Both the position numbers and the translations under genes were made by a program. The notes below the pieces were generated by a model that was not told where the DNA came from, did not search any database, and saw nothing but the letters and a program-made list of their open reading frames with translations. From NCBI RefSeq assembly GCF_031624635.1, contig NZ_JAMQOQ010000004.1, forward strand, positions 354,582 to 418,581: a stretch of DNA of 64,000 nt, given 5' to 3'. The stretch is from Halogeometricum sp. S3BR5-2. GTDB taxonomy: Archaea > Halobacteriota > Halobacteria > Halobacteriales > Haloferacaceae. Below are positions 1 through 64,000 of the stretch, piece after piece (position 1 is the first letter of the stretch; each line of letters begins with the position of its first letter).

Positions 1-1
1 C

Positions 2-508
2 GACCTGCGGGCGGCTCGAAGCTACGAGATACCGAAACTGGGCCTGTCGCTCGTTCCCGAGGGACGTCGGTGCTTCGACGAACTCACCGTCGAGGAGAAC
101 GTGAGGCTCGCCGCCAATCACGCCTCCGACCCGCTCGACCGGGAGTCGGTGTTCGAGCAGTTCCCCGAACTGGACGACATGCGCGACCGACCCGCAAAGA
201 ACATGAGCGGCGGGGAAAAGCAGATGTTAGCGATCGCACGGAGTCTGGTCGCGAACCCGAAGATGATACTCTTCGACGAACCCTGTGAGGGTCTGGCACC
301 GTACATCGTCAGACGGATCGAATCGATCATCACGGATATAAGCGAGAATCGGGACGTGACCGTCCTCCTCGTCGAGCAGAACGTGGCCGTCGCCATGGCG
401 GTGGCCGACCGCCACTACATCCTCGACGAAGGGGTTATCGTCGACGAAGTATCAACAGAGAAACTAAAAGAGGACGAAAGCCTCAGACAGAAATATCTCG
501 GCGTGTGA
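2..508 (+). CDS. livF: LivF-type branched-chain amino acid ABC transporter ATPase (5' truncated)
   Basis: The C-terminal two thirds of an ABC ATPase, open from the left edge in frame 2. The visible sequence has the Q-loop-following PEGRRCFDELTVEEN segment typical of LivF, the signature MSGGEKQ, the Walker B ILFDEPCEGLAP and the switch-histidine-region motif LLVEQNV. LivF is one of two cytoplasmic ATPases that power LivHM permeases for branched-chain amino acids, amides or aromatic acids. The Walker A lies beyond the window, and the other subunits are presumably upstream. About 110 bases separate it from a beta-oxidation operon on the same strand, so the imported substrate may be an acid degraded by those enzymes (inference). 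Family assignment is secure, substrate is not. Confidence 0.88.
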   Translation, partial: DLRAARSYEIPKLGLSLVPEGRRCFDELTVEENVRLAANHASDPLDRESVFEQFPELDDMRDRPAKNMSGGEKQMLAIARSLVANPKMILFDEPCEGLAPYIVRRIESIITDISENRDVTVLLVEQNVAVAMAVADRHYILDEGVIVDEVSTEKLKEDESLRQKYLGV

Positions 509-570
509 CGCCGCTGGACCCGCTCGCCTCCGACTCGGGTTCCGAGCGGCCGTGCCGTCCTGATGGAAAT

Positions 571-580
571 TTTATATATC
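571..580 (+). promoter_or_regulatory. TATA box of the acyl-CoA degradation operon
   Basis: An AT-rich run TTTATATATC in otherwise GC-rich DNA, 38-47 bases before the ATG at 618. It is preceded by purine-rich GGAAAT that could serve as BRE. With a start about 25 bases downstream it gives a short leader. Confidence 0.6.
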
Positions 581-617
581 GAAAAATTAAAACCGTCGGG
601 GGCGAAGCTTTGGGGTG

Positions 618-2561
618 ATGGCTATCGAGATAGAGACCGTTGCAGTCCTCGGAGCCGGTAGTATGGGCCACGGAATCGCCGAGGTGGCCGCACTCGCCGG
701 CTACGACGTGGCGATGCGAGACATCGAGCAAGATATCGTCGAAGAGGGGTACGGACAGATCGAGTGGAGCCTGAACAAGTTAGCTGAGAAAGGGCAACTC
801 GACGAGGAGGCCGACAGCGTCCTCGCCCGAATCGAAACGACCACCGAACTGGACGCCGCGGTCGAGGACGCCGATTTGGTCGTCGAAGCGGCTCCCGAGG
901 ACTTGGAGATAAAACGAGACGTCTTCGCCGACGTCGACGCCGCGGCCGGGCCGGAGACGATCCTCGCCACGAATACGTCTAGCCTGCGCGTGAGCGATAT
1001 CGCGATGGCGACCGACCGGCCGGAACGATGCTGCGGCCTTCACTTCTTCAACCCGCCCGTGAAGATGGATCTCGTCGAGGTCGCCTCGGGCGAACAGACT
1101 CGGGACGACGTAGTCGAGGCCGCGATCGAATTCGTCGAATCGCTCGACAAAACCCCGATCTACGTCCGCAAGGACGTTCCGCAGTTCGTCGTCAACAACG
1201 TGCTCACCCCCTACATGGGCGAGGCGGCGTGGATGCTCGACGACGACGCGTCCGAAATCAGCGAGATCGACGCCGCGATGACGTTCAAGCGCGGGTATCC
1301 GATGGGGCCGTTCGAGCTCAACGACTTCGGCGGATTGGACATCTTCGCACACACCCGCGAGCAGTGGGGTGACCCCGTCCCCGAATCGGTCAGTCGTCGC
1401 ATCGACGCCGGGGAGTTGGGCCGAAAGAGCGGTCAAGGGTTCTACGACTACGAGGCCGGGTCGGGGGCCGACTACGAACCCACCGAAGGCGACTCGGTCG
1501 ATACGCTCCGCATCGAAGCCCGGATGGTGAACGAGGCGGCGAAACTCGTGGGAGACGACGTGGCGGACCCGGAGGACATCGATATCGGAATGCGACTCGG
1601 CGGCGGTCTCCCGGAGGGGACGTGCCGGACTGGAGACAAGATTGGTCTCGATATCGTCGTCGAAAAACTCCGCGAGCTACACGGGGAGACGGGCGCGGAA
1701 CGGTACGAGCCGGCAGAGTACCTCGTCGAACTCGTGGAGGCCGGCCATACCGGCGAAGACGCCGGTCGCGGGTTCTACGACTACCGCGACGGCGGTCCGT
1801 ATCACTTCATCAGCCACGAACTGACCGACGACGGGCGCTTGAACGTCGTGTTCGATCGGAAAGAGCGGCTCAACGCCTTCTCGGAGGATATGTTCGCCGA
1901 ACTGCGGCGAGTCCTCGAATCCGTCGACGACGAGGACGTCTCGGTCGTCGTTTTCGAGGGCGCAGGCGACCGCGCGTTCTCGGCGGGTGCCGACATCACG
2001 GGGTTCACCGCATCCGAACCGACGGAACTTATGCACGTCGACGAGGCGATTCAGGCGGTCTACGAGTTCCCACGGCCGACCATCGCGAAGATAGACGGGT
2101 TCTGCCTGGGTGCGGGACTCGAAATCACGCTCGCGTGCGACCTCCGCATCGCCTCCGAGGGCTCCTCGCTCGGAAGTCCCGAGATCGACCTCGGTCTCAT
2201 TCCCGGCGGCGGCGGTACCCAGCGTCTCGTACGCCTCATCGGTGAACCCCGGACGAAAGAGCTCGTATTCACGGGAGATCCGATATCGGCGGAGAAAGCG
2301 GCCGAGTGGGGTATTCTCAATCGCGTCGTTCCGAAAGACGACTTCGAAGCGGACGTCGACGAACTCGCGACGAACATCGAGAACGGTCCGCAGACGGCAC
2401 TCGAAGTCGCGAAGAACGTCATCAACGAGGGACAGAACGCCAGCCTCGACACGGGTCTCGCGCTGGAGAGTCAAGGATTCGGACTACTGACGACGACCGA
2501 TGATATGCTGGAGGGCGTCGCGGCGTTCAAGAAAGACCGAGAGCCGGACTTCTCGAACTGA
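618..2561 (+). CDS. 3-hydroxyacyl-CoA dehydrogenase / enoyl-CoA hydratase fusion
   Basis: A 647-residue bifunctional beta-oxidation enzyme. The N-terminal Rossmann domain has GAGSMG at residues 12-17, followed by the NTSSL and HFFNP motifs of 3-hydroxyacyl-CoA dehydrogenase and two C-terminal dehydrogenase domains to about residue 385. A crotonase domain follows (about 395-647) with the oxyanion-hole region FSAGADITGF, the stretch LGAGLEITLACDL and IPGGGGTQRL. The domain order is dehydrogenase then hydratase, the reverse of bacterial FadB and usual in archaea. A GTG lies directly before the ATG; the ATG at 618 is taken as start. It opens an operon with thiolase, DUF35 protein and acyl-CoA ligase, so it should hydrate and oxidise enoyl-CoA intermediates. 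Chain-length or substrate class cannot be read from the sequence. Confidence 0.93.
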   Translation: MAIEIETVAVLGAGSMGHGIAEVAALAGYDVAMRDIEQDIVEEGYGQIEWSLNKLAEKGQLDEEADSVLARIETTTELDAAVEDADLVVEAAPEDLEIKRDVFADVDAAAGPETILATNTSSLRVSDIAMATDRPERCCGLHFFNPPVKMDLVEVASGEQTRDDVVEAAIEFVESLDKTPIYVRKDVPQFVVNNVLTPYMGEAAWMLDDDASEISEIDAAMTFKRGYPMGPFELNDFGGLDIFAHTREQWGDPVPESVSRRIDAGELGRKSGQGFYDYEAGSGADYEPTEGDSVDTLRIEARMVNEAAKLVGDDVADPEDIDIGMRLGGGLPEGTCRTGDKIGLDIVVEKLRELHGETGAERYEPAEYLVELVEAGHTGEDAGRGFYDYRDGGPYHFISHELTDDGRLNVVFDRKERLNAFSEDMFAELRRVLESVDDEDVSVVVFEGAGDRAFSAGADITGFTASEPTELMHVDEAIQAVYEFPRPTIAKIDGFCLGAGLEITLACDLRIASEGSSLGSPEIDLGLIPGGGGTQRLVRLIGEPRTKELVFTGDPISAEKAAEWGILNRVVPKDDFEADVDELATNIENGPQTALEVAKNVINEGQNASLDTGLALESQGFGLLTTTDDMLEGVAAFKKDREPDFSN

Positions 2562-2608
2562 TCGACGGAACAACCAAGTACACGGAAGATGATTTCAAAA
2601 CACGAGAC

Positions 2609-3799
2609 ATGACTCGAAACGTCGGAATCGTCGGCGGCGGTCACACTCGTTGGGGTGACCGCGACGCCACGTACAAGGACTTGATACAGGAGGCGGGTAA
2701 GGCGACGTTCGAGGACGTACCCGACGTAGGCCCCGAGGACGTCGAAGGACTGTTCGTCGGATCCGTCCAGCCGGAGCGGTTCGCCTTCCAAACGCACGTC
2801 GCGCCGATGGTCGCCGAGCTGATCGGCGTCGACGTGGACACGATGATCGCGAGAACAGAACTGGCTTGTGCGAGCGGACAGGCCGCGCTTCGGTACGCGT
2901 GGCTTGCCATCGCCGCCGGGCAACTCGACGTTGCGCTCGTTCTCGGCGCCGAGAAGATGAATCTCCCGGAGGCACACGGGGGGGAGGCGCAGGCGAGCAT
3001 GACGAACGTGATGGACCGCGAGTTCGACGGGGTCAACGGGCTGAACGCGCCGCCGTACTTCGCGATGGTCGCACAGCGCCACATGCACGAGTACGGGACC
3101 ACCCGCGAGCAACTGGCGACGGTGAGCGCGAAGAACAAGAGCCACGCCGCGCACAACGAGTTCGCGCAGTTTCAGCGCGAAGTCACTGTCGACGACGTGC
3201 TCGATTCCTACCCGCTGTCGCCGCCGCTGTGTCTGTTCGACTGCAGCGGTATCACCGACGGCGCGGCCGGCCTCCTCCTGATGAGCGAAGAGAAAGCGCG
3301 AGAAGTGACCGACGAGGCGACGTACATCACCGGAAGCGGACAGGCCTGTTTCGCGAGCAACTCCGTCAACAACCTCCCGTCGATGTCCGGTTGGCCGCAA
3401 GCGACGACGGCCGCCGAGAACGCCTACGAGCAGGCGGGTATCGACGACCCGGTGAAGGACCTCGACGTCGCGGAGATTCACGACTGCTTCTCGATCAGCG
3501 AAATCGTCGAGTACGAGGACCTCGGCTGGGTCGAGAAGGGCGAGGGCGGACAGTTCGTCGAGGACGGACGGAGCGAACTCGACGGCGATATCGGCGTCAA
3601 CCCGCGCGGCGGCCTCCTCGGATGCGGCCACCCGCTGGGAGCGACGGGCGTCTCGCAGGCGCTCGAACTCCACCGGCAGTTCCGTGGCGAGGTGCCCGAC
3701 GAACGGAGCGTCCCCGACCCGGAGACCGGATTGATACACAACCTGAGCGGCAGCGCGTCCGTTCACAGCGTCATGGTGTTGGAGCGTGGTCGGCCATGA
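2609..3799 (+). CDS. Thiolase (acetyl-CoA acetyltransferase family)
   Basis: A 396-residue archaeal/SCP-x-type thiolase. The nucleophilic cysteine lies in ELACASG (Cys87), and the second catalytic region has CGHPLGATG. The C-terminal NLSGSASVHSVMVLE closes the fold. It would cleave 3-ketoacyl-CoA with CoA, the last step after the upstream dehydrogenase/hydratase. Its stop overlaps the start of the next gene (ATGA), and that gene encodes a DUF35 protein. Archaeal thiolases of this type commonly form a complex with such a partner. The degradative direction is inferred from the operon. Confidence 0.92.
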   Translation: MTRNVGIVGGGHTRWGDRDATYKDLIQEAGKATFEDVPDVGPEDVEGLFVGSVQPERFAFQTHVAPMVAELIGVDVDTMIARTELACASGQAALRYAWLAIAAGQLDVALVLGAEKMNLPEAHGGEAQASMTNVMDREFDGVNGLNAPPYFAMVAQRHMHEYGTTREQLATVSAKNKSHAAHNEFAQFQREVTVDDVLDSYPLSPPLCLFDCSGITDGAAGLLLMSEEKAREVTDEATYITGSGQACFASNSVNNLPSMSGWPQATTAAENAYEQAGIDDPVKDLDVAEIHDCFSISEIVEYEDLGWVEKGEGGQFVEDGRSELDGDIGVNPRGGLLGCGHPLGATGVSQALELHRQFRGEVPDERSVPDPETGLIHNLSGSASVHSVMVLERGRP

Positions 3800-4281
3800 G
3801 CGAGGACCGCCGGACCGTCGAGATACCGGATACCATCGAGCTGCCCAGACTGCTCGACTTCTACGAACTCCAGACGGCCGAACACACGGGCATCGCGGAG
3901 TTCTACGAGAACCTCCGAGCGGGGGACCTCACGACGACGCGGTGTACGGACTGTGAGGAGATACACTTCCCGCCACGAATCGTTTGTCCGGAGTGTCACA
4001 GCGATGCGCTGGAGTACGTTGGTCTTCCAGAGACCGGCGAACTGTTCGCGTTCTCGACCGTCCGAGCGGGTGCACCGCTCGGCATGGAGGACGAGGTTCC
4101 GTTCGTGACGGGCATCGTCGACCTCGGCGAGGTCAGACTCAGCGCTCGAATCGACGGCGCCGACTACGACGAGTTGTCCATCGGCGACCCCGTCGAACTG
4201 TCCATCGTCGACATCGACGGGCCCGCCGACCACGAACGCGCGTTTTTCCGATTCGAGCCGACCGGCGATGGAGGCGAGTGA
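3796..4281 (+). CDS. DUF35 OB-fold / zinc-ribbon thiolase partner
   Basis: A 161-residue protein in the thiolase frame +1, starting at the ATG inside the ATGA overlap. It has an N-terminal helix region, a rubredoxin-like zinc ribbon with Cys50, Cys53, Cys64 and Cys67 (CTDC and CPEC), and an OB-fold domain from about residue 75. Proteins of this family bind thiolases in archaea and help position CoA substrates; they have no known activity alone. Translational coupling with the thiolase supports a fixed-ratio complex. The large in-frame extension upstream of 3796 is an artefact of an open frame within the thiolase gene. Confidence 0.88.
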   Translation: MSEDRRTVEIPDTIELPRLLDFYELQTAEHTGIAEFYENLRAGDLTTTRCTDCEEIHFPPRIVCPECHSDALEYVGLPETGELFAFSTVRAGAPLGMEDEVPFVTGIVDLGEVRLSARIDGADYDELSIGDPVELSIVDIDGPADHERAFFRFEPTGDGGE

Positions 4282-4282
4282 G

Positions 4283-5905
4283 ATGTTCGACTACGAACTC
4301 ACCATCACGACGTTCCTCGAACGAGCGACCGAGCGCTTCGGTCACAAAGAGATCGTAACGAAGACTGGGAAGGACACTCTCCACCGTTACACGTACGCGG
4401 ACGCCTACGAACGAATCGCACAGTTGGCGCACGCGCTCGACGACTGCGGGTTGGACGCGGGGGACCGAATCGCGACGATGGCGGCGAATCACTACCGGCA
4501 TTACGAACTGTACTTCGGGCCGGCGTGCAGCGAACGGAGCGTGCACACGGTGAATCACCGCCTCCCCGACGAACACCTCGTGCACATGATAAACGAGGCC
4601 GAGGACCGACTCGTGTTCGTCGACCCCGCCTTCCTCGAAACGGTGGAGGGCGTCGCGGACGAACTGGAGACGGTCGAGCGATACGTCGTTCTCGACGACG
4701 ACGTGCCCGAGACGACGCTGGACCCCGTCGTCGATTACGAGTCGTTCATCGCCGACTACCCGACCGAGTACGACTGGCCGGACATCGACGAGGAGACGGA
4801 GTTCGGTCTCTGTTACACCTCGGGGACGACCGGGATGCCGAAGGGGGTTCCGTACTACCATCGCAAGATGTTCCTCCACACGTTGATGCACAGCCACACG
4901 GACGTGTTCGGGATAAGCGAGAACGATACCGTGATGCCCGTCGTCCCGATGTTCCACGTCAACGGGTGGGGGCTTCCGTACACGGCGACGTTCTGCGGGT
5001 CCAAGCTCGTCCTGCCGGGCGGGCACACGTCCGTCGACCACATCGCCGATCTCATCGACGGCGAGTCGGTGAGCGTCGCGGCCGCGGTTCCGACCGTCTG
5101 GATAGACATGGAGAAGCGCCTCGGCGATGACGAAGAGGGGGTGCTCGACAGCCTCAAGAAGACCCTCATCGGCGGGAGTTCGCCGCCCGAGTCGCTCATA
5201 CGGAAGTACGACAACGTGTACGAAGCGCCGATTTACCAGGGGTACGGGATGACCGAGGCCTCTCCCCATCTCGCGAACACGCTCATGACGACGGAAGCAC
5301 AGAGCCTCCCGGAGGACGAGCGCTATCAACTGCGCATGAAACCCGGTATCCCCGCACCCGGCGTGAGACTCGAACTCCGCGACGACGACGGCGAACCGGT
5401 CGAACAGGACGGCGAGTCGAAAGGGGAGATACACGCCCGAGCGCCGTGGCTCATCGACGAGTACTACGAGCGCCCGGAAGCGACCGAGGCGGCGTTCTCC
5501 GAGGACGGCTGGTTCAAGACCGGCGACATCGGCACCATCGACGAATACGGCTATCTCAGCGTCGTCGACCGGGTGGACGACGTCATCAAATCCGGCGGCG
5601 AGTGGATCTCCTCTATCGAACTGGAGAACGAACTCATGGGTCACGACGCCGTCGAAGAGGCGGTCGTCATCAGTGCCGACCACGCGAAGTGGCAGGAACG
5701 GCCCGTCGCCTACGTCGTTATCGACGGCGACGCGACCGAGGACGACCTGCGCGACCACCTGCTACAGCGGTTCCCGAAGTGGTGGCTGCCAGATCAGTTC
5801 ATCTTCGTCGAGGACGTGCCGCGGACGACCACCGGCAAATTCGACAAGGTTCGTCTCCGCGAGTCGTTCGCCGAAGAGTTCGGAACCCTTCCGACCGAGG
5901 AGTGA
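4283..5905 (+). CDS. AMP-forming acyl-CoA synthetase
   Basis: A 540-residue ANL-superfamily ligase that activates a carboxylic acid to its CoA thioester through an acyl-adenylate. The P-loop-like motif TSGTTGMPKG lies at about residues 179-188. The A5 motif YQGYGMTEASP, the A7-A8 region WFKTGDIG...YLSVVDRVDD and the C-terminal catalytic lysine motif TTGKFDK are all present. An upstream ATG at 4268 is possible, but 4283 follows a GGAGG element and sits next to the stop of the DUF35 gene. Length and sequence style resemble medium/long-chain ligases and the methylmercaptopropionate-CoA ligase group (DmdB), which cannot be separated by eye. As fourth gene of the operon it would feed the beta-oxidation enzymes. 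Confidence 0.9.
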   Translation: MFDYELTITTFLERATERFGHKEIVTKTGKDTLHRYTYADAYERIAQLAHALDDCGLDAGDRIATMAANHYRHYELYFGPACSERSVHTVNHRLPDEHLVHMINEAEDRLVFVDPAFLETVEGVADELETVERYVVLDDDVPETTLDPVVDYESFIADYPTEYDWPDIDEETEFGLCYTSGTTGMPKGVPYYHRKMFLHTLMHSHTDVFGISENDTVMPVVPMFHVNGWGLPYTATFCGSKLVLPGGHTSVDHIADLIDGESVSVAAAVPTVWIDMEKRLGDDEEGVLDSLKKTLIGGSSPPESLIRKYDNVYEAPIYQGYGMTEASPHLANTLMTTEAQSLPEDERYQLRMKPGIPAPGVRLELRDDDGEPVEQDGESKGEIHARAPWLIDEYYERPEATEAAFSEDGWFKTGDIGTIDEYGYLSVVDRVDDVIKSGGEWISSIELENELMGHDAVEEAVVISADHAKWQERPVAYVVIDGDATEDDLRDHLLQRFPKWWLPDQFIFVEDVPRTTTGKFDKVRLRESFAEEFGTLPTEE

Positions 5906-6056
5906 CGCCGACGCCGGATGGGACCGCGCTCGCGGATCGGTCGACGGCGGTATCCCGGACGCGGGGTGACGTCCGAACCCCCTCTCGAAATCGGACATCA
6001 CATCTTTTACGGCTCGGGTCGTTCCCCCGGTAATCGATTCGACGTCCGACGGCGCT

Positions 6057-6545
6057 TCACTTCACGCGGTAGACTGCGAGTTTTACGCCTCTCGGTTGGC
6101 GGGTTCCCGAGGCGACGAAGACGTTCCGCGTGAGCCACTCGAGGTCCGCGTCGGACGTCTCGAACCGCGGCGTCGACTGGAAGTAGACCTCGTCCGGGGA
6201 GACGGAGTCCCCGTCCCGGAGTCGCTCTTTCACCTCCGATGATGCAGAGCGAATCCCACGGTTTTCGACGTACACGCGGGAACCGTCGTTGGTCTCGAAG
6301 GCGTACTTCGCGACCAGTTCCGTCGGCCGGTCGGTACGGAACAGTTGGTAGTCCGCCCCGGCGGAGATGACGTGGCCCTGAATGCGACCCGACACCGTTC
6401 CGCCCGTGATGGGGATGATACGGCGTTGCCCGTCTCCGGTGTCGCCAATCTCGATTGGTTCGTCGACCTCGACGTCGATATCGAAGACGTGTTCGAGGGT
6501 CGGTCCGCGAGCGTCCGCGCTATCTGTCTCCGTTTCGTCTACCAT
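6057..6545 (-). CDS. DUF3237 (UPF0311) family protein
   Basis: A 162-residue protein when started at the Met whose codon begins at 6545; longer starts at 6572 and 6665 are open but poorly conserved in style. The family hallmarks are the segment RRIIPITGGTVSG near residue 45, ADYQLFRTD, and the C-terminal PRFETSDADLEWLTRNVFVA. DUF3237 proteins form a small beta-barrel and often sit near catabolic dehydrogenases, but have no established reaction. It is convergent with the acyl-CoA ligase operon. The family call is firm, the function unknown. Confidence 0.8.
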   Translation of the reverse strand: MVDETETDSADARGPTLEHVFDIDVEVDEPIEIGDTGDGQRRIIPITGGTVSGRIQGHVISAGADYQLFRTDRPTELVAKYAFETNDGSRVYVENRGIRSASSEVKERLRDGDSVSPDEVYFQSTPRFETSDADLEWLTRNVFVASGTRQPRGVKLAVYRVK

Positions 6546-6697
6546 GTCGTTGGTCTCTTCGCAGATCATCATAAACACTGCTGCTCTCTTCGCGTCGGTC
6601 ACATACTGGCGAGCAACGACGGGCGACAGCGAGTTCGCGACCGAGATCGGACCCGCCCACGACAATCCTGGTACCGGAAGACAGTAGCTGCAGTCAC

Positions 6698-8158
6698 TTA
6701 CAGCAGCCCGATAGCCGCGGCGGCGTGAGTCAGAGCGGCGGCGACGGGAACGAGGAGCACGGTTCGAAGCACGAGTAAGAGAAACAGGTCGCGGAACCGG
6801 ATGGGGATGTCGTCGAACATGTCGACCATCATGGGTGCGGTCGCCGAGAAGAAAATCGCCTGAGAGCTCGTCACGACGAGAACGAACACTTTGGTGACGA
6901 TGTCGGTCTCGACGACGAGCGTCGCGGCGACGAAGTACTCGGCCCCGCCGATGATGATCGCCGTCGTCGCGATTTGTGGATTGGGGATCGCGAGAAGGTC
7001 CAGAATCGGAACGAACGGCGTCGCGAAGAACGTGAAGAAACCGGTGTTCTGCTCGATGAGGAGCACGGCCATCGCGATCGCCAGCACCGTTCCGACGAAG
7101 GAGGCGGCCAACTTCGCGCCGTCGACGAAACCGACTATCGATGCGCGCGTAATCGATTGACCGTTCTTCGCCGTCCGCACGCCCTCGTTGAACGCGAATC
7201 GGAGGTAGTCACTGACCGTACCGGTAAACCTCGGTTCCGGGTCCGGTTCCGCGATGTAGTCGTCGGGGACCCTCGAGAGGGGCGGCACGCGCACGAGAAC
7301 GCCCGCGACGACGAGACTCGCGAGGAGGTAGAGCAACACGACGACCGGGAAGATATCCAAAACGCCGAGAACTGCTGCAACGGCTCCCACGGTTCCCAAG
7401 TTCGCGGTCGCAAAGCAGGTGCAGATGACGAACACCTCGCGCTTGTTGTAGCCACCGCGGTCGAAGACGTTTCGGGTGAGGTAGTAGCCGATGCTGAACG
7501 ACCCGAGCCACGACGCCGCACTGTCGAGCGCCGACCGCCCCGGAAGGTTGAACAGCGGGCGCATGATCGGCTGTGCGAGCGTTCCGACGAACTGGAGTCC
7601 GCCGAGTTCCGCGAGCAGATTCACGAATACCGCGCCGATCGGAATGACGAGTGCGATAGTGAGTACGAGCGCGTTCCATGCGGTCCCGACGACGGAATCG
7701 GAGAACAACCACCCCGGACCCATCCCCAGCAGTATCCCGGCCGCGAGAAAGACCCCCGCGACTCGAAACACCCAGAAGAGCGACGACGTCTGCCAGTAAC
7801 TCAGTTGAAGCCGCGACGCCGTCCGTTCGCTCACGGTGTACACGCCGCCGTAGTGCGACTTCGCGAGAGTCGTCAACGCGGCGCCCGCCAGGATCAGCAA
7901 GAACGAAGACAGCTCGACTGCGGTCATCGACGCGCTCTGAACGAGACCGATCATCACGTCGAGCGGAATCGTGGTGCGCCCCTCCCATTCGATCGGAAAG
8001 AGGAACACGAACACACTCGTCAGGAATGCGACAGCGAACTTCAACTTCGAGCGCCATCCCGTCTCGACGAAATCAACGTCGTCTATCGATCTCTGCTCCG
8101 TCGAAGCCGATGCGCTGGAGATGTGCTCCTCGCTCTCCCAGCTCTCGCTGCCGAACAT
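6698..8158 (-). CDS. YjiH-like nucleoside-recognition (GATE) domain membrane protein
   Basis: A 486-residue polytopic membrane protein with about ten to twelve predicted hydrophobic segments and a 60-residue hydrophilic acidic N terminus. Two regions resemble GATE/nucleoside-recognition domains: one around ALDSAASWLGSFSIGYYLTR and one around ATTAIIIGGAEYFVAATLVV. YjiH homologues are predicted transporters or gates of unknown substrate. It shares the minus strand with the DUF3237 gene, 150 bases upstream of it. An AT-rich TTTTATTATG stretch about 25 bases upstream of the start could be its TATA box. The substrate cannot be inferred. Confidence 0.8.
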   Translation of the reverse strand: MFGSESWESEEHISSASASTEQRSIDDVDFVETGWRSKLKFAVAFLTSVFVFLFPIEWEGRTTIPLDVMIGLVQSASMTAVELSSFLLILAGAALTTLAKSHYGGVYTVSERTASRLQLSYWQTSSLFWVFRVAGVFLAAGILLGMGPGWLFSDSVVGTAWNALVLTIALVIPIGAVFVNLLAELGGLQFVGTLAQPIMRPLFNLPGRSALDSAASWLGSFSIGYYLTRNVFDRGGYNKREVFVICTCFATANLGTVGAVAAVLGVLDIFPVVVLLYLLASLVVAGVLVRVPPLSRVPDDYIAEPDPEPRFTGTVSDYLRFAFNEGVRTAKNGQSITRASIVGFVDGAKLAASFVGTVLAIAMAVLLIEQNTGFFTFFATPFVPILDLLAIPNPQIATTAIIIGGAEYFVAATLVVETDIVTKVFVLVVTSSQAIFFSATAPMMVDMFDDIPIRFRDLFLLLVLRTVLLVPVAAALTHAAAAIGLL

Positions 8159-9741
8159 ACGAGAGACTCCATATTGTTCATAATAAAACTACTGGACATA
8201 TCCCGTCTGCGAATTTCGCGGCCATTACGGCTGAGATATCTTGTAGAGGAACCGATACAGAAGACAGAAGCAGCGAGAGCGTTCCGATCCGGTACCGTCC
8301 TCGAACGATTCTAACATGAATTTCTCAGACGATCTCTTCTTCCCCCTCTGAGTACTTACGGTGACACTCCGTGCCCGTTTCCCTTCCCTACCCTTCGTCC
8401 GAAATATTCGAACGACTGGCATCTCATCTTGTGTAGAATTGTGTATCGTTCAGGTTAGATTCGGTCTCCTTCAAACGAGAAGACGACCGCGGATCAGTAC
8501 ACGGAACTGACGGAGCGGACGGAAACGTGACTGTCTCTTCGTCCTGCTAGGTAACTGCTCGCTCTTTCCTATACAGGAACAAGTTACAGATGTAGGTATG
8601 TAATGCAAATCTGGGCTGTTCGACAAAATCGGACCACGAGCGGAGAAGATATCTCTTGAGAGCGTTGATGTTCGAGATATCCGCAGGAGAGGACGACGCA
8701 ACTGGGCTAGAATCCTCGCTACTGGGATACTCGGAGGGAGGGTTGTCGCGCCGGCGTAGGTGGAGACACGCCATTCTCCGTTCGGAAGGGTTAGTTCTAC
8801 GACTAGACGAAGTAATTCTATACTTATATTCCCATCTATAATCTTACTTTGGCGCGGAATATACTTACATGACATTATCTAGTTACTAGCTAGGCCAAAT
8901 CGAAGGAATCTATCCTATACTGTCTTCAAATTCGACGGGTATCTGAGCATCATGGCCGAATCCGGTGTCTGAGACGGTGCGAACATCGACTCCAGTCCGG
9001 TCCGCGAGTGTCGGTCGTACAGTAGTGTCGACTTGTACATCGGCCACTCAACGTACGATCGGTGGGCGATCCGTCGAAAGACAGTTCTGCGAGATTGAGG
9101 AGTTGCAGCCACTACGAGACGATGAACACGACACGCTCAAGAACTCGTCTCTCTCCACAGGAAGGACACTTCGATCTTGAGTTCAACGAGATCTTATTCC
9201 GGTATCCCAACTACTCGCGATCAAAAGCCATCGACTAGACAGCGCCGTCGCTGCTCACCGAGCGGTCACTTATCCTGGACAAACGGTTATCCGATTCCCA
9301 TCTGCCTCTTCAACAGCGTGAGAACGGTGTTTGCTGTTCGCAATGGTGGGTGTTCGTACTCCCTGGTCAACTTGACCTGCAGGAGACTGGCGGCTCCCAA
9401 ATTGAGTACAGCAGCCACGCGAACGCTCTGATGGGCGTCTCTTAGAGATAGTGTGCGAACGAGACACGAAGCGTCTCGCCACTGTTTGAAGGACGTGCGA
9501 GGTCAACAGCTTCGAGTGCTGCCTATCAAGATGCTGTCAGGTATGCACCGACTCGTAACTGCGCTGGGAATCGGTGGACGTGGGGATGCAGTGAATGCTA
9601 TCCAGTACGAGCGGACGGAGCCAATCCATCTCTCGGGTAAGTCTCCCAAGTAGTGTTCGCAGGACGAGATATAGTGATACTCTACTCTGTGGTGCGTACA
9701 ACCGGACCTACCTCGATCTGAAGTTTTACTCGCGATGCCAG
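8159..9741 (+). other. Gene-poor, decayed intergenic region
   Basis: About 1.6 kb with lower GC than the flanks and frequent stops in all frames. The best coding-like stretch is frame 2 from 9122 to about 9441, interrupted by one stop near 9237, and it looks like a degraded gene without a recognisable family. A second short open stretch lies at 8641-8838. No inverted-repeat pair or transposase motif could be fixed. I read it as remnants of lost genes. Confidence 0.4.
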
Positions 9742-11583
9742 TTAGGACTGTTGACGGGCGCTAACAGCGCCGACACGGGGCAACCAGTAGTAATGCGACT
9801 GTACGTAGAGCACGTCGGATTCCTTGTCCGGAACGTCCCACTCACTAGTGTCCCAGAACGCTTGCGACTGGTCCTCGACGATGGGATAGATCGGTAGCGA
9901 TTGATTTACTGCCCACCCTAGCTCTTTGATCAGCTGTTCTCGTCGACTCTGTTCGGTCACCGTGGCGAGTTCCTGGAGCTTCCCGGTGGTGTCAAACGGA
10001 GATGTCTCCCCGCTGCGGTCGCCGAGCGGTGGAACTGATGGCTCTTCGGGGAAGCCCAAATTCGTCACGGTATCGCTGTTGAGTAACCACGACTGGATGA
10101 AGAAGGGAGCGGTCTGCCCGGAGTTGTTCCAGAACCACGGACACATCTTGAAGTTCGTCGGTCCCCAGTACTGTCCGAAGAACGTCGTGTTCTCAACGTT
10201 GGTGTTGGTCGCCTCGATCCCGAAGTCGGACAATTGCTGTGCGACAACGTTGGTGAGCGTTACATGGTCGCTCCACCCACCGGGGACCGGAATCTCAAAC
10301 TCGAACGGGTCCCCGTTCGGCTTCATCCACGTTCCCCCTTCCTTACTGTACCCCTCCTGTCGAAGTAGTTCGGCTGCCCGGTCCGTGTTCGTATACGAGG
10401 AGAACGAGTCTGCCTCGTCACCGAGATACTGACTCCACGTATCGTTGTGAAAACTTCCGACGCCGGCTGGGACTTCAACAGCCGTCTTCGTGATATCGGA
10501 GAGTTCCCCAATCGCCCCTTGGTCGATGACATTTGCGACCGCCCGACGGACGTTCCGCCGACCGAAGTCCTCGTCGTTGTGGTTGAACGCCATCGAATAG
10601 CCGTTGTATGCCGGGATGAGGAACTGGCGGACCGCATCAGGAAGTGTCTCGCGGATCCGACTCGGGAAGATCGTAGTTGTGGTCGCGTCGAGACTAGTGA
10701 GGTTCTTCATCGCCGCCCACTGCTGTTGATTCTCTGCCATGAACTGCACCTCGTAGTAGGGGAAGTTGATCTGGTCCGCCGAGGGGTGATCTTCGTACTT
10801 CGAGAGAGTGAGCACCTGCTGATTCGCCGACTCGAACTGGAACGGACCAGAACCGACCGGCTCCTCGATCTGATGGTCTTGGATGTCGCCCTGCAGCGTG
10901 GTCAACTCTTCTTCAGAGATATCATCACTGTACCGTTCGACGAACTGTCCGTACTCGCTCGTCGGTGTGTTGAGCCAACTCTGAGAGAGGGTCGTCATGA
11001 TGACCCGCTCTTGGTAGCTATCGGCCATCTCGTACTCGACGGTGGTATCATCAACCGCTGTTACGCCGTTGAGGTAGTCCGCGACTGGATAACCGAAGAT
11101 GCTGTCGATCGTGAACTTGGTGACAATGTCTTCGGCGGTTACGGGTTCACCGTCGTGCCACGTGTCTCCCTCACGGAGGTTGACGGTCAAGGTAGTTCCA
11201 TCGATACTCCACTCTTGGAATAGGTACGGGATGAGCTCCCCCGTGCTTCGATTGTTCCGGAGGAACGGGTCGAACACCATGTATCCTCCCTGTTCGGCGT
11301 AGTTACTCGGCGCGTAGGGATTCCATCGGAGTTCCGTGGGGACGTATCGGCCCGGAATCGTGAGTGACTGATCCATTAGGCCGTTCCCCGCTCCCTCACT
11401 GTCACGAGTAGCGTTGCCGGTACTAGTTTCGTTGTTGAGCATACCACCGACTCCAGTGTTGGTCCCCTGAGTGGGGGTGTCACTGGAGCAACCGGCCAGC
11501 GCGCTCACACCAGTCAGTCCAGTTGCGGCGAGGACTGCTCTTCGACTTACGGGAGACTCTCCGCTCTCGTCGTTGTCGCTCAT
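9742..11583 (-). CDS. Peptide/nickel-type ABC transporter substrate-binding lipoprotein
   Basis: A 613-residue solute-binding protein of the SBP_bac_5 (DppA/OppA) family. The N terminus has a twin-arginine signal (SRRAVLAATG) and a lipobox ALAGC with Cys32, so it is a Tat-exported lipoprotein anchored outside the membrane. The family core is visible as ELRWNPYAPSNY, TVNLREGDTWHDGEPVTAED and the later AFNHNDEDFGRRNVRRAVA. The ATG at 11583 is preferred over an upstream Met at 11601 because it directly begins the signal region. It is divergent from the permease/ATPase operon starting at 11943 and almost certainly supplies its ligand: oligopeptides, or another solute that this family binds. Confidence 0.93.
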   Translation of the reverse strand: MSDNDESGESPVSRRAVLAATGLTGVSALAGCSSDTPTQGTNTGVGGMLNNETSTGNATRDSEGAGNGLMDQSLTIPGRYVPTELRWNPYAPSNYAEQGGYMVFDPFLRNNRSTGELIPYLFQEWSIDGTTLTVNLREGDTWHDGEPVTAEDIVTKFTIDSIFGYPVADYLNGVTAVDDTTVEYEMADSYQERVIMTTLSQSWLNTPTSEYGQFVERYSDDISEEELTTLQGDIQDHQIEEPVGSGPFQFESANQQVLTLSKYEDHPSADQINFPYYEVQFMAENQQQWAAMKNLTSLDATTTTIFPSRIRETLPDAVRQFLIPAYNGYSMAFNHNDEDFGRRNVRRAVANVIDQGAIGELSDITKTAVEVPAGVGSFHNDTWSQYLGDEADSFSSYTNTDRAAELLRQEGYSKEGGTWMKPNGDPFEFEIPVPGGWSDHVTLTNVVAQQLSDFGIEATNTNVENTTFFGQYWGPTNFKMCPWFWNNSGQTAPFFIQSWLLNSDTVTNLGFPEEPSVPPLGDRSGETSPFDTTGKLQELATVTEQSRREQLIKELGWAVNQSLPIYPIVEDQSQAFWDTSEWDVPDKESDVLYVQSHYYWLPRVGAVSARQQS

Positions 11584-11942
11584 ATTACATATTAAAGACA
11601 ATGATATAGATAAATCTTCCGGGAAAGTATCGACATGCTACTCTCCGTGTACTTCCACGATTCATCGCCGTGGATCGTACTGTCGGCACAGTCAGTGATG
11701 TCCTCAGAACACGCGGCTCCAGTATGACCGGAGTGCTGCACAGATCGGATCAAGGTGAGCGCGAGGGCCTCTATTTGACCCTCGGAGAACCTATCGTGAG
11801 TGAAAAGAATTGAAGCAGGGTCTGCCAATCTCTTGGATCGGGTGTTTGAGAGAGGCTTGAATGTTAGTGTTTATGATGATTTTCAAGATCTATTTTCTTA
11901 AATCAGGAAGGTTCATATGGGCGGGTCAGGAACTACCGCTGC
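11584..11942. promoter_or_regulatory. Divergent promoter region of the peptide-type ABC importer
   Basis: 359 bases between the divergent binding protein and first permease, with no supported gene. AT-rich patches next to both starts (TACATATTAAAGACAATGATATAG just left of centre, and TATTTTCTTAAATC near 11890-11903) are candidate TATA regions for the two directions. No clear operator was identified. Confidence 0.45.
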
Positions 11943-12953
11943 ATGGTAAGCCGTATCATTAGGAGGCTGGCGCAAGCCATACTCACAGTATACGTCGTGG
12001 TTACTCTCACGTTCGGGATGATCCGGCTGATGCCCGGCGGCCCGATGGACTACTTGCGAGGACAACTCATCCAGTCGACTGGCGGTCAAGTGAGTACCCA
12101 ACAGATCAACCAACTCGTGGAGGCGTACACTAACGTCAATCCCGACCAACCGCTCTGGTCACAGTACATCGACTACGTAATCGAAATCGCGAGCGGGGAC
12201 TTTGGCCGGTCGGTCGTGTACAACGACCCGGTTTCGCAGATTCTCGCCCAAGCGTTGCCGTGGACGCTCCTACTGATGGTGACGTCGCTATTCCTGATGT
12301 TCGTCGTCGGCGTCGGATTGGGTGCCGTGATGGCGTACCACGAGGGGGAGCGGGTCGACCTCGGTGGGACTCTCGCGGGTATCCTGCTCAACTCGATCCC
12401 CTACTACGTGGCCGGGATCCTTCTCGTGTACGTACTCGGCTACCAGCTGGAGTGGTTCCCGACCGGCGGACGGATGACTCAGTCGACGGTAGTCGGGTTC
12501 AACTACCCCTTCATCGCCGGCGTGTTCCACCATGCGGCGCTACCGATCGTTTCGCTAGTTATCACCGGCTTCGGCGGGTGGGCGCTCAGTATGCGTGGCA
12601 ACAGTATCCGTATCCTCGGAGAGGACTATCTCCGTGTTGCCGAGTTGCGGGGACTGCCCTCACGGCGGATCTCCCTGTGGTACGTCGGTCGGAACGCGAT
12701 TCTCCCGATGTACACGGGACTACTGATCAATATCGGATTCATCTTCGGTGGATCAGTTATTCTCGAACAGATCTTCCGATACCCCGGCGTCGGGTACTAC
12801 CTCTACACTTCAATCGGGGCACGCGACTATCCGCTGATGATGGGCGGATTCCTCGTCATCACCATCACCGTCGCGATCGGTGTGTTCATCGCCGACGTGA
12901 CGTACGGCTACATCGACCCGCGAGCCGGAGGGGAAGGCAATGAGTCATACTGA
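11943..12953 (+). CDS. DppB/OppB-type ABC permease
   Basis: A 336-residue inner permease of a peptide/nickel-type importer. It has the N-terminal helix with TLTFGMIRLMPGGP, a large extracellular loop, five further membrane segments and the EAA coupling loop around YLRVAELRGLPSRRI, which contacts the ATPases. The C-terminal EQIFRYPGVGYYLYTSI is typical of DppB. The start is the first ATG after a TATA-like stretch, about 40 bases downstream. It overlaps the next permease by 14 bases, indicating one transcription unit. Confidence 0.93.
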   Translation: MVSRIIRRLAQAILTVYVVVTLTFGMIRLMPGGPMDYLRGQLIQSTGGQVSTQQINQLVEAYTNVNPDQPLWSQYIDYVIEIASGDFGRSVVYNDPVSQILAQALPWTLLLMVTSLFLMFVVGVGLGAVMAYHEGERVDLGGTLAGILLNSIPYYVAGILLVYVLGYQLEWFPTGGRMTQSTVVGFNYPFIAGVFHHAALPIVSLVITGFGGWALSMRGNSIRILGEDYLRVAELRGLPSRRISLWYVGRNAILPMYTGLLINIGFIFGGSVILEQIFRYPGVGYYLYTSIGARDYPLMMGGFLVITITVAIGVFIADVTYGYIDPRAGGEGNESY

Positions 12954-13983
12954 AACGACCGACGACGACAATCAGCCGGAAGAGGGTGAAAATTCGCTGT
13001 TTCAGGTCGAATCGGAGATCGAGCGGACACGGTCGGAACGGTACCGTCAGTGGTTCGAGACGTGGGTACTCGCGTCATGCCGGATTGCGTGGGGGGACTG
13101 GCGTATCCGAGTCGGATCTGCCATCCTGATCGCGTATATCCTGATGGGGACAGTCGGGGTACTGCTCACTGATCCGCCAACGATCGGCGAGGGGACACGT
13201 TTCATCGGGCCGTTCGAGAGCTGGCAGTTCCCGCTCGGGACCGACAACGTTGGACGGGGGATCATGGCCCAGATCGTCCACGCGACGCCGTGGATGCTCC
13301 AGATGGTGCTCGCGGGCGCAGTGTTCTCGACAATACTCGCAGTGGCCGTTGGTACTGTTTCGGGATACAAGCGCGGTACCGTCGACAGCGTGCTGATGAC
13401 GATCACGGACATCGCGATGACGATTCCGGGCCTGCCACTCGTCATCGTTCTCTCGGTACTGCTCCAACCGCGGAATCCGCTCGTGATCGGGATCGTTCTC
13501 GCGATCAACGCTTGGGCTGGGCTGGCACGTTCGATCCGGTCGCAGGTACTCACCCTTCGAGAGGAGTCGTACATCGAAGCCTCACGGACCATCGGCGTTC
13601 CGACGTTCATCATCATCAGAGAAGACATCCTTCCAAATCTGATGCCCTACGTCGTGGTCAACTTCATTCAGGCGGGACGGAACGTGATCTTTGCATCGGT
13701 CGCGCTCTACTTCCTCGGCCTGCTCCCCACGTCGGGTCCGAACTGGGGTGTCATGATGAACCGAGCGTACACGACTGCAGGTGCGCTCTACACCGCGGAG
13801 ACGGCGTACTGGTTGATCTTCCCGATGGTCACGGTTATCCTGCTCGTGCTCGGACTAATCTTGTTCGCACAGGGTACCGACCGACTGTTCAATCCCCGCG
13901 TCCGCGCCCGTCACGCGGGCGAGGGCAAGGGGATGAAAGCGACGACGGGCGACGACGAAGATACCACACAGGGGATGTTCTAG
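12940..13983 (+). CDS. DppC/OppC-type ABC permease
   Basis: The 347-residue second permease. About 60 hydrophilic N-terminal residues precede the first membrane segment, as is common in haloarchaeal DppC. The family motif FPLGTDNVGRGIMAQIVHAT follows, and the coupling loop SYIEASRTIGVPTFIIIRED docks on the ATPase. It forms a heterodimer with the upstream permease. The start overlaps that gene by 14 bases. Codon use is somewhat less GC-extreme than the flanking chromosome, in line with the whole transporter block being accessory. Confidence 0.92.
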   Translation: MSHTETTDDDNQPEEGENSLFQVESEIERTRSERYRQWFETWVLASCRIAWGDWRIRVGSAILIAYILMGTVGVLLTDPPTIGEGTRFIGPFESWQFPLGTDNVGRGIMAQIVHATPWMLQMVLAGAVFSTILAVAVGTVSGYKRGTVDSVLMTITDIAMTIPGLPLVIVLSVLLQPRNPLVIGIVLAINAWAGLARSIRSQVLTLREESYIEASRTIGVPTFIIIREDILPNLMPYVVVNFIQAGRNVIFASVALYFLGLLPTSGPNWGVMMNRAYTTAGALYTAETAYWLIFPMVTVILLVLGLILFAQGTDRLFNPRVRARHAGEGKGMKATTGDDEDTTQGMF

Positions 13984-13986
13984 TTC

Positions 13987-15066
13987 ATGAGAACACACCA
14001 CTCACAGCAGACGACAGCATCGGAAGAGGATACGATCGTCACGGCACGCGACCTCTCGGTGTCGTACGACCTCGACCGGGGAGAGTCGCGCGTACTCGAC
14101 GGCGTCGACGTCGACATCAGGCGCGGCGAGATCCTCGGTGTCGTCGGCGAGTCGGGGTCGGGCAAGTCGATGTTCGCCTCCGCGTTGCTCGATGCGGTCC
14201 CGGAACCGGGGTTCACGATGGGTGACATCCAGTACTATCCCGAGCGCAGTGAGACCATCGACGTACTCGACCAGACCGAGGAGGAACTCCGCCAGATGCG
14301 TTGGGAAGACATCGCGATGGTGTTCCAGGGCGCGATGGACTCGTGGAACCCGACGATCAGTATCGGGGACCACTTCGAAGAGACGCTGAAGGCACATCGC
14401 GTGCCGAAGGGAGAGGGGATGGAACGCGCGCGCCAACTCATCTCCGATGTCTATCTTGACCCCGATCGCGTGCTCAGTTCGTATCCACACGAGCTATCGG
14501 GCGGGATGAAACAGCGCGCGTTGATAGCACTCTCCCTGATCCTCGAACCGGAGGTGTTGGTGATGGACGAGCCGACGGCCGCACTCGACCTGCTGATGCA
14601 GCGGTCGATTATCGCGCTGCTATCCGATCTGCAGAAGGAGTACAATCTGACGATGGTATTCATCACACACGACCTCGAACTCGCGTCCGGACTCGCCGAC
14701 CGTATCGCGGTGATGTATGCGTTCGGATTTTGTGAGATCGGACCCGCGAACAAGGTGATCAACAGTGGTGGTCACCCGTACACACGCGCGCTGATCAACT
14801 CGACGCCCAATCTCAACACACCGGTCGAGGAGATGGAACCGATCGAGGGTGAGAGCCCGGATCCGGTGAACGTCCCCGACGGCTGTTCGTATCACCCTCG
14901 CTGTCCGCTCTCGGACGAGCACTGCATCGAATCCGACCCCGCAATGAGACCAACACCGTCTGACGAACCTGACGCACCGCACGAGGCGACCTGTCACTAC
15001 ACCGATAAGGTCCCAGAGGAGATCCCGCTTCACATTGAGGGGGTGCACTACGATGAGCGGGAGTGA
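13987..15066 (+). CDS. DppD-type ABC transporter ATPase
   Basis: A 359-residue ATPase. Walker A is GESGSGKS, the signature is LSGGMKQR and Walker B is VLVMDEPTAALD; the switch region ITHDLELASGLADR follows. The C-terminal oligopeptide-transporter domain has the cysteine pattern CSYHPRCPLSDEHC, which in some DppD proteins carries an iron-sulfur cluster. It starts three bases after the DppC stop and overlaps the next ATPase by 14 bases. With DppF it forms the ATP-hydrolysing heterodimer. Confidence 0.93.
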   Translation: MRTHHSQQTTASEEDTIVTARDLSVSYDLDRGESRVLDGVDVDIRRGEILGVVGESGSGKSMFASALLDAVPEPGFTMGDIQYYPERSETIDVLDQTEEELRQMRWEDIAMVFQGAMDSWNPTISIGDHFEETLKAHRVPKGEGMERARQLISDVYLDPDRVLSSYPHELSGGMKQRALIALSLILEPEVLVMDEPTAALDLLMQRSIIALLSDLQKEYNLTMVFITHDLELASGLADRIAVMYAFGFCEIGPANKVINSGGHPYTRALINSTPNLNTPVEEMEPIEGESPDPVNVPDGCSYHPRCPLSDEHCIESDPAMRPTPSDEPDAPHEATCHYTDKVPEEIPLHIEGVHYDERE

Positions 15067-16219
15067 CCGCACTCCCGACGACCGTGACGTGGTCGTCTCA
15101 CTGGAGGACGTTAAGGTTCACTTCGAAACAGAGAGCGGGTTCTTCTCCGAGACCGAGACTGTCCAAGCTGTCAACGGCGTGAACCTCGACATCTACGAGA
15201 ACGACGTGGTCGCGCTCATCGGCGAGTCTGGATGTGGGAAAACCACACTCGGCAAGACCGCTATTGGACTTCAGCGACCAACCGAGGGGAGCGTCAAGTA
15301 CCGAGGGCAGGACATCTGGGAAGCACGCGACGACGGGAAGGGTGCAGAGATCCCGTTTGGGAACATCCGCCGGGCGCTCCAGATCATCCACCAAGACCCC
15401 GGGAGTTCGCTCAACCCCAATCGACGGGTACTGAACACACTCGAACGTCCGCTGAAAACGTGGTACTCAGACATGTCGACCGACGACCGCGAGGCGCGTA
15501 TCTACGGGATGCTCGAACGCGTCGGCATGAAGCCCGCTGCCGATTACGCGGGACGTTACCCACATCAACTGAGTGGTGGCGAAAAACAGCGAGTCGCGTT
15601 GATCCGCGCACTGCTGATGAATCCCGACCTCATTCTAGCCGACGAGGCGGTCAGTGCACTCGACGTGAGTCTCCGAGTCGACATGATGGACCTGCTGCTC
15701 GAACTCCAAGAGCAGTTCAACACCTCGTTCCTGTTCATCAGCCACAACCTCTCCAACGCCCGGTACTTGACGAAGAAGACGGGGGGTCGAATCGGGATCA
15801 TGTACTTAGGTCAGATGGTCGAGATCGGGCGAACTGAGCGCGTACTCAGCGCTCCACAACACCCGTATTCGAAGGTACTCCGGTGGGCCACGCCGGACCT
15901 CACCGACGGCGCGACGGACGTCTCGGAACCTCCGATTCGTGATATCGACATCCCCGATCCCGTCAACCCGCCATCCGGCTGTCGATTCCACACGAGATGC
16001 CCACAGGCGCACGAGGCGTGCGTTGAACAGGAACCGACGTTGGAAGAGGCAGCCGAACAGTCGAACAACGACTACGCCGCGGCGTGTTTCCGTGTCTACG
16101 ACGAGAGCCACGACTACTGGCACACTCCACCGCTTGAGGGAGTCGAAGAGGCTCCTGATCCCGAGGAATTCCTGAAAGACGAGGGAGACAGTCGCGATCG
16201 GAGACAGAGAGATAACTGA
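15053..16219 (+). CDS. DppF-type ABC transporter ATPase
   Basis: A 388-residue second ATPase with Walker A GESGCGKTT, signature LSGGEKQR and a Walker B LILADEAVSALD in which the usual proline after DE is alanine. The C-terminal oligopeptide domain has CRFHTRCPQAHEAC. The ATG at 15053 is chosen because TTGAGGGGG lies about ten bases upstream; an earlier in-frame codon at 15035 would give six extra residues. It is the last gene of the importer operon. A short acidic/basic tail follows the domain. Confidence 0.92.
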   Translation: MSGSDRTPDDRDVVVSLEDVKVHFETESGFFSETETVQAVNGVNLDIYENDVVALIGESGCGKTTLGKTAIGLQRPTEGSVKYRGQDIWEARDDGKGAEIPFGNIRRALQIIHQDPGSSLNPNRRVLNTLERPLKTWYSDMSTDDREARIYGMLERVGMKPAADYAGRYPHQLSGGEKQRVALIRALLMNPDLILADEAVSALDVSLRVDMMDLLLELQEQFNTSFLFISHNLSNARYLTKKTGGRIGIMYLGQMVEIGRTERVLSAPQHPYSKVLRWATPDLTDGATDVSEPPIRDIDIPDPVNPPSGCRFHTRCPQAHEACVEQEPTLEEAAEQSNNDYAAACFRVYDESHDYWHTPPLEGVEEAPDPEEFLKDEGDSRDRRQRDN

Positions 16220-16329
16220 CTGCCTCTAATTCAATCTCTCTTCCTGTGATAGCGGGAAGGGGAAGGACAGTCCGTATCTTGGAGCGAGTTCGAGTCTTTC
16301 ATTGAGCGGCCTGAACACCGCCGACCAGG

Positions 16330-16608
16330 TCACCTTTTATCCCACGATTGACGCTCTGCGCGTTCGATTTCCCGTTGTCTGAGCCGATAGAGCACAAACG
16401 AGACCGGGATCAACGTCACGACGACTAGTACAAGGTCAAGAACTACGACGACGTATCCGGGGTCAGAGGGATCGAGAGAGGCCACAGCTAACGCGACGAT
16501 GGCAAGTAGACCAAACAGTAGGTCAGCAACTGCGATGCCGAACCAGAGAAAGCTGAAGCTCTCCATAACGTCCCAGAACTCCTCCCATGACCAACTTGAC
16601 CCTGACAT
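16330..16608 (-). CDS. Small two-helix membrane protein, hypothetical
   Basis: A 92-residue protein with a tryptophan-rich N terminus, a first membrane segment (about residues 18-44, LLFGLLAIVALAVASL), a short DPSDPG turn and a second segment (about 50-72). It ends in a basic and acidic amphipathic tail RLRQREIERAERQ. It is convergent with the importer operon. I do not recognise the family; comparable short membrane proteins are common in haloarchaea. Support is the length, sensible codon use and clear membrane topology. Confidence 0.6.
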   Translation of the reverse strand: MSGSSWSWEEFWDVMESFSFLWFGIAVADLLFGLLAIVALAVASLDPSDPGYVVVVLDLVLVVVTLIPVSFVLYRLRQREIERAERQSWDKR

Positions 16609-17701
16609 TAGTATTCATCCGTATCTGTGCGTCAACCCTCTTAATTCACATGTCTCCGCCGATCTCAGCTCTCAAACTCCCACCAAGCCTGTAGAGTCGA
16701 CAGCTTTCGACATCCCATCAGCACGGATACCGAGCGTGTTCTGAATGTGAGAACGAACTCTCCGTTTCTGCATCCAAAATCCGTCTCCATTCACGGAAAT
16801 TACAATACTAGTTGTGTAATTCTAAGCCAGATAGGATTCTACGCACGAGAACAATAGTCAATGGGCAGACTAGTTCAGTCTGAGGTCAACAGCTTCCAAC
16901 CGGTGCTACATCTTTAGTTTCTCTAGCAGTATTTCAGTTACCCGATGGTTAGTTGCTTGTTCCTCACTCGTTTATCTCAATTATCTCCCGGAATAGTACA
17001 ATCAAAAGCCTCGTTCAATCGGATTCTACAGCAGAGTGGCAACGCACCTTCATTTACCGCCTCACGACTAATCTTAGGGTTGTGGCTGGGGTGACTATCC
17101 CATGATCTGTTCACCATCTGAGTGATAGCTACCGATTTGATGGGAATCTCGTCCTCATCCTGCACTAAGGCTTATACGATTCAACAGCCACGTTGAACGG
17201 TTCAGTGAAGGACCTTCTCGGCGTCGCTGTAACAGTCCGTCGCGTTTCGCATCTTCCTCTTTCATACAAGATGGACAACTAGTATGGTCGCCATAGGTTT
17301 CGGATAGAGACGCCCCAAATTCATTTCTATAGCCCCGATATATAGAAACATACTAGAAAATATGGTTTTGTTTTCTGCACCCACCTATAAAGTCAGAGAG
17401 TATTCAAGCGAAACAGAGATTCTAATGCAAGTTCGGTATAAGAATACATTTGACCCTAGTTAGGTCTGTATGATTCTATAAGCGAGTCAGTAAAATCTCG
17501 CAATTGTCTTAACCGACAGTAGAGAACGGCGTCTCAAAATATTAGTTAACAATTTACACCGGGTGCCGTTTATATCTATATTCCCATATGAAGTAATGAC
17601 CTACATCCTCCGAATAAAGAATCCACTTATTCAAATTCTGTATATGTAACTGGTACATGCTGTGACTCTGACGGCGCATTCCTCTTCCCAAGAATGAGGT
17701 C
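16609..17701. other. AT-rich intergenic region without recognisable genes
   Basis: Nearly 1.1 kb with stops in every frame and a strikingly AT-rich core from about 17320 to 17660. No repeat pair, transposase or RNA gene was found. It may be decayed accessory DNA; AT-rich spots such as 17570-17585 could serve as promoters. Confidence 0.4.
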
Positions 17702-18109
17702 TTGATCAGCAACCACCGAAGACGTCAGTATTCCCTGCTGCGACTGGACCGACCCTGTCACTGCGCCCGCCTTGACCGTCGTTTACTCGGTGAGCTCTAT
17801 CGAGTGATCGAGGCGTCTGAGGCCGAGGACGACTGGGAATTATCTGTGACGGATTGGATATCGAGTCCGAGCAGTCTCGCGAAGACGCTGGCCGACCACG
17901 AGTCCCATTTGGCGGTCACGATTGACCGCGACGGGCGTGTCAGTACGTATCGGACCGAGCCAGCTGGAACCGGCGCTGAACAAATCGGAGTTCGAGAGAT
18001 CGAGGATCTCTTCGAACTCCCCTGTATGGCGAATATGGAGGAGCGGCTACACGAGAAGAAGCCTCCCTCCGCCATTTGTTGGTTCGTGTTCTCACTAAGT
18101 TGGAGATAG
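17702..18109 (+). pseudogene. Probable truncated haloarchaeal conserved protein
   Basis: An open frame of 135 codons with good haloarchaeal character in the middle (acidic LYRVIEASEAEDDWELSVTD and IEDLFELPCMANMEERLHEK), but an arginine-rich non-coding-like start and an abrupt non-conserved tail after residue 118. The middle recalls a family of haloarchaeal proteins that continue well beyond the ELPC...ERLHE segment (recollection, not verified). I therefore read it as a gene that has lost its C-terminal part and perhaps its start. It sits in the AT-rich accessory stretch beside a 55-codon gene. Confidence 0.4.
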
Positions 18110-18203
18110 AGGGATCTATCGGGTATATGAGAATCGTTCACTGGAAATACTGGCCCCTCGACCAATCCTATCCGCCAAACGGCTGAGACTGTTCTAAGAG
18201 CTA

Positions 18204-18371
18204 CTACTTGTCGTACGTGTCAGGAATCAGCACCACTCCGTGGAGGTCGAGTACGTCGCCGACGACGTCGCCGATGCACTCGAAATCGGGCGAAACCGCT
18301 GCCGCAGGTAGATAGAACTTCGTATTCTCCTTCTCACTCACGTCTGCGCCGGGCTTGGTCAGTTCGCTCAT
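18204..18371 (-). CDS. 55-residue acidic hypothetical protein
   Basis: A short gene running from the ATG at 18371 to TAG at 18204. The product begins MSELTKPGADVSEKENTKFY and ends HGVVLIPDTYDK. It is acidic with typical haloarchaeal composition, and the reading frame is uninterrupted where all others have stops. The pattern of a charged start followed by FYLPAAAVS and a valine-rich GDVVGDVLDLHGVVLIPD resembles a compact single-domain protein. No known family is recognised. It lies 95 bases beyond the truncated ORF, on the opposite strand. Confidence 0.5.
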   Translation of the reverse strand: MSELTKPGADVSEKENTKFYLPAAAVSPDFECIGDVVGDVLDLHGVVLIPDTYDK

Positions 18372-18822
18372 CGCAACTACCACTTACGGTTGTCCCTCCT
18401 TAGCCGCTAGCACGTACAACTTCGGGCTATTTAGTATGAAAGAATCTGTGTAATTGTTCCTGATGGACTAATGGACAAACGACGGCTTCGGACAGTCGAC
18501 AGGCACGGGATGCTCCGGTGTGACTGCGAGTTGGGCCTTTCCGTTCATTCCACAGTTCCGCGTCAACACTTGCGTCGTTGCAAGAGGTAACATACCCCGA
18601 TTCCGTACCTCGATCGATGTATTCTACGGCAGATTCTCCTCCTCGTCCACCGGCAATTGTTGCCCTAAAAACAACATTTAGGATATAAGTATATATTCAC
18701 CCTAGTACTCACAGAACTATGTACGGAAAAGCATCCATATCCGAAAAAACTGGAGGTATCGAGGCTGTAACCGGGGTTCAGGTGGTCGAGCGATCCCACC
18801 CACCCGAGAGAGAATCGTGCCA
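18372..18822. other. Intergenic region with promoter-like AT-rich segment
   Basis: About 450 bases without a supported gene. The run GGATATAAGTATATATTCACC near 18682-18703 is a good TATA candidate reading rightwards towards the regulator at 18823, although it would leave a leader of roughly 110 bases. Confidence 0.4.
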
Positions 18823-19482
18823 ATGTCAATAACTGCTAAAATCCACATCAGACACGACCGACTCGCGCTCGTTCCGACGCTACGTGCCCTCGACGACATA
18901 AAGATCAGAGTTATTTCTCAAGGAACGACCAATCCCGGGACGACCGTCTTTCCCTTCCTCGTCGAATGCGACGACCGGGCGTCACTAGAGAGAGCGCTGG
19001 ACGACGATCCGACGGTCGCGAGCTACAAACTCGTCGACTGGGAGGACGGGAGCGGCATCTACTACATCGAGCACGCCGACGGAACGAAACTGATCAGCGC
19101 CGTCGTAACGGACGTCAACGGCTTCTTAGCCCACACGGAGACCAAGGGAAACGGTTGGCTCGTTCGGCTCCTTCTCCCCGACAAGGAGGCGCTCAACTCG
19201 GTGTGGCAGTACGCCCGCGAGAACGACATTTCGCTCGAGATAATCGAAATTTACGGAAACGAGAGCGCGGGAGGCGAAAGTTCGTACGGGCTCACCCTCG
19301 AACAGCGGGTCGCTCTCCGAACTGCCTACCAGAAAGGGCACTTTCAGGAACCGCGAGACATGTCGCTGACCGAAGTCGCCGAGGAGATGGGACTGTCGTC
19401 GACGGCGATGAGTGGTCGACTTCGGCGTGGAATGCGGAACCTCATCGCCGCGACGATCGCCGAACCGAAAGACGAAGAGTGA
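18823..19482 (+). CDS. HTH-10 (bacterio-opsin activator-type) transcriptional regulator
   Basis: A 219-residue regulator of the Bat family. An N-terminal ligand/sensor region (about 1-140, ending around LLLPDKEALNSVWQYAREND) precedes the HTH-10 domain, which starts at YGLTLEQRVALRTAYQKGHF and contains the helix-turn-helix MSLTEVAEEMGLSSTAMSGRLRRG. Such proteins control metabolic genes in haloarchaea. A GTG six bases upstream is possible; the ATG is preferred. It lies about 490 bases before the DmdA-like gene on the same strand and could regulate the one-carbon genes, though this is only positional. Confidence 0.85.
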   Translation: MSITAKIHIRHDRLALVPTLRALDDIKIRVISQGTTNPGTTVFPFLVECDDRASLERALDDDPTVASYKLVDWEDGSGIYYIEHADGTKLISAVVTDVNGFLAHTETKGNGWLVRLLLPDKEALNSVWQYARENDISLEIIEIYGNESAGGESSYGLTLEQRVALRTAYQKGHFQEPRDMSLTEVAEEMGLSSTAMSGRLRRGMRNLIAATIAEPKDEE

Positions 19483-19888
19483 ACGACGACGCTCAGAGAG
19501 GAGCTACGACCACCGAACCGGTTGGAATCGCTCCGCGCCGCTTCTCTCGACTCCGTTCACGGTACACCGAAAGCGGAGCGACAGCGCATCTATGGCCGAA
19601 ACGAGCGATATTGTCTCCATCACGTACCGGACTCTGATTCCTGCACCCGAAGACGGCGACGGCCGGAGGTTCGTACCGAAGAACGACAGTGACCGCGGGC
19701 TCTCTGTGAAGATTGTGTTCCGGTGGTTACCCACTGTTCTTCCGGACGAAGAACGCCGAGCGGAATCGCCGCATCGTTCCAGTCGTCCGCTCGCTCGGTA
19801 ACGGTCGAAGCTCCCAGTCGGGCGATTTGCGACGGGCGGAGCCACCGTATCTCCCGACGCCGCATCACGCTCGATGCGGCCGTTGAAG

Positions 19889-19902
19889 GGGGTGAATACC
19901 CC
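19889..19902 (+). repeat. GGTGAATACC-core hairpin, copy 1
   Basis: A perfect five-pair stem GGGGT / ACCCC around the loop GAAT. The ten-base core GGTGAATACC recurs at 26220-26229, where GATGCGG and GGAG again flank it. It is followed by GATATAAAGG, a possible TATA element. Confidence 0.4.
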
Positions 19903-19920
19903 GGAGGGGATATAAAGGAC

Positions 19921-19946
19921 AGACGTGTTCAACACTGTCTTTTATC
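19921..19946 (+). promoter_or_regulatory. Palindromic operator candidate and TATA box upstream of the DmdA-like gene
   Basis: Positions 19921-19940 form an imperfect dyad AGAC-GTGTT-C-AACAC-T-GTCT, with a perfect 11-base core at 19925-19935. It directly abuts TTTATC at 19941-19946, whose distance of about 30 bases to the ATG at 19974 fits a leaderless or near-leaderless haloarchaeal promoter. A protein bound to the dyad would cover the BRE. Confidence 0.5.
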
Positions 19947-19973
19947 TAGGTTTACCCTGTTGGATTGAGTGCT

Positions 19974-21347
19974 ATGACAGAGGATGCCGAACACCCGAAC
20001 CATCCGGGTGTCGACCAGTCGGACCGCGTACTGCCACGAAACCTCCGCCAGAGCGGCGACCCGGGTATCCAGATGCTCGTCTCGACCCGCGTGCGGAAGT
20101 CACCGTTCTTCGACAAGTCGTTCAACGAGGAGGGCGCCTGGCGCTGTACGGTGTACAACCGAACGTACCACCCGCGCGGCCTCGTCGAGCCCGAAGAGGG
20201 CGGTGCGATGGCCGAGTACGAGGCGCTGACCGAGAAGGTCACCCTCTGGGACGTCGCCGTCGAGCGGCAGATTCGCGTGAAGGGACCGGACGCCGAAGCG
20301 CTCACCGACTACGTCATCACGCGTGACGCCACCGAAATTGACACGATGAAGGGCAAGTACGTCATCCTCTGCAACGAGGACGGCGGCGTTCTCAACGACC
20401 CGATCCTGCTCCGCGTCGAGGACGACGAGTTCTGGTTCTCGATTTCGGACTCCACGCTCATGCAGTGGCTGCAGGGCGTCAACGTCGGGAAGGACTTCGA
20501 CGTCGAGATCGACGAGATCGACGTCGCCCCGATGCAGATTCAGGGTCCGCTCTCCGAGGACGTGATGATCGACGTCGTCGGCGAGGAGGTCAGCGAGATC
20601 GCCTACTACGGTCTGATGGACGCCGAGATCAACGGCTGCGACGTGCTGGTGAGTCAGACCGGATTCTCGGGCGAGAAAGGCTTCGAGATCTACGTCAAGG
20701 ACGCGATGGAGAACGCCGAACGCGTCTGGGACCCGGTGCTCGACACCGTCAAAGAGCACGGCGGGATGCAGATCGCCCCGGGTCACCACCGCCGAATCGC
20801 GGCCGGGATCCTCTCGTGGGGCCAAGACATGGACCACGAGACCTCGCCGTTCCAGGTGAATCTGGGGTACCAGGTTCCCGACGACAAGGAAGGCGACTAC
20901 ATCGGCAAGGAGGCGCTGGAGGAGCAGAAAGAACAGATCGAGAGCGGCGAGTACCCGTTCAACCTCAAGATGGTCGGCCTCAAGATGGCCGGCGAACCGA
21001 TCCGCGACTACGCGCCGGACTTCTGGATCGTCTCCGACCCCGACACGGACGAGGAGTGCGGGTACATGACGTCGCCGTGGTGGAACCCCGAACTCGAGAC
21101 GAACATCGGCCTCGGGTTCGTTCCCGCGGAGAAACTCCAGAACGAGACCGGAGCGGAACTCAACGACGAGATCTACGAGGAGGACCTCGACATCGAGTTC
21201 GAGGTGCACCTCCCTGAAGAGTACTCCGAAGAGGGCGACGAACCCGTCTACGCCACGGTCGCCGAGGTTCCGTTCAAGGAGTCCGTCAACCCGAGCGCCC
21301 GCGAACAGGCGAAACTCAGCGCGGCGCAGGAAGCCAGCGACGACTGA
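19974..21347 (+). CDS. DmdA/GcvT-family folate-dependent methyltransferase (demethylase)
   Basis: A 457-residue aminomethyltransferase-family protein. The N-terminal folate-binding half shows RKSPFFDKSF, YNRTYHPRG, VTLWDVAVERQIRVKGPDA and the segment VITRDATEIDTMKGKYVIL. The layout (paired LWDVAVERQ and GGVLNDPILL, then FSISDSTLMQWLQG and PMQIQGPLSEDVM) matches DMSP demethylase DmdA more than classical glycine-cleavage T protein. Such enzymes transfer a methyl or methylene group from an amine or sulfonium to tetrahydrofolate. No glycine-cleavage H or P genes are adjacent. The C terminus has an acidic extension after the GcvT C-terminal barrel. A TTG nine bases upstream is rejected as start. 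Substrate could be DMSP, betaine or a related compound; the family is sure, the substrate is not. Confidence 0.85.
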   Translation: MTEDAEHPNHPGVDQSDRVLPRNLRQSGDPGIQMLVSTRVRKSPFFDKSFNEEGAWRCTVYNRTYHPRGLVEPEEGGAMAEYEALTEKVTLWDVAVERQIRVKGPDAEALTDYVITRDATEIDTMKGKYVILCNEDGGVLNDPILLRVEDDEFWFSISDSTLMQWLQGVNVGKDFDVEIDEIDVAPMQIQGPLSEDVMIDVVGEEVSEIAYYGLMDAEINGCDVLVSQTGFSGEKGFEIYVKDAMENAERVWDPVLDTVKEHGGMQIAPGHHRRIAAGILSWGQDMDHETSPFQVNLGYQVPDDKEGDYIGKEALEEQKEQIESGEYPFNLKMVGLKMAGEPIRDYAPDFWIVSDPDTDEECGYMTSPWWNPELETNIGLGFVPAEKLQNETGAELNDEIYEEDLDIEFEVHLPEEYSEEGDEPVYATVAEVPFKESVNPSAREQAKLSAAQEASDD

Positions 21348-21554
21348 TCGAGCGAGACCGAGGCGACCCGCGCCGCGTTCGACGCGGAACCGACATCGCC
21401 CGGCCGTCCACTTTTCTCTTTTTCGACCGTGAGCCGCGGGACCCGGGTGCGCTCGGTGCGGACTGAGTCGGATGTCGACCAGCGTGAGGTGCCGAGAAAC
21501 AGAACGTCGCGCTCGCCCGGCACGCCTTTGGCGGGCGTGGCCCACTCGACCGAT

Positions 21555-21980
21555 ATGGGGGACGACTTCGCGATCGTTGACCCGACGGACGTATCGAAAA
21601 CGTCGTTTCAGACCTGCGAGACCGAGGTCAAAATGCTCACCGAACCCCTCGGAGCGACCGAACTACGCGTCAACCAGGTGTTCGTCGACCCCGGCGAGGT
21701 GGCCACGCCCCACACCCACGAGGGACAAGAGGAGGTGTTCGTGGCGATGACTGGTGGGGAGATCGAAATCGAAGGGGACCTGCACGCCGTCCCGGCGGGC
21801 GGCGTCGTCCGCGTCGGCGAGGACGTCGTCAGGAACCTCTGTAATCGCACCGGCGAGTCGACGCAGGTCTGGCTCGCACTCGGCGCACCGCCGGTGGGCA
21901 CCGCCGAGGATTTCGGCGCCTACGTCGTCGCCGACGGTGACGACGAGGACGACACCAGTAGCGTAGACGAGACCCGCTGA
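21555..21980 (+). CDS. Small cupin-domain protein
   Basis: A 141-residue single-domain cupin. Motif 1 is PHTHEGQEEVFVAMTG with the two histidines and the glutamate of the metal site. Motif 2, around PAGGVVRVGEDVVRN, lacks the usual third histidine, so metal binding may be altered. It ends in an acidic tail. The ATG at 21555 is preferred to an upstream in-frame codon at 21429, whose extension is arginine-rich and non-haloarchaeal in style. It lies between the DmdA-like gene and glyA. Cupins include DMSP lyases, but with the altered motif that is only a possibility. Confidence 0.75.
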   Translation: MGDDFAIVDPTDVSKTSFQTCETEVKMLTEPLGATELRVNQVFVDPGEVATPHTHEGQEEVFVAMTGGEIEIEGDLHAVPAGGVVRVGEDVVRNLCNRTGESTQVWLALGAPPVGTAEDFGAYVVADGDDEDDTSSVDETR

Positions 21981-22033
21981 GGCGAGCCGACGCCCCGGGG
22001 GACCGTTTCACTTCACGACCGACTCTCCGGCGC

Positions 22034-23278
22034 TCAGTCGTACAGCGGGTGCCGCGCGGCAAGGTCGTTCACGCGGTCGCTCACGTCGGCGACGACGTCC
22101 TCCGTCGGCGACTCGACGATTTCGGCGACGATTTCGGCCACTTCCCGACAGGCGTCCTCGTCGAATCCGCGGGTCGTCAGGGCCGGCGTCCCCGCCCGGA
22201 TCCCCGACGGGTTGAACGCCGACCGCGTCTCGCCGGGAACGGTGTTCGCGTTCAGGACGATCCCCGCCTCCTCTAAGGCGGACTCGACCTCTTTCCCCGT
22301 CGTGTCGGGGTGTGACGGCCGGAGGTCCACGAGCACGAGGTGGTTGTCGGTGCCGCCGGAGACCAGGCTGAGCCCGCGTTCCTGTAGGCGCTCGCCGAAC
22401 GCCTGCGCGTTGTCGACGGTCTGTTTCGCGTACGTCTCGAACCCGGGATCCAGCGCCTCGCCGAATCCGACGGCCTTGCCGGCGACGTTGTGCATCGCCG
22501 GACCCCCCTGGGTACCGGGGAAGACGGCCTTGTCGACGGCGTCGGCGTGCTCCTCGGAAGTCATGATGATGCCGCCGCGACCGGAGCGAATGGTCTTGTG
22601 CGTCGACCCCGTCACGAAGTCGGCGACGCCCACCGGGGACTCGTGCACGCCCGCGGCGACCAATCCGGTGATGTGCGCGATGTCCGCGAGGTGGTACGCC
22701 CCGACGGCGTCGGCGGTCGTCTGGACCCGCTCGAAATCGACTTCGCGGGGGTACGCGGAGTATCCCGAGACGATCACGTCCGGGTCGAACGACTCGGCTA
22801 TCTCCCGAAGTCCCTCGTAGTCGACGTACCCCGTCTCCGGGTCGACCTCGTACTGCTCGACGTCGTACACCTGCCCGGCGAAGTTCGCCGGGTGGCCGTG
22901 ACTCAGGTGGCCGCCGTGCGTGAGGTCGAGCGAGAGAATCTTGTCGCCCGGGTCGAGCATCGCCAGGTAGACGGCCATGTTCGCCTGCGACCCGGAGTGG
23001 GGTTGGACGTTCACGTGCTCGGCGCCCCAGAGCTCCTTCGCGCGGTCGATCGCCAACTGCTCGATTCCGTCGGCGACCTCGCAGCCACCGTAGTAGCGCT
23101 CGCCCGGATAGCCCTCGGCGTAGTTGTTGGTCAACTCGGAGCTCTGGGCCTCCATGACGGCTTCGGAGACGTGGTTCTCGCTGGCGATCATCGCCAGCGT
23201 GCCGTTCTGTCTGGCTCGTTCCTCTTCGAGCAGTTCGGCGGCGGTCGAATCCGTCTCGCGGACGGTGTCGTACGACAT
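22034..23278 (-). CDS. glyA: Serine hydroxymethyltransferase
   Basis: A 414-residue PLP enzyme that interconverts serine and glycine using tetrahydrofolate / 5,10-methylene-THF. The PLP lysine lies in TGSTHKTIRSGRGG, and the N-terminal substrate region YAEGYPGERYYGGCE is fully conserved. Length matches the family. It is convergent with the cupin and upstream of nothing obvious on its strand. In this neighbourhood it can move methylene groups generated by demethylation onto glycine. The start ATG at 23278 gives the canonical N terminus. Confidence 0.95.
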   Translation of the reverse strand: MSYDTVRETDSTAAELLEEERARQNGTLAMIASENHVSEAVMEAQSSELTNNYAEGYPGERYYGGCEVADGIEQLAIDRAKELWGAEHVNVQPHSGSQANMAVYLAMLDPGDKILSLDLTHGGHLSHGHPANFAGQVYDVEQYEVDPETGYVDYEGLREIAESFDPDVIVSGYSAYPREVDFERVQTTADAVGAYHLADIAHITGLVAAGVHESPVGVADFVTGSTHKTIRSGRGGIIMTSEEHADAVDKAVFPGTQGGPAMHNVAGKAVGFGEALDPGFETYAKQTVDNAQAFGERLQERGLSLVSGGTDNHLVLVDLRPSHPDTTGKEVESALEEAGIVLNANTVPGETRSAFNPSGIRAGTPALTTRGFDEDACREVAEIVAEIVESPTEDVVADVSDRVNDLAARHPLYD

Positions 23279-23425
23279 GCGTAGGTCTCCGAACCGCCGC
23301 CTAATAGTCTATCCGCAGACATGACCTGACGGACGGTCGACCGGTCGTGTTTGAAGCGCGCGAACGAGCGGACGACGCGTCCCCGGAGGTAGCTCGTCGA
23401 CCCGCGGTGCGACGGCGCGAGACGG

Positions 23426-24292
23426 TTACCGCTCGAGACGTTCGAGCCGCCAGGACTCGAGGTCCGCCGTCTGGTTGAACGCGTAGATGTGGAGGCCGCG
23501 GATGTCGTACGCCTCGTTGGCGACGTAGGGAGCGAGGCCGTCGATCAGTTTGTCCGGCTTGTACGTCCCGCGGGAGCCGACGAGTTGGCGGACAAATCCG
23601 AGGATTCCGGTCGTCTTCTTCAGGAACTGGATCGAGTCGCCGACGCCGACCTTCTGTGAGATTTCGAGCAGCCGCTGGTACTTCATCACGCCCGGAATGC
23701 CGACCTCGACCGGCAGGTCGACCCCGCGGTCGCGCACCTCCGATATCCACTCGAGCACCGTCTCGGGGTCGTAGCAGAGCTGCGTGACGATGTACGTCGC
23801 GTAGGGTTCCTTGCGCACCATCGACTCTCGGAGGGTCTCGTCGTCCAAGAAGGCGTGACCCTCGGGATATCCCGTGATGCCGACTTCCTCGAACTCGTAC
23901 TCGGTCTCCTCGAGCGCCGTGAGGAGGTCGTACGCCGACTCGAAGTCGCCGGCCGGTTCCTCGCGGTCGCCGCCGGGAACGAAGATGTCCGTGACGCCCG
24001 CCTCGGTGAGTCGGCGGGCGATCTCCGCCAGGTGCTCTCGGTCCTCCACGTAGCGGGCGGCGACGTGCGGAACGACCTCGTATCCCCGTTCGGCCGCCAT
24101 CTCGGTCTTCTCGACGGTGCGGTCGATGCCGAGTTGGGGCGACGTCGTGATGGCGATCGTCGCCCCGTCCGGGAGATGAGCGATTTCCTCGTCGAAACTC
24201 TCGAACGGCATGAGTTCGTAGCGGGTGTTCCCGAGGAGAAGTTCCACGTTGCTGACGTCGTCGACCGTTTTCGACTCGGATTTCAAGGACAT
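23426..24292 (-). CDS. 5,10-methylenetetrahydrofolate reductase family protein
   Basis: A 288-residue TIM-barrel flavoprotein of the MetF family. Motifs visible are VPGGDREEPAGDFESAYDLL (folate/FAD region), the early MPFESFDEEI and VTQLCYDPETVLEW. The enzyme connects 5-methyl-THF with 5,10-methylene-THF. In an organism that demethylates to 5-methyl-THF, it would run in the oxidative direction. The ATG at 24292 is chosen; an in-frame codon at 24352 would add a poorly conserved 20-residue stretch. It lies between glyA and an HTH gene on the same strand. Confidence 0.85.
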   Translation of the reverse strand: MSLKSESKTVDDVSNVELLLGNTRYELMPFESFDEEIAHLPDGATIAITTSPQLGIDRTVEKTEMAAERGYEVVPHVAARYVEDREHLAEIARRLTEAGVTDIFVPGGDREEPAGDFESAYDLLTALEETEYEFEEVGITGYPEGHAFLDDETLRESMVRKEPYATYIVTQLCYDPETVLEWISEVRDRGVDLPVEVGIPGVMKYQRLLEISQKVGVGDSIQFLKKTTGILGFVRQLVGSRGTYKPDKLIDGLAPYVANEAYDIRGLHIYAFNQTADLESWRLERLER

Positions 24293-24439
24293 CGCTTGTG
24301 CCAAGGATTGGTGTGGAATCACTTCCCTTTGCGGGTGACTCACAGCACCCATTTAAGTTGACCGACGACGCCGAGCGACCGGCGGGTTCGGAGCGTTGGT
24401 TGCGCGGACCGCAGCGACGGATCGGGGGCGGCGGTCGGC

Positions 24440-25654
24440 CTACGCGCTCCCGGCGCTCCGGCGGATCTGTTCGGCGACGTCCTCGTGCGATATCTCCTGT
24501 CGTCGCCCCGCCGGGAGCCGTCTGGGGACGAAGTCGAGTAGGTCCAACTGTCGGAGGAGTTCCCGCGCGTCCTCCTGTTCGAGGTCGAGCCGCCGCGCGA
24601 ACCCGTACAGGGTCACCGAGACGGTGACCGCGTCGACCACGTCCGGGATCTGAACGCTGTTCGGCAGCCCGATTCCGTCGGTGACGAGTTTCTCCGCACC
24701 GACCGCGTCGGGGGACGGTTCGGACGAGGAATCTTCCTCCGACTCCCATTCCTCGTCGGGGTCCGTTCCCGACGAGTCGGGAACCGTGCTCTGCGCCGTG
24801 GACGGGTCGGACTCGGGTTTCGGGCCGTCCGGTTCGCCGGTACCGGGTTCCCGGAGTTGGGACTCTCCGCTCTCCGACTCTTCGGTCCGGGGAACCGTAT
24901 CGTAGGTGGTCGGGGAGTGGATATCGGCCTCGATCATGTACCGTCTGACGGTCTCCGAGGTGACGTCCATCTCGATTAGTCGCGTCATCTCGGTGAACGT
25001 TTCGCACCGTTCGTAGAGTCGCTCTAAGTACTCGACGTCCTCGCACGGGAGGACCGACTCGTCCCGAACCGCCGCGAGTTCCTCGGCCGCGGACGGCGAT
25101 GCCGTCGGTCCGTCACCGCCGCGCTCGTCTGCCTCGGTTCGGTCTTCCCCCGTCCCGTCGCCACCGCCGAACGCCTCGACACCGTTCTCGGCCGTTCTCT
25201 CGATGCTATCCGAACTCTCGCCGGCCGCTAGCTGGGTTCCGTCCGCACCTACGTCCGTCTCGGCGTCAGCGTCGTCCGTCGAAACCATCCCCGAGGCGTC
25301 GGTCAGCGGCTCGATGACGACTCCGACGGTGAGTACGAGTTCGCCGTCGTCGGTGCTCGATGCTCCCCGGACATCGGCGTCGACGGACGCTCCGTGGTGT
25401 TCTACGACGTCTGCGAGGTTCGACGCGGAGAACGAAACCTCGACGCCGCCTTCGTCGTCGACCGACGCCGACTCGGCGACGAGCGTCGGCCTCTGTCCGC
25501 CCGCTGAACCAAGGACTGCGGCCGAAACGGTGATTGTCGCCCGAACCGCTCGGTCGTCGTCCGTCGTCGTCTCGACCGCTCGTACCGACCCCCCTTCTGA
25601 CTCGTACCGCTCGACGATTCGAGAGAGAAGGTCGAAGCAGGTTCCGAGTGACAT
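24440..25654 (-). CDS. Haloarchaeal HTH-type protein, putative regulator
   Basis: A 404-residue protein of unrecognised family. The first 110 residues form a beta-rich domain, then a long acidic, serine-rich low-complexity region follows. A helix-turn-helix-like segment FTEMTRLIEMDVTSETVRRY appears around residue 235, then a second disordered linker, and a C-terminal helical domain (FARRLDLEQEDARELLRQL) that also looks DNA-binding. Starts at 25669 and 25654 are both possible. Placement between metF and folCP on the same strand makes a role in controlling one-carbon genes plausible, but nothing in the sequence proves it. Confidence 0.6.
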   Translation of the reverse strand: MSLGTCFDLLSRIVERYESEGGSVRAVETTTDDDRAVRATITVSAAVLGSAGGQRPTLVAESASVDDEGGVEVSFSASNLADVVEHHGASVDADVRGASSTDDGELVLTVGVVIEPLTDASGMVSTDDADAETDVGADGTQLAAGESSDSIERTAENGVEAFGGGDGTGEDRTEADERGGDGPTASPSAAEELAAVRDESVLPCEDVEYLERLYERCETFTEMTRLIEMDVTSETVRRYMIEADIHSPTTYDTVPRTEESESGESQLREPGTGEPDGPKPESDPSTAQSTVPDSSGTDPDEEWESEEDSSSEPSPDAVGAEKLVTDGIGLPNSVQIPDVVDAVTVSVTLYGFARRLDLEQEDARELLRQLDLLDFVPRRLPAGRRQEISHEDVAEQIRRSAGSA

Positions 25655-26416
25655 GCGTTGATAGAACATAGCATACTATCAAGCATAATCGTACGTGGGG
25701 AACAGCCCACCCTTTTACTATCCCTCCGTGGAAGAAAACCTATCAATCATCGAGAGAGCCGAATCACCCCTCCTCGCGAAACCGACGGCCCCTGAACGCT
25801 ATCGCACGCTGATTCGCACAGCTATCCGGCATCGGTTCCATCGAAATCAACAACAGGGTGAGAAGCTTAGAACTCACCCGAGTTCACGGTCTCGGCCCTT
25901 CTACTCACTCGCAAAATAAATTCGCTATCTCTAGGACGAATCCGGGCACTCCCGGATACATCCGTTCGAAGCGTACTTGCGACCGAATTGAGACGCCTCC
26001 GATCGGGACATAGAACGCCGGAACGCCGACAACGACGTTGGCTCACCGGAGTGCAGGAACGGTGGTAATAAATATCAGTTCTTCACGCTCACATTCGCGG
26101 AAAACGGGCTTAGACACGGGAAGACAAACGATAGGACCCGTTCTCGAGCGCTCGAAATCCGAGAGGACGCAGGTCGAAGCTCACCGCCCCGAAACCGAAC
26201 CTCGACCGGATGGAGATGCGGTGAATACCCGCGGAGTTCGCTCCGTCTCGACCCTTTCGACGCCTTCTACTCCGCAGACTGCGAACTGCGCGGGGAGCAC
26301 ACCAGCGGCTGACGGGTGGTACTCCGCCGCGCAGTTGCGAAGCGCACCGCTTCTCGGTGCGCTCTGCGGTTCTGTGATCCGAATGAGTTTTCGAGAATTC
26401 TTCTACCGGAAGAAGA
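25655..26416. other. Intergenic region with strong hairpins near its right end
   Basis: Roughly 760 bases without a convincing gene. The left half is AT-richer; the right half (26220-26363) holds several compact inverted repeats, annotated separately. On the minus strand it is the 3' flank of folCP. Confidence 0.45.
26220..26363. ncRNA. Candidate structured RNA element downstream of folCP
   Basis: A cluster of stems in a non-coding stretch: the GGTGAATACC core at 26220-26229; CGGAG-TTCG-CTCCG at 26232-26245 (UUCG tetraloop); a ten-base perfect pair AACTGCGCGG (26284-26293) with CCGCGCAGTT (26327-26336); and a nine-base perfect hairpin AGCGCACCG-CTTCT-CGGTGCGCT at 26341-26363. Such density is more than expected for plain spacer. 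It could be a small RNA on either strand, a 3' processing signal of folCP, or a remnant of a mobile element end. Confidence 0.35.
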
Positions 26417-28819
26417 TCAGTCGTACGTCCCACTTATCGCACGACGCGTCCTGACCGCAGCGGCGTTCTCCGCGACGTCGTGAACGCGAACGACGTCCGC
26501 CCCTCGATCGGCCGCGATTGCTGTGGTCGCTATCGTGGGTGGTAGTCGTTCGGTGGAACTGCAGTCGACGCGCTCGAACATGGACTTGTGCGAATGGCCG
26601 ATCAGGATGGGACATCCGAGAGCGCGTAGCTCCCCTAGCCTGTCGACCAACTCGAAGGAGTCTGCGGCGGATTTCCCGAATCCCAGCCCGGGGTCCACGA
26701 TAATCTGCTCGCGATTCAGCCCCGCCTTTTCGGCGAGCAACACCCGTTCGTTGAGCTCTCGGACGACGTCTTCGACGACGTCGTCGTACGCTACCGCGTG
26801 GTTCGGATCCACGGGCGTGTCCACGCTGTGCGTGATGACGGTCGGCACGCCGTGGTCGGCGGCGACGAATCGCATCTCCGGATCCGCCAGTCCGGAGACG
26901 TCGTTGATCATGTCTGCACCCGCATCTAAGGCGGCGTCCGCGACGGCAGCCCGTCTCGTGTCGACAGAGATCGGCACCTCGACGTCGGAAATACGCTCGA
27001 TGACCGGGACGACGCGTTCGATCTCCTCTTCGACCGCGACCGGTTCGGCCCCTGGTCGGGTGCTCTCTCCGCCGATGTCGACGACGTCCGCGCCCGAGGA
27101 GATCATCTCGCGGGTCCGTCGGACGGCGTCCTCGACTCGGCCGTACCGGCCGCCGTCGTGGAAGCTGTCCGGCGTCACGTTCAGAACTCCCATGACCGCT
27201 GTGTCGGCGTCCCACGGACGCTCGCCGGCTGTCTCCTCCCTATCGATGGTCTCTCTGAACCGGTCCAGCGTGTGCGAGAGTCCCAGTTCACCGCGGCGCT
27301 CCGCGTCGGAGAGACGCTCGTACTGGGCGGTGGTTCCGGACAGGACTGCGGGAACGTGTCTGTCCGAGGAACCAGCTTTCGAGAGGACGCACGTTCCGCC
27401 GATCCGTTGCATCAGCCGCTGTAAGTACTCCGCCTGTTCGTCGTACAGCCACGTCTTGAACGTGTGCGTGGCGACGTCTCCGACGAACTCCTCGTCGGCG
27501 GACGCCTCTGCGAGAACGGAGCGCGCGGCGTCGGACGTCCGCACCCGCTTCGGAATCTGAAGCCGCGTCCAGCGATTGCGAGCTTCGGCGACGACGTACA
27601 ACGAACCCGTGACTAGCACGCAGTCGTCCTCGTCAGCCGCGTCGAGTGCCCGCTCGACGGCCGTCTGGACCGTTTCGTCCCGTCTGATCTCGGCTGAACG
27701 CGACGCGAACGCGTCCGAGAGTGCGTCGAAGGAGGCGGCCCGACTCACGTCCGGTCGACAGAGGCGAATCACGTCGGCTCCGGGGAGTGCATCCGACATC
27801 TCCGCGTGGTCCTTCTCCGTCATGGCCCCGAAGACGAGGTGTGTCTCGTCGAACTCGTACCGGTCGAGGAGGTCTGCGACGGTTCGACACGCGGCCGGGT
27901 TGTGAGCGCCGTCGAGGATCACGAGCGGGTCGGTGGACAGTATCTCGAACCGACCCGGCCAGTGGGTGCTGCGGAGACCCCGTTCGATAACCGGGGCATC
28001 GACGTCCGAAACCCGCCGGGCGAGCGTCGCCGCGACTCCGGCGTTCGTGGCCTGATGTTTTCCGGGCAGCGGGAGGTTCGCGGCGACGTCCCAGTCCGGA
28101 CCGACGATGGAGACGGAGGTTTCGATACGCGAGGGCATCTCCCCCTCTCGAGCGACGACGTCGGTCTCCGTATCGCCCACCGTGAGAACGTCCGTTTCCG
28201 CTCGGATCGCTTCGAGCGCTTCGCCGTCCGCGCTCGTCACGAGTCGTTCCCCGTCGGGTGCGACCTGCGCCTTGTCCCGCGCGATTTCCTGAACGGTCTC
28301 GCCGAGGATGTCGGTGTGCTCCAAGCTCACGTTCGTGACCGCACTCGCCACCGGGTCGACCACGCTTGTCGCGTCGTGCCGACCGCCGATACCGACCTCC
28401 AGAACCGCCACGTCGACGTCCTCGGTTCCGAAGTACTGGAGTGCGAGTACGGTGAGCACTTCGAAGTAGGTGGGACAGTCGTCTTCGTCCCGCAGACGGG
28501 AGATACACGGTTCGATCTCCTCGACGAACGACCCGACGCGGTCTTTCGGTACTTTCCGCCCGTTGATCCGAACGCGCTCGCGAAAGTCGTTCAAGTCCGG
28601 GGACGTGTAGAGTCCGACGTCGAGACCCGCCTCTCGCAGTATCCGTTCGAGCATCACCGCCGTGCTTCCCTTCCCGTTCGACCCCGCTATCTGGACGTGG
28701 TCGACGCGTTCGTGAGGGTCCCCGAGAGCAGACAGCATTCTGGCGGTCGTCTCCGTTCCGAGCTTCGGTCGGGAGCGGTTCAAGCTCTCCAGATAGTCGA
28801 CTGCCTCGTGGTAGTCCAT
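26417..28819 (-). CDS. folCP: Bifunctional folylpolyglutamate synthase / dihydropteroate synthase
   Basis: An 800-residue fusion. The N-terminal FolC part has the Mur-ligase P-loop AGSNGKGSTAVML near residue 45, VLEVGIGGRHDATSVVDP and LDGAHNPAACR. The C-terminal FolP part begins near residue 520 with VMGVLNVTPDSFHDGGRY and contains DIGGESTRPGAEPV and DVSGL. It therefore condenses pABA with the pterin pyrophosphate and adds glutamates, making a folate. FolC-FolP fusions are known in haloarchaea. The ATG at 28819 gives the standard FolC N terminus; an ATG at 28861 is further upstream. It stands next to the C1 enzymes that use its product. Confidence 0.93.
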   Translation of the reverse strand: MDYHEAVDYLESLNRSRPKLGTETTARMLSALGDPHERVDHVQIAGSNGKGSTAVMLERILREAGLDVGLYTSPDLNDFRERVRINGRKVPKDRVGSFVEEIEPCISRLRDEDDCPTYFEVLTVLALQYFGTEDVDVAVLEVGIGGRHDATSVVDPVASAVTNVSLEHTDILGETVQEIARDKAQVAPDGERLVTSADGEALEAIRAETDVLTVGDTETDVVAREGEMPSRIETSVSIVGPDWDVAANLPLPGKHQATNAGVAATLARRVSDVDAPVIERGLRSTHWPGRFEILSTDPLVILDGAHNPAACRTVADLLDRYEFDETHLVFGAMTEKDHAEMSDALPGADVIRLCRPDVSRAASFDALSDAFASRSAEIRRDETVQTAVERALDAADEDDCVLVTGSLYVVAEARNRWTRLQIPKRVRTSDAARSVLAEASADEEFVGDVATHTFKTWLYDEQAEYLQRLMQRIGGTCVLSKAGSSDRHVPAVLSGTTAQYERLSDAERRGELGLSHTLDRFRETIDREETAGERPWDADTAVMGVLNVTPDSFHDGGRYGRVEDAVRRTREMISSGADVVDIGGESTRPGAEPVAVEEEIERVVPVIERISDVEVPISVDTRRAAVADAALDAGADMINDVSGLADPEMRFVAADHGVPTVITHSVDTPVDPNHAVAYDDVVEDVVRELNERVLLAEKAGLNREQIIVDPGLGFGKSAADSFELVDRLGELRALGCPILIGHSHKSMFERVDCSSTERLPPTIATTAIAADRGADVVRVHDVAENAAAVRTRRAISGTYD

Positions 28820-29047
28820 ACCACGTAGGAACGCCGTGTCTGTATTAATTTGTTGCCACACCTATAGCCGGACGAAAGGGCTCAGTGGCGAGTGTGTGTT
28901 CTCTGCGCGCCGCTTCGGGCGTTCGCCGCGCTGTCCGATGTTCTCTATATATCAACCCATTCATGTGATGTGCTCCGAAACACAACGTATCCCAGTGCTA
29001 GCAGGAGAAACAAGCTTAATGAGCGGAGACGCAGAAAAACGGCGTGA

Positions 29048-29191
29048 ATGCCCGACACAGAGACACGGAGGTCCGCGTCACCGGACTACGACCCGTTACC
29101 CGGTGAGCAGACGGACTCTACCTCCGACAGATCGACTCGTCGAAAGGGACCGGAACAGACGGTAGCGGCCGGAGGAGAGGACCCGCTATGA
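29048..29191 (+). CDS. 47-residue hydrophilic protein overlapping purU
   Basis: A short frame from ATG at 29048 to TGA at 29189-29191. It ends inside an ATGA overlap with the purU start, which suggests translational coupling. The product is charged and disorder-like (starts MPDTETRRSASPDYDPLPGE). A TATA-like TCTATATATC at about 28943-28952 lies further upstream. No family is recognised. It could equally be a non-functional leader ORF. Confidence 0.4.
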   Translation: MPDTETRRSASPDYDPLPGEQTDSTSDRSTRRKGPEQTVAAGGEDPL

Positions 29192-30162
29192 GTCGCGAGT
29201 GGACCGAGATAACCGTCATCGGAGAGGACGACACGGGCCTCATCTCCGAGGTGACCTCCTCACTGTTCAATCGCAACGTCAACATCCTCGATATCAATCA
29301 GGCCGTCCGAGACGGCACGTTTCGGATGATGATGCAGGTCGATACCTCGGAGATGGTGACGACTCGGCCGAAGTTCCGAGAGGACCTCGAGGACCTCGGC
29401 GAGCGGTTCGACGTCGAGGTACAGATAGAGTTCCCGTCCGACTGCCAGAACCGGTCTATCGCCGTACTCGTCACCAAGGAGAGTCACTGCCTCGAAGTGC
29501 TACTCGAGGCCGAGGACAACGGCGACCTCGGTGCGGATATCGAGGTGGTTATCGGTAACCACGACCACCTCCAGTCGCTCGCGTCGAAGTACGACGTACC
29601 CTTCCACGACATCGGCGACGAGAAAGGGACCCCCGACGAGGAGAGGCTGCTCGACCTGCTCAGCGAATACGGCGTCGACCTGATCGCGCTGGCGCGCTTT
29701 ATCCGTATTCTCTCGCCCGAGGTCGTCTTCCGCTACGAGAGCCAGATAATCAACGTTCACCCGAGTCTGCTCCCCGCGTTCCCCGGCGCCGCCGCGTACA
29801 GACAGGCTCTCGAAGAGGGTGCTCGTATCGCCGGCGTCACCGCCCACTACGTGACGACGGACCTCGACCAAGGGCCCATCATCACGCAGCGTGCGTTCAA
29901 TATCCCCCCGGGGGCCACAGAGGAGGACATGAAACGGCTCGGGCAACCGCTCGAGGCCGAGGCGCTCCTCGAAGCCATCCAACTCCACCTCGACGACGAA
30001 CTCTCCGTACAGTTCGGTCGGACGGAGTTGGAAAACCCCGAAGAGACCGACGCGCAACTCGGCGCTCCCGACCAACTCAACCAGATCATTCCCGACGGTC
30101 CGATCGACGGTTTCGACGAGACGCCCATCGAGTTGGACGAGACGGCTACCGCCGACGACTGA
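29188..30162 (+). CDS. purU: Formyltetrahydrofolate deformylase
   Basis: A 324-residue PurU. An N-terminal ACT domain (about 1-75, TEITVIGEDDTGLISEVTSS) precedes the formyltransferase fold with the catalytic region INVHPSLLPAFPGAAAY and the DLDQGPII segment carrying the catalytic aspartate. It hydrolyses 10-formyl-THF to formate and THF. About 35 acidic residues extend the C terminus beyond the usual length. The start shares four bases with the preceding short ORF. In a demethylation pathway it releases the oxidised one-carbon unit and regenerates THF. Confidence 0.93.
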   Translation: MSREWTEITVIGEDDTGLISEVTSSLFNRNVNILDINQAVRDGTFRMMMQVDTSEMVTTRPKFREDLEDLGERFDVEVQIEFPSDCQNRSIAVLVTKESHCLEVLLEAEDNGDLGADIEVVIGNHDHLQSLASKYDVPFHDIGDEKGTPDEERLLDLLSEYGVDLIALARFIRILSPEVVFRYESQIINVHPSLLPAFPGAAAYRQALEEGARIAGVTAHYVTTDLDQGPIITQRAFNIPPGATEEDMKRLGQPLEAEALLEAIQLHLDDELSVQFGRTELENPEETDAQLGAPDQLNQIIPDGPIDGFDETPIELDETATADD

Positions 30163-30743
30163 TTCCCGTACCGAACAGTCACCTCGTCAGTTCGTTCGCG
30201 GCGACGGCGGTGAGTGTTCTTCTTGAGCGGTTTCCACTTGGTTTCTGTCTTCGAGGCCGAGTTCACTCGGAGCGTACCCCTGCTATTTCACGGTGATCAC
30301 GATAGCTAACGACGGAGACACCGGCCAACGACCCGGCGTTCGGCGGTGGAGACAGCCAGCAATTCGGTCGGTACCGCCGCGGCGGATGGTTCGGGACTCG
30401 CTCCGTTCGAGACTGGCAAGGAACCACGTCAATCGGCCGGTGAAATGTCCCGAGCGGCACGAGCGCTCGTGTTCGCTCTCCCCGAATATCAGGAAGAGGA
30501 GTAAAAGAGGCGACGGTACCGCTGCTCGCGGGAGGTAGCTCTCTGTTCCGGACTAGTGACCGAGCCGCGGTTTCCACCACATCAGAGTATCAAAAATGTG
30601 TTAGTTTATGCTTGGGATGTTCGTTGGGTGACGAATTGAGGATATTGTGGCTACTGAGCGCCTCTCAGGAGGGTTCTGAGTTAGAACTCCCGGGGGCACC
30701 GGTGTATTTAACATACTGACGGCAAGAATCGGCTGTAACAGAG
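30163..30743. other. Intergenic region upstream of the dimethylglycine-dehydrogenase-like gene
   Basis: About 580 bases without a supported gene. The last 75 bases contain a promoter with an inverted repeat, annotated separately. The remainder shows no repeat or RNA that I could recognise. Confidence 0.45.
30673..30711 (+). promoter_or_regulatory. Inverted repeat plus TATA box upstream of the DMGDH-like gene
   Basis: GTTCT-GAGTT-AGAAC (30673-30687) lies about 17 bases before TATTTAA (30705-30711). That TATA is 33-39 bases before the ATG at 30744, so transcription would begin only a few bases upstream of the start. The repeat position, just upstream of the BRE, suits an activator or repressor site. 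Confidence 0.5.
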
Positions 30744-33296
30744 ATGAATGCCACGGACCTTCCTGATCAGTCGACGACTGTCGTCATCGGCGCGGGCGCG
30801 GTCGGGTGCAGCGTCGCATACCACTTGACGGAACTCGGCGCCGACGACGTCACCGTCGTCGACCAAGGCCCGCTTCCCGTCACCGGCGGGTCGTCGGTCC
30901 ACGCGCCGGGGATCATGTTTCAGACGTCGCCGTCGAAGGTACAGACGAAGGCCGCCTACTACACCAGTCGCTTCCTCTCGGACATCGGCACGTACGACGA
31001 GGTCGGCGGCATCGAGACCGCCCGAAGCGAGGAGCGTATGGACTTCCTCCGACGTCGCTTCGAGTGGGCGACCTCCTACGGGCTTCCCGACCCCGAACTC
31101 CTCTCGCCCGAAGAGGTCGGCGAGCGACTCCCGTTGGTGGACGAGGAGGAGATTCTCGGCGGCTACTACTCCCCGACCGACGGCCGCGTCGACGGCATCG
31201 AGACGCTCCAGTGGTACATCGAAAATACGCCCGCGAACTTCGTCGGCGACACCGAAGTGGTGGACCTCGAGGTGTCGAACGGCGAGATAACATCGGTCGT
31301 CACCGACAAGGGGCGCATCGACTGCGACCGCTGCGTCATCGCGACGAACAACTGGGGCTACCAGACCGGCCAACTCGCCGGGCTCGACCTCCCCATCGCG
31401 CCGGTCGAACACCAGTACGTCGTCACCGAACCGATGGAAGAGTTGGCCGACGCCGACTCGGCCGTCGGCGACAACACGGCCGGACTCGACGTCCCGGGCA
31501 ACCGCGCCATCCAGGAGTACATGAGCGAGGGACCCAACCGACCGGTGGGCCGCGACCAGGACCACTCGCTGTACTTCCGAACCCACGGCGACGCGCTCGG
31601 CATGGGGTCGTACAACCACGAGGCGCTGTCGGTCGACCCCGAGGAGATGGGTCGCAACAGCGAGGACCAGCAGTCGTCGGTCCGCGGATTCACCAAGAAG
31701 CACTGGGAGCGCCCGACCCACCCCGACCGCGACAAATCCGCCAAGCAGGCGTTCGACGAACTCCTGCCGGCAAGCGCCGACCAGGAGTACGCCGTCACCG
31801 AGAACGGCATCTTCGTGTTCACGCCGGACGGGATGCCCGCCGTCGGCCCGACGGCGCAGGTCGACGGCCTCTGGACCGCGCTGGCCATCTGGTGGACCCA
31901 CTCCGCCGGCTACGGCCGCATCGTCGCCGAGTGGATGGAGAACGGCGTTCCGCGGCTCCCCTCGGGACCGGTCGACTCCGGCGGCATCCACGTCCGGCGC
32001 TTCGAACCCCACGCCGGCGAGAAGGACTTCTTCGTCGACCGCGGCGCCAAGCGCTACGAGCAGGTGTACAGCATCGTCGAACCGCGCTGGCAACCCGACG
32101 ACCACCGCGGACTGCGCACGAGTCCGTTCTACGAGCAGCAGCGAGACCTCGGTGCGGAGTTCGTCCAGAGCGGCGGCTGGGAGTCGGCGCAGTACTACGA
32201 GTCCAACGCCGACCTCGTCGACCGGTACGAGGACCAGATTCCGGAGCAGGACGGCTGGCAGGGCATCAACCGCTCACCCGTCCAGGGAGCCGAACACCTC
32301 CACACGCGCGAGCACGTGTCGATGTTCGACATGACCACCTTCAGCTCGATTATGGTCTCGGGCGAGGGCAGCGGCGAGTTCCTCCAGCGGGTGTGCAGCA
32401 ACGACATGGACATCGAGGAGGGGAAGGTGCGCTACTCGCTCCTCTTGAACGAGGGCGGCGGCATCCTCGCAGACGTCACCGTCGTCCGCCTCGGCGACGA
32501 GGAGTACATGGTGACGACCGGCGGCGGCAACTCCCCGCGCATCCACGGCTCGTGGCTCGAAGAGCACGCCCCCGAGACGGTTTCCGTCCACGTCGAGGAG
32601 GGCGCGAAATCCACCATCGGCCTCTGGGGTCCGAAGTCCCGCCTCCTGCTCCAGCGCTGTACCGACGCGGACGTCTCGAACGACGGCTTCCCGTACTTCA
32701 GCGCGAAGCAGATGTACGTGGGCGAGGTGCCCGTCATCGCGTTGCGCGTCTCGTACGTCGGCGAACTCGGGTGGGAACTGTGGACGCCCAGCGAGTACGG
32801 CCGGCGCCTCTGGGAGACGCTGTGGGAGGCCGGGCAGGACCTCGACGTGCGGCCGATGGGCGGCGGCGCCCTCGAATCGATGCGCCTCGAGAAGGGGTTC
32901 CGCCTCTGGGGGACCGACATCGACACCGACTCGAACCCGTTCGAGGCCGGTCTCCCGTTCGCCGTCGACATGGAGACCGACTTCATCGGTAAGGACGCGC
33001 TCGAAGCCGCGAAGGAGGAGGGAATCGACTCGCGCATCACTCCCCTCACGCTCGACGACTCGACCGACATCGCCCTGAGCGGACGGCCGGTGCTGAAAGA
33101 CGGCGAGGCGATCGGATACGTCCAAGCCGGCGACTACGGGTACACCATCGGAGAGTCAATCGCGTACACGTACGTTCCGAGCGAACACGCCGAAGCCGGG
33201 ACGGACGTGCAGATTCGGTGCGAGGGCGAACTGTACGACGCGACCGTGCGCGAGGAACCGCTGTTCGACCCCGGCCGGGAGAAGATCATCCGGTAA
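30744..33296 (+). CDS. Dimethylglycine/sarcosine dehydrogenase-like flavoprotein with GcvT domain
   Basis: An 850-residue protein. An N-terminal FAD-dependent oxidoreductase domain (GAGAVGCSVAYHL at about residues 17-29) carries GSSVHAPG, whose histidine aligns in position with the covalent-FAD histidine of dimethylglycine dehydrogenases. A central domain follows to about residue 450, then a GcvT folate-binding module (about 480-745, with SNDMDIEEGKVRYSLLLNEG) and its C-terminal barrel. This class oxidises N-methyl groups of dimethylglycine or sarcosine and transfers the formaldehyde equivalent to THF. It has its own promoter and is followed by a dehydratase and a BCCT transporter. Which N-methyl amine it takes is not resolved. 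Confidence 0.88.
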   Translation: MNATDLPDQSTTVVIGAGAVGCSVAYHLTELGADDVTVVDQGPLPVTGGSSVHAPGIMFQTSPSKVQTKAAYYTSRFLSDIGTYDEVGGIETARSEERMDFLRRRFEWATSYGLPDPELLSPEEVGERLPLVDEEEILGGYYSPTDGRVDGIETLQWYIENTPANFVGDTEVVDLEVSNGEITSVVTDKGRIDCDRCVIATNNWGYQTGQLAGLDLPIAPVEHQYVVTEPMEELADADSAVGDNTAGLDVPGNRAIQEYMSEGPNRPVGRDQDHSLYFRTHGDALGMGSYNHEALSVDPEEMGRNSEDQQSSVRGFTKKHWERPTHPDRDKSAKQAFDELLPASADQEYAVTENGIFVFTPDGMPAVGPTAQVDGLWTALAIWWTHSAGYGRIVAEWMENGVPRLPSGPVDSGGIHVRRFEPHAGEKDFFVDRGAKRYEQVYSIVEPRWQPDDHRGLRTSPFYEQQRDLGAEFVQSGGWESAQYYESNADLVDRYEDQIPEQDGWQGINRSPVQGAEHLHTREHVSMFDMTTFSSIMVSGEGSGEFLQRVCSNDMDIEEGKVRYSLLLNEGGGILADVTVVRLGDEEYMVTTGGGNSPRIHGSWLEEHAPETVSVHVEEGAKSTIGLWGPKSRLLLQRCTDADVSNDGFPYFSAKQMYVGEVPVIALRVSYVGELGWELWTPSEYGRRLWETLWEAGQDLDVRPMGGGALESMRLEKGFRLWGTDIDTDSNPFEAGLPFAVDMETDFIGKDALEAAKEEGIDSRITPLTLDDSTDIALSGRPVLKDGEAIGYVQAGDYGYTIGESIAYTYVPSEHAEAGTDVQIRCEGELYDATVREEPLFDPGREKIIR

Positions 33297-33389
33297 CGCG
33301 GGGTCCTTCGGCATCATCGATTCGAAACCGCGCTTCCGTCCACGAGCGATACGCGCTCGAAACACCCTCCCTCACCACACCTACTACCC

Positions 33390-34652
33390 ATGACCGACGA
33401 CGACGCGGACGGACTCCCCGTCCGGTACGCAGAGATCGAAGGGGCACGCGAACGCCTCGACGACGACAGTGTCGTAAAGCAGACGCCCGTCGAGCGGAGC
33501 ACCTCGCTCGGCGAGTTCGTCGACGCGGAGGTCTACTTGAAGATGGAACACCTCCAGTGGACGGGCTCGTTCAAGACCAGGGGCGCGTACAACAAGATCA
33601 GCCAAGACGTCGAACGCGGCGTCGACGAGTTCATCGCCGCGAGCGCCGGCAATCACGCGCAGGGTGTCGCGCTGGCGGCGACGAAGTGCGGGGCCGACTC
33701 GACGATATACATGCCGGAGAACGCCCCGCAGACGAAGGTCGACGCGACGCGCGACTACGGCGCCACGGTCGAACTGGTCGGCAAGGACTTCCAAGAGACC
33801 ATGTCGCGGGCGCAGTCGGCCGTCGAAGGGACGGACGCGGAGTTCGTCCACGCCTACGACGACACGGACATCATCGCCGGGCAGGGAACGCTGGGCGTCG
33901 AGATGTACCACGACTGCCCCGACGTCGACACGGTGGTCGTCCCCATCGGCGGCGGCGGGCTCATCTCCGGTATTTCGACGGCGATCAAACACCTCTCCCC
34001 GGAGACGCGCGTCGTCGGCGTGCAGGCGACCGGGGCGGAGACGGTCCACGAGAGTCTCGACAAGGGAATGCCGGTGACGCTCGACGAAGTCGACACCATC
34101 GCCGACGGAATCGCGACCGGCGGCATCTCGCGGACGACGCTCGACATCATCCAACAGAACGTCGACGAGGTGGTCACCGTCTCGGACACCGAAATCGCCC
34201 GCGCCATCCTCGTGCTCCTCGAACGGGCCAAACAGGTCGTCGAGGGGGCGGGCGCCGCGTCGGTCGCGGCGATTCTGAGCGACGAACTGGACGTGAGCGG
34301 CGAGACGGTGATGCCGCTGCTCTGCGGCGGGAATCTCGACATGACGCAGTTGCAGACGGTGTTGGTCCACGCGCTCACCGAACGACGACAGCTCCTCCAG
34401 CTTAGGGTGCACATCGACGACCAACCGGGGAAGATGCAGGAGATATCCGGCTGTATCGCCGCCCACGGAGCGAACATCCGCAACGTCCGCCACGACCGGT
34501 CCATCGAGGACCTCGAAGTCGGCGAGGCGTATCTCGTGTTCGACGTCGAGACCAGCGGCGTGGAGCACGCGGCGTCGATCGTCGACTCCCTCGAAGAGGC
34601 CGGCTATCCCGTCGCCGACGTGACGAAAGCCCGGCAGGACGCGTCTCGATGA
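33390..34652 (+). CDS. Threonine/serine ammonia-lyase with C-terminal ACT domain
   Basis: A 420-residue PLP enzyme. The PLP lysine is in WTGSFKTRGAYNKI near residue 60, the phosphate-binding loop is IGGGGLISG, and SAGNHAQGVALAA is conserved. A C-terminal ACT domain (from about 330, LRVHIDDQPGKMQEIS) suggests amino acid feedback. It deaminates threonine to 2-oxobutyrate or serine to pyruvate. Location 90 bases after the demethylase-type flavoprotein and near glyA favours serine removal to pyruvate, but isoleucine synthesis (ilvA role) is an equal option from sequence alone. Confidence 0.9.
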   Translation: MTDDDADGLPVRYAEIEGARERLDDDSVVKQTPVERSTSLGEFVDAEVYLKMEHLQWTGSFKTRGAYNKISQDVERGVDEFIAASAGNHAQGVALAATKCGADSTIYMPENAPQTKVDATRDYGATVELVGKDFQETMSRAQSAVEGTDAEFVHAYDDTDIIAGQGTLGVEMYHDCPDVDTVVVPIGGGGLISGISTAIKHLSPETRVVGVQATGAETVHESLDKGMPVTLDEVDTIADGIATGGISRTTLDIIQQNVDEVVTVSDTEIARAILVLLERAKQVVEGAGAASVAAILSDELDVSGETVMPLLCGGNLDMTQLQTVLVHALTERRQLLQLRVHIDDQPGKMQEISGCIAAHGANIRNVRHDRSIEDLEVGEAYLVFDVETSGVEHAASIVDSLEEAGYPVADVTKARQDASR

Positions 34653-34825
34653 GAGTCGCATCACCGCGGCCGAGCAGGGACTCGAACGCGGCGGACACAG
34701 CAGTCCGCAGCGCGTAAACGCGCTCGCCGCCCCCTTGCCGACGGAATCCGACGACCGACCCGATATCGGGAGAATCCGTCCCGCTCTCCATCCACAACCA
34801 GACACTATAACGAACTATACGTGAA

Positions 34826-34908
34826 TATTTATCACTCTCCGTTCACTCCCCAACATGAGGTTGTGTATCATACGACAGCACGGCCAGACGAGACGCTGGG
34901 CGACTTGA
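34826..34908 (+). promoter_or_regulatory. BCCT-gene promoter with leaderless 17-codon upstream ORF
   Basis: TATTTAT at 34826-34832 stands 26 bases before an ATG at 34855 that opens a 17-codon ORF (MRLCIIRQHGQTRRWAT) ending at 34908. The transporter start at 34993 is another 85 bases on, making a leader of about 140 bases. Spacing fits a leaderless upstream ORF. Its function is unproven. Confidence 0.45.
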
Positions 34909-34992
34909 CCGCGACGACTCCGAGGACGATGAACGCACGATTGACCGAGCGACCGCACCGTACTCGACCGGCGCGTCACCGGGTGGAACCAC

Positions 34993-36786
34993 ATGCCGGA
35001 CGATGAGCGGACGACGGGGGAAACGTCCGAGGGACTGCAAGTAGAACTGTTCCACCCGGACTCCGACCGAGCACCCGGCGACACCAATATCGAGAAGTTC
35101 GGATTCGACGTTCACCCGGTCGTCTTCCCGATTTCGTTGGTGATCATCGTCGCGTTCGTCGCGGCGACCATCCTCCTCGGAGACCGGGCGTCCGAGGTTT
35201 ACGGCGCAGTGTTCGCGTTCATCAACACGAACTTCGGGTGGTTCTACATCATCGCGGTGAACCTGTTCATCGCCACCATCCTCTACTTCGCCTTCAGCAA
35301 GTACGGTACCATCCGCATCGGCGGCGTAAAGGCGGAGAAGGAGTTCAGCGACTTCTCGTGGACGGCGATGCTGTTCAGCGCCGGGATGGGAATCGGGTTG
35401 ATGTTCTACAGCGTCGCCGAACCGATGTGGCACTTCGGCAACGGAGCCTCCGGATCCATGGTCGTCCCGCCCGCGTTTACGGCGGACGGCGGGACGTCCG
35501 CGGCCGCCACCGTCGCGATGGCTCAGACGTTCTTTCACTGGGGGTTTCACCCCTGGGCCGTCTACGGCCTCGTCGGTCTCGGACTCGCCTTCTTCTCGTT
35601 CAATCGCGGTCTGCCACTGACGTTCCGATCCATCTTCTGGCCGCTACTCGGAGAGCGCATCTACGGGTGGCCGGGTCACGTCATCGACTTGGTGACCGTA
35701 TTCGCCACGCTGTTCGGTCTCTCCACCTCGCTCGGACTGGGGGTCACGCAGGTCAACACGGGGCTCTCGTACGTCGGGGGCGACATCCTCGGCCTCGTGA
35801 GCGTCCCGACGGGAGATATCCCGCAGGTGGTTCTCATCGTCTCCATCACGGCGGTCGCAGCGCTCTCCGTCGCGGCCGGACTGGAGGGCGGGGTCAAACG
35901 ACTGAGCACGCTGAACCTCTACTTGATGTTCGCCATGCTCGCGTTCCTGTTCGTCGTCGGACCGACGCTGTACGTCCTCGGAGTACTTTCGGGAGGGGTC
36001 GGTGCCTTCCTCGACAATCTGTTTCAGTTGAGCTTCTTCACCGGCATCGTCGGCGGGGGTGCACAACTCGGCGCGTACTCCGTCCAAGGGTGGATGGGGA
36101 ACTGGACCGTCTTCTACTGGGGCTGGTGGATCGCGTGGTCGCCGTTCGTCGGGATGTTCATCGCGCGCATCTCGAAGGGAAGGACGGTTAGGGAGTTCGT
36201 TCTGGGCGTGCTGTTTCTCCCCGCACTGTTCTCGTTCGTCTGGCTGGCCACCTTCGGCGGCTCCGCGCTGTGGATCGAACTCGTCGGGAGCGGAGGCGTT
36301 GCGACCGCCGTCGCCGAGCAGGGACAGGCCACCGCGATGTTCGCCATGCTGAACCAGTTTCCGCTGGGGGCGCTCTCAGGACTCCTCGCGACGCTGCTCG
36401 TTATCACCTTTTTCGTCACGTCCTCCGACTCGGGGTCGCTGGTCATCGATCACCTGACCTCCGGCGGGAAGCACGACGTACCGAAAGTTCAGCGCATCTT
36501 CTGGGCCGTCACCGAGGGCGCCGTCGCGGCCAGCCTACTCGTCGGAGGGGGACTGAACGCACTGCAGACCGCCGTCATCACGACGGGGCTCCCGTTCGCG
36601 GTCATCCTCGTGCTGATGTGTTACACGGTGTACCTCGGGCTCGACAACGAGTACGAGATCCTCCGATCCGAACAGTTCGCCGACCGAATCGACCACCTGA
36701 CCGCAGAGCAGGACGTGGACGTCGTGACCAACGACAGCGAACTCGTCACCGAGGTCAGGAGTTCCGACGCGGAAGGTGGTGACTGA
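34993..36786 (+). CDS. BCCT-family osmolyte (betaine/choline/DMSP-type) transporter
   Basis: A 597-residue secondary transporter with twelve predicted membrane helices. Family signatures are WTAMLFSAGMGIGLMFYSVA, FHWGFHPWAVYGLVG, STSLGLGVTQVNTGLSYVGG and WWIAWSPFVGMFIARISKGR. A hydrophilic acidic N terminus of about 40 residues and C-terminal tail may sense osmotic conditions. BCCT carriers import glycine betaine, choline, carnitine or DMSP with Na+. GGTGGA lies five bases before the ATG and may act as ribosome binding site. Placed next to demethylation genes, it probably serves catabolic uptake as well as osmoprotection (inference). Confidence 0.93.
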   Translation: MPDDERTTGETSEGLQVELFHPDSDRAPGDTNIEKFGFDVHPVVFPISLVIIVAFVAATILLGDRASEVYGAVFAFINTNFGWFYIIAVNLFIATILYFAFSKYGTIRIGGVKAEKEFSDFSWTAMLFSAGMGIGLMFYSVAEPMWHFGNGASGSMVVPPAFTADGGTSAAATVAMAQTFFHWGFHPWAVYGLVGLGLAFFSFNRGLPLTFRSIFWPLLGERIYGWPGHVIDLVTVFATLFGLSTSLGLGVTQVNTGLSYVGGDILGLVSVPTGDIPQVVLIVSITAVAALSVAAGLEGGVKRLSTLNLYLMFAMLAFLFVVGPTLYVLGVLSGGVGAFLDNLFQLSFFTGIVGGGAQLGAYSVQGWMGNWTVFYWGWWIAWSPFVGMFIARISKGRTVREFVLGVLFLPALFSFVWLATFGGSALWIELVGSGGVATAVAEQGQATAMFAMLNQFPLGALSGLLATLLVITFFVTSSDSGSLVIDHLTSGGKHDVPKVQRIFWAVTEGAVAASLLVGGGLNALQTAVITTGLPFAVILVLMCYTVYLGLDNEYEILRSEQFADRIDHLTAEQDVDVVTNDSELVTEVRSSDAEGGD

Positions 36787-36848
36787 CGCCGTCGCGGTTC
36801 GATTCTCTTCCTCGCGGTCTCCCTCGTTCGGGATGTGTCGAGCGTCGT

Positions 36849-37583
36849 TCAGAACACGTCGGGAGTCCAGTCACTGTCTCGGACCGACTCGCGGAATCGC
36901 TCGCGGTCACCCGACGACAGTTCACCGACCGATTCGTGCGTCGTCGTCGCCGTCGCCGTCTCGACGCCCCGCATCGCCTCGCACATGTGCGTCGCAGTGA
37001 CCTCGACGACGACCCCCTCGGCTTCGAGTTCGTCGGCCAGACCGGTTGCGATGCCGCTCGTCAGCGCTTCTTGCGTGGTAAGTCGCCGCGACCGCCACCG
37101 CACGTAACGCACGAGCTTCGAGAGTCCGACCATCGACGCCTCGGGTTTGTACGCGACGTGTGCGACCCCGTAGAAAGGGAGTAGGTGGTGCTCGCACATG
37201 CTGTACAGCGGGATGCCCGTCTTGATGACGAGTCCGTCGGTCTCCGCCTCGAAGGTTCGCATGGTCGGCTTCGCCGCCTCGCGTCGGCCCTCGGTGAGCG
37301 TCTCGAACATCGCCGGCACGCGGCGCGTCCACGTGTCGGAGACGCCGCGCGCGTCGGGGTCGCGGCCGACCGCCTCGAGCAGCAGTCGAGCGCCCTCGCG
37401 GGCCTTCTCGTGGTCGAAACCTTCCGCTTCGGTCGACCCGGTCGACCCGGCCACCTCGGCCGTCCCGGTGGCCTCGGTTGTCGGCGTCGCCTCCTCGGAC
37501 TCGGTCACGCCGGTCGGGACGGTCGGTGACGTGCCGTCCCCGGCGTCGTAGCTGCGGTCACGCTGCTGGTCGTGCGGGTCCAT
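36849..37583 (-). CDS. folE: GTP cyclohydrolase I (type IA)
   Basis: A 244-residue protein. Its last 190 residues are a canonical FolE with the zinc and catalytic motif SMCEHHLLPFYG and THMCEAMRGVE, and the subunit-contact region SKLVRYVRWRSRRLTTQE. It makes dihydroneopterin triphosphate from GTP, the first pterin step of folate synthesis. The first 55 residues are a low-complexity T/E/A/V/G-rich tail not seen in the fold, so a later start cannot be excluded. It is the last gene of a pabB-pabA-ridA-folE minus-strand series. Confidence 0.92.
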   Translation of the reverse strand: MDPHDQQRDRSYDAGDGTSPTVPTGVTESEEATPTTEATGTAEVAGSTGSTEAEGFDHEKAREGARLLLEAVGRDPDARGVSDTWTRRVPAMFETLTEGRREAAKPTMRTFEAETDGLVIKTGIPLYSMCEHHLLPFYGVAHVAYKPEASMVGLSKLVRYVRWRSRRLTTQEALTSGIATGLADELEAEGVVVEVTATHMCEAMRGVETATATTTHESVGELSSGDRERFRESVRDSDWTPDVF

Positions 37584-37639
37584 CGCTCTGTCTTAGGCGG
37601 TCTGCGTGCAAAAAAGTGCGGTCCCCGAGGACGGCCGCC

Positions 37640-38020
37640 CTACTCGGTCGTCGCGATGGCCTCGATTTCGACCGCCGCACCTTTCGGGACGGCACCGGCC
37701 CCGACGGCGCTGCGCGCCGGCGGGTCCTCGTCGAAGTACTCGCCGTAGGACTCGTTGAACGCGTCGAAGTCGTCGATGTCGTCGAGGTACACCGTCGTCT
37801 TGAGGACGTCGTCCAGCGACAGTCCCTCCGATTCGAGGATGGCCGCGACGTTGTCGAGACACTGCTCGGTCTGCCGGCCGACGGACTCGTCGTCGAGCAG
37901 TTCTCCGTCCGTCGTCAGTGGAAGCTGACCCGCGGTGATGAGCACGTCGCCGTTCATCGTCGCCTGACTGTACGCCCCGACCGCCGCCGGTGCGTCGTCG
38001 GTGCTGATGGTCCGTTTCAC
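37640..38020 (-). CDS. RidA/YjgF/UK114-family enamine/imine deaminase
   Basis: A 126-residue trimer-forming protein. The family motif PARSAVGAGAVPKGAAVEIEAIA contains the catalytic arginine, and GAYSQA near the N terminus is conserved. RidA proteins hydrolyse reactive 2-aminoacrylate-type intermediates released by PLP enzymes such as serine/threonine dehydratase, which is encoded 3 kb away. It lies between pabA and folE where an aminodeoxychorismate lyase might be expected. Its position could reflect protection against imines in this cluster (inference). Confidence 0.9.
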   Translation of the reverse strand: MKRTISTDDAPAAVGAYSQATMNGDVLITAGQLPLTTDGELLDDESVGRQTEQCLDNVAAILESEGLSLDDVLKTTVYLDDIDDFDAFNESYGEYFDEDPPARSAVGAGAVPKGAAVEIEAIATTE

Positions 38021-38158
38021 GTGAGAGCGTACCGACCGGAGCCACCTTAAATCCCGGCCGCTCGGTTCACAGTCGCCACATCGTGACAGCCGCCGTACCA
38101 GTCGTGGATTCCCCCGAGGGAAGCGAACGAGAGCGACGGTGAGTCGAGACGACCCGTC

Positions 38159-38731
38159 TCAGGCGCCCGCAATCGACGAGCAGAAATTCTCGACGATGCG
38201 CTTGCCCGCGTCCGTGAGGATGCTTTCGGGGTGGAACTGAACGCCGAGATGCGGCCGGTCGACGTGGCGCACGCCCATCACGACGCCCCGTTCGTCGTTC
38301 GTGTACGCCGTCTCGACGAGAGCGCCGGGCAACTCGCCGCTCTCGACCGCCAGCGAGTGGTAACGCCCCACCTCGAACGGGTCGTCGACGCCGTCGTACA
38401 GCGCCGACCCGTCGTGGCGGACCTCGGAGGGTTTGCCGTGAACGACCTCGGGGGCGTGGACGACCGACCCGCCGTTTGCAGCGCACAGTGCCTGGTGACC
38501 GAGACAGACCCCCAGCGTGGGATAGTCGAGGTCGCGGAACACGGGGACGGAGACGCCGGCGTCGGCGGGGGTTCCGGGCCCGGGCGAGACGACGACTCCG
38601 TCGGGGTCGAGGTCCGAGATTCCGGCGACGTCGATTGCGTCGTTGCGCCTGACGACGACGTCGTCGAACTCGCCGACGTACTGGACGAGGTTGTACGCGA
38701 ACGAGTCGTAGTTGTCGACGATGAGTATCAT
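38159..38731 (-). CDS. pabA: Aminodeoxychorismate/anthranilate synthase glutaminase subunit
   Basis: A 190-residue class-I glutamine amidotransferase. The nucleophile is in GVCLGHQALCAANGG, the His-Glu pair in QFHPESILT, and the N terminus ILIVDNYDSFAYNLVQYVG is typical of PabA/TrpG. It supplies ammonia to the chorismate-converting subunit encoded one base upstream on the same strand. PabA and TrpG are interchangeable by sequence; the folate neighbourhood favours pABA synthesis. Confidence 0.9.
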   Translation of the reverse strand: MILIVDNYDSFAYNLVQYVGEFDDVVVRRNDAIDVAGISDLDPDGVVVSPGPGTPADAGVSVPVFRDLDYPTLGVCLGHQALCAANGGSVVHAPEVVHGKPSEVRHDGSALYDGVDDPFEVGRYHSLAVESGELPGALVETAYTNDERGVVMGVRHVDRPHLGVQFHPESILTDAGKRIVENFCSSIAGA

Positions 38732-38732
38732 C

Positions 38733-40244
38733 TCACCGGGCCCCCTCGAGCGTGTCGGCGGACTCGACGGCGAACGACCCCCGCTCGCCGAGCGCCTCGT
38801 CGACGGCGTTGACGAGCGCCCGGGCCTTATCCAGCGTCTCCTCGTACTCCGAGACCGGGTCGGAGTCGTGGACGATACCGGCGCCGACGCGCAGGCGATA
38901 CTCGCCGCCGCGGCGGACGAGCGTCCGGATCGTGATGTTCAGCGTCGCTCGGTCGTCGAAGCCGAACACGCCGATGCTCCCGGTGTAGGGGCCCCGGCGG
39001 CTCGCCTCCACTTCGTCGATAATCTCCATGGTCCGGGGTTTGGGCGCACCGGTAATCGTCCCACCCGGGAATACGGCCGCGACGGCGTCGGCGATGCTCA
39101 CGCCCTCGCGGCGACGGCTCTCCACGAGCGAGACGAGGTGCATCACTTCCGAGTAGCGGTCGACCCGGCGGTACTCGGTGACGTCGACGCTACCGTACTC
39201 GCTGACCTTCCCGAGGTCGTTGCGCTCGAGGTCGACCAGCATCGCGTGCTCGGCCCGCTCCTTGTCGTCGCTCGTAAGGTCGCGCTCCAGTTCGGCGTCG
39301 GCTTCGACCGTCCCGCCCCGCGGTCGCGTGCCCGCGATGGGTTCCGTCGACAGACGGTTGCCCTCGACATCTAGCAGTAGTTCGGGACTGGCGCTGACGA
39401 GGTCGATACCGGGGAACTCGAGCAGGCCCGAGTACGGCGCCGGATTCACACGCCGCACGGCGTCGTACGTCTCGACCGGGTGGACGGCCGCGGGGGCGAC
39501 CAGCCGGTGCGACACGTTCGTCTGAAACGTGTCGCCGTCACGAACGTGCTCCTTCACCCGACGCACCCGCTCGGCGAACGCCGCCTCGCCGCACCCGCTC
39601 TCGAACGTCGCCCGTCGGGTCGCGACCGGCGGGGAGTCGACGGCCGGCTCCCCGCGGAGCGCGGATTCGGCCAGTTCGTTGGCCATCTCCACGCCGGCCT
39701 CGTAGGCCGCCGCGGGCGACTCGTGCTCGTCGACCACGGGACAGGCGGTCACCCGCAGTCGTACGTCGCCCTCGGTCGGCGCCTCCCAGGCGGCGACGCG
39801 GTCGAACACGCCGAGTTGGAGTCGCGGGAGCCCGTCCGGGGCCGTCGTCGCCGGCAGGTCCTCTAGCTCCCGGGCGACGTCGTAGGAGAGCCAGCCGAAC
39901 GCGCCGCAGGGGTACGGAACCTCGCAGTCCCCGCGGACGAGGTCCTCGCGGTCGAGCAGCGAGTCGATGGCGTCGACTGTCGGACTCTCCCCGTCCGGCG
40001 AGGCCGCGTCGGCGGCCACCTGCAGGCGCTCGACCGGGTCGACCGCGAAGTATCCCCAACCGGACTGTCCCCCGGTCGTCTCGAGGAACACCCCGTCAGC
40101 GTCGCCGTCGCGGGCCCGACGATAGGCCTCGAAGGGGTCCGAGACGGTGACCCTCACCTCCACGGGGACCCGGGCCCCGACCGGGGCCGAGGCCGCGGTC
40201 CCGACGAACGATGCGCGCTCCGTGACGACTGACGGCTGGTTCAT
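38733..40244 (-). CDS. pabB: Aminodeoxychorismate synthase component I (PabB/TrpE family)
   Basis: A 503-residue chorismate-binding enzyme. The core shows [40 protein letters not shown] and [18 protein letters not shown]. In many PabB proteins the alanine of PIAGT is a lysine; alanine is the TrpE-like residue but also occurs in a PabB subset, so the assignment rests on the adjacent pabA, ridA and folE. It makes 4-amino-4-deoxychorismate from chorismate and glutamine-derived ammonia. No PabC lyase gene is found next to it. The ATG at 40244 is the first start. Confidence 0.85.
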
Positions 40245-40434
40245 GTGAATCGGACAGCCCTGAGGGGGGACCGGCGGTCAGTTTCCATCGTTACTCGAAC
40301 CGAGATGTCCGTTCACAAAAAAACCTTCTTCCGCGCCGGCGTCCCCTGCTGGAGTTCCGCGGTCCGGCCGGTTCACCGTCCCCGAAGAAGTTCCACGGGG
40401 GGTGGCTTCAATGGGTGGAAGATGACTCACGATG

Positions 40435-40587
40435 GCTTATTAGGATAGATGAGGAGACGGGAATAGAGAGCCCGTCCAGCGCGACGTTCGCCGGCACGTC
40501 GGCCCGCCGCCACAGGAGTGTGGCACGCGGCGCAGCGCATCCGGACCGGGGCCGGTCCGAACGTCGGCGACGGCGCCATCATCCACC
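40435..40587 (+). promoter_or_regulatory. folD promoter and structured leader
   Basis: CTTATTAGG at about 40437-40445 is a possible TATA box, giving a leader of roughly 120 bases. Within it CGACGTTCG (40482-40490) pairs perfectly with CGAACGTCG (40558-40566), enclosing two local hairpins: CCACA-GGAG-TGTGG (40510-40523) and the 18-base palindrome CGGACCGGGGCCGGTCCG (40542-40559). The last two bases of the palindrome overlap the long pair. Together they resemble a three-way junction just before the start codon. It could be a ligand-responsive RNA or an operator. Confidence 0.4.
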
Positions 40588-41481
40588 ATGACCACCATCA
40601 TCGACGGAAAGGAGATTGCGGACCGAATACGGGCAGACGTATCGGACTGTGCGGCGCACCTCGCCGACGAAGGCGTGACCCCTGGACTCGCGACGGTCCT
40701 GATGAGCGACGACGGAGCCAGCGAGACCTACGTGTCGATGAAACAGCGGGCCTGCGAGGAGACCGGAATCGAGGGAATCCATCGGGTGCTCGACCCCGAG
40801 GCCTCGGCCGAGACCCTCCTCCGACAGATAGACGATTTCAACGACGACCCGAGGGTACACGGCATCCTCGTTCAGATGCCGGTACCGGACCACGTCGACT
40901 CTCAGGCCGTACTGGAACGCGTCGACCCGATGAAAGACGTAGACGGATTTCACCCCGAGAACGTCGGACGGCTCGTAACCGGGAACACTCGGTACAAGCC
41001 CTGTACTCCCCACGGAATCCAGAAGCTCCTCGAAGCCGCCGACATCGAAACCGAAGGGAAAGACGCGGTCGTCGTCGGCCGGTCCGACATCGTGGGGAAG
41101 CCGATGGCGAACCTCCTCGTCCAGAAAGCGCCGCGGGGCAACGCCACCACGACGGTCTGTCACTCCCGCACCGACGACCTCGCAGAGAAGACCCGAACGG
41201 CCGACATCGTGATCGCCGCGGCGGGCGTCCCCGAGATGATCACCGGCGACATGCTTTCGGAGGGCTGTACGGTAATCGACGTCGGCGTCAACAGAGTCGA
41301 CGCCGAGACGGAGAAGGGGTACGAACTGGTCGGTGACGTAGCGTTCGAGAGCGCGAGCGAGAAAGCGGACGTCATCACTCCCGTCCCCGGCGGTGTCGGT
41401 CCCATGACCATCGCGATGCTGATGTACAACACCGTCAAGGCGGCGAGCCTGCAGTCGGGCGTCGACGTCGAACTCCCCTGA
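40588..41481 (+). CDS. folD: Methylene-THF dehydrogenase / methenyl-THF cyclohydrolase
   Basis: A 297-residue bifunctional FolD. Catalytic tyrosine and lysine are in TYVSMKQRACEETGI; the folate site has VQMPVPDHVD; the NADP site is VVGRSDIVGKPMANLL with PCTPHGI before it; and TPVPGGVGPMTIAML ends the fold. It oxidises 5,10-methylene-THF to 10-formyl-THF. With MetF and PurU it completes a methyl-THF to formate route. It is divergent from pabB with a 343-base gap that holds its leader. Confidence 0.95.
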   Translation: MTTIIDGKEIADRIRADVSDCAAHLADEGVTPGLATVLMSDDGASETYVSMKQRACEETGIEGIHRVLDPEASAETLLRQIDDFNDDPRVHGILVQMPVPDHVDSQAVLERVDPMKDVDGFHPENVGRLVTGNTRYKPCTPHGIQKLLEAADIETEGKDAVVVGRSDIVGKPMANLLVQKAPRGNATTTVCHSRTDDLAEKTRTADIVIAAAGVPEMITGDMLSEGCTVIDVGVNRVDAETEKGYELVGDVAFESASEKADVITPVPGGVGPMTIAMLMYNTVKAASLQSGVDVELP

Positions 41482-43011
41482 GAACAGCCGTTCTTAGATC
41501 GTTCAGGAAGTGGCGACGACCCGTTTCGGCACGTCGAACGTCTTCTCCGGTGAAGGGTCCCGACTCCGCTCCGAACTCGAAGCCACCTCCTCCACCGAGT
41601 GTCGCGGCCGCTGACTCCGCCTGCGTCCGCTCTGTTCTACAACATCCGAAACTCCGGGTGTCAACGTCCGTTAGAACCATCTTGAGAACTGTCGTGGGTC
41701 TTCGCGACTGAACGGCGTCGATAGCTTCCGCTCCGTCTCACTCGGTGTGGGACTTTCGTTCGGAAATCATAGTCATCTTCATACTATTCTGTTTACCTGT
41801 GCAAAATTGACTGGCTCCAGTTCTTACTATTTTTGGAGTCTCCGTTTGCTTCGCCGTCCCTCCGCCCGTGCGAACGAAATCACATACGACGTTTCCCGTC
41901 GAGACAGCTAGACGATATTTCGAGTCGTTGATTCGGTGAGTACAGCTGATACCGCCGACAAGCCCGTTTCCGGTGTCTCGTCGCCGCCGACCTGTATTCG
42001 ATAGATGAAACTACACCCTCGGCCGGCCCTGTCAAAGCCGTTTGGCGAACCCACGACATTGCTTCTGCGGGAAACAATCTGTTCGTATCTCGAAGGATTT
42101 CGGGTTCGAGAACTGCGCTTCGGGAACCTACGAAAACTTCGGCCGGTCGCCGGTTGAACTGCCTAAGCCCCTAGCGAGGAGAATTAGTCCGGTAGCACCT
42201 ACTCGTATCCGGGAGAGCGGACAGTCCTCAGTCGGTAACCGTCTTTATTTACCATCGTCCGTTACGGAGCTAGTAGTGTAATTTTCTTCGGTAATCGGGG
42301 TCGGCGTTGAGAACTCAGCGGTCGCGTGTGACGACGGTGCGCATCACTTTCGGGCGCGTCTTCCGCACGTGGGGAAATTACGAGCCATCGACTCGTCAGA
42401 CATTAGTAACAATAACGACGGAAACCGGGGGTGCGTCGGTATGTAGGAACGGGAGACACCTCGAAAGATGTAGTGACATACTGCGGCCTCTCTATCGACG
42501 TCCGCGAATCACTACCGACCGACGCCGTCTGAACCTAATTACACCCGTCCACCGGCCGAACGCGGGACGTTCCGCATCGGTGAACAGTATATCCGCGTAT
42601 ACGCTGGCGTGGTACATTCACGTAGGCGGTCATTAGTTCTCAGGAGGGGTGACGAACACGACCAGCGTCACAGAGGCGAACGTCACTCTGGTCGAAAGCA
42701 TCGAGCGGTCCGGCGTCGAGTGGACCGGTTCGTTTAGCGTCGGAAAACGACTGCTCCGCCGGCAATGGTCGAGTATATCACGGACGATTCGGCAAATTCG
42801 TGCCGGTGTGACGAGGGAACCGTCCGTTCAGTAGACGAAGCGCTCGAACGGGCGGACGACGAACTGCGACTCGTTACAATATTAGGCATGTAATTTATCG
42901 CCGGCTCCCCGCCAGTAATCGTTTAGCCTGAGTAAACACGCAGGGGAAGTTCGACGGTCGTTCGCTCCGGCGAAATAATCGCCAACGTTTATGACCGGGT
43001 GTGACGAGTAG
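41482..43011. other. Long intergenic region, possibly decayed genes
   Basis: About 1.5 kb without a convincing gene and with lower GC than flanks, marking the break between the folate cluster and the acid-sugar cluster. A small frame at 42765-42893 (42 codons, ending in ERADDELRLVTILGM) and an overlapping one from 42649 look like a frameshifted remnant. TTTATG at 42988-42993 is a TATA candidate for the following operon, 19-24 bases before the ATG pair at 43012/43018. Confidence 0.4.
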
Positions 43012-44274
43012 ATGACCATGTACTCCGTGATAGTCGTCGCCGACGACCTCACCGGTGCGATGGACACGTCACAGGGGTTTGCGGCCCGCGGCTACGAGAC
43101 GGCCGTCGTCGCCGACCCCGAAGCCGAGATAGGAGCCGTAGGAGAGGAAGGGGCCGTACTCGGAATCAACACCGACACCCGCTACGACGACGCGGACGAC
43201 GCGGCAAGAAGCGTCTCCGAGGCGGTCGGAGCGACGCCGGCGCGGACCGTCTACAAGAAGATAGACTCGACGCTGCGCGGGAACTTCGTCGCGGAAGTGG
43301 ACGCCGCACTGAACGCGGCGGAGTCGGAACTGGCCCTCGTCGCGCCCGCGTTCCCCTCCATCGGCCGAACGACGGAGAGAGGTATCCACTACGTCGACGG
43401 GACGCCGGTCTCGGAGACCGAGTACGGTGACGACGAGAAAGGACCCGCCTCGTCGTCGATACGCGAACTGTTCGCGTCGGTCGACCGGCCGGTCGAGACG
43501 GTATCGCACGCGGCGCTCGGGTCGGATGATAACGGAATCGCGGCCGCCGTCGAACGACACGACCGCCCCCCGGTTGTCGTCTGCGACGCCGTCGAGGACG
43601 ACCACCTGGCCGACATCGCGGCGGCGGCGGACGGGTTCGACGCGCTGTACGTCGGGAGCGGCGGTCTGGCCGCGCACGTGCCGGTGCGGGGTTCGGAGCC
43701 CGACTTCGAGTTCTCGCGGCAGTTCCCCGACGGCGGGGCGCTCGGCGTGGTCGGAAGCGTCAGCGCGACGACGCTCGCGCAACTCGGGCGGGTGCCCGAA
43801 GAGGCGGTCGTCCCCCTCGACGGACCGGCTCTCGTCGCCGGAGAGGAACCGGACGCCGCCGTCGAACGAGCCGTCCGGCGGTTGAACGAAGGCCGTCCGG
43901 CGGTCCTGACCGCGGCGACCGACGAGGCCGCCATCGAGCGTACGCACGCCGCGGGTCGAGAGGCCGAACTCGCGTCGCCGGCGGTCCGCGAGCGGGTGGC
44001 GAACGGACTCGCGTCGGCCGCGGCGGCCGTCCTCGACGAGGAGACTCCCTCGGGACTGCTCCTGACCGGCGGCGACGTCGCGGTGTCGGTGATTCGGGAA
44101 CTCGGCGCGACGACCATCCGACTGACTGGCGAGGAGGTCGAAGCGGGCATCCCCCTCGGGACGTTCGCCGATGGGGGTACCCCCGAAGTGCCGTTGGTCA
44201 CGAAGGCCGGCGGATTCGGCTCCGAAGAGACAATCGTTAATTGTCTGGACGTGTTCTCCGAGAACGATGCGTAG
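43012..44274 (+). CDS. Four-carbon acid sugar kinase (DUF1537; DtnK/OtnK family)
   Basis: A 420-residue kinase. The N-terminal substrate domain has VVADDLTGAMDTSQGFAARG and YKKIDSTLRGN; the C-terminal nucleotide domain has GSVSATTLAQL, LLTGGDVAVSVIRELG and TKAGGFGS. This family phosphorylates four-carbon acid sugars (D-threonate, D-erythronate, L-threonate) at O4. The companion PdxA-type gene, which overlaps by 8 bases, argues for the D-threonate type. Starts at 43012 and 43018 are both possible. A TATA box close upstream indicates a leaderless transcript. Confidence 0.9.
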   Translation: MTMYSVIVVADDLTGAMDTSQGFAARGYETAVVADPEAEIGAVGEEGAVLGINTDTRYDDADDAARSVSEAVGATPARTVYKKIDSTLRGNFVAEVDAALNAAESELALVAPAFPSIGRTTERGIHYVDGTPVSETEYGDDEKGPASSSIRELFASVDRPVETVSHAALGSDDNGIAAAVERHDRPPVVVCDAVEDDHLADIAAAADGFDALYVGSGGLAAHVPVRGSEPDFEFSRQFPDGGALGVVGSVSATTLAQLGRVPEEAVVPLDGPALVAGEEPDAAVERAVRRLNEGRPAVLTAATDEAAIERTHAAGREAELASPAVRERVANGLASAAAAVLDEETPSGLLLTGGDVAVSVIRELGATTIRLTGEEVEAGIPLGTFADGGTPEVPLVTKAGGFGSEETIVNCLDVFSENDA

Positions 44275-45268
44275 TCACGAGCCCCTGATCGGAATCACGA
44301 TGGGCGACCCCGGCGGAATCGGTCCCGAGGTAATCGTCAAAGCGTACCCGAAGCTACGCGAAGTCGCTCGGCCCCTCGTCATCGGCGATGCGGACGTCAT
44401 CGAGGCCGCAATCGACGTGTGTGGCGTCGCTCTCGCGGTCGAAGCCGTCGAATCCGTCGCGGACGCGAGCTTCGACCGCGACCGAATACCGGTGTTGGAC
44501 CTCGATTTGGTCGACGAACTCGTCCGCGGAGAGGTCCGCGAGGCGTACGGGGCCGCGAGCCTCCGATACGTCGAGCGCGCCATCGAACTCGCCGTAGCGG
44601 GGGAGATAGACGCCATCACGACCGCGCCCATCAACAAGCAGTCGACGGGGCTCGCCGGCAGCGAGTACGCCGGCCACACGGGGATGCTCGCCGACTACAC
44701 CGACACGGAGAACTACTCGATGATGCTCGTCGAGGACGACCTCCGGGTGACGCACGTGAGCACGCACGTTCCGCTCCGAGAGGCCTGCGACCTGGTGACG
44801 ACGGAGAGCGTCTTGGAGACGGTCCGACTCACGGACGAGGCGCTCCGCGACCTCGGCGTCGACTCGCCGTCGGTCGGCGTCGCGGGGTTGAACCCGCACG
44901 CCAGCGACGGCGGACTGCTCGGCGACGAGGACGACGCGGAGATCAGACCGGCGGTCGAGCGCGCCCGCGAGGAGGGTATCGACGCGACGGGTCCCGAATC
45001 GCCGGACACCGTCTACGTCCGCGCCGCCCGCGGCGAGTTCGACTGCGTCGTTTCGATGTATCACGACCAGGGACACGTCCCAATCAAGATGCTCGGATTC
45101 GCCGGCGGCGACGCCGTCTCCGGGGTCAACGTCACCATCGGACTGCCCATCGTCCGGACGAGCGTCGACCACGGCACCGCCTTCGATATCGCCGGGGAGG
45201 GTATCGCTTCCGAGCGCAGTCTCGTCGACGCCGTCGAGGTGGCGGTCGATATGGTCGGCGACGAGTGA
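44267..45268 (+). CDS. PdxA-family 4-phosphate dehydrogenase (D-threonate 4-phosphate type)
   Basis: A 333-residue metal- and NAD-dependent dehydrogenase. Family motifs are MGDPGGIGPEV at the start, TTAPINKQS, GHTGML, THVPLRE, LNPHASDGGLLG and MYHDQGHVPIKML, which bear the metal-binding histidines. PdxA proper makes pyridoxal precursors; the PdxA2 subgroup oxidises 4-phospho-D-threonate, which then loses CO2 to give dihydroxyacetone phosphate. Haloarchaea normally make PLP by another route (PdxS/PdxT), so the sugar-acid role fits better. The kinase gene overlaps its start, which fixes the ATG at 44267. Confidence 0.88.
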   Translation: MRSHEPLIGITMGDPGGIGPEVIVKAYPKLREVARPLVIGDADVIEAAIDVCGVALAVEAVESVADASFDRDRIPVLDLDLVDELVRGEVREAYGAASLRYVERAIELAVAGEIDAITTAPINKQSTGLAGSEYAGHTGMLADYTDTENYSMMLVEDDLRVTHVSTHVPLREACDLVTTESVLETVRLTDEALRDLGVDSPSVGVAGLNPHASDGGLLGDEDDAEIRPAVERAREEGIDATGPESPDTVYVRAARGEFDCVVSMYHDQGHVPIKMLGFAGGDAVSGVNVTIGLPIVRTSVDHGTAFDIAGEGIASERSLVDAVEVAVDMVGDE

Positions 45269-45390
45269 ACGACGGACGACCGAACGCCGGTCACGGTGGC
45301 GCCTCTCTATTCGTCCTCGACACCGATTCGCCCGAGATACCCCGGGAGATTCCGGGAGCGCCGCCTCTCTGACTTCCGGCGAGCCGTTTC

Positions 45391-45415
45391 GTTACCTTCC
45401 GTAACATATTTTAAT
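45391..45415 (+). promoter_or_regulatory. Promoter with inverted repeat before the permease unit
   Basis: GTTAC-CTTCC-GTAAC (45391-45405) directly precedes TATTTTAAT (45407-45415). The TATA lies about 25-33 bases before the ATG of the 33-codon ORF at 45440. A factor bound to the repeat would touch the BRE, suggesting repression in the absence of substrate. Confidence 0.5.
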
Positions 45416-45439
45416 CAACGTTCAGTACGAGCAATCAGA

Positions 45440-45541
45440 ATGCTTGCCAAGACAGCCCACGGCCAAAGAGGCTGCCGTGACTTCGTCGCGACAGCAGCAC
45501 AGACGCGAATCGGCGGACTCGACGGCGGTGGACGACCATGA
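45440..45541 (+). CDS. 33-codon leader ORF coupled to the permease
   Basis: ATG at 45440 to TGA at 45539-45541, ending in an ATGA overlap with the permease start. The TATA spacing makes it the leaderless first ORF of the transcript. The product (begins [16 protein letters not shown]) has no recognised family. It probably serves translational coupling or is a regulatory leader peptide. Confidence 0.4.
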
Positions 45542-46533
45542 AGATAAAGCAGACGATAGAGCGGATTCCGGGCGGGATGATGGTTATTCCCCTGATACTG
45601 GGTGCACTCACGAACACGTTCTTCCCGCAGGCGCTGGAGATAGGCGGGTTCACCACGGCGCTCCTGAAGGACGGGGCGCTCCCCCTCATCGCCGCGTTCT
45701 TGGTGTGCATGGGCGCCGGCATCACGGTCGACGAGGCGCCGCAGGCGCTGAAGCAAGGGGCGGCTATCACGGCCTCGAAGTTCGTCGTCGGGATGGGAAT
45801 CGGGCTCCTGGTCGCCACCTTCCTCGGCAACAGTCTGCTCGGACTCTCCTCGTTGGCCATCATCGCGGCGATGACTAACACGAACGGCGGCCTGTACGCC
45901 GCGCTCGTGGGGGAGATGGGCGACGAGACGGACGTCGGCGCGATATCCATCATCTCGGTCAACGACGGCCCGTTCCTCACGATGGTCGCACTGGGGACGG
46001 CCGGTATCGCCTCGATTCCGCTCCTCGACCTCTTGGCGGTCGTCGTCCCCATCCTCATCGGCATGATACTGGGCAACCTCGACGAGGAGATGCAGGAGTA
46101 CCTCACCAGCGCGGGACCGGTCCTCATCCCCTTCTTCGCCTTCCCGCTGGGAGCGGGCATCGACTTCGCCATGCTCGTTACCGCGGGCGCCGCCGGCATC
46201 GTGCTGGGCGTCGTCACGGTGCTCGTCGGCGGCGCGTTCAACATCCTCGCCGACCGCGCCTCGGGCGGCACGGGCGTCGCCGGCGCCTCCGCGTCGAGTA
46301 CGGCCGGGAACGCGGTGGCGACGCCGGAGGCCGTCGCCGTCGCCGACCCCGCGCTGCGACAGGCGGCCGCCGTTGCGACGCCGCAGGTCGCCGCCTCGAC
46401 TATCGTGACGGCGTTGCTCGCCCCCGTGTTGGCCAGTTTCGTCCACGACCGAGTGTACGACGACGGGTCGGGACCGGCCGACGACGCCGGTCCCGCTCAG
46501 TCGAGTCAAACCTCCGCGGCCGGCAACGAGTAA
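45538..46533 (+). CDS. KdgT-type 2-keto-3-deoxygluconate/acid-sugar permease
   Basis: A 331-residue membrane protein with about ten hydrophobic segments and the KdgT family run [20 protein letters not shown] at the N terminus and [19 protein letters not shown] in the middle. The central alanine-rich hydrophilic stretch (about 245-275) is a haloarchaeal insertion. KdgT carriers import 2-keto-3-deoxygluconate by proton symport. Here, beside a tetronate kinase and dehydrogenase, the likely cargo is a four-carbon acid sugar (inference). Its start overlaps the short leader ORF. Confidence 0.88.
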
Positions 46534-47332
46534 CGACCTGAAGCGGGACGAGCCAGGGCGCCGCAGCGAACGCTCCCTCCACCGCAGTGCAGTCGACGCT
46601 CCGCGTCGTCGACATCGCGCCCCCATTTTCGGCTCCGTCCACATGCGTTCCATTCAATGATTCGTTCGGAGCAGATAGACTCCGATTCGGTGAGTAATAC
46701 TTTCCGAATCAGATATATGATTTTACAGGTCGGAGAAAGGTCTAAAACGGGCAATAAAGAATTCTTCTTGGGTGTCTGTAGAATTGGATGCGCTAAAGTA
46801 TTACTACATGTCCAATACTGGAGAATCTGTCCGCACATGGGATCACGAAGAGGTATTTGGAGGTGTATTTAGGTCAGGGAGGGACGCGTAATGGCGGAAG
46901 TTCTCTTCCTCCGGTCTGACGAAGGACGCGACCGTACGCCAGTAGCCACGGTGAGCGGCGTCTGGACCCGCTCGAGAAACGAACGGCAGACGGATGGTGA
47001 TACATAGTGCGAGCGCATACCCGCGTCTTCAGGCGCGGGCCAAGCGGATAATTCTCCGGTCGAACGTGACTCGTACGCGGTAGCAGGCGGCTTCGAACGA
47101 GAGCGCGTCTGGCTTTTGCCCGCTCTCGTTCTCCTTCTGCCGTCTCAACTGCGGTCCGTATATCTGTACCTGTGGAACTTTCCGAGCCTACGACCTCGTC
47201 CCTTCGGTTTCGCAGTTTAATGACTGAAGAAGTGGTAGGCGGCAAGAGGGACGAGGTCCCTACCGAATGCTGTCTAAACTGCGCAACTCGGGCGGTCAGC
47301 ACACTCGCTTCATACACGGGGGATTATCTGTC
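46534..47332. other. Intergenic region with isolated hairpin
   Basis: Nearly 800 bases without a recognisable gene, AT-richer around 46650-46870. It contains a strong hairpin at 47020-47039, annotated separately. TTTAATGAC near 47216-47224 might be a promoter element for the following dehydrogenase. Confidence 0.4.
47020..47039. repeat. CCCGCGTC-TTCA-GGCGCGGG hairpin
   Basis: A perfect eight-pair stem (one G-U) with the tetraloop TTCA. From memory, hairpins of this exact style end haloarchaeal IS200/IS605-IS1341 (TnpB) elements. No transposase, TnpB gene or the usual GGATGTCAC tail follows, so it may be an orphan end or coincidence. Confidence 0.3.
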
Positions 47333-48424
47333 ATGGACGCGCAACCCTTGCGTATGGAAGTCGATCTCGACAGTTTCAGTGCCCGCGACTGGGAAGGTCC
47401 CACGGACGCCGATCCGATGCGATTCGCCATGGTCGGACTCGGGTGGTGGACCCGCGAACAAGCGATTCCCGCCGTCGAAGAAGCGGATTACTGCGCGACG
47501 ACAGTCTTGGTCAGTTCCAGCACCGAGAAGGCCGACGAACTCGCGGCCGACCTCGCGGGGGTCGAGGAGACGCTCACGTACGAGGAGTACGCCGACGGCG
47601 CGGCGACCGACGCCTACGACGCGGTGTACGTCTGCACGCCGAACGGACTCCACCGCGACCACGTCGAAGCCGCGGCGGCGCACGACAAGGCGGTCCTCTG
47701 CGAGAAACCCCTGGAAGCGACCGTCGAGGACGCTCGGGCGTCCGTCGACGCCTGTCGGGAGGCGGACGTTCCGCTGATGGTCGCCTACCGAGTCCAGACC
47801 GAACCGACGGTCCGCCGCGCCCGAGAACTGATCCGGGACGGCGCCATCGGAGACGTGGTTTCGGTGCTCGGACACATGTCGGACACGATTCTCGACTCCA
47901 CCGACGAGACGAGTTGGCGGTTCGACCCCGACCTCTCCGGCGGGACGACGATAAACGACATCGGAATCTACCCGCTGAACACGATTCGGTTCGTTCTGGA
48001 GGAGGACCCGCAGGCGGTGTACGCTCGGACGGAATCCGAACAGCCGGCCTACGAGGGAACCGACGAGCACGCGGCGTTCCAGTTGGAGTTCCCCGACGGC
48101 AAACTCGCCTCGTGTACGGTCACGCACAGCGCGGCGGTGAAATCGAGTCTCCGGTTCGTCGGCACCGAAGGCGAACTGAGCATCGAGGGGCTGTTCTTCC
48201 CGAACACTCGGAAGGTGCTCAGAGTGTCCGGACCGGACATCGAGGGCGAGTATCGACCGGAGCCGGTCGACCAGATGCGCGAGGAGTTCGACTACTTCGC
48301 CAACCGCCTCCAGCGCGGCCTCGACCTCGAACCCGACGGCGAACACGGGATGGTCGACATGCACGCCGTCCGCGCGCTCTACGACTCCGCCGAACGGGGG
48401 CGACGCGTCGAACTCGACTCCTGA
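47333..48424 (+). CDS. Gfo/Idh/MocA sugar dehydrogenase (D-xylose 1-dehydrogenase-like)
   Basis: A 363-residue NADP-type oxidoreductase. The Rossmann motif is AMVGLGWWTREQAIPAV, the catalytic EKP appears in LCEKPLEATVEDA, and the substrate region is SGGTTINDIGIYPLNTIRF. Sequence style matches haloarchaeal Gfo6 xylose dehydrogenases, which open oxidative pentose degradation. Adjacent genes encode acid-sugar and aldo/keto enzymes, so another aldose may be its substrate. The ATG at 47333 is preferred; 47354 is an alternative inside. Confidence 0.87.
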   Translation: MDAQPLRMEVDLDSFSARDWEGPTDADPMRFAMVGLGWWTREQAIPAVEEADYCATTVLVSSSTEKADELAADLAGVEETLTYEEYADGAATDAYDAVYVCTPNGLHRDHVEAAAAHDKAVLCEKPLEATVEDARASVDACREADVPLMVAYRVQTEPTVRRARELIRDGAIGDVVSVLGHMSDTILDSTDETSWRFDPDLSGGTTINDIGIYPLNTIRFVLEEDPQAVYARTESEQPAYEGTDEHAAFQLEFPDGKLASCTVTHSAAVKSSLRFVGTEGELSIEGLFFPNTRKVLRVSGPDIEGEYRPEPVDQMREEFDYFANRLQRGLDLEPDGEHGMVDMHAVRALYDSAERGRRVELDS

Positions 48425-48488
48425 ACCGAGGGGAGACAGCGGGAAGACATCACACGGGTTTATCGACTCGCGGTTGATTGATACCGAT

Positions 48489-49505
48489 ATGAGCGACACG
48501 ACAGACGTCGACCTGGATTACGTTCGACTCGGTGAGACGGGTATCCACACCAGCGAACTCCAGTTCGGCACGTGGCGGTTCGGCAAGGAGACCGAGCAGG
48601 GGAACGTCGAAATCGGCGAGGAGCGCGCCCACGAACTCTTAGACGCCTACGAGGCGGCCGGCGGTCGCTACATCGACACCGCCGACGTGTACGGCGGCGG
48701 CGCGAGCGAGCGCTGGATCGGCGAGTGGCTGAACGACGGCGACCGCGACCGAGAGCGATACACCATCGCCTCGAAGATTTACTGGCAGATTCGAGAGGGA
48801 GACCCGAACAGTCGCGGCACGAATCGTAAGAACGTCCGCCACCGCATCGATGCGCTGCTCGACCGCCTCGACACCGACTACGTCGACGTGCTCTACATCC
48901 ACCGCTGGGACGACCTGACCCCCGCGCGCGAGATGATGAAGACGCTGAACGGACTCGTCGACGACGGGAAGGTCCACTACCTCGGCGCGTCGACCCACCG
49001 GCCGAACGCGTGGAAGGTGGCAAAAGCTAACGAGATCGCCCGCGAGAACGGGTGGGAGCCGTTCACCGTCTCCCAGCCGCGGTACAACCTCGTCGACCGC
49101 GAGATAGAGGGCGACTACTTGGATATGACTCGGTCGTACGGGATGGCGGTCTGTCCGTGGAGCCCGCTGGGACAGGGCTTTCTCACCGGCAAGTACTCGC
49201 GGGAGGACGGACTCACCGGCGAGTCCCGCGCCGCGGAGTCGGGCGGATTCGAGGACGCCTACCTCACGGAGGAAAACTTCGACGTGCACGACGAACTCGA
49301 AGCCGTCGCCGACGAGGTGGAAGCGACGCCCGCACAGACCGCTCTCGCGTGGCTGATGCACCGCGACGGCGTCACGGCGCCCATCGTCGGGGCGCGAACC
49401 GTCGAACAACTCGAAGAGAACCTCGCGGCGGCGGCGGTGACGCTCTCCGAGGAGCAAGTCGACCGACTGACCGAGGCGAAGGGCGGGCCGTACGCCGGTC
49501 TGTAG
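48489..49505 (+). CDS. Aldo/keto reductase (TIM-barrel)
   Basis: A 338-residue oxidoreductase with the AKR catalytic set: Asp/Tyr in YIDTADVYGGGAS, Lys in IASKIYWQ and His in LYIHRWDD. NADP-binding elements are the C-terminal PIVGARTVEQLEENL. It starts about 65 bases after the sugar dehydrogenase on the same strand, so it likely belongs to the same carbohydrate unit. It reduces an aldehyde or ketone; the true substrate is unknown. The ATG at 48489 is chosen over a codon at 48474. Confidence 0.9.
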   Translation: MSDTTDVDLDYVRLGETGIHTSELQFGTWRFGKETEQGNVEIGEERAHELLDAYEAAGGRYIDTADVYGGGASERWIGEWLNDGDRDRERYTIASKIYWQIREGDPNSRGTNRKNVRHRIDALLDRLDTDYVDVLYIHRWDDLTPAREMMKTLNGLVDDGKVHYLGASTHRPNAWKVAKANEIARENGWEPFTVSQPRYNLVDREIEGDYLDMTRSYGMAVCPWSPLGQGFLTGKYSREDGLTGESRAAESGGFEDAYLTEENFDVHDELEAVADEVEATPAQTALAWLMHRDGVTAPIVGARTVEQLEENLAAAAVTLSEEQVDRLTEAKGGPYAGL

Positions 49506-49649
49506 GCGGCCGTCGTCCGTCTCCACGACGAGCGTGTTCTCCATGCCGAACTCGGCGCTCCGAGGGACGCTCGGGAGCCGATTGGCGCGCATTCAGTTCC
49601 CATCCTCACGGTCGTCACGACTTTGTCCGGCGCGCGGGTAGACGGGAGC

Positions 49650-50450
49650 GTGTTCGACGACGACACGCGACTCGGACTCGGGACGTACAGCCTGAAGGGC
49701 GACGACGGGGCCGACACCATTGAGGCCGCCATCGACGCCGGCTATCGGCACCTCGACACCGCCCGCCTCTACGAGAACGAGGAGACGGTCGGCGAGGCCA
49801 TCGACGCCGCGGACGTCGACCGCGAGGACCTGTTCGTCGCGACCAAGGTGGCGCACTTCGAGGAACCGGAGAAGACCGAGGAGTACGTGCGGACCGCGGT
49901 CGAGGAGAGCTTCGAGCGACTCGGACTCGACCGCATCGACCTGCTGTACCACCACTGGCCGAAGGGCCAGGACGACGTCGAGACGGTGCTGCCCGTCCTC
50001 GAAGAGTTCGCCGACTCGGGCCGCGTCTCGAACCTCGGCGTGAGCAACTACACCATCGACGACGTGTCCTTAGCCCGCGACCTCGTGGACGTCCCCATCG
50101 AGGCCAACCAGGTGGAGATGCATCCGCTGCTGCCCCAAGAGGAGATGCGCGAGTACCTCTACGGGAGCGACACCGACCTCGTCGCGTATTCGCCGCTGGC
50201 GCAGGGGGAAGTGTTCGAGGAGGACGCCATCGTGGAGATAGCCGAGAAACACGGCGTCTCGGCGCCGGCCGTGAGCCTCGCGTGGGTGCTCGAGAAAGGC
50301 GCGACCGCCATCCCGCGGACGAGTTCCGTCGACCACCTCCGGGACAACCTCTCCGCTCGGACCCTCGAACTGGACGACGAGGACGAGAAACGCATCGACG
50401 CTATCACCCGCCGGCACCGGTGCGAAGACCCCTCCTGGATGTCCTGGTAG
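49650..50450 (+). CDS. Aldo/keto reductase, AKR3/5-like
   Basis: A 266-residue protein from a GTG start at 49650; TTG at 49623 is the alternative. Catalytic residues are in HLDTARLYENEETVG, ATKVAHF and YHHWPKGQD, and the C-terminal ATAIPRTSSVDHLRDN is the cofactor site. This subfamily includes 2,5-diketogluconate and related reductases. It is the second AKR in tandem and only weakly similar to the first. The start is uncertain because no strong ATG exists. Confidence 0.85.
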   Translation: MFDDDTRLGLGTYSLKGDDGADTIEAAIDAGYRHLDTARLYENEETVGEAIDAADVDREDLFVATKVAHFEEPEKTEEYVRTAVEESFERLGLDRIDLLYHHWPKGQDDVETVLPVLEEFADSGRVSNLGVSNYTIDDVSLARDLVDVPIEANQVEMHPLLPQEEMREYLYGSDTDLVAYSPLAQGEVFEEDAIVEIAEKHGVSAPAVSLAWVLEKGATAIPRTSSVDHLRDNLSARTLELDDEDEKRIDAITRRHRCEDPSWMSW

Positions 50451-50558
50451 GCTCCCGTAGCCGCCGGCCAAATCTCCCGTCGCACTACCGCGCTTTTGAT
50501 CTCGTACGACGGTTCCGCCCAAATTCTTATCAGCTCAACGACCCTCGAATTAATCCGC

Positions 50559-51119
50559 ATGAGCGACTCCAGTCAGCAACTCGAGGACGTATCGGTCGCT
50601 ATCTTCGTCGCGTCTGCGGGTTCCGAGGAAGTGGAGTTCACGGAGCCCAGAGAGGCCATCACCGACGCCGGCGCAGACGTCACGGTCGTCGGACCCGAAA
50701 CCGGCGACGCGGAACTCGTCAACAACGACCTCGAAGAGGGCCAAACCGTCGAAATCGAGGAGGCGTTCGAAGACGTCTCGGCCGACGACTTCGACGCGCT
50801 GGTCATCCCGGGCGGCACCGTCGGCGCGGACCGAATCCGTCTGGAAGACGAGGCGACGACGTTCATCGAGGAGCACGTCGCGGACGACAAACCGGTCGGC
50901 GTCATCTGTCACGGTCCGTGGACGCTGGTCGAGGCGGGCGTCGTCGACGGCCTGACGCTCACCTCCTTCCCCAGCCTCCGGACCGACATCCGCAACGCCG
51001 GCGGCGAGTGGGTCGACGAGGAAGTCGTCACCGACCAGCGCGTCGTGACGAGTCGCAAGCCCGACGACCTCTCGGCGTTCTGCGAAACTATCGTCGAGGA
51101 GTTCGCCGACGCCGCGTAA
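50559..51119 (+). CDS. DJ-1/PfpI-family protein
   Basis: A 186-residue protein of the DJ-1/PfpI fold. The nucleophile lies in GVICHGPWTLVEAG with the histidine adjacent; the oxyanion and glutamate region is DALVIPGGTVGADRIR. Members act as proteases/deglycases or stress-response proteins. AATTCTTATC about 30 bases before the ATG can be a TATA box. It is a stand-alone gene downstream of the aldo/keto reductases, and sugar-derived glyoxal damage would be a fitting target (inference). Confidence 0.9.
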   Translation: MSDSSQQLEDVSVAIFVASAGSEEVEFTEPREAITDAGADVTVVGPETGDAELVNNDLEEGQTVEIEEAFEDVSADDFDALVIPGGTVGADRIRLEDEATTFIEEHVADDKPVGVICHGPWTLVEAGVVDGLTLTSFPSLRTDIRNAGGEWVDEEVVTDQRVVTSRKPDDLSAFCETIVEEFADAA

Positions 51120-51385
51120 CGGCGCTACCGCCGAACCGACTCCCGTCTTTGCGACGTGTCTTCCCTTTCTCGCGAATCGACCGCTCGTTCCGGGTCTGAT
51201 CGACCGTAGCCGACCGAGGGTTTCCGACGGAGAGTATCGCTTCCAAATAACATACGAATACAGACAGTTCCGCGTCCGATACAGCTCTCCTTGAGACTCC
51301 AGCGTGTCAAACTTACGTCTACTGCGATTATTCTCGCGGGTTGTGAAAAAGCGATAAGTGTAATGTCATAGACTATTTCCCCATG

Positions 51386-52153
51386 ATGTCAGAAGAGAAC
51401 GAGGATACACGGAGGGGAATTCTCCGGAGTGTCGTCACGAGCGGGATGGTACTGATGGGCGTCGCGGGAGCGAGTTTTCCGGCGAGCGCCGGGACGAAGA
51501 CGGACCAACAGACGACGCCGGAGGGCGACGGCGAACCCGAGTTCCGCTGTTCCTACGTCGATTTGAGCGCCGTTTCGAGCGGGTCAGACGCGCTGGTCGC
51601 TTTCACCGACGGAACGTTCGTCAACGCCACCGACGGTTTTCCGACTACGCTCGGATCCGAGGGCCGCGTCGTCGACTTCGTCGAAATCGACGGGACGAGA
51701 TACGAGAACCCGAATACGGACTGTGATGTCGGGTCGAAGGCGGTCACGTTCACGCGCCGGTCGGTGACCGTGCGGCGCAGGGAGTTCGTGCGCGACTGGG
51801 GGAACGAACCCCCGGAGGGCCTGTTCGACGTCGTCTTGTACTTCGCCGACGGGACCCGGGAGCGACGCGAGCAACCGAGCGACGCCACCGACACGTTCCG
51901 CGGCACCGGAACGAACGGGGGCAAGACGCTCGTCGCGTTCCGGTTGAACCACGCGGCGTTCCGCACCACCCACTTCTGGCCGAATCCCCGCATCGAGGAC
52001 CCGACGGACGTCGACCTCGACGGCCTGATCAACGCGGAGGAGGAACTCCGGCGGACGGATCCGACCGACACCGACACGGACGACGACGGCTGGTCGGACC
52101 TCTCGGAACTGAACCGGGGGTACGACCCGCTCGACCCCGATTCGACGCCGTAA
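51386..52153 (+). CDS. Secreted protein with C-terminal calcium-binding repeat
   Basis: A 255-residue exported protein. The N terminus carries TRRGILRSVVTSG plus a hydrophobic stretch, consistent with a Tat signal; the region after it is alanine/serine rich. The C-terminal 50 residues contain DVDLDGLINAEEE and DTDTDDDGWSDLSEL, the aspartate-rich thrombospondin type-3/dockerin-like calcium motif. The middle part (residues about 45-190) is a beta-rich domain without recognised family. The two N-terminal Met codons differ by three bases. Confidence 0.72.
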   Translation: MSEENEDTRRGILRSVVTSGMVLMGVAGASFPASAGTKTDQQTTPEGDGEPEFRCSYVDLSAVSSGSDALVAFTDGTFVNATDGFPTTLGSEGRVVDFVEIDGTRYENPNTDCDVGSKAVTFTRRSVTVRRREFVRDWGNEPPEGLFDVVLYFADGTRERREQPSDATDTFRGTGTNGGKTLVAFRLNHAAFRTTHFWPNPRIEDPTDVDLDGLINAEEELRRTDPTDTDTDDDGWSDLSELNRGYDPLDPDSTP

Positions 52154-52251
52154 CTCGGCAGGCGTCCGGACGTGCACGTGAGAGGTCCGGCGCGGTCGAG
52201 TCCCGTCGCGCGGCGCGAACGTTTAGGCCCGTCCCTCACGTACGTTCCGCC

Positions 52252-53136
52252 GTGACGAGCGAACTCGACGCCGCCGACCGCGCGGTCCTCGTAGCGCTCA
52301 GGAACGACGGCCCGGTCGCCCCGTCCGAGGTGCGAGCCGCGGTGCGCGACGGCGTCTCGACCGAGGCGGTCGAAGAACGACTCTCGCGTCTCGCGGAGGG
52401 CGGCCTCGTCGAGACGGACGGCGACGGCTACGAACTCACGCCGAGCGGTCGACGGCTGCTCCGGGCGGAGAGCGACGACGGGGCCTCGCGTCCGGACGTC
52501 CCTGCGACGGTCGAACAGGCCATCGAAGGGGCCGACCACCGTCCCGACGTCGAGGACGCCCTCGCGCGCGCCGCCGTCTTCCTCCGTAACTGGGGGTCGG
52601 CGACGGCCGACGAGATAGTCGACGCCGTGTACAGCGAGGTCGACGCGGAGTACGACGACGGCGGGCGGTGGTGGGACGAACTCGTGCGCGACCCGTTCGG
52701 TTCCCTCCCCGGCGTCGTCCCGCCGTCGAGCGAGGGCGGGGAGTGGCGGTACGACGAGAGTCGGGTGCCGTCGACCGCCTCCGACGCCGACGAGGCGTCG
52801 AACGAGAACTGCGACGGGAGTGACGGGCGGCAGGTCCTCGGCGGCGACGACGACCGGTTCGGGAGCGCGAAGCACGCCCTCGAACGCGAGGCGACGGACG
52901 GCGCCGAGGAGACGGCGTTCGCGGCGGCGTTCGAGGCGTTGGTCGACGCCGACGGCGCGACCGCGGCCGAACTCGCGGAGCGCGCGGCGGCGGAGACGGA
53001 GGCGGGTTCGAGCGTCGACCCCGACCGATTGGTCGACGCGCTGGAGTCGGTTCCGGGCGTCCGACGCGAGGGCGAGCGGTTGCGGTACGACCGCGGCGAG
53101 CGGTACTCGAACGACGAGGAATCGACCGGCGAGTAA
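52252..53136 (+). CDS. Winged-helix domain protein, probably with repeated wHTH modules
   Basis: A 294-residue protein starting at GTG. The N-terminal winged helix (about 5-75) shows LDAADRAVLVALRNDGPVAP and LSRLAEGGLVETDGDGYELT. A second helix-wing unit lies around residues 95-165, and a third at the C terminus (ATAAELAERAAAETEAG ... VRREGERLRYD). A short acidic linker joins the last two. It likely binds DNA, but I do not know the target or the family name. It is isolated from catabolic genes, so no clear partner is indicated. Confidence 0.62.
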   Translation: MTSELDAADRAVLVALRNDGPVAPSEVRAAVRDGVSTEAVEERLSRLAEGGLVETDGDGYELTPSGRRLLRAESDDGASRPDVPATVEQAIEGADHRPDVEDALARAAVFLRNWGSATADEIVDAVYSEVDAEYDDGGRWWDELVRDPFGSLPGVVPPSSEGGEWRYDESRVPSTASDADEASNENCDGSDGRQVLGGDDDRFGSAKHALEREATDGAEETAFAAAFEALVDADGATAAELAERAAAETEAGSSVDPDRLVDALESVPGVRREGERLRYDRGERYSNDEESTGE

Positions 53137-53187
53137 GCGACTCTCCGACGCGCCCGCGGAAGCGAACGACACTCTCGACGTATGCAC

Positions 53188-53901
53188 TCAGAGCGCGCCG
53201 TCCGTCGGCGCCGCGTTCAGGAGCGTCTCGGTGACGAGACTCTCAGTCGCCCGCCGGAGCCGTTCGGAGTACGCCTGGTGGGAGACGCCCGCCTCCTCGG
53301 CCAAGTCGTCGAGTCTCGTCGCCCGCGGTACCTCGTAATACCCCCGCTCGCACGCCGTCCGAAGCGAGTTGTACTGGACGTTCGTCAGTCCGTAGCGGCC
53401 CGACGTACCGCCGTCCACTCGCTTTATGCTCCGGAGTTCCACCGGCACGTCGCACTCCTCGCACAGCGAGAGGGTCCGTCCGAGCGCGTTACGCGACCGA
53501 ACCAGCAGTCGGACCGTCCACCGCCACGCGTTCGCGTCGAGTCCGAGCACCGTCGCCCCACGGGCGGTGAGCAGTCTGATCGCGGGTCCGACGCGTCCGC
53601 TCCAGGAGACTCGGTACAACCGCTCGCTGCCGCGGTCCACGAGGAGCGTCACGCCGTCAGTCGTCGGGTCGGCCCGGAGCGCCGCATCTACCTCGGCGGG
53701 GTGAGCGGTTCGAACCCGGAGGAGCGGCATCACCGAGCCGCCGCATTCGATGGTCGGCTCACACCGAAACACGGCCTCGGAAACGCGCGCGAACGTCTCC
53801 GAGAGCGCGAACGACTCCGCGGGAACCGTCGCCGCGGCGACGACGGAACGCGATTCGGACGAGTCCGGTGTCGTCCCGGGGTCGGAGGGGGTACTGGGCA
53901 T
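53188..53901 (-). CDS. HTH-10 (Bat-type) transcriptional regulator
   Basis: A 237-residue regulator with a sensor-like N-terminal half and a C-terminal HTH-10 domain that starts at YGLTNVQYNSLRTACERGYY and includes the recognition part RLDDLAEEAGVSHQAYSERLRRA. The pattern is the same as in the regulator at 18823, though the sensor domain is different. It is convergent with the winged-helix gene. Targets are unknown. Confidence 0.85.
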   Translation of the reverse strand: MPSTPSDPGTTPDSSESRSVVAAATVPAESFALSETFARVSEAVFRCEPTIECGGSVMPLLRVRTAHPAEVDAALRADPTTDGVTLLVDRGSERLYRVSWSGRVGPAIRLLTARGATVLGLDANAWRWTVRLLVRSRNALGRTLSLCEECDVPVELRSIKRVDGGTSGRYGLTNVQYNSLRTACERGYYEVPRATRLDDLAEEAGVSHQAYSERLRRATESLVTETLLNAAPTDGAL

Positions 53902-54089
53902 TGCAAGTCGTGCTAGTCCGGTGGCCGACCGCGCATAGCCGGTCTGCTTTCTATACGAGGGCGTTTATGCGGGCCGGCCTCGACTCGGAGCGCCGTCGTA
54001 ACTCGCCGACTGACGGCCTCTCGTCGCAGATTCGTGCTTCGAAGGGCCGCCACGCTTATCGACGCGGCCCCACTCCCGACGAAGTACGC

Positions 54090-54578
54090 ATGGCACTCTC
54101 ACGGTCGACGCGTCCGGACGGCGGGGGCGAATCGGACGGCACATCGGCGCTGACGACCGGTGTCGTCGCGGGGTTCGTAGCGACTGTAGTGATGACGGCC
54201 TTCCGCGAACCGACCGCTCGGTCGCTCCCTCCGACGTCGGACTTCCTGAGTCGGTGGTTCGGCGGCGACCCCGGGGACTACCCCGTTTCGTCGATACTGC
54301 TGCACCTCGCCTACGGCGTCGGCGGCGGGATAGCCTTCGGACTCGGCTGGACCCGCCGCGAAGCGCGGACCGACGAACCGGAGACTCGCGGGTTGATCCT
54401 CGGGTCGCTGTACGGCATCGCGCTCTCCCTGTTCGGCGAACACGTCGTCCTGAAGTACCTCGTGGCGATGGAACTGGAGACGGACGAGTCGGCCGTGTTC
54501 CACGCGGGACACCTGATGTACGGTCTCACCGTCGGCGTCTGGTTCGGGTCGCGCGAACGCGGCGACGGGAGCGACTGA
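54090..54578 (+). CDS. Four-helix membrane protein (DUF6789-like), hypothetical
   Basis: A 162-residue membrane protein with four hydrophobic segments: ALTTGVVAGFVATVVMTAF, LLHLAYGVGGGIAFGLGW, ILGSLYGIALSLFGEHVV and the C-terminal HLMYGLTVGVWFG. Conserved histidines lie in the third and fourth segments. It resembles haloarchaeal DUF6789-type proteins by general layout, from memory. No enzymatic motif is visible. The ATG at 54090 is preferred to a longer open frame from 53868 that is arginine-rich. Confidence 0.65.
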   Translation: MALSRSTRPDGGGESDGTSALTTGVVAGFVATVVMTAFREPTARSLPPTSDFLSRWFGGDPGDYPVSSILLHLAYGVGGGIAFGLGWTRREARTDEPETRGLILGSLYGIALSLFGEHVVLKYLVAMELETDESAVFHAGHLMYGLTVGVWFGSRERGDGSD

Positions 54579-54713
54579 GGCCCTATTAAGCTGGTTGCGT
54601 ATCCGGCCTGAACGCCTTTAACTGCCGCTCCCGGACGGACGAGTATGAACAGTCGTGCCCCGGTTCGCCTCCGGCGGGAGAACTCGCGGAGAACGACGGG
54701 TCGGTGCTGACCG

Positions 54714-55073
54714 ATGCGCCCCGACGCGTCGTCGGACGGCGTCTGCCCGAACTGCCGAGCGTCGCTGTCCGCCTCCAACGCGGTGGTGCGGTTCGAGTCC
54801 GAGGACGGGGACCTCACCTTAGTCGAGTGCCCCGCCTGCGGAGCGGTCGTCGACCCGGCGCCGCCCGACTCCGCGGACGACGGCATCCGGGTCTCCCGCG
54901 GACGCTCCGTGCGCGCGCCCTGTGCGACCTGCGGCGCGCCGGTCACGCTCGTCGTCCCCGAGCACTCGGTGGTGACCGACCGGCACCCCGACGGCGTCGT
55001 CAGCGCGCGCTGTGACCGCTGCGCCGGCATGACTACCGTCGGATTCAGACGGAGAGACCCCGGAGACGGCTGA
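54714..55073 (+). CDS. Small zinc-ribbon protein
   Basis: A 119-residue soluble protein with CPNC and CPAC (residues about 11-41) and a second set CATC and CDRC (about 70-102), giving two zinc ribbons. Haloarchaea have many such small zinc proteins, some regulators or transcription-related. I do not recognise a named family. A 21-codon frame (54644-54709) ends just before the start and may be part of the leader. Confidence 0.65.
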   Translation: MRPDASSDGVCPNCRASLSASNAVVRFESEDGDLTLVECPACGAVVDPAPPDSADDGIRVSRGRSVRAPCATCGAPVTLVVPEHSVVTDRHPDGVVSARCDRCAGMTTVGFRRRDPGDG

Positions 55074-55148
55074 CCAGAGGGAGAAGAGAGGCGGACGGGG
55101 TGAGAGACGAGAACGAAGGGCGGCGAAGGGGGGCGCCGACTACCGACG

Positions 55149-55430
55149 CTACAGTTTGTCGGACTCGGGCACCGCCTCGTTGTCTCCCGACTCGTCCCCG
55201 CTGGCGGAGATGACCCTCGCAGAGACGATGGTCAGCAGTCCGAGGAACACGAACGGGATGAGCGTGAGGGCGTGCGTGAGGTTCATCGCGAACGGGTCGT
55301 AGGGGTACGGGTTGAACACGAGATTCACGCCGACGAAGAAGAGGAGGATGCCCATCGGCACGAGGTTGACCGTGATGTCGAGGAGCGTCTCGTAGTCGAA
55401 CCCGGCGACGGACCTGAGCGACGGACTCAT
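55149..55430 (-). CDS. Two-helix membrane protein (DUF6684-like)
   Basis: A 93-residue protein with two membrane segments (LLDITVNLVPMGILLFFVGVN and LTLIPFVFLGLLTIVSARVI) and an acidic tail. The N-terminal GFDYETLLDITVN recalls a haloarchaeal protein often found near terminal oxidase genes. No oxidase gene is present here, so its role is open. It is convergent with the zinc-ribbon gene. Confidence 0.7.
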   Translation of the reverse strand: MSPSLRSVAGFDYETLLDITVNLVPMGILLFFVGVNLVFNPYPYDPFAMNLTHALTLIPFVFLGLLTIVSARVISASGDESGDNEAVPESDKL

Positions 55431-55521
55431 GTCAGAGAGAACCGCTCCGACGTAGATAGTACTGTTGCCCGAAGCGGCGTTCGGAGCGCCGACTGGGTCG
55501 GAGCGCCGGGTGCTCTACTCG

Positions 55522-56415
55522 TTACCCTTTGCTCGCGCGCGACGCCGGGTCGTCCGTCTCGACTTCGATGGGCGAGCGGATGAGGTTGCCCCACTCGGTC
55601 CACGACCCGTCGTAGTTGCGCACGTCCTCCCAGCCCAGCAGTTCGTGCAGGGAGAACCACGTGATGGACGAACGCTCGCCGATGCGGCAGTACGTCACGA
55701 CCTGACTGTCGCCCTCGATGCCGTGTTCGGCGTACATCTCGCGGAGTTCCTCGGGGTCCTTGAACCGGCCGTCGTCAGCGAGGTTCTCGCTCCACGTGAT
55801 GTTCTCCGCGCCGGGGATGTGGCCCGCGCGTTGGGCCGTCTCGGGGCTCCCCTCGGGCGCTATCTTCTCGCCGCGGTACTCCTCGCCGCTCCGCACGTCG
55901 ACGAGGGGGACGTCGAGTTCGAGGGCGTCGTCGACGCCCTCGCGGTAGATGCGGAGGCCGTCGAACGGGCCGCTGGCGTCGTAGTTCTGCTCGGGGTAGT
56001 CGGGTTCCTCCTCGCTGGTCGGGAAGTCGTTGTCCATCCAGTAGGGTCGACCCCCGTCGAGCAGTTTCACGTCGTCGTGGCCGTAGTACTTGAACTGCCA
56101 GTAGGTGTAGGCGGCCCACTGGTTCGACTCGTCGCCGTACAGGACGACGGTGGTGTCCTCCGTGATTCCGGCCTCGCCCATTATCTCCGCGAACTCCTCC
56201 TTGTGGAGGATGTCGCGCTGGACGGAGTCCTGGAGGTGCGACCCCCAGCGGAAGCCGACGGCGTTGGGGATGTGCGACTCCGCGTAGGACTCGTCGTAGT
56301 CGATGTCGGCCTCCACGAGGCGGTAGTCGGGGTCGTCGCTCCCGAACTCCTCGAGGTGGTCTTCGACCCACTCCGGCGAGACGATGGCGTCGCTATCGTG
56401 CGCGGTGGAACTCAT
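55522..56415 (-). CDS. Thiosulfate sulfurtransferase (two-domain rhodanese)
   Basis: A 297-residue two-domain rhodanese. The C-terminal domain carries the active-site loop TYCRIGERSSITW with the catalytic cysteine, while the N-terminal copy has an inactive loop LYGDESNQWA. The linker WMDNDFPTSEEEPDYPEQ joins them. It transfers sulfur from thiosulfate or mercaptopyruvate to a thiophile. It stands alone, 150 bases beyond the 3' end of the oxoacid dehydrogenase operon on the same strand. Confidence 0.92.
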   Translation of the reverse strand: MSSTAHDSDAIVSPEWVEDHLEEFGSDDPDYRLVEADIDYDESYAESHIPNAVGFRWGSHLQDSVQRDILHKEEFAEIMGEAGITEDTTVVLYGDESNQWAAYTYWQFKYYGHDDVKLLDGGRPYWMDNDFPTSEEEPDYPEQNYDASGPFDGLRIYREGVDDALELDVPLVDVRSGEEYRGEKIAPEGSPETAQRAGHIPGAENITWSENLADDGRFKDPEELREMYAEHGIEGDSQVVTYCRIGERSSITWFSLHELLGWEDVRNYDGSWTEWGNLIRSPIEVETDDPASRASKG

Positions 56416-56565
56416 GCGCTAGCGAGGTCGGTCCGCCACGCACGTCAATCATTGGGCCGCCGTCCGGGAGTCCTTAGAGCGAGCGAGCGTTCGCGTCGCA
56501 CGGCCGGCGCCAGCGCCGACGACGACGGCGAAGAACGGAGAAACGAGCGAGCGCGATTCGACCGC

Positions 56566-58170
56566 CTACAGGCGGCCGAGGAGCACGTCGGTGTCCTCGA
56601 CACCTTCGATGACGTACTCCATGAACTCGTTGGCCTTCACGCCGTCCACGAGGCGGTGGTCGTAGGTGAGGTAGAAGTCCACCTGCGGGCGCACTTCCAC
56701 CTCGTCGTCGGCCGTGGCGACCGGTTCCTTTCGGATTCGGCCGATACCCATGATGGCCGCTTCGGGGTGGTTGATGACGGGCGTGCCGAACGTCCGGTGT
56801 TCGCCGCGCGTGGCGAGGTTGGTGACGGTGAACGTGCCGCCCCGCATCTCCTCGCCGCCGATGGACCGGTCGCGGGCCTTCTCGGCCAACTCGTTCATCT
56901 CGCGGGCCACCTCGACGATGGACTTCCGGTCGATGTCCTCGATGACGGGGACCATCAGACCGTCCTCGGTGTCGACGGCGAAGCCGACGTTGTAGTAGTG
57001 CTTCTCGACGATTTCGCCCGTCGTATCGTCGACGCTGGCGTTCACTATCGGGAACTCCTTCAGCGCGGGGGCGACGGCCTTCAGGAGGATGGGCGTGTAC
57101 GTCACGTGCACGTCGTGCGCCTCGTCCAGTCGCTCCTTCAGTTCGATCAGTTCCGTCGCGTCGGCCTGGAACCCGGAGGTCAACTGCGGGACGATGGACG
57201 CCGACCGGGTCATGTTCTCGGCTATCTGTCCGCGTAGGCCCGACAGGTCGCGCCGCTCGGAGCGCTCCTCGTCCTCGTCGACCGGGACGGGTTCAATCTC
57301 GGTGGTCGGGTGGGAGATGGCGTCCGCCGCGCCGCCCGACGCCTCCGACTCGCCGCCGGACGCCTCGGGCGCCTCCGCGGCCTCCCCGTCGGCGCTCTCG
57401 CCGTCCGAGGAGAGGCGCGCCTCGATGTCCTCGCGGAGGACGCGGCCGTTCGGTCCCGACCCGTCGATGTCGGAGACGTCGACGCCCTCCTCGCGGGCGT
57501 ACGCCCGCGTCCGCGGCGCGGCGAACACGCGACCCTCCTCGGTCGACGGCGACTGCGACTCCTCGCCCTCCGACTCGGCGTCGGCCTCCTGGTCGCTCTG
57601 GGCCTCGGCCTCGGACCGCTGGACGGCCTGTTCGCGGCCCTCGTCGTCCGCGTCTCTCGGTTCCTCGTCGCTTTCGTCGGCCTCTTCGGCGCTCTCCTCG
57701 TCGGATTCTGACTCCGCTTCGGCCTCGGCGTCCTCCGATTCGGACTCCTCAGCATCGTCCTCCGTCTCGGTTTCTTCGTCCTGTTCTTCGCCTTCCTCGT
57801 CGGATTCTCCCTCCTCCTCTTCCGCGTCGTCTTCGGCCTCTTCGTCCGCATCCGCTTCTTCGGGTTCCTCGTCAGCCTCCTCTTGGGCTTCCTCGGCCGC
57901 CTCCTCCTCGGCCGCACCGCTCGGCGGCGAGTCCGTCTCCATGACGACGAGGACGGACCCGACCTGCACGGTGTCGCCCGGTTCGGCTTTCAGTTCCTCG
58001 ATGGTCCCGGGGCACGGCGAGGGAACGTCGGTGACGGCTTTGTCCGTCTCCACCTCGCAGAGCACGTCGTCCTCCGCGACGTCGTCGCCCGATTCGACGT
58101 GCCACTCGACGATTTCGGCCTCCGTCAACCCCTCGCCGGGGTCGGGGAGTTCGAACTCGTAGCGGGTCAT
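56566..58170 (-). CDS. 2-oxoacid dehydrogenase E2 (dihydrolipoamide acyltransferase)
   Basis: A 534-residue E2. The lipoyl domain occupies residues 1-76 with the lipoylated Lys44 in VETDKAV. An exceptionally long, almost purely acidic linker of about 125 residues follows, then a peripheral-subunit-binding domain near [20 protein letters not shown], another linker, and the catalytic domain with [18 protein letters not shown]. It forms the core of a pyruvate or branched-chain oxoacid dehydrogenase complex. The operon order lpd-E1-E2 supports a full complex. Substrate specificity is not decided by the sequence. Confidence 0.92.
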
Positions 58171-58257
58171 CGCGCACCCCGCAGGGCGTCCGCGTCGTCC
58201 TCGTTCGGGTTCCGGACGGGCGATTCGTCTCGGTTCGCGGTCGGTCTCGTGTGGGTC

Positions 58258-60471
58258 TCAGAACTCATAGCTCATCACCGCCTCGATGGCGCTTTCGGCG
58301 CGCGCGGCGTCGGTCAGGTAGTCGTCCTCGATGTCGTTCGCGGGGAAGTGCACGTCGTACCCGGAGGCGCGCTTGACCGGCGCTTTCAGGCGGTCCAGCG
58401 CGTACTCGTTGAGCAGGGCCGACAGCTCCGAACCGAGACCGAGCGTCCGCCTGCTCTCCTGGACGACGACGCACCGACCCGTCTTCTTCACCGACTCCAG
58501 AATCGTCTCGACGTCCAGCGGGGAGAGCGTGACGAGGTCGACGACCTCGACGTCGGCGTCGACGCTCTCGGCGGCCTGTTTCGCCTCGGGGAGCATCGCT
58601 CCCCACGTCAGGACGGTCACATCCTCGCCCTCGCTGACGACGCGGGCCTCGTCGAGGGGGAGCGTGTACTCCTCCGTCGGCACCTCACCCTCCATACCGC
58701 GGTATATCTGCTTGGGTTCCATGAACACGACCGGGTCGTCACAGCGGATGCTCGACGCCAGGAGACCCTTCGTCTGGTACGGCGTCGACGGGCAGACGAC
58801 GCGGACGCCCGGGGCGTGAATCTCGAACGTCTCGGTGGACTCCTGGTGGTACTCCAGCGCCTTGATGCCGCCGCCGTACGGCATCCGAATCGTCATCGGC
58901 ATCGCCACCTCGCCGCCGGTCCGCTTGTACATCTTCGCGACGGCGTACATGAACTGGCCGAACGCGGGGTAGAAGAAGCCCATGAACTCGATTTCGGGAA
59001 TCGGCCGGTCGTCGCGCATCGCCATCCCCGCGGCGGTGCCGATTATTCCGTTCTCCGAGAGGGGCGTGTCTATCACCCGCGACTCGCCGAATTCGTCGAG
59101 CAGTCCGTCCGTCGCGCGGAAGACGCCGCCCAGCGGTCCGATGTCGTACCCGAGGGCGCGCGTGTCGTCGTCGCGGTCCATCTCCTGGTGGAGCGTCCGG
59201 TTCACGGCCGTCACGATGTCCATCGTCTCGGCGTCGGCCTCCTCGGGGTCGAGGGGGGAGGCGTCCACGTCGAGCGACGGCCCCTCGTCGGCCCACTGGT
59301 CGGTGTCGAACTCCTCGCCGGTGAAGTCGGTGAACGGGTTCTCGCCGTCGCGTTCCCGCTGAAACTCGGTTCGCTGGTGGGCTTCGCGCCACGACGTGCC
59401 GTGGAGGTGGTGGTCGAACATCCGCATGGGGTCCGAGTCCGGCACGTCGCGGGCCGTCGCCACGGCGTCGTCCACCTCGTCGTCGACCTCCTCCCGAATC
59501 TCCTCGCGTTCGTCGTCGTCGAGGAGGCTCTCGCCGTCGAGGTACGAGAAGAACCGCTCGATGGGGTCGCGGTCGGCCCACTCCTCTTTCAGTTCCTCCT
59601 CCTCGCGGTAGAGGCTCGCGTTGTCGGAGGTGTTGTGGTTGCCCATCCGGTAGGTGACGCACTCGATGAGCGTCGCGCCGCCGCCCTCGCGGGCGCGTTC
59701 GACGGCCTCCTCGGCCGCCTCGTAGACGGCGAGTACGTCGTTGCCGTCGACGCGTTCGTGTGGGACGCCGTAGGCCTCCGCCTTCTTCGCGAACGTCTCC
59801 GCGCCGGTCTGCCGCTTCGACGGTTCGGAGATGGCCCACTGGTTGTTCTGGACGACGACGACGACGGGCGCGTCGAACACGCCCGCGAAGTTCATCCCGT
59901 CGTGGAACGACCCCTCGCTGGTCGACCCGTCGCCGATGAACGCCATCGAGACGTTGTCTCTGTCCCGGAACTTGTCGGTCATCGCCGACCCGGCGGCGTT
60001 CGTCACGTTGACGCCGACGGGCGTGTAGTCGGGCGAGAAGTTCACCGGCGACTCCCAGTCGCCGAGTCCCTCCGCGACCGTTTCGGGGGCTTGTCCCGTC
60101 ACGCCGAGGATGATTTCGGCCATCGGTACGTCCCAGTGCAGAAGCGCGGCGTTCTGCCGGTAGGTGTAGAACACCCAGTCGTCCTCGCCGAGGGCCGCGG
60201 CGGCGCCGAGGGCCGTCGCCTCCTCGCCGAGCGACCGCGCGACGAGGCTGGCCTCCCCGCTCCGTTGCATGTTGAGCATCTTCTCTTCGAGTGTCCGCGT
60301 GGCCACCATCGTTCGGTAGAGGCCGAGGAGTTCGTCGTCCCCGAGGTCCGGTACCGCCGCGTCGTCGAGGAGTTCGCCGTCGTCGTCGAGCAGTTGGCGG
60401 AAGTCGCCCGGTTGGCCCGGTTCGGACCACGTCTCGGTCTCTTCTCCGGACCCGTCGTTCTCCTCAGACAT
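58258..60471 (-). CDS. 2-oxoacid dehydrogenase E1, alpha-beta fusion
   Basis: A 737-residue protein in which E1-alpha and E1-beta are continuous. The alpha part (about 45-375) holds the thiamine-diphosphate motif beginning GDGSTSEGSFHDGMNFAG at residue 180 and ending VVVVVQNN. An acidic linker (about 375-425) leads to the beta part, with MDIVTAVNRTLHQEM, SENGIIGTAAGMAM, FMGFFYPAFGQFMY and the C-terminal GSELSALLNEY. Haloarchaeal complexes normally encode these as two genes. No stop or frameshift separates the halves. It decarboxylates pyruvate or a branched 2-oxoacid and reductively acylates the E2 lipoyl arm. Confidence 0.92.
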   Translation of the reverse strand: MSEENDGSGEETETWSEPGQPGDFRQLLDDDGELLDDAAVPDLGDDELLGLYRTMVATRTLEEKMLNMQRSGEASLVARSLGEEATALGAAAALGEDDWVFYTYRQNAALLHWDVPMAEIILGVTGQAPETVAEGLGDWESPVNFSPDYTPVGVNVTNAAGSAMTDKFRDRDNVSMAFIGDGSTSEGSFHDGMNFAGVFDAPVVVVVQNNQWAISEPSKRQTGAETFAKKAEAYGVPHERVDGNDVLAVYEAAEEAVERAREGGGATLIECVTYRMGNHNTSDNASLYREEEELKEEWADRDPIERFFSYLDGESLLDDDEREEIREEVDDEVDDAVATARDVPDSDPMRMFDHHLHGTSWREAHQRTEFQRERDGENPFTDFTGEEFDTDQWADEGPSLDVDASPLDPEEADAETMDIVTAVNRTLHQEMDRDDDTRALGYDIGPLGGVFRATDGLLDEFGESRVIDTPLSENGIIGTAAGMAMRDDRPIPEIEFMGFFYPAFGQFMYAVAKMYKRTGGEVAMPMTIRMPYGGGIKALEYHQESTETFEIHAPGVRVVCPSTPYQTKGLLASSIRCDDPVVFMEPKQIYRGMEGEVPTEEYTLPLDEARVVSEGEDVTVLTWGAMLPEAKQAAESVDADVEVVDLVTLSPLDVETILESVKKTGRCVVVQESRRTLGLGSELSALLNEYALDRLKAPVKRASGYDVHFPANDIEDDYLTDAARAESAIEAVMSYEF

Positions 60472-60564
60472 GGCTACGCGTGCGCGGCCGTCGTCCGGCG
60501 GGTGGTTCGCTGGCGGTTCGCCGCGTTCGCGCCGTCTTCGTGGTTGCGTGCATGGTGGTGTCGG

Positions 60565-61980
60565 TCAGTCGTTCTGCGTGTGAATCGCGCGACCCGACGC
60601 GTTCGCGGCCGCCTCCTTCGCCGCCTCCGAGAGCGTCGGGTGGGTGTGGATGGTCGCGGAGACGTCGTCGAGCGTCGCCCCGAGTTCGAGGGCGAGGCCG
60701 AACTCGGCGATCAGTTCCGAGGCCTCCGGGGCGACTATCTGCGCGCCGAGGAGGTAGCCCTCGTCGTCGTCGGCGACGACGCGGACGAACCCCTCCTCCT
60801 CGTCCAAGGTGAGGGCGCGGCCGTTCGCGCGGAGGGGCATCTCGCCGACGACGGTGTCGTAGCCCGCCTCCTCGGCGTCGGACTCGGTCATGCCCACCGT
60901 CGCTATCTCGGGGTCGGTGAACACGACGGTCGGAACCGCCTGATAGTCGAGGGCGGCGGGTTCGCCGGCGATTACCTCCGCGACGACTTCGCCCTCGCGC
61001 ATCCCCTTGTGAGCGACCATCGGTTCGCCGGCCGCGTCGCCGACGGCGAACACGTTGTCGAGGGTCGTCCGACCCTGTCCGTCCGTCTCCACGAACCCGT
61101 CCTCGTTCGTCTCGACGCCGATTTCTTCGAGGTTCGCCGTGTCAGTAACGGGTTCGCGCCCGACGACGACGAGGACGCGGTCGGCGTCGTACTCGCTCTC
61201 CTCGCCGTCCTCGGTGACCGTCGTCACCCGGACGCCGTCGTCCGCCTCGGTCCACTCGTCGGCCTGTTCGCCGAAGCGGAAGTCGACGCCGAGGTCCGCC
61301 GCCCGTTCGCGGACGAGTTCGCTCGCCGCCTCGCCGTAGCCGGGAAGCACCTCGTCCAGCATCTCGACGACGGTGACGTCGGTGCCGACTTTCGCGTAGA
61401 CGCCCGCCAGTTCCATCCCGATGTAGCCGCCGCCGACGACGAGGAGCGAATCGGGCGCCTCGTCGAGGGCGAGCGCTCCTCGGGAATCGAGAATCGGGTC
61501 GTCCTCGAACGCGAACCCGGGCAGTTCGACGGGGCGACTCCCCGTCGCCACGACGGCGTCCTCGAACGACAGTTCCGCTTCGCCGTCGTCCGTGCGGACG
61601 GTCGCCGTCGTCTCGTCGACGAACTCGGCGACGCCCTCGACGACGGTGGCGCCCGCCGCCTCGCAGAGTTGCTCGACGCCGCCGGTGAGTCTGTCGACGA
61701 CGTCGTCCTTCCACTCGACGGTCTCTTCGAGGTGCACCTCCGGGTCGGCGCGGACGCCGCGGTTCTCGGCCCCGGCGGCGTCGTGTGCGGTGTCCGCGGC
61801 GGAGATGAGCGCCTTCGAGGGGATACAGCCGTAGTTGAGACAGGTCCCGCCGACGGCCTCCTTCTCGACGAGGGTCACGTCGAGTCCGAGTTGGCCGGCG
61901 CGGATGGCGGCGACGTACCCGCCCGGACCGGCGCCGACGACGAGCAGTTCCGTTTCGTTCGGTATCTGTTGGTCGGACAT
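60565..61980 (-). CDS. lpd: Dihydrolipoamide dehydrogenase (E3)
   Basis: A 471-residue flavoprotein. FAD motif GAGPGGYVAAIRAG at the start, redox-active disulfide in GGTCLNYGCIPSKAL, NAD site VVGGGYIGMELAG and the C-terminal His-Glu pair in TIHTHPTLSEA. It reoxidises dihydrolipoyl groups of E2. The ATG at 61980 begins the conserved N terminus; the 50 codons open upstream are arginine-rich and rejected. It is first in the lpd-E1-E2 order on the minus strand, with 93 bases to E1. Confidence 0.95.
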   Translation of the reverse strand: MSDQQIPNETELLVVGAGPGGYVAAIRAGQLGLDVTLVEKEAVGGTCLNYGCIPSKALISAADTAHDAAGAENRGVRADPEVHLEETVEWKDDVVDRLTGGVEQLCEAAGATVVEGVAEFVDETTATVRTDDGEAELSFEDAVVATGSRPVELPGFAFEDDPILDSRGALALDEAPDSLLVVGGGYIGMELAGVYAKVGTDVTVVEMLDEVLPGYGEAASELVRERAADLGVDFRFGEQADEWTEADDGVRVTTVTEDGEESEYDADRVLVVVGREPVTDTANLEEIGVETNEDGFVETDGQGRTTLDNVFAVGDAAGEPMVAHKGMREGEVVAEVIAGEPAALDYQAVPTVVFTDPEIATVGMTESDAEEAGYDTVVGEMPLRANGRALTLDEEEGFVRVVADDDEGYLLGAQIVAPEASELIAEFGLALELGATLDDVSATIHTHPTLSEAAKEAAANASGRAIHTQND

Positions 61981-62413
61981 AGTGTGAATCGACTTCGGTC
62001 GGTCGTCGAACGCTACTTCTGCGGGGCGAGGGCGGCGCTCTCGGTCCTCGGGGTGTGGGCGCGCCGGCCGACGCCGCCGCGGGTCGGCCGGGACCCGTTC
62101 TGAGACGCTCGCCTGTGGTGGGTTACTCACTCACAGTGATGATAAAGAAATGGGCCGGAGAGGAGAATGACCAGTCTAAGTATGTTTTCTCGGCGTCGAC
62201 GCCGCCGGCCGAACTCGGGCGACGACTGGACGGCCTCACCGACTACATCGGGGATTCGACCGCTATCCCCGCCGTTCGCGGGGTCGTTCGACACACCCCG
62301 ACCCGTCGAGTCGTCGGTTCTCGTCGCTCGGAGGCCGCTCGCGGACCGCTATCTGACATCTCTCGGTGATGTCGGCCGCCAGAGTGAACCGTTGCCTCTC
62401 CGAAGCGTCGCGT
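61981..62413. other. Divergent intergenic region between lpd and the rubredoxin-like gene
   Basis: 433 bases with no supported gene. GATGATAAAGAAA at 62137-62149 reads as TTTATCATC on the minus strand and may be the TATA box of the oxoacid dehydrogenase operon, which would imply a leader of about 140 bases. Small palindromic GC-rich elements occur at 62066-62092. Nothing further was recognised. Confidence 0.4.
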
Positions 62414-62806
62414 ATGACAGAAGGCACGAGTACGGCGGAAGACGCGGCTCGGATCGACCCCGGGAAGGTCGTCTACGACCACGAGGGGAACGAACTCGGC
62501 GTGGTGGCCGATATGACGAGCCAGGGGTTCGAGGTCTCGATCGTCGAAGACATCGAGTCGGTCGACGAAGACGGCTACGCCGAGGGGATGGACCACCGGG
62601 ACGTCGAGGGGGAGCAGTCCGCGAAGACGAACGAGGCCGACATCCACGGCTCCGAACAGGAGGAGAATCCCGGTCAGGAGTTCGGCGAGGGGTACATCAT
62701 GTGGCGCTGTGAGAACTGCGGTGAAGTGGGCGAACTCGAAGACGGTCTGCCGTCGGAGTGTCCGGACTGTGGCTCCGAGGAAGTTCACAAGCAGCGTGAG
62801 GACTAA
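62414..62806 (+). CDS. Rubredoxin-like zinc-ribbon protein (DUF7130-like)
   Basis: A 130-residue acidic protein. The N-terminal 60 residues show a PRC-barrel-like segment DPGKVVYDHEGNELGVVADM; the C-terminal 35 residues carry CENCGEVGELEDGLPSECPDC, a rubredoxin-type four-cysteine site. It probably binds zinc or iron and may act in regulation or electron transfer, but no specific role is known. It ends four bases before the next gene, so the two form an operon. The upstream in-frame ATG at 62366 is rejected because its extension is non-haloarchaeal. Confidence 0.72.
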   Translation: MTEGTSTAEDAARIDPGKVVYDHEGNELGVVADMTSQGFEVSIVEDIESVDEDGYAEGMDHRDVEGEQSAKTNEADIHGSEQEENPGQEFGEGYIMWRCENCGEVGELEDGLPSECPDCGSEEVHKQRED

Positions 62807-62810
62807 ACAG

Positions 62811-63599
62811 ATGACGGAACACACCCTCCGCGAGTACGAGTCCGGCGACGAGGACCGCGTCCGCGAACTCGTCGAGAGTTCGATGACCACCTCCTACGCG
62901 CTGAGTCCTCGAGAGATAGACGCGATACTGGAGTCGGCGTACCTCGACGAGACGCTGTTGCACCCGCGCGAAGACGCCTACGTGGTCGTCGCCGAAACCG
63001 ACGGAACGGTCGTCGGGGCCGCGAGCGCGACGTTCGGCGACGACGAGACCGCCGTGCAGTGGATCCACGTCGACCCCGAGCGACGCGGCGCGGGCGTCGG
63101 CACGGCGCTGTTCGAGCGCATCAGCGAGGAGTTCGACGAGCGCGGCGTCGAGGCGAAGCGGGCCATCACGCTCTCGGCCAACACGAACGCGGGCGCGTTC
63201 TTCGAGCGGTTCGGCTACGGGAAGGTCGACGAGCGACAGCGCGAAATCGGCGACGAGGACCTCGTGGAGTACGTCTTCGAGGAGGGCGCCGAGACCGAGG
63301 AGAGCGACGCGGACCAGGCGTCCGCCGGGAACGAGTCCGTCCCCGACTACCCCGACAGCGTCGCCGGGGAGGACGGGGAAGAACTCTATCTCGGCGAGGG
63401 CGACGACGACATAGTGCCCGCCTCCGAGGGCTACTTCGTCGCGACCTACACCGAGTCCGACCGCTCCGAGCGGTACGGCTACTACTGTCTGAACTGCGAG
63501 TCGCCGGACGTCTCCATGGACAGCATGGAGACGATACGGTGCAACGAGTGCGGCAACACGCGCAACCCCGACGAGGAGTACGACGGCTCCTACCTGTAG
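62811..63599 (+). CDS. GNAT acetyltransferase with C-terminal zinc ribbon
   Basis: A 262-residue protein. The GNAT fold occupies residues 1-155 and contains the acetyl-CoA loop in HVDPERRGAGVGTALF. A 30-residue acidic linker precedes a C-terminal zinc-ribbon domain with CLNCESPD and CNECGNTRNPDEE (about 225-255). GNAT enzymes acetylate amines or protein N termini; the attached zinc ribbon may recruit a partner. It lies in an operon with the preceding zinc-ribbon protein. Substrate unknown. Confidence 0.8.
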   Translation: MTEHTLREYESGDEDRVRELVESSMTTSYALSPREIDAILESAYLDETLLHPREDAYVVVAETDGTVVGAASATFGDDETAVQWIHVDPERRGAGVGTALFERISEEFDERGVEAKRAITLSANTNAGAFFERFGYGKVDERQREIGDEDLVEYVFEEGAETEESDADQASAGNESVPDYPDSVAGEDGEELYLGEGDDDIVPASEGYFVATYTESDRSERYGYYCLNCESPDVSMDSMETIRCNECGNTRNPDEEYDGSYL

Positions 63600-63677
63600 T
63601 CCGAACGGAATCGCTCGGACGGCCCCTTCGCGGGCCCGGGACGGACGTGACCCTCTCCCCGCCCGCCGGTCAGCTAT

Positions 63678-63684
63678 CTTTATG
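63678..63684 (+). promoter_or_regulatory. TATA box of the malic enzyme gene
   Basis: CTTTATG centred near 63681, 27 bases before the ATG at 63709, the classic distance for a leaderless haloarchaeal transcript. Confidence 0.6.
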
Positions 63685-63708
63685 CGGTGCGGGTGACGGT
63701 ATCCGTCT

Positions 63709-64000
63709 ATGTCACTTGACGACGACGCACGGGAGTACCACCGCGAAGAGCCGCCGGGCAAGATAGAGATTTCGACCACGAAGTCGACGAGCACGCAGCG
63801 AGACCTCTCGTTGGCCTACTCGCCGGGCGTGGCGGCGCCGTGCCGCGACATCGCCGACGACCCCGAGTACGCGTACGAGTACACGGCGAAAGGGAACCTC
63901 GTTGGCGTCGTCTCGGACGGGTCGGCGGTTCTCGGACTGGGCGACATCGGCGCGCAGGCGTCGAAGCCGGTGATGGAGGGCAAGGGCGTGCTGTTCAAGC
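63709..64000 (+). CDS. maeB: NADP-type malic enzyme (3' truncated by window edge)
   Basis: The first 97 residues of a MaeB-type malic enzyme: [20 protein letters not shown], the conserved [20 protein letters not shown] with the catalytic tyrosine, and [20 protein letters not shown]. It decarboxylates malate to pyruvate with reduction of NAD(P). Many archaeal/bacterial long forms carry a C-terminal phosphotransacetylase domain, which would lie outside. The start is supported by the nearby TATA box. Confidence 0.9.

Follow-up and report, generated by a model that had tools for sequence, protein, structure and literature searches.

Conversion of glycine betaine to dimethylglycine has been described for GbcAB, BHMT, MtgBAC and MtgBCD (available text of PMC12478193). 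In haloarchaea, dimethylglycine oxidase genes were reported beside BCCT transporters and the use of betaine, dimethylglycine and/or sarcosine was proposed (available text of PMC3102087). Betaine use was foreseen from the fusion and the BCCT transporter (available part of Anderson et al. 2011). The available text of PMC3102087 holds no mention of the DmdA-like protein presented here (D1), of MetF, of a replacement by Rieske oxygenase or sarcosine oxidase, or of folate genes. Our literature searches, which drew on partly available texts, returned neither an enzyme for the first betaine demethylation in haloarchaea nor biochemical or growth data favouring a betaine pathway. Nothing relevant emerged either on whether strain labels like A-GB7 refer to enrichment on glycine betaine.

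The locus analysed here occupies 21.5 kb of the window, i.e. the whole 64,000-nucleotide stretch from Halogeometricum sp. S3BR5-2, and its fusion and transporter genes are of the type reported for the loci of PMC3102087 (as far as its available text describes them). Judging from its gene families and gene order, and from the way in which these genes co-occur across genomes, it probably carries a pathway from glycine betaine to pyruvate, with folate as the likely methyl acceptor, together with folate biosynthesis genes.

Gene content of the locus

All genes named in the original prediction, the transporter gene included, were recovered by family profile searches (Table 1). Two genes were missing from that list, coding for a threonine/serine ammonia-lyase (IlvA) and a RidA-family protein, and they refine the first reading in that they would supply a route from serine to pyruvate.

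Table 1. Features of the locus, with window coordinates and family scores (bits, against model cut-offs where given).
Feature	Coordinates	Strand	Family evidence
BAT/HTH_10 regulator, upstream of D1	18817..19482	+	PF04967 49.6 bits vs 23.1
D1, DmdA-like GcvT-family protein	19974..21347 (ATG at 19974)	+	PF01571 144.7 bits vs 25.6
GlyA, serine hydroxymethyltransferase	22034..23278	-	PF00464 490.5 bits; NF000586 572.8 vs 335
MetF	23426..24292 (ORF reaches 24352)	-	PF02219 52.9 vs 24
Conserved protein adjoining MetF	24440..25669	-	present in 27/61 grouped stretches (window counted)
FolC-FolP fusion, second genome copy	26417..28861	-	TIGR01499 and TIGR01496 above cut-off
PurU-like formyl-THF deformylase	29188..30162	+	NF004684 238.4 vs 223; TIGR00655 236.6, under 285.95
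FUS1, FAD oxidoreductase-GcvT (DAO-FAO_M-GcvT) fusion	30744..33296	+	dimethylglycine oxidase/dehydrogenase type
IlvA-type threonine/serine ammonia-lyase	33390..34652	+	TIGR01127 443.7 bits vs 378.75
BCCT transporter	34993..36786	+	PF02028; TIGR00842 468.7 vs 407.55
FolE, type I GTP cyclohydrolase	36849..37583	-	NF006826 168.1 vs 162
RidA-family enamine/imine deaminase	37640..38020	-	PF01042 126.6 vs 27.3
PabA	38159..38731	-	PF00117 163.1 bits vs 22.8
PabB	38733..40244	-	top NCBIfam model PabB-clade2 396.2, slightly under 408.55
FolD	40588..41481	+	NF010764 543.1 vs 477

FUS1 unites DAO, FAO_M, GCV_T and GCV_T_C in a single chain and its top PDB match was the dimethylglycine oxidase 1pj5 (585.9 bits, query residues 12-845); by domains and top match it fits a putative dimethylglycine oxidase/dehydrogenase. 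The top PDB match of MetF was the MTHFR 7xg9 (115.4 bits). The BCCT protein scored 517.8 against the betaine model NF047988, under its cut-off of 650, and was closer to transporters of TMA (477 bits) and choline (345) and to BetP (331) than to DddT (207) or CaiT (164). Its predicted role is betaine uptake.

Some relatives likewise have a BAT-type gene upstream of D1. The protein at 24440-25669 of the window gave no Pfam or NCBIfam match. A cupin-like gene (21429-21980) found a close match at two of 40 fusion loci from other genomes. A 150-residue open reading frame at 37593-38045 was taken to be a shadow frame; at this place it is RidA that has the Pfam match.

Distribution among related genomes

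The comparison covered 119 genomes of the family. Class-1 D1 and the window-type MetF occurred in an identical set of 47 genomes and both were absent from the other 72 (MetF absence being judged with one query protein, a G066 match of 18.9 bits left out, and the D1 of G054 counted once from two contig-end pieces with 84-89% identity). Five genera were mixed for this pair, and MetF accompanied D1 in every one. The class limit of D1 is soft in G015 and G039, where identities were 74-75% versus 69-70% to the paralogue class and D1 lies far from MetF. A dimethylglycine-oxidase-type DAO-GcvT fusion was present in all 47 D1 genomes. Measured between low ends of matches, D1 was located at most 30 kb from MetF in 41 of the 47 and at most 30 kb from a fusion in 39. 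In named genomes, MetF was found about 10 kb or less from class-1 D1 at 56/70 loci, several of which end at contig ends.

Fusion classes were assigned among the matches listed, down to about 132 bits, and partial rows were dropped for genomes that also had a fuller one. One fusion class does not always mean one copy, second copies inside a class not being counted (e.g. two FUS3 rows in G015 and G117, a third fusion in G060). Counting against the proposed pathway, five D1 genomes carried the more distant class FUS3 alone, and in a sixth (G041) the one fusion was situated on a small contig. Many second-fusion genes, with one or two in-frame stops, and some MttB genes were flagged, and pyrrolysine or another recoding was considered. 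Since the stop fell within the final six matched residues in all inspected cases (11 second-fusion and two MttB genes), this signal was rejected as a search artefact.

At 40 fusion-gene loci of 20 kb each, fetched from 40 other genomes, MetF was encountered at 32, BCCT at 30, IlvA at 28, D1 at 24 and GlyA at 15. The co-location of the window genes is thus more than chance, since its partners recur at these loci. Similarly, about 20 kb of plasmid pHH400 of Haloarcula hispanica holds DHFR, D1, MetF, two fusions, IlvA, BCCT, folP and the start of a formate-THF ligase gene. The original prediction had envisaged a unit importing a methylated osmolyte and demethylating it to THF, to be abandoned if related genomes kept the genes apart. 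The core genes were not kept apart, and their recurrence at the 40 loci, in the 119 genomes and on pHH400 argues in favour of such a unit.

The prediction that the locus supplies its own THF fared less well. On the one hand, its FolC-FolP is a second copy, 50% identical to the one on contig C1; its type I FolE comes beside FolE2/MptA encoded elsewhere in the genome; and its PabAB is the only pair found there, two other chorismate-binding proteins typing as TrpE and isochorismate synthase. On the other hand, a haloarchaeal DHFR query found no match in the window, and none of six folate genes (FolC-FolP, FolE, PabA, PabB, FolD, PurU) was recorded at 26/40 fusion loci, at least one being present at the remaining 14. 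Nor can the unit be called self-contained: neither DHFR nor a second fusion was found in the window, and a sarcosine-oxidase homologue is encoded on contig C3.

It could be argued that the folate biosynthesis genes are present by chance and that the remainder is a dimethylglycine/sarcosine (or betaine) island. Type I FolE was above cut-off in 11/119 genomes and lay at most 10 kb from a fusion in only three (about 14 kb in a fourth), and relatives keep differing subsets of folate genes at their fusion loci, where they are most often missing. We nevertheless consider chance rather unlikely. A second FolC-FolP was restricted to fusion genomes (16/60 versus 0/59 fusion-free ones), 15 of which have a copy at a distance of 1.3-18.2 kb from a fusion, and in 16 of the other 44 fusion genomes the sole copy was situated within 20 kb of a fusion. 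Folate genes are recurrent passengers of the locus.

The DmdA-like protein and its candidate substrate

D1 scored under the cut-offs of GcvT models (NF001567, 164.6 versus 300; TIGR00528, 144.3 versus 235.85) and, by these scores, would not be a glycine cleavage T-protein. Yet its PF01571 domain and its modelled T-protein/DmdA fold place it among putative THF-dependent methyltransferases of the GcvT family. The structure model was of middling quality (pLDDT 70) and, as a model, confirms this fold; residues 275-298 were below 50, and it is therefore too uncertain for a substrate reading. D145, the acidic residue at the GGxxDD position of T-protein, was invariant in 42 D1 rows and aligned with the Asp of T-protein and DmdA.

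D1 might instead demethylate DMSP or another sulfonium osmolyte, its methyl group passing to THF and being oxidised by MetF, with the betaine genes as mere neighbours on an osmolyte island. Indeed, its top NCBIfam model was DMSP demethylase (PRK12486; NF009133) and its top match in both sequence and fold was the DMSP demethylase 3tfh (TM-score 0.83 by target length). The closest bacterial relatives, plasmid-borne and displaying 34.6-36.3% identity, have acyl-CoA synthetase and enoyl-CoA hydratase genes as neighbours (in one case an annotated dmdD), i.e. lie in DMSP-type operons, which suggests DMSP-type substrates for these relatives. The model score, however, was 240.3 bits for a cut-off of 410, and identity to three annotated DmdAs was 29-30%. 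In the tree, where long branches were flagged, D1 and a second D1-like group (D2) formed a clade of their own (100/100), while DmdA and the bacterial DMSP-operon proteins fell into another (94/85, not starred). By clade and score, D1 is apparently not a DmdA. The gene context also speaks against DMSP: no dmdBCD-like CoA ligase, acyl-CoA dehydrogenase or hydratase was found among the typed part of the clusters around D1 and the fusions, the acyl-CoA-type genes of the window are about 14 kb or further upstream of D1, and the transporter matched DddT less well than BetP. Finally, dimethylglycine-type fusions accompany D1 in 47/47 genomes, and quaternary-amine-type Rieske genes appear in fusion genomes devoid of D1. 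A sulfonium substrate is therefore held to be quite unlikely. A further argument has lost weight. The position contacting DMSP (W171 in DMSP demethylase, available text of PMC7487153; its correspondence to 3tfh numbering is our own reading) was Trp in 3tfh and Phe (F234) in all 42 D1 rows, but this change is weakened as proof against DMSP because three annotated Roseobacter DmdAs carry Tyr there.

A GbcA/CntA-like Rieske oxygenase was found within 8.3 kb of a fusion in 13/13 fusion genomes without D1, versus 6/47 with D1. The representative gave GbcA as top NCBIfam model (134.6 bits, under the cut-off of 670), carnitine monooxygenase as top PDB match and, more weakly, 4qup ('Monoxygenase; demethylase'). 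The two putative first steps are not mutually exclusive: PF00848 matched somewhere in 18/47 D1 genomes, and a Rieske gene occurred at 4/80 named D1 loci and also on H. marismortui pNG700. An MttB-family gene, also found in nine D1 genomes, is another possible candidate for this step. In the window's own genome, none of the families behind known first steps of betaine demethylation, namely BHMT (PF02574), MttB (PF06253) and Rieske (PF00848), was matched. Sarcosine-oxidase homologues with 70% identity or more were recorded in 18/24 genomes with one fusion class, 3/36 with several and 0/59 without fusion (a limit chosen after the list was seen, weaker homologues occurring in 28 further genomes). 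The Fisher p-values for such counts ignore the relatedness of the genomes. Such filling of slots, by D1 or Rieske and by a second fusion or sarcosine oxidase, fits the three methyl removals from glycine betaine.

The match of the Rieske counterpart to carnitine monooxygenase, together with the TMA transporter as top PDB match of the BCCT protein and the D2 clade, which suggests more than one role for the family, would also suit another substrate for D1, whether a quaternary amine (proline betaine, carnitine, choline, gamma-butyrobetaine) or trimethylamine, with the fusions processing the products. Against this, the closest solved relatives of the fusions are dimethylglycine oxidases, and GlyA and IlvA fit glycine as end product, making such a substrate improbable. 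Glycine betaine is the best candidate substrate, and the two GcvT-family proteins most likely act in succession, on the quaternary amine and then on dimethylglycine/sarcosine. A biosynthetic role, in which D1 would use the methyl-THF formed by MetF to methylate an amine or a thiol, would agree with the usual direction of MetF, i.e. methylene-THF reduction, and the absence of the BHMT family PF02574 from all 119 genomes makes a substitute methyl-transfer step thinkable, but it is very improbable, since 72 genomes do without both proteins, so that the pair is not generally required, and since it accompanies the fusions and adjoins ammonia-lyase and BCCT genes.

Proposed pathway and known systems

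In the pathway favoured here, glycine betaine would enter through the BCCT transporter and D1 would carry out the first demethylation, passing a methyl group of the quaternary nitrogen to THF and giving dimethylglycine and methyl-THF. Methyl-THF needs MetF, while fusion enzymes yield methylene-THF directly. MetF would accordingly oxidise the former to methylene-THF, and FUS1 would convert the second methyl to methylene-THF, perhaps along with the third; in the window's genome the sarcosine-oxidase homologue may take the third instead. GlyA would then combine glycine and methylene-THF into serine, from which IlvA and RidA would produce pyruvate and ammonia. Surplus one-carbon units could leave as formate via FolD and PurU, and the extra FolC-FolP and FolE may provide for a greater folate supply. 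One published observation counts against a betaine pathway: growth of H. walsbyi was not enhanced by betaine (available text of PMC3102087), while Haloquadratum walsbyi MAGs do contain D1.

On balance, D1 may well represent a further, unnamed route into betaine catabolism, in which a GcvT-family protein passes a quaternary ammonium methyl directly to THF, independently of cobalamin, homocysteine and oxygen, and is coupled to a dedicated catabolic MetF. This route would be widespread in haloarchaea, partly on plasmids of 310-560 kb, and would recruit extra folate-synthesis genes for its load. Glycine betaine is likely present in the brines that haloarchaea inhabit. If D1 performs the first step, direct-to-folate demethylation of a quaternary amine is added, GcvT-type chemistry is widened from sulfonium to ammonium substrates, and betaine turnover in hypersaline systems gains a marker gene. 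The claim lends itself to direct tests through the genomic exchanges between D1 plus MetF and Rieske, and between a second fusion and sarcosine oxidase.

D1 shares the GcvT fold with DmdA of Pelagibacter and Roseobacter, for which direct methyl transfer to THF is known and which D1 would resemble in this respect. It differs by its partner genes, which are dimethylglycine-type fusions instead of dmdBCD. A second parallel is the aryl O-demethylation module LigM-MetF-LigH of Sphingobium SYK-6. In both systems a GcvT-family demethylase, putative in the case of D1, is paired with MetF and formate would be reached by way of folate, and LigM entries were among the fold matches of the D1 model. Yet they differ in substrate class and domain of life, and D1 and MetF are joined to fusion, GlyA, IlvA and BCCT genes. 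Finally, D1 would do the same overall job as GbcAB, BHMT, MtgBAC or MtgBCD, i.e. convert betaine to dimethylglycine (available text of PMC12478193), but its methyl group would pass directly to THF, with no need for cobalamin, homocysteine or oxygen.

Gene content and order of the cluster

All genes originally predicted for the cluster were confirmed in the window by profile searches and ORF reading, and two further ones, absent from that list, were added (IlvA and RidA; see table). RidA is known to remove the enamine produced by serine/threonine dehydratases, a role that suits IlvA. The conserved protein adjoining MetF and the fusions was fast-evolving and returned no known family in a family profile search. 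The window forms the end of contig C4 (418,581 bases) in an assembly of 4.66 Mb. Just beyond the cluster, the kinase-like and PdxA genes lay in a row resembling an arrangement for threonate or erythronate use.

Features of the cluster and its surroundings (window positions)
Feature	Position	Strand	Remark
D1	19974..21347	+	DmdA-like GcvT-family protein
Conserved protein	24440-25669	-	beside MetF
tRNA-Thr (CGT)	30405-30495		inside cluster, between PurU and fusion
FUS1	30744..33296	+	DAO-GcvT fusion
IlvA-type ammonia-lyase	33390-34652		additional cluster gene
RidA	37640-38020		additional cluster gene
SBD_N/NBD_C sugar-kinase-like and PdxA	43012-45268		beyond cluster

Comparing gene order across other haloarchaea, the check proposed with the original prediction, showed that core genes recur together, in forty 20-kb loci around a fusion gene (each taken from a different genome of the family, the window's own not included) as well as on named plasmids. 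The recurring order in fetched loci, with rearrangements, was D1 - MetF - conserved protein - second fusion - FUS1 - IlvA - BCCT (predicted betaine transporter), with GlyA often added. MetF occurred in 32/40 loci, BCCT in 30/40, IlvA in 28/40, D1 and the conserved protein in 24/40 each, and GlyA in 15/40. The second fusion was not found in the window's genome nor in two close relatives (G063 and G075); in all three, FUS1 was adjoined by PurU and FolC-FolP. About 20 kb of Haloarcula hispanica plasmid pHH400 carried DHFR, D1, MetF, two fusions, IlvA, BCCT and folP, together with the first part of a formate-THF ligase gene. The recurring set was also present on H. marismortui pNG700, with a ring-hydroxylating oxygenase gene between its two fusions. 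Plasmid-borne D1 or fusion genes were also recorded in Halobellus limi, Salinigranum marinum, Haladaptatus salinisoli, Halorientalis marina and Haloterrigena turkmenica, among others. The cluster is real, with a conserved core, and functionally coherent.

Partners of D1 and the apparent filling of methyl slots

All co-occurrence counts refer to one set of 119 genomes. Class-1 D1 was present in 47 of them, two of which (G015 and G039) owe this assignment to 74-75% identity vs 69-70% for the paralogue. MetF was likewise found in 47, a match of 18.9 bits in G066 being left out, and the two genome sets were identical. A D1-like protein of either class occurred in 48 genomes, the only one without MetF being G027, which carries D2 alone. 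D1 was spread over 14 genera, five of them mixed (g4, g5, g10, g22 and g27), so that its match with MetF does not reflect a single inherited block. DAO-GcvT fusions of any of three classes were found in 60/119 genomes, including all 47 with D1, where distances of at most 30 kb separated D1 and fusion in 39, MetF and fusion in 44, and D1 and MetF in 41. Since fusion-type enzymes are known to yield methylene-THF, and the fusions here would then require no MetF, the D1-MetF pairing would be expected if D1 makes methyl-THF.

D2, a second clade of D1-like proteins (60-70% identity to D1), occurred in 23/119 genomes. Among the best 80 of 275 named D1-like loci, 70 were class-1 D1 (identity of 74% or more), the other 10 being D2 (66-69%); MetF lay within about 10 kb in 56/70 of the former vs 0/10 of the latter, several loci ending at contig ends. 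A BAT-type regulator was present in 4/8 fetched D2 loci (L071-L078, D2 at about 8 kb). Strain labels A-GB7, A-GB9-2, A-GB1 and H-GB1-1 occurred among carriers of D1 or D2 (L127, L129, L136 and L160); GB in these labels might denote glycine betaine enrichment, on which a literature search gave nothing relevant.

Thirteen genomes displayed a fusion and no D1, and all 13 had a Rieske oxygenase about 2.8-8.2 kb from the fusion. Such a neighbour was seen in 6/47 D1 genomes, all six from genus g25, and at 4 of the best 80 of 275 named D1 loci. PF00848 matches anywhere in the genome were recorded in 18/47 D1 genomes and 5/59 fusion-free ones. A representative Rieske protein had GbcA as top NCBIfam model (134.6 bits, below the cut-off of 670) and carnitine monooxygenase as top PDB match. 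Monomeric sarcosine-oxidase-type proteins occurred in 18/24 genomes with a single fusion class, 3/36 multi-class and 0/59 fusion-free genomes, at a limit of 70% identity chosen after inspection of the list, weaker homologues being present in 28 further genomes. The gene often adjoined the fusion; in the window's genome it is on contig C3. Of the six single-class genomes lacking it, five held only FUS3, a more distant fusion class of which G015 has two copies; the sixth was G041, whose FUS1 sits on a small contig. From these gene distributions, genomes appear to fill three slots, one for a first (quaternary) methyl and two for further ones, a number that suits glycine betaine better than DMSP.

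None of three classic first-step families (PF02574, PF06253 and PF00848) had a match in the window's genome, and PF02574 had none in any of the 119 genomes. PF06253 was found in nine genomes, all D1 carriers. MttB-family genes with formate-THF ligase stood near fusions in L085, L086, L088, L054 and L069, some loci also displaying FolD, formate dehydrogenase and ETF; this group is likely a second, corrinoid-type demethylation module in some relatives.

Folate genes near the predicted pathway

A single strong FolP-domain match (246 bits or more) was seen in 101 genomes, 2 genomes had none, and 16 had at least two; the latter were 16/60 fusion genomes vs 0/59 fusion-free ones. In 15 of these 16, a copy lay 1.3-18.2 kb from a fusion, the sixteenth being the fragmented G054. 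Of the other 44 fusion carriers, 16 had their sole FolP copy within 20 kb of a fusion. In the window's genome, the cluster FolC-FolP was a second copy (50% identical to that on contig C1), FolE-I occurred in addition to FolE2/MptA on contig C2, and PabAB was the sole pair found, since the genome's remaining chorismate-binding proteins were assigned to TrpE and isochorismate synthase. Among the 40 loci, FolC-FolP was present in 10, PabA in 5, PurU and PabB in 4 each, FolD in 3 and FolE in 2, and 26 had none of these six within 20 kb. The best 80 of 275 named loci displayed FolD-like genes in 28 (45-78% identity), formate-THF ligase in 16, PabA and PabB in 11 each, FolC-FolP in 8 and DHFR in 4. 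This recurrent recruitment near fusions and D1 supports the view that folate supply travels with the pathway. The unit had also been predicted to be self-contained, which was not supported since the gene subset varied between genomes.

D1, its relatives and known systems

The closest match of D1 in sequence and fold (AlphaFold2 model, pLDDT 70.1, pTM 0.69) was DMSP demethylase 3tfh, followed by T-proteins, and D1 fell below the curated cut-offs of both DmdA and GcvT models. In a 48-row tree, D1 and D2 formed one fully supported clade, the other, with weaker support (94/85), grouping DmdA and bacterial relatives, four of which lie in DMSP-type operons. At the position read as W171, named for DMSP demethylase in an excerpt of PMC7487153, the alignment displayed Phe in 42/42 haloarchaeal rows, Tyr in three annotated DmdAs, and Trp in 3tfh and the four DMSP-operon relatives. 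A plasmid of Lichenihabitans psoromatis (L174) carried a D1 relative (33.5% identity) with MetF, PurU, FolD and ABC transporters, and this group is a putative bacterial one-carbon unit of parallel design.

A literature search, mostly below full-text level, found no description of D1 or of the cluster. Excerpts of PMC3102087 propose use of betaine, dimethylglycine and/or sarcosine on the basis of dimethylglycine oxidase genes beside BCCT transporters; they state that betaine did not enhance growth of H. walsbyi, which is among the four haloarchaea concerned, and that H. utahensis, which is not, was unable to grow on it. The cluster most likely serves folate-dependent catabolism of glycine betaine, with D1 as a predicted new first enzyme. 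The outline and section 3 of PMC12478193 enumerate GbcAB, Bhmt and cobalamin-dependent MtgBAC/MtgBCD as betaine demethylation systems, with no direct THF route among them.
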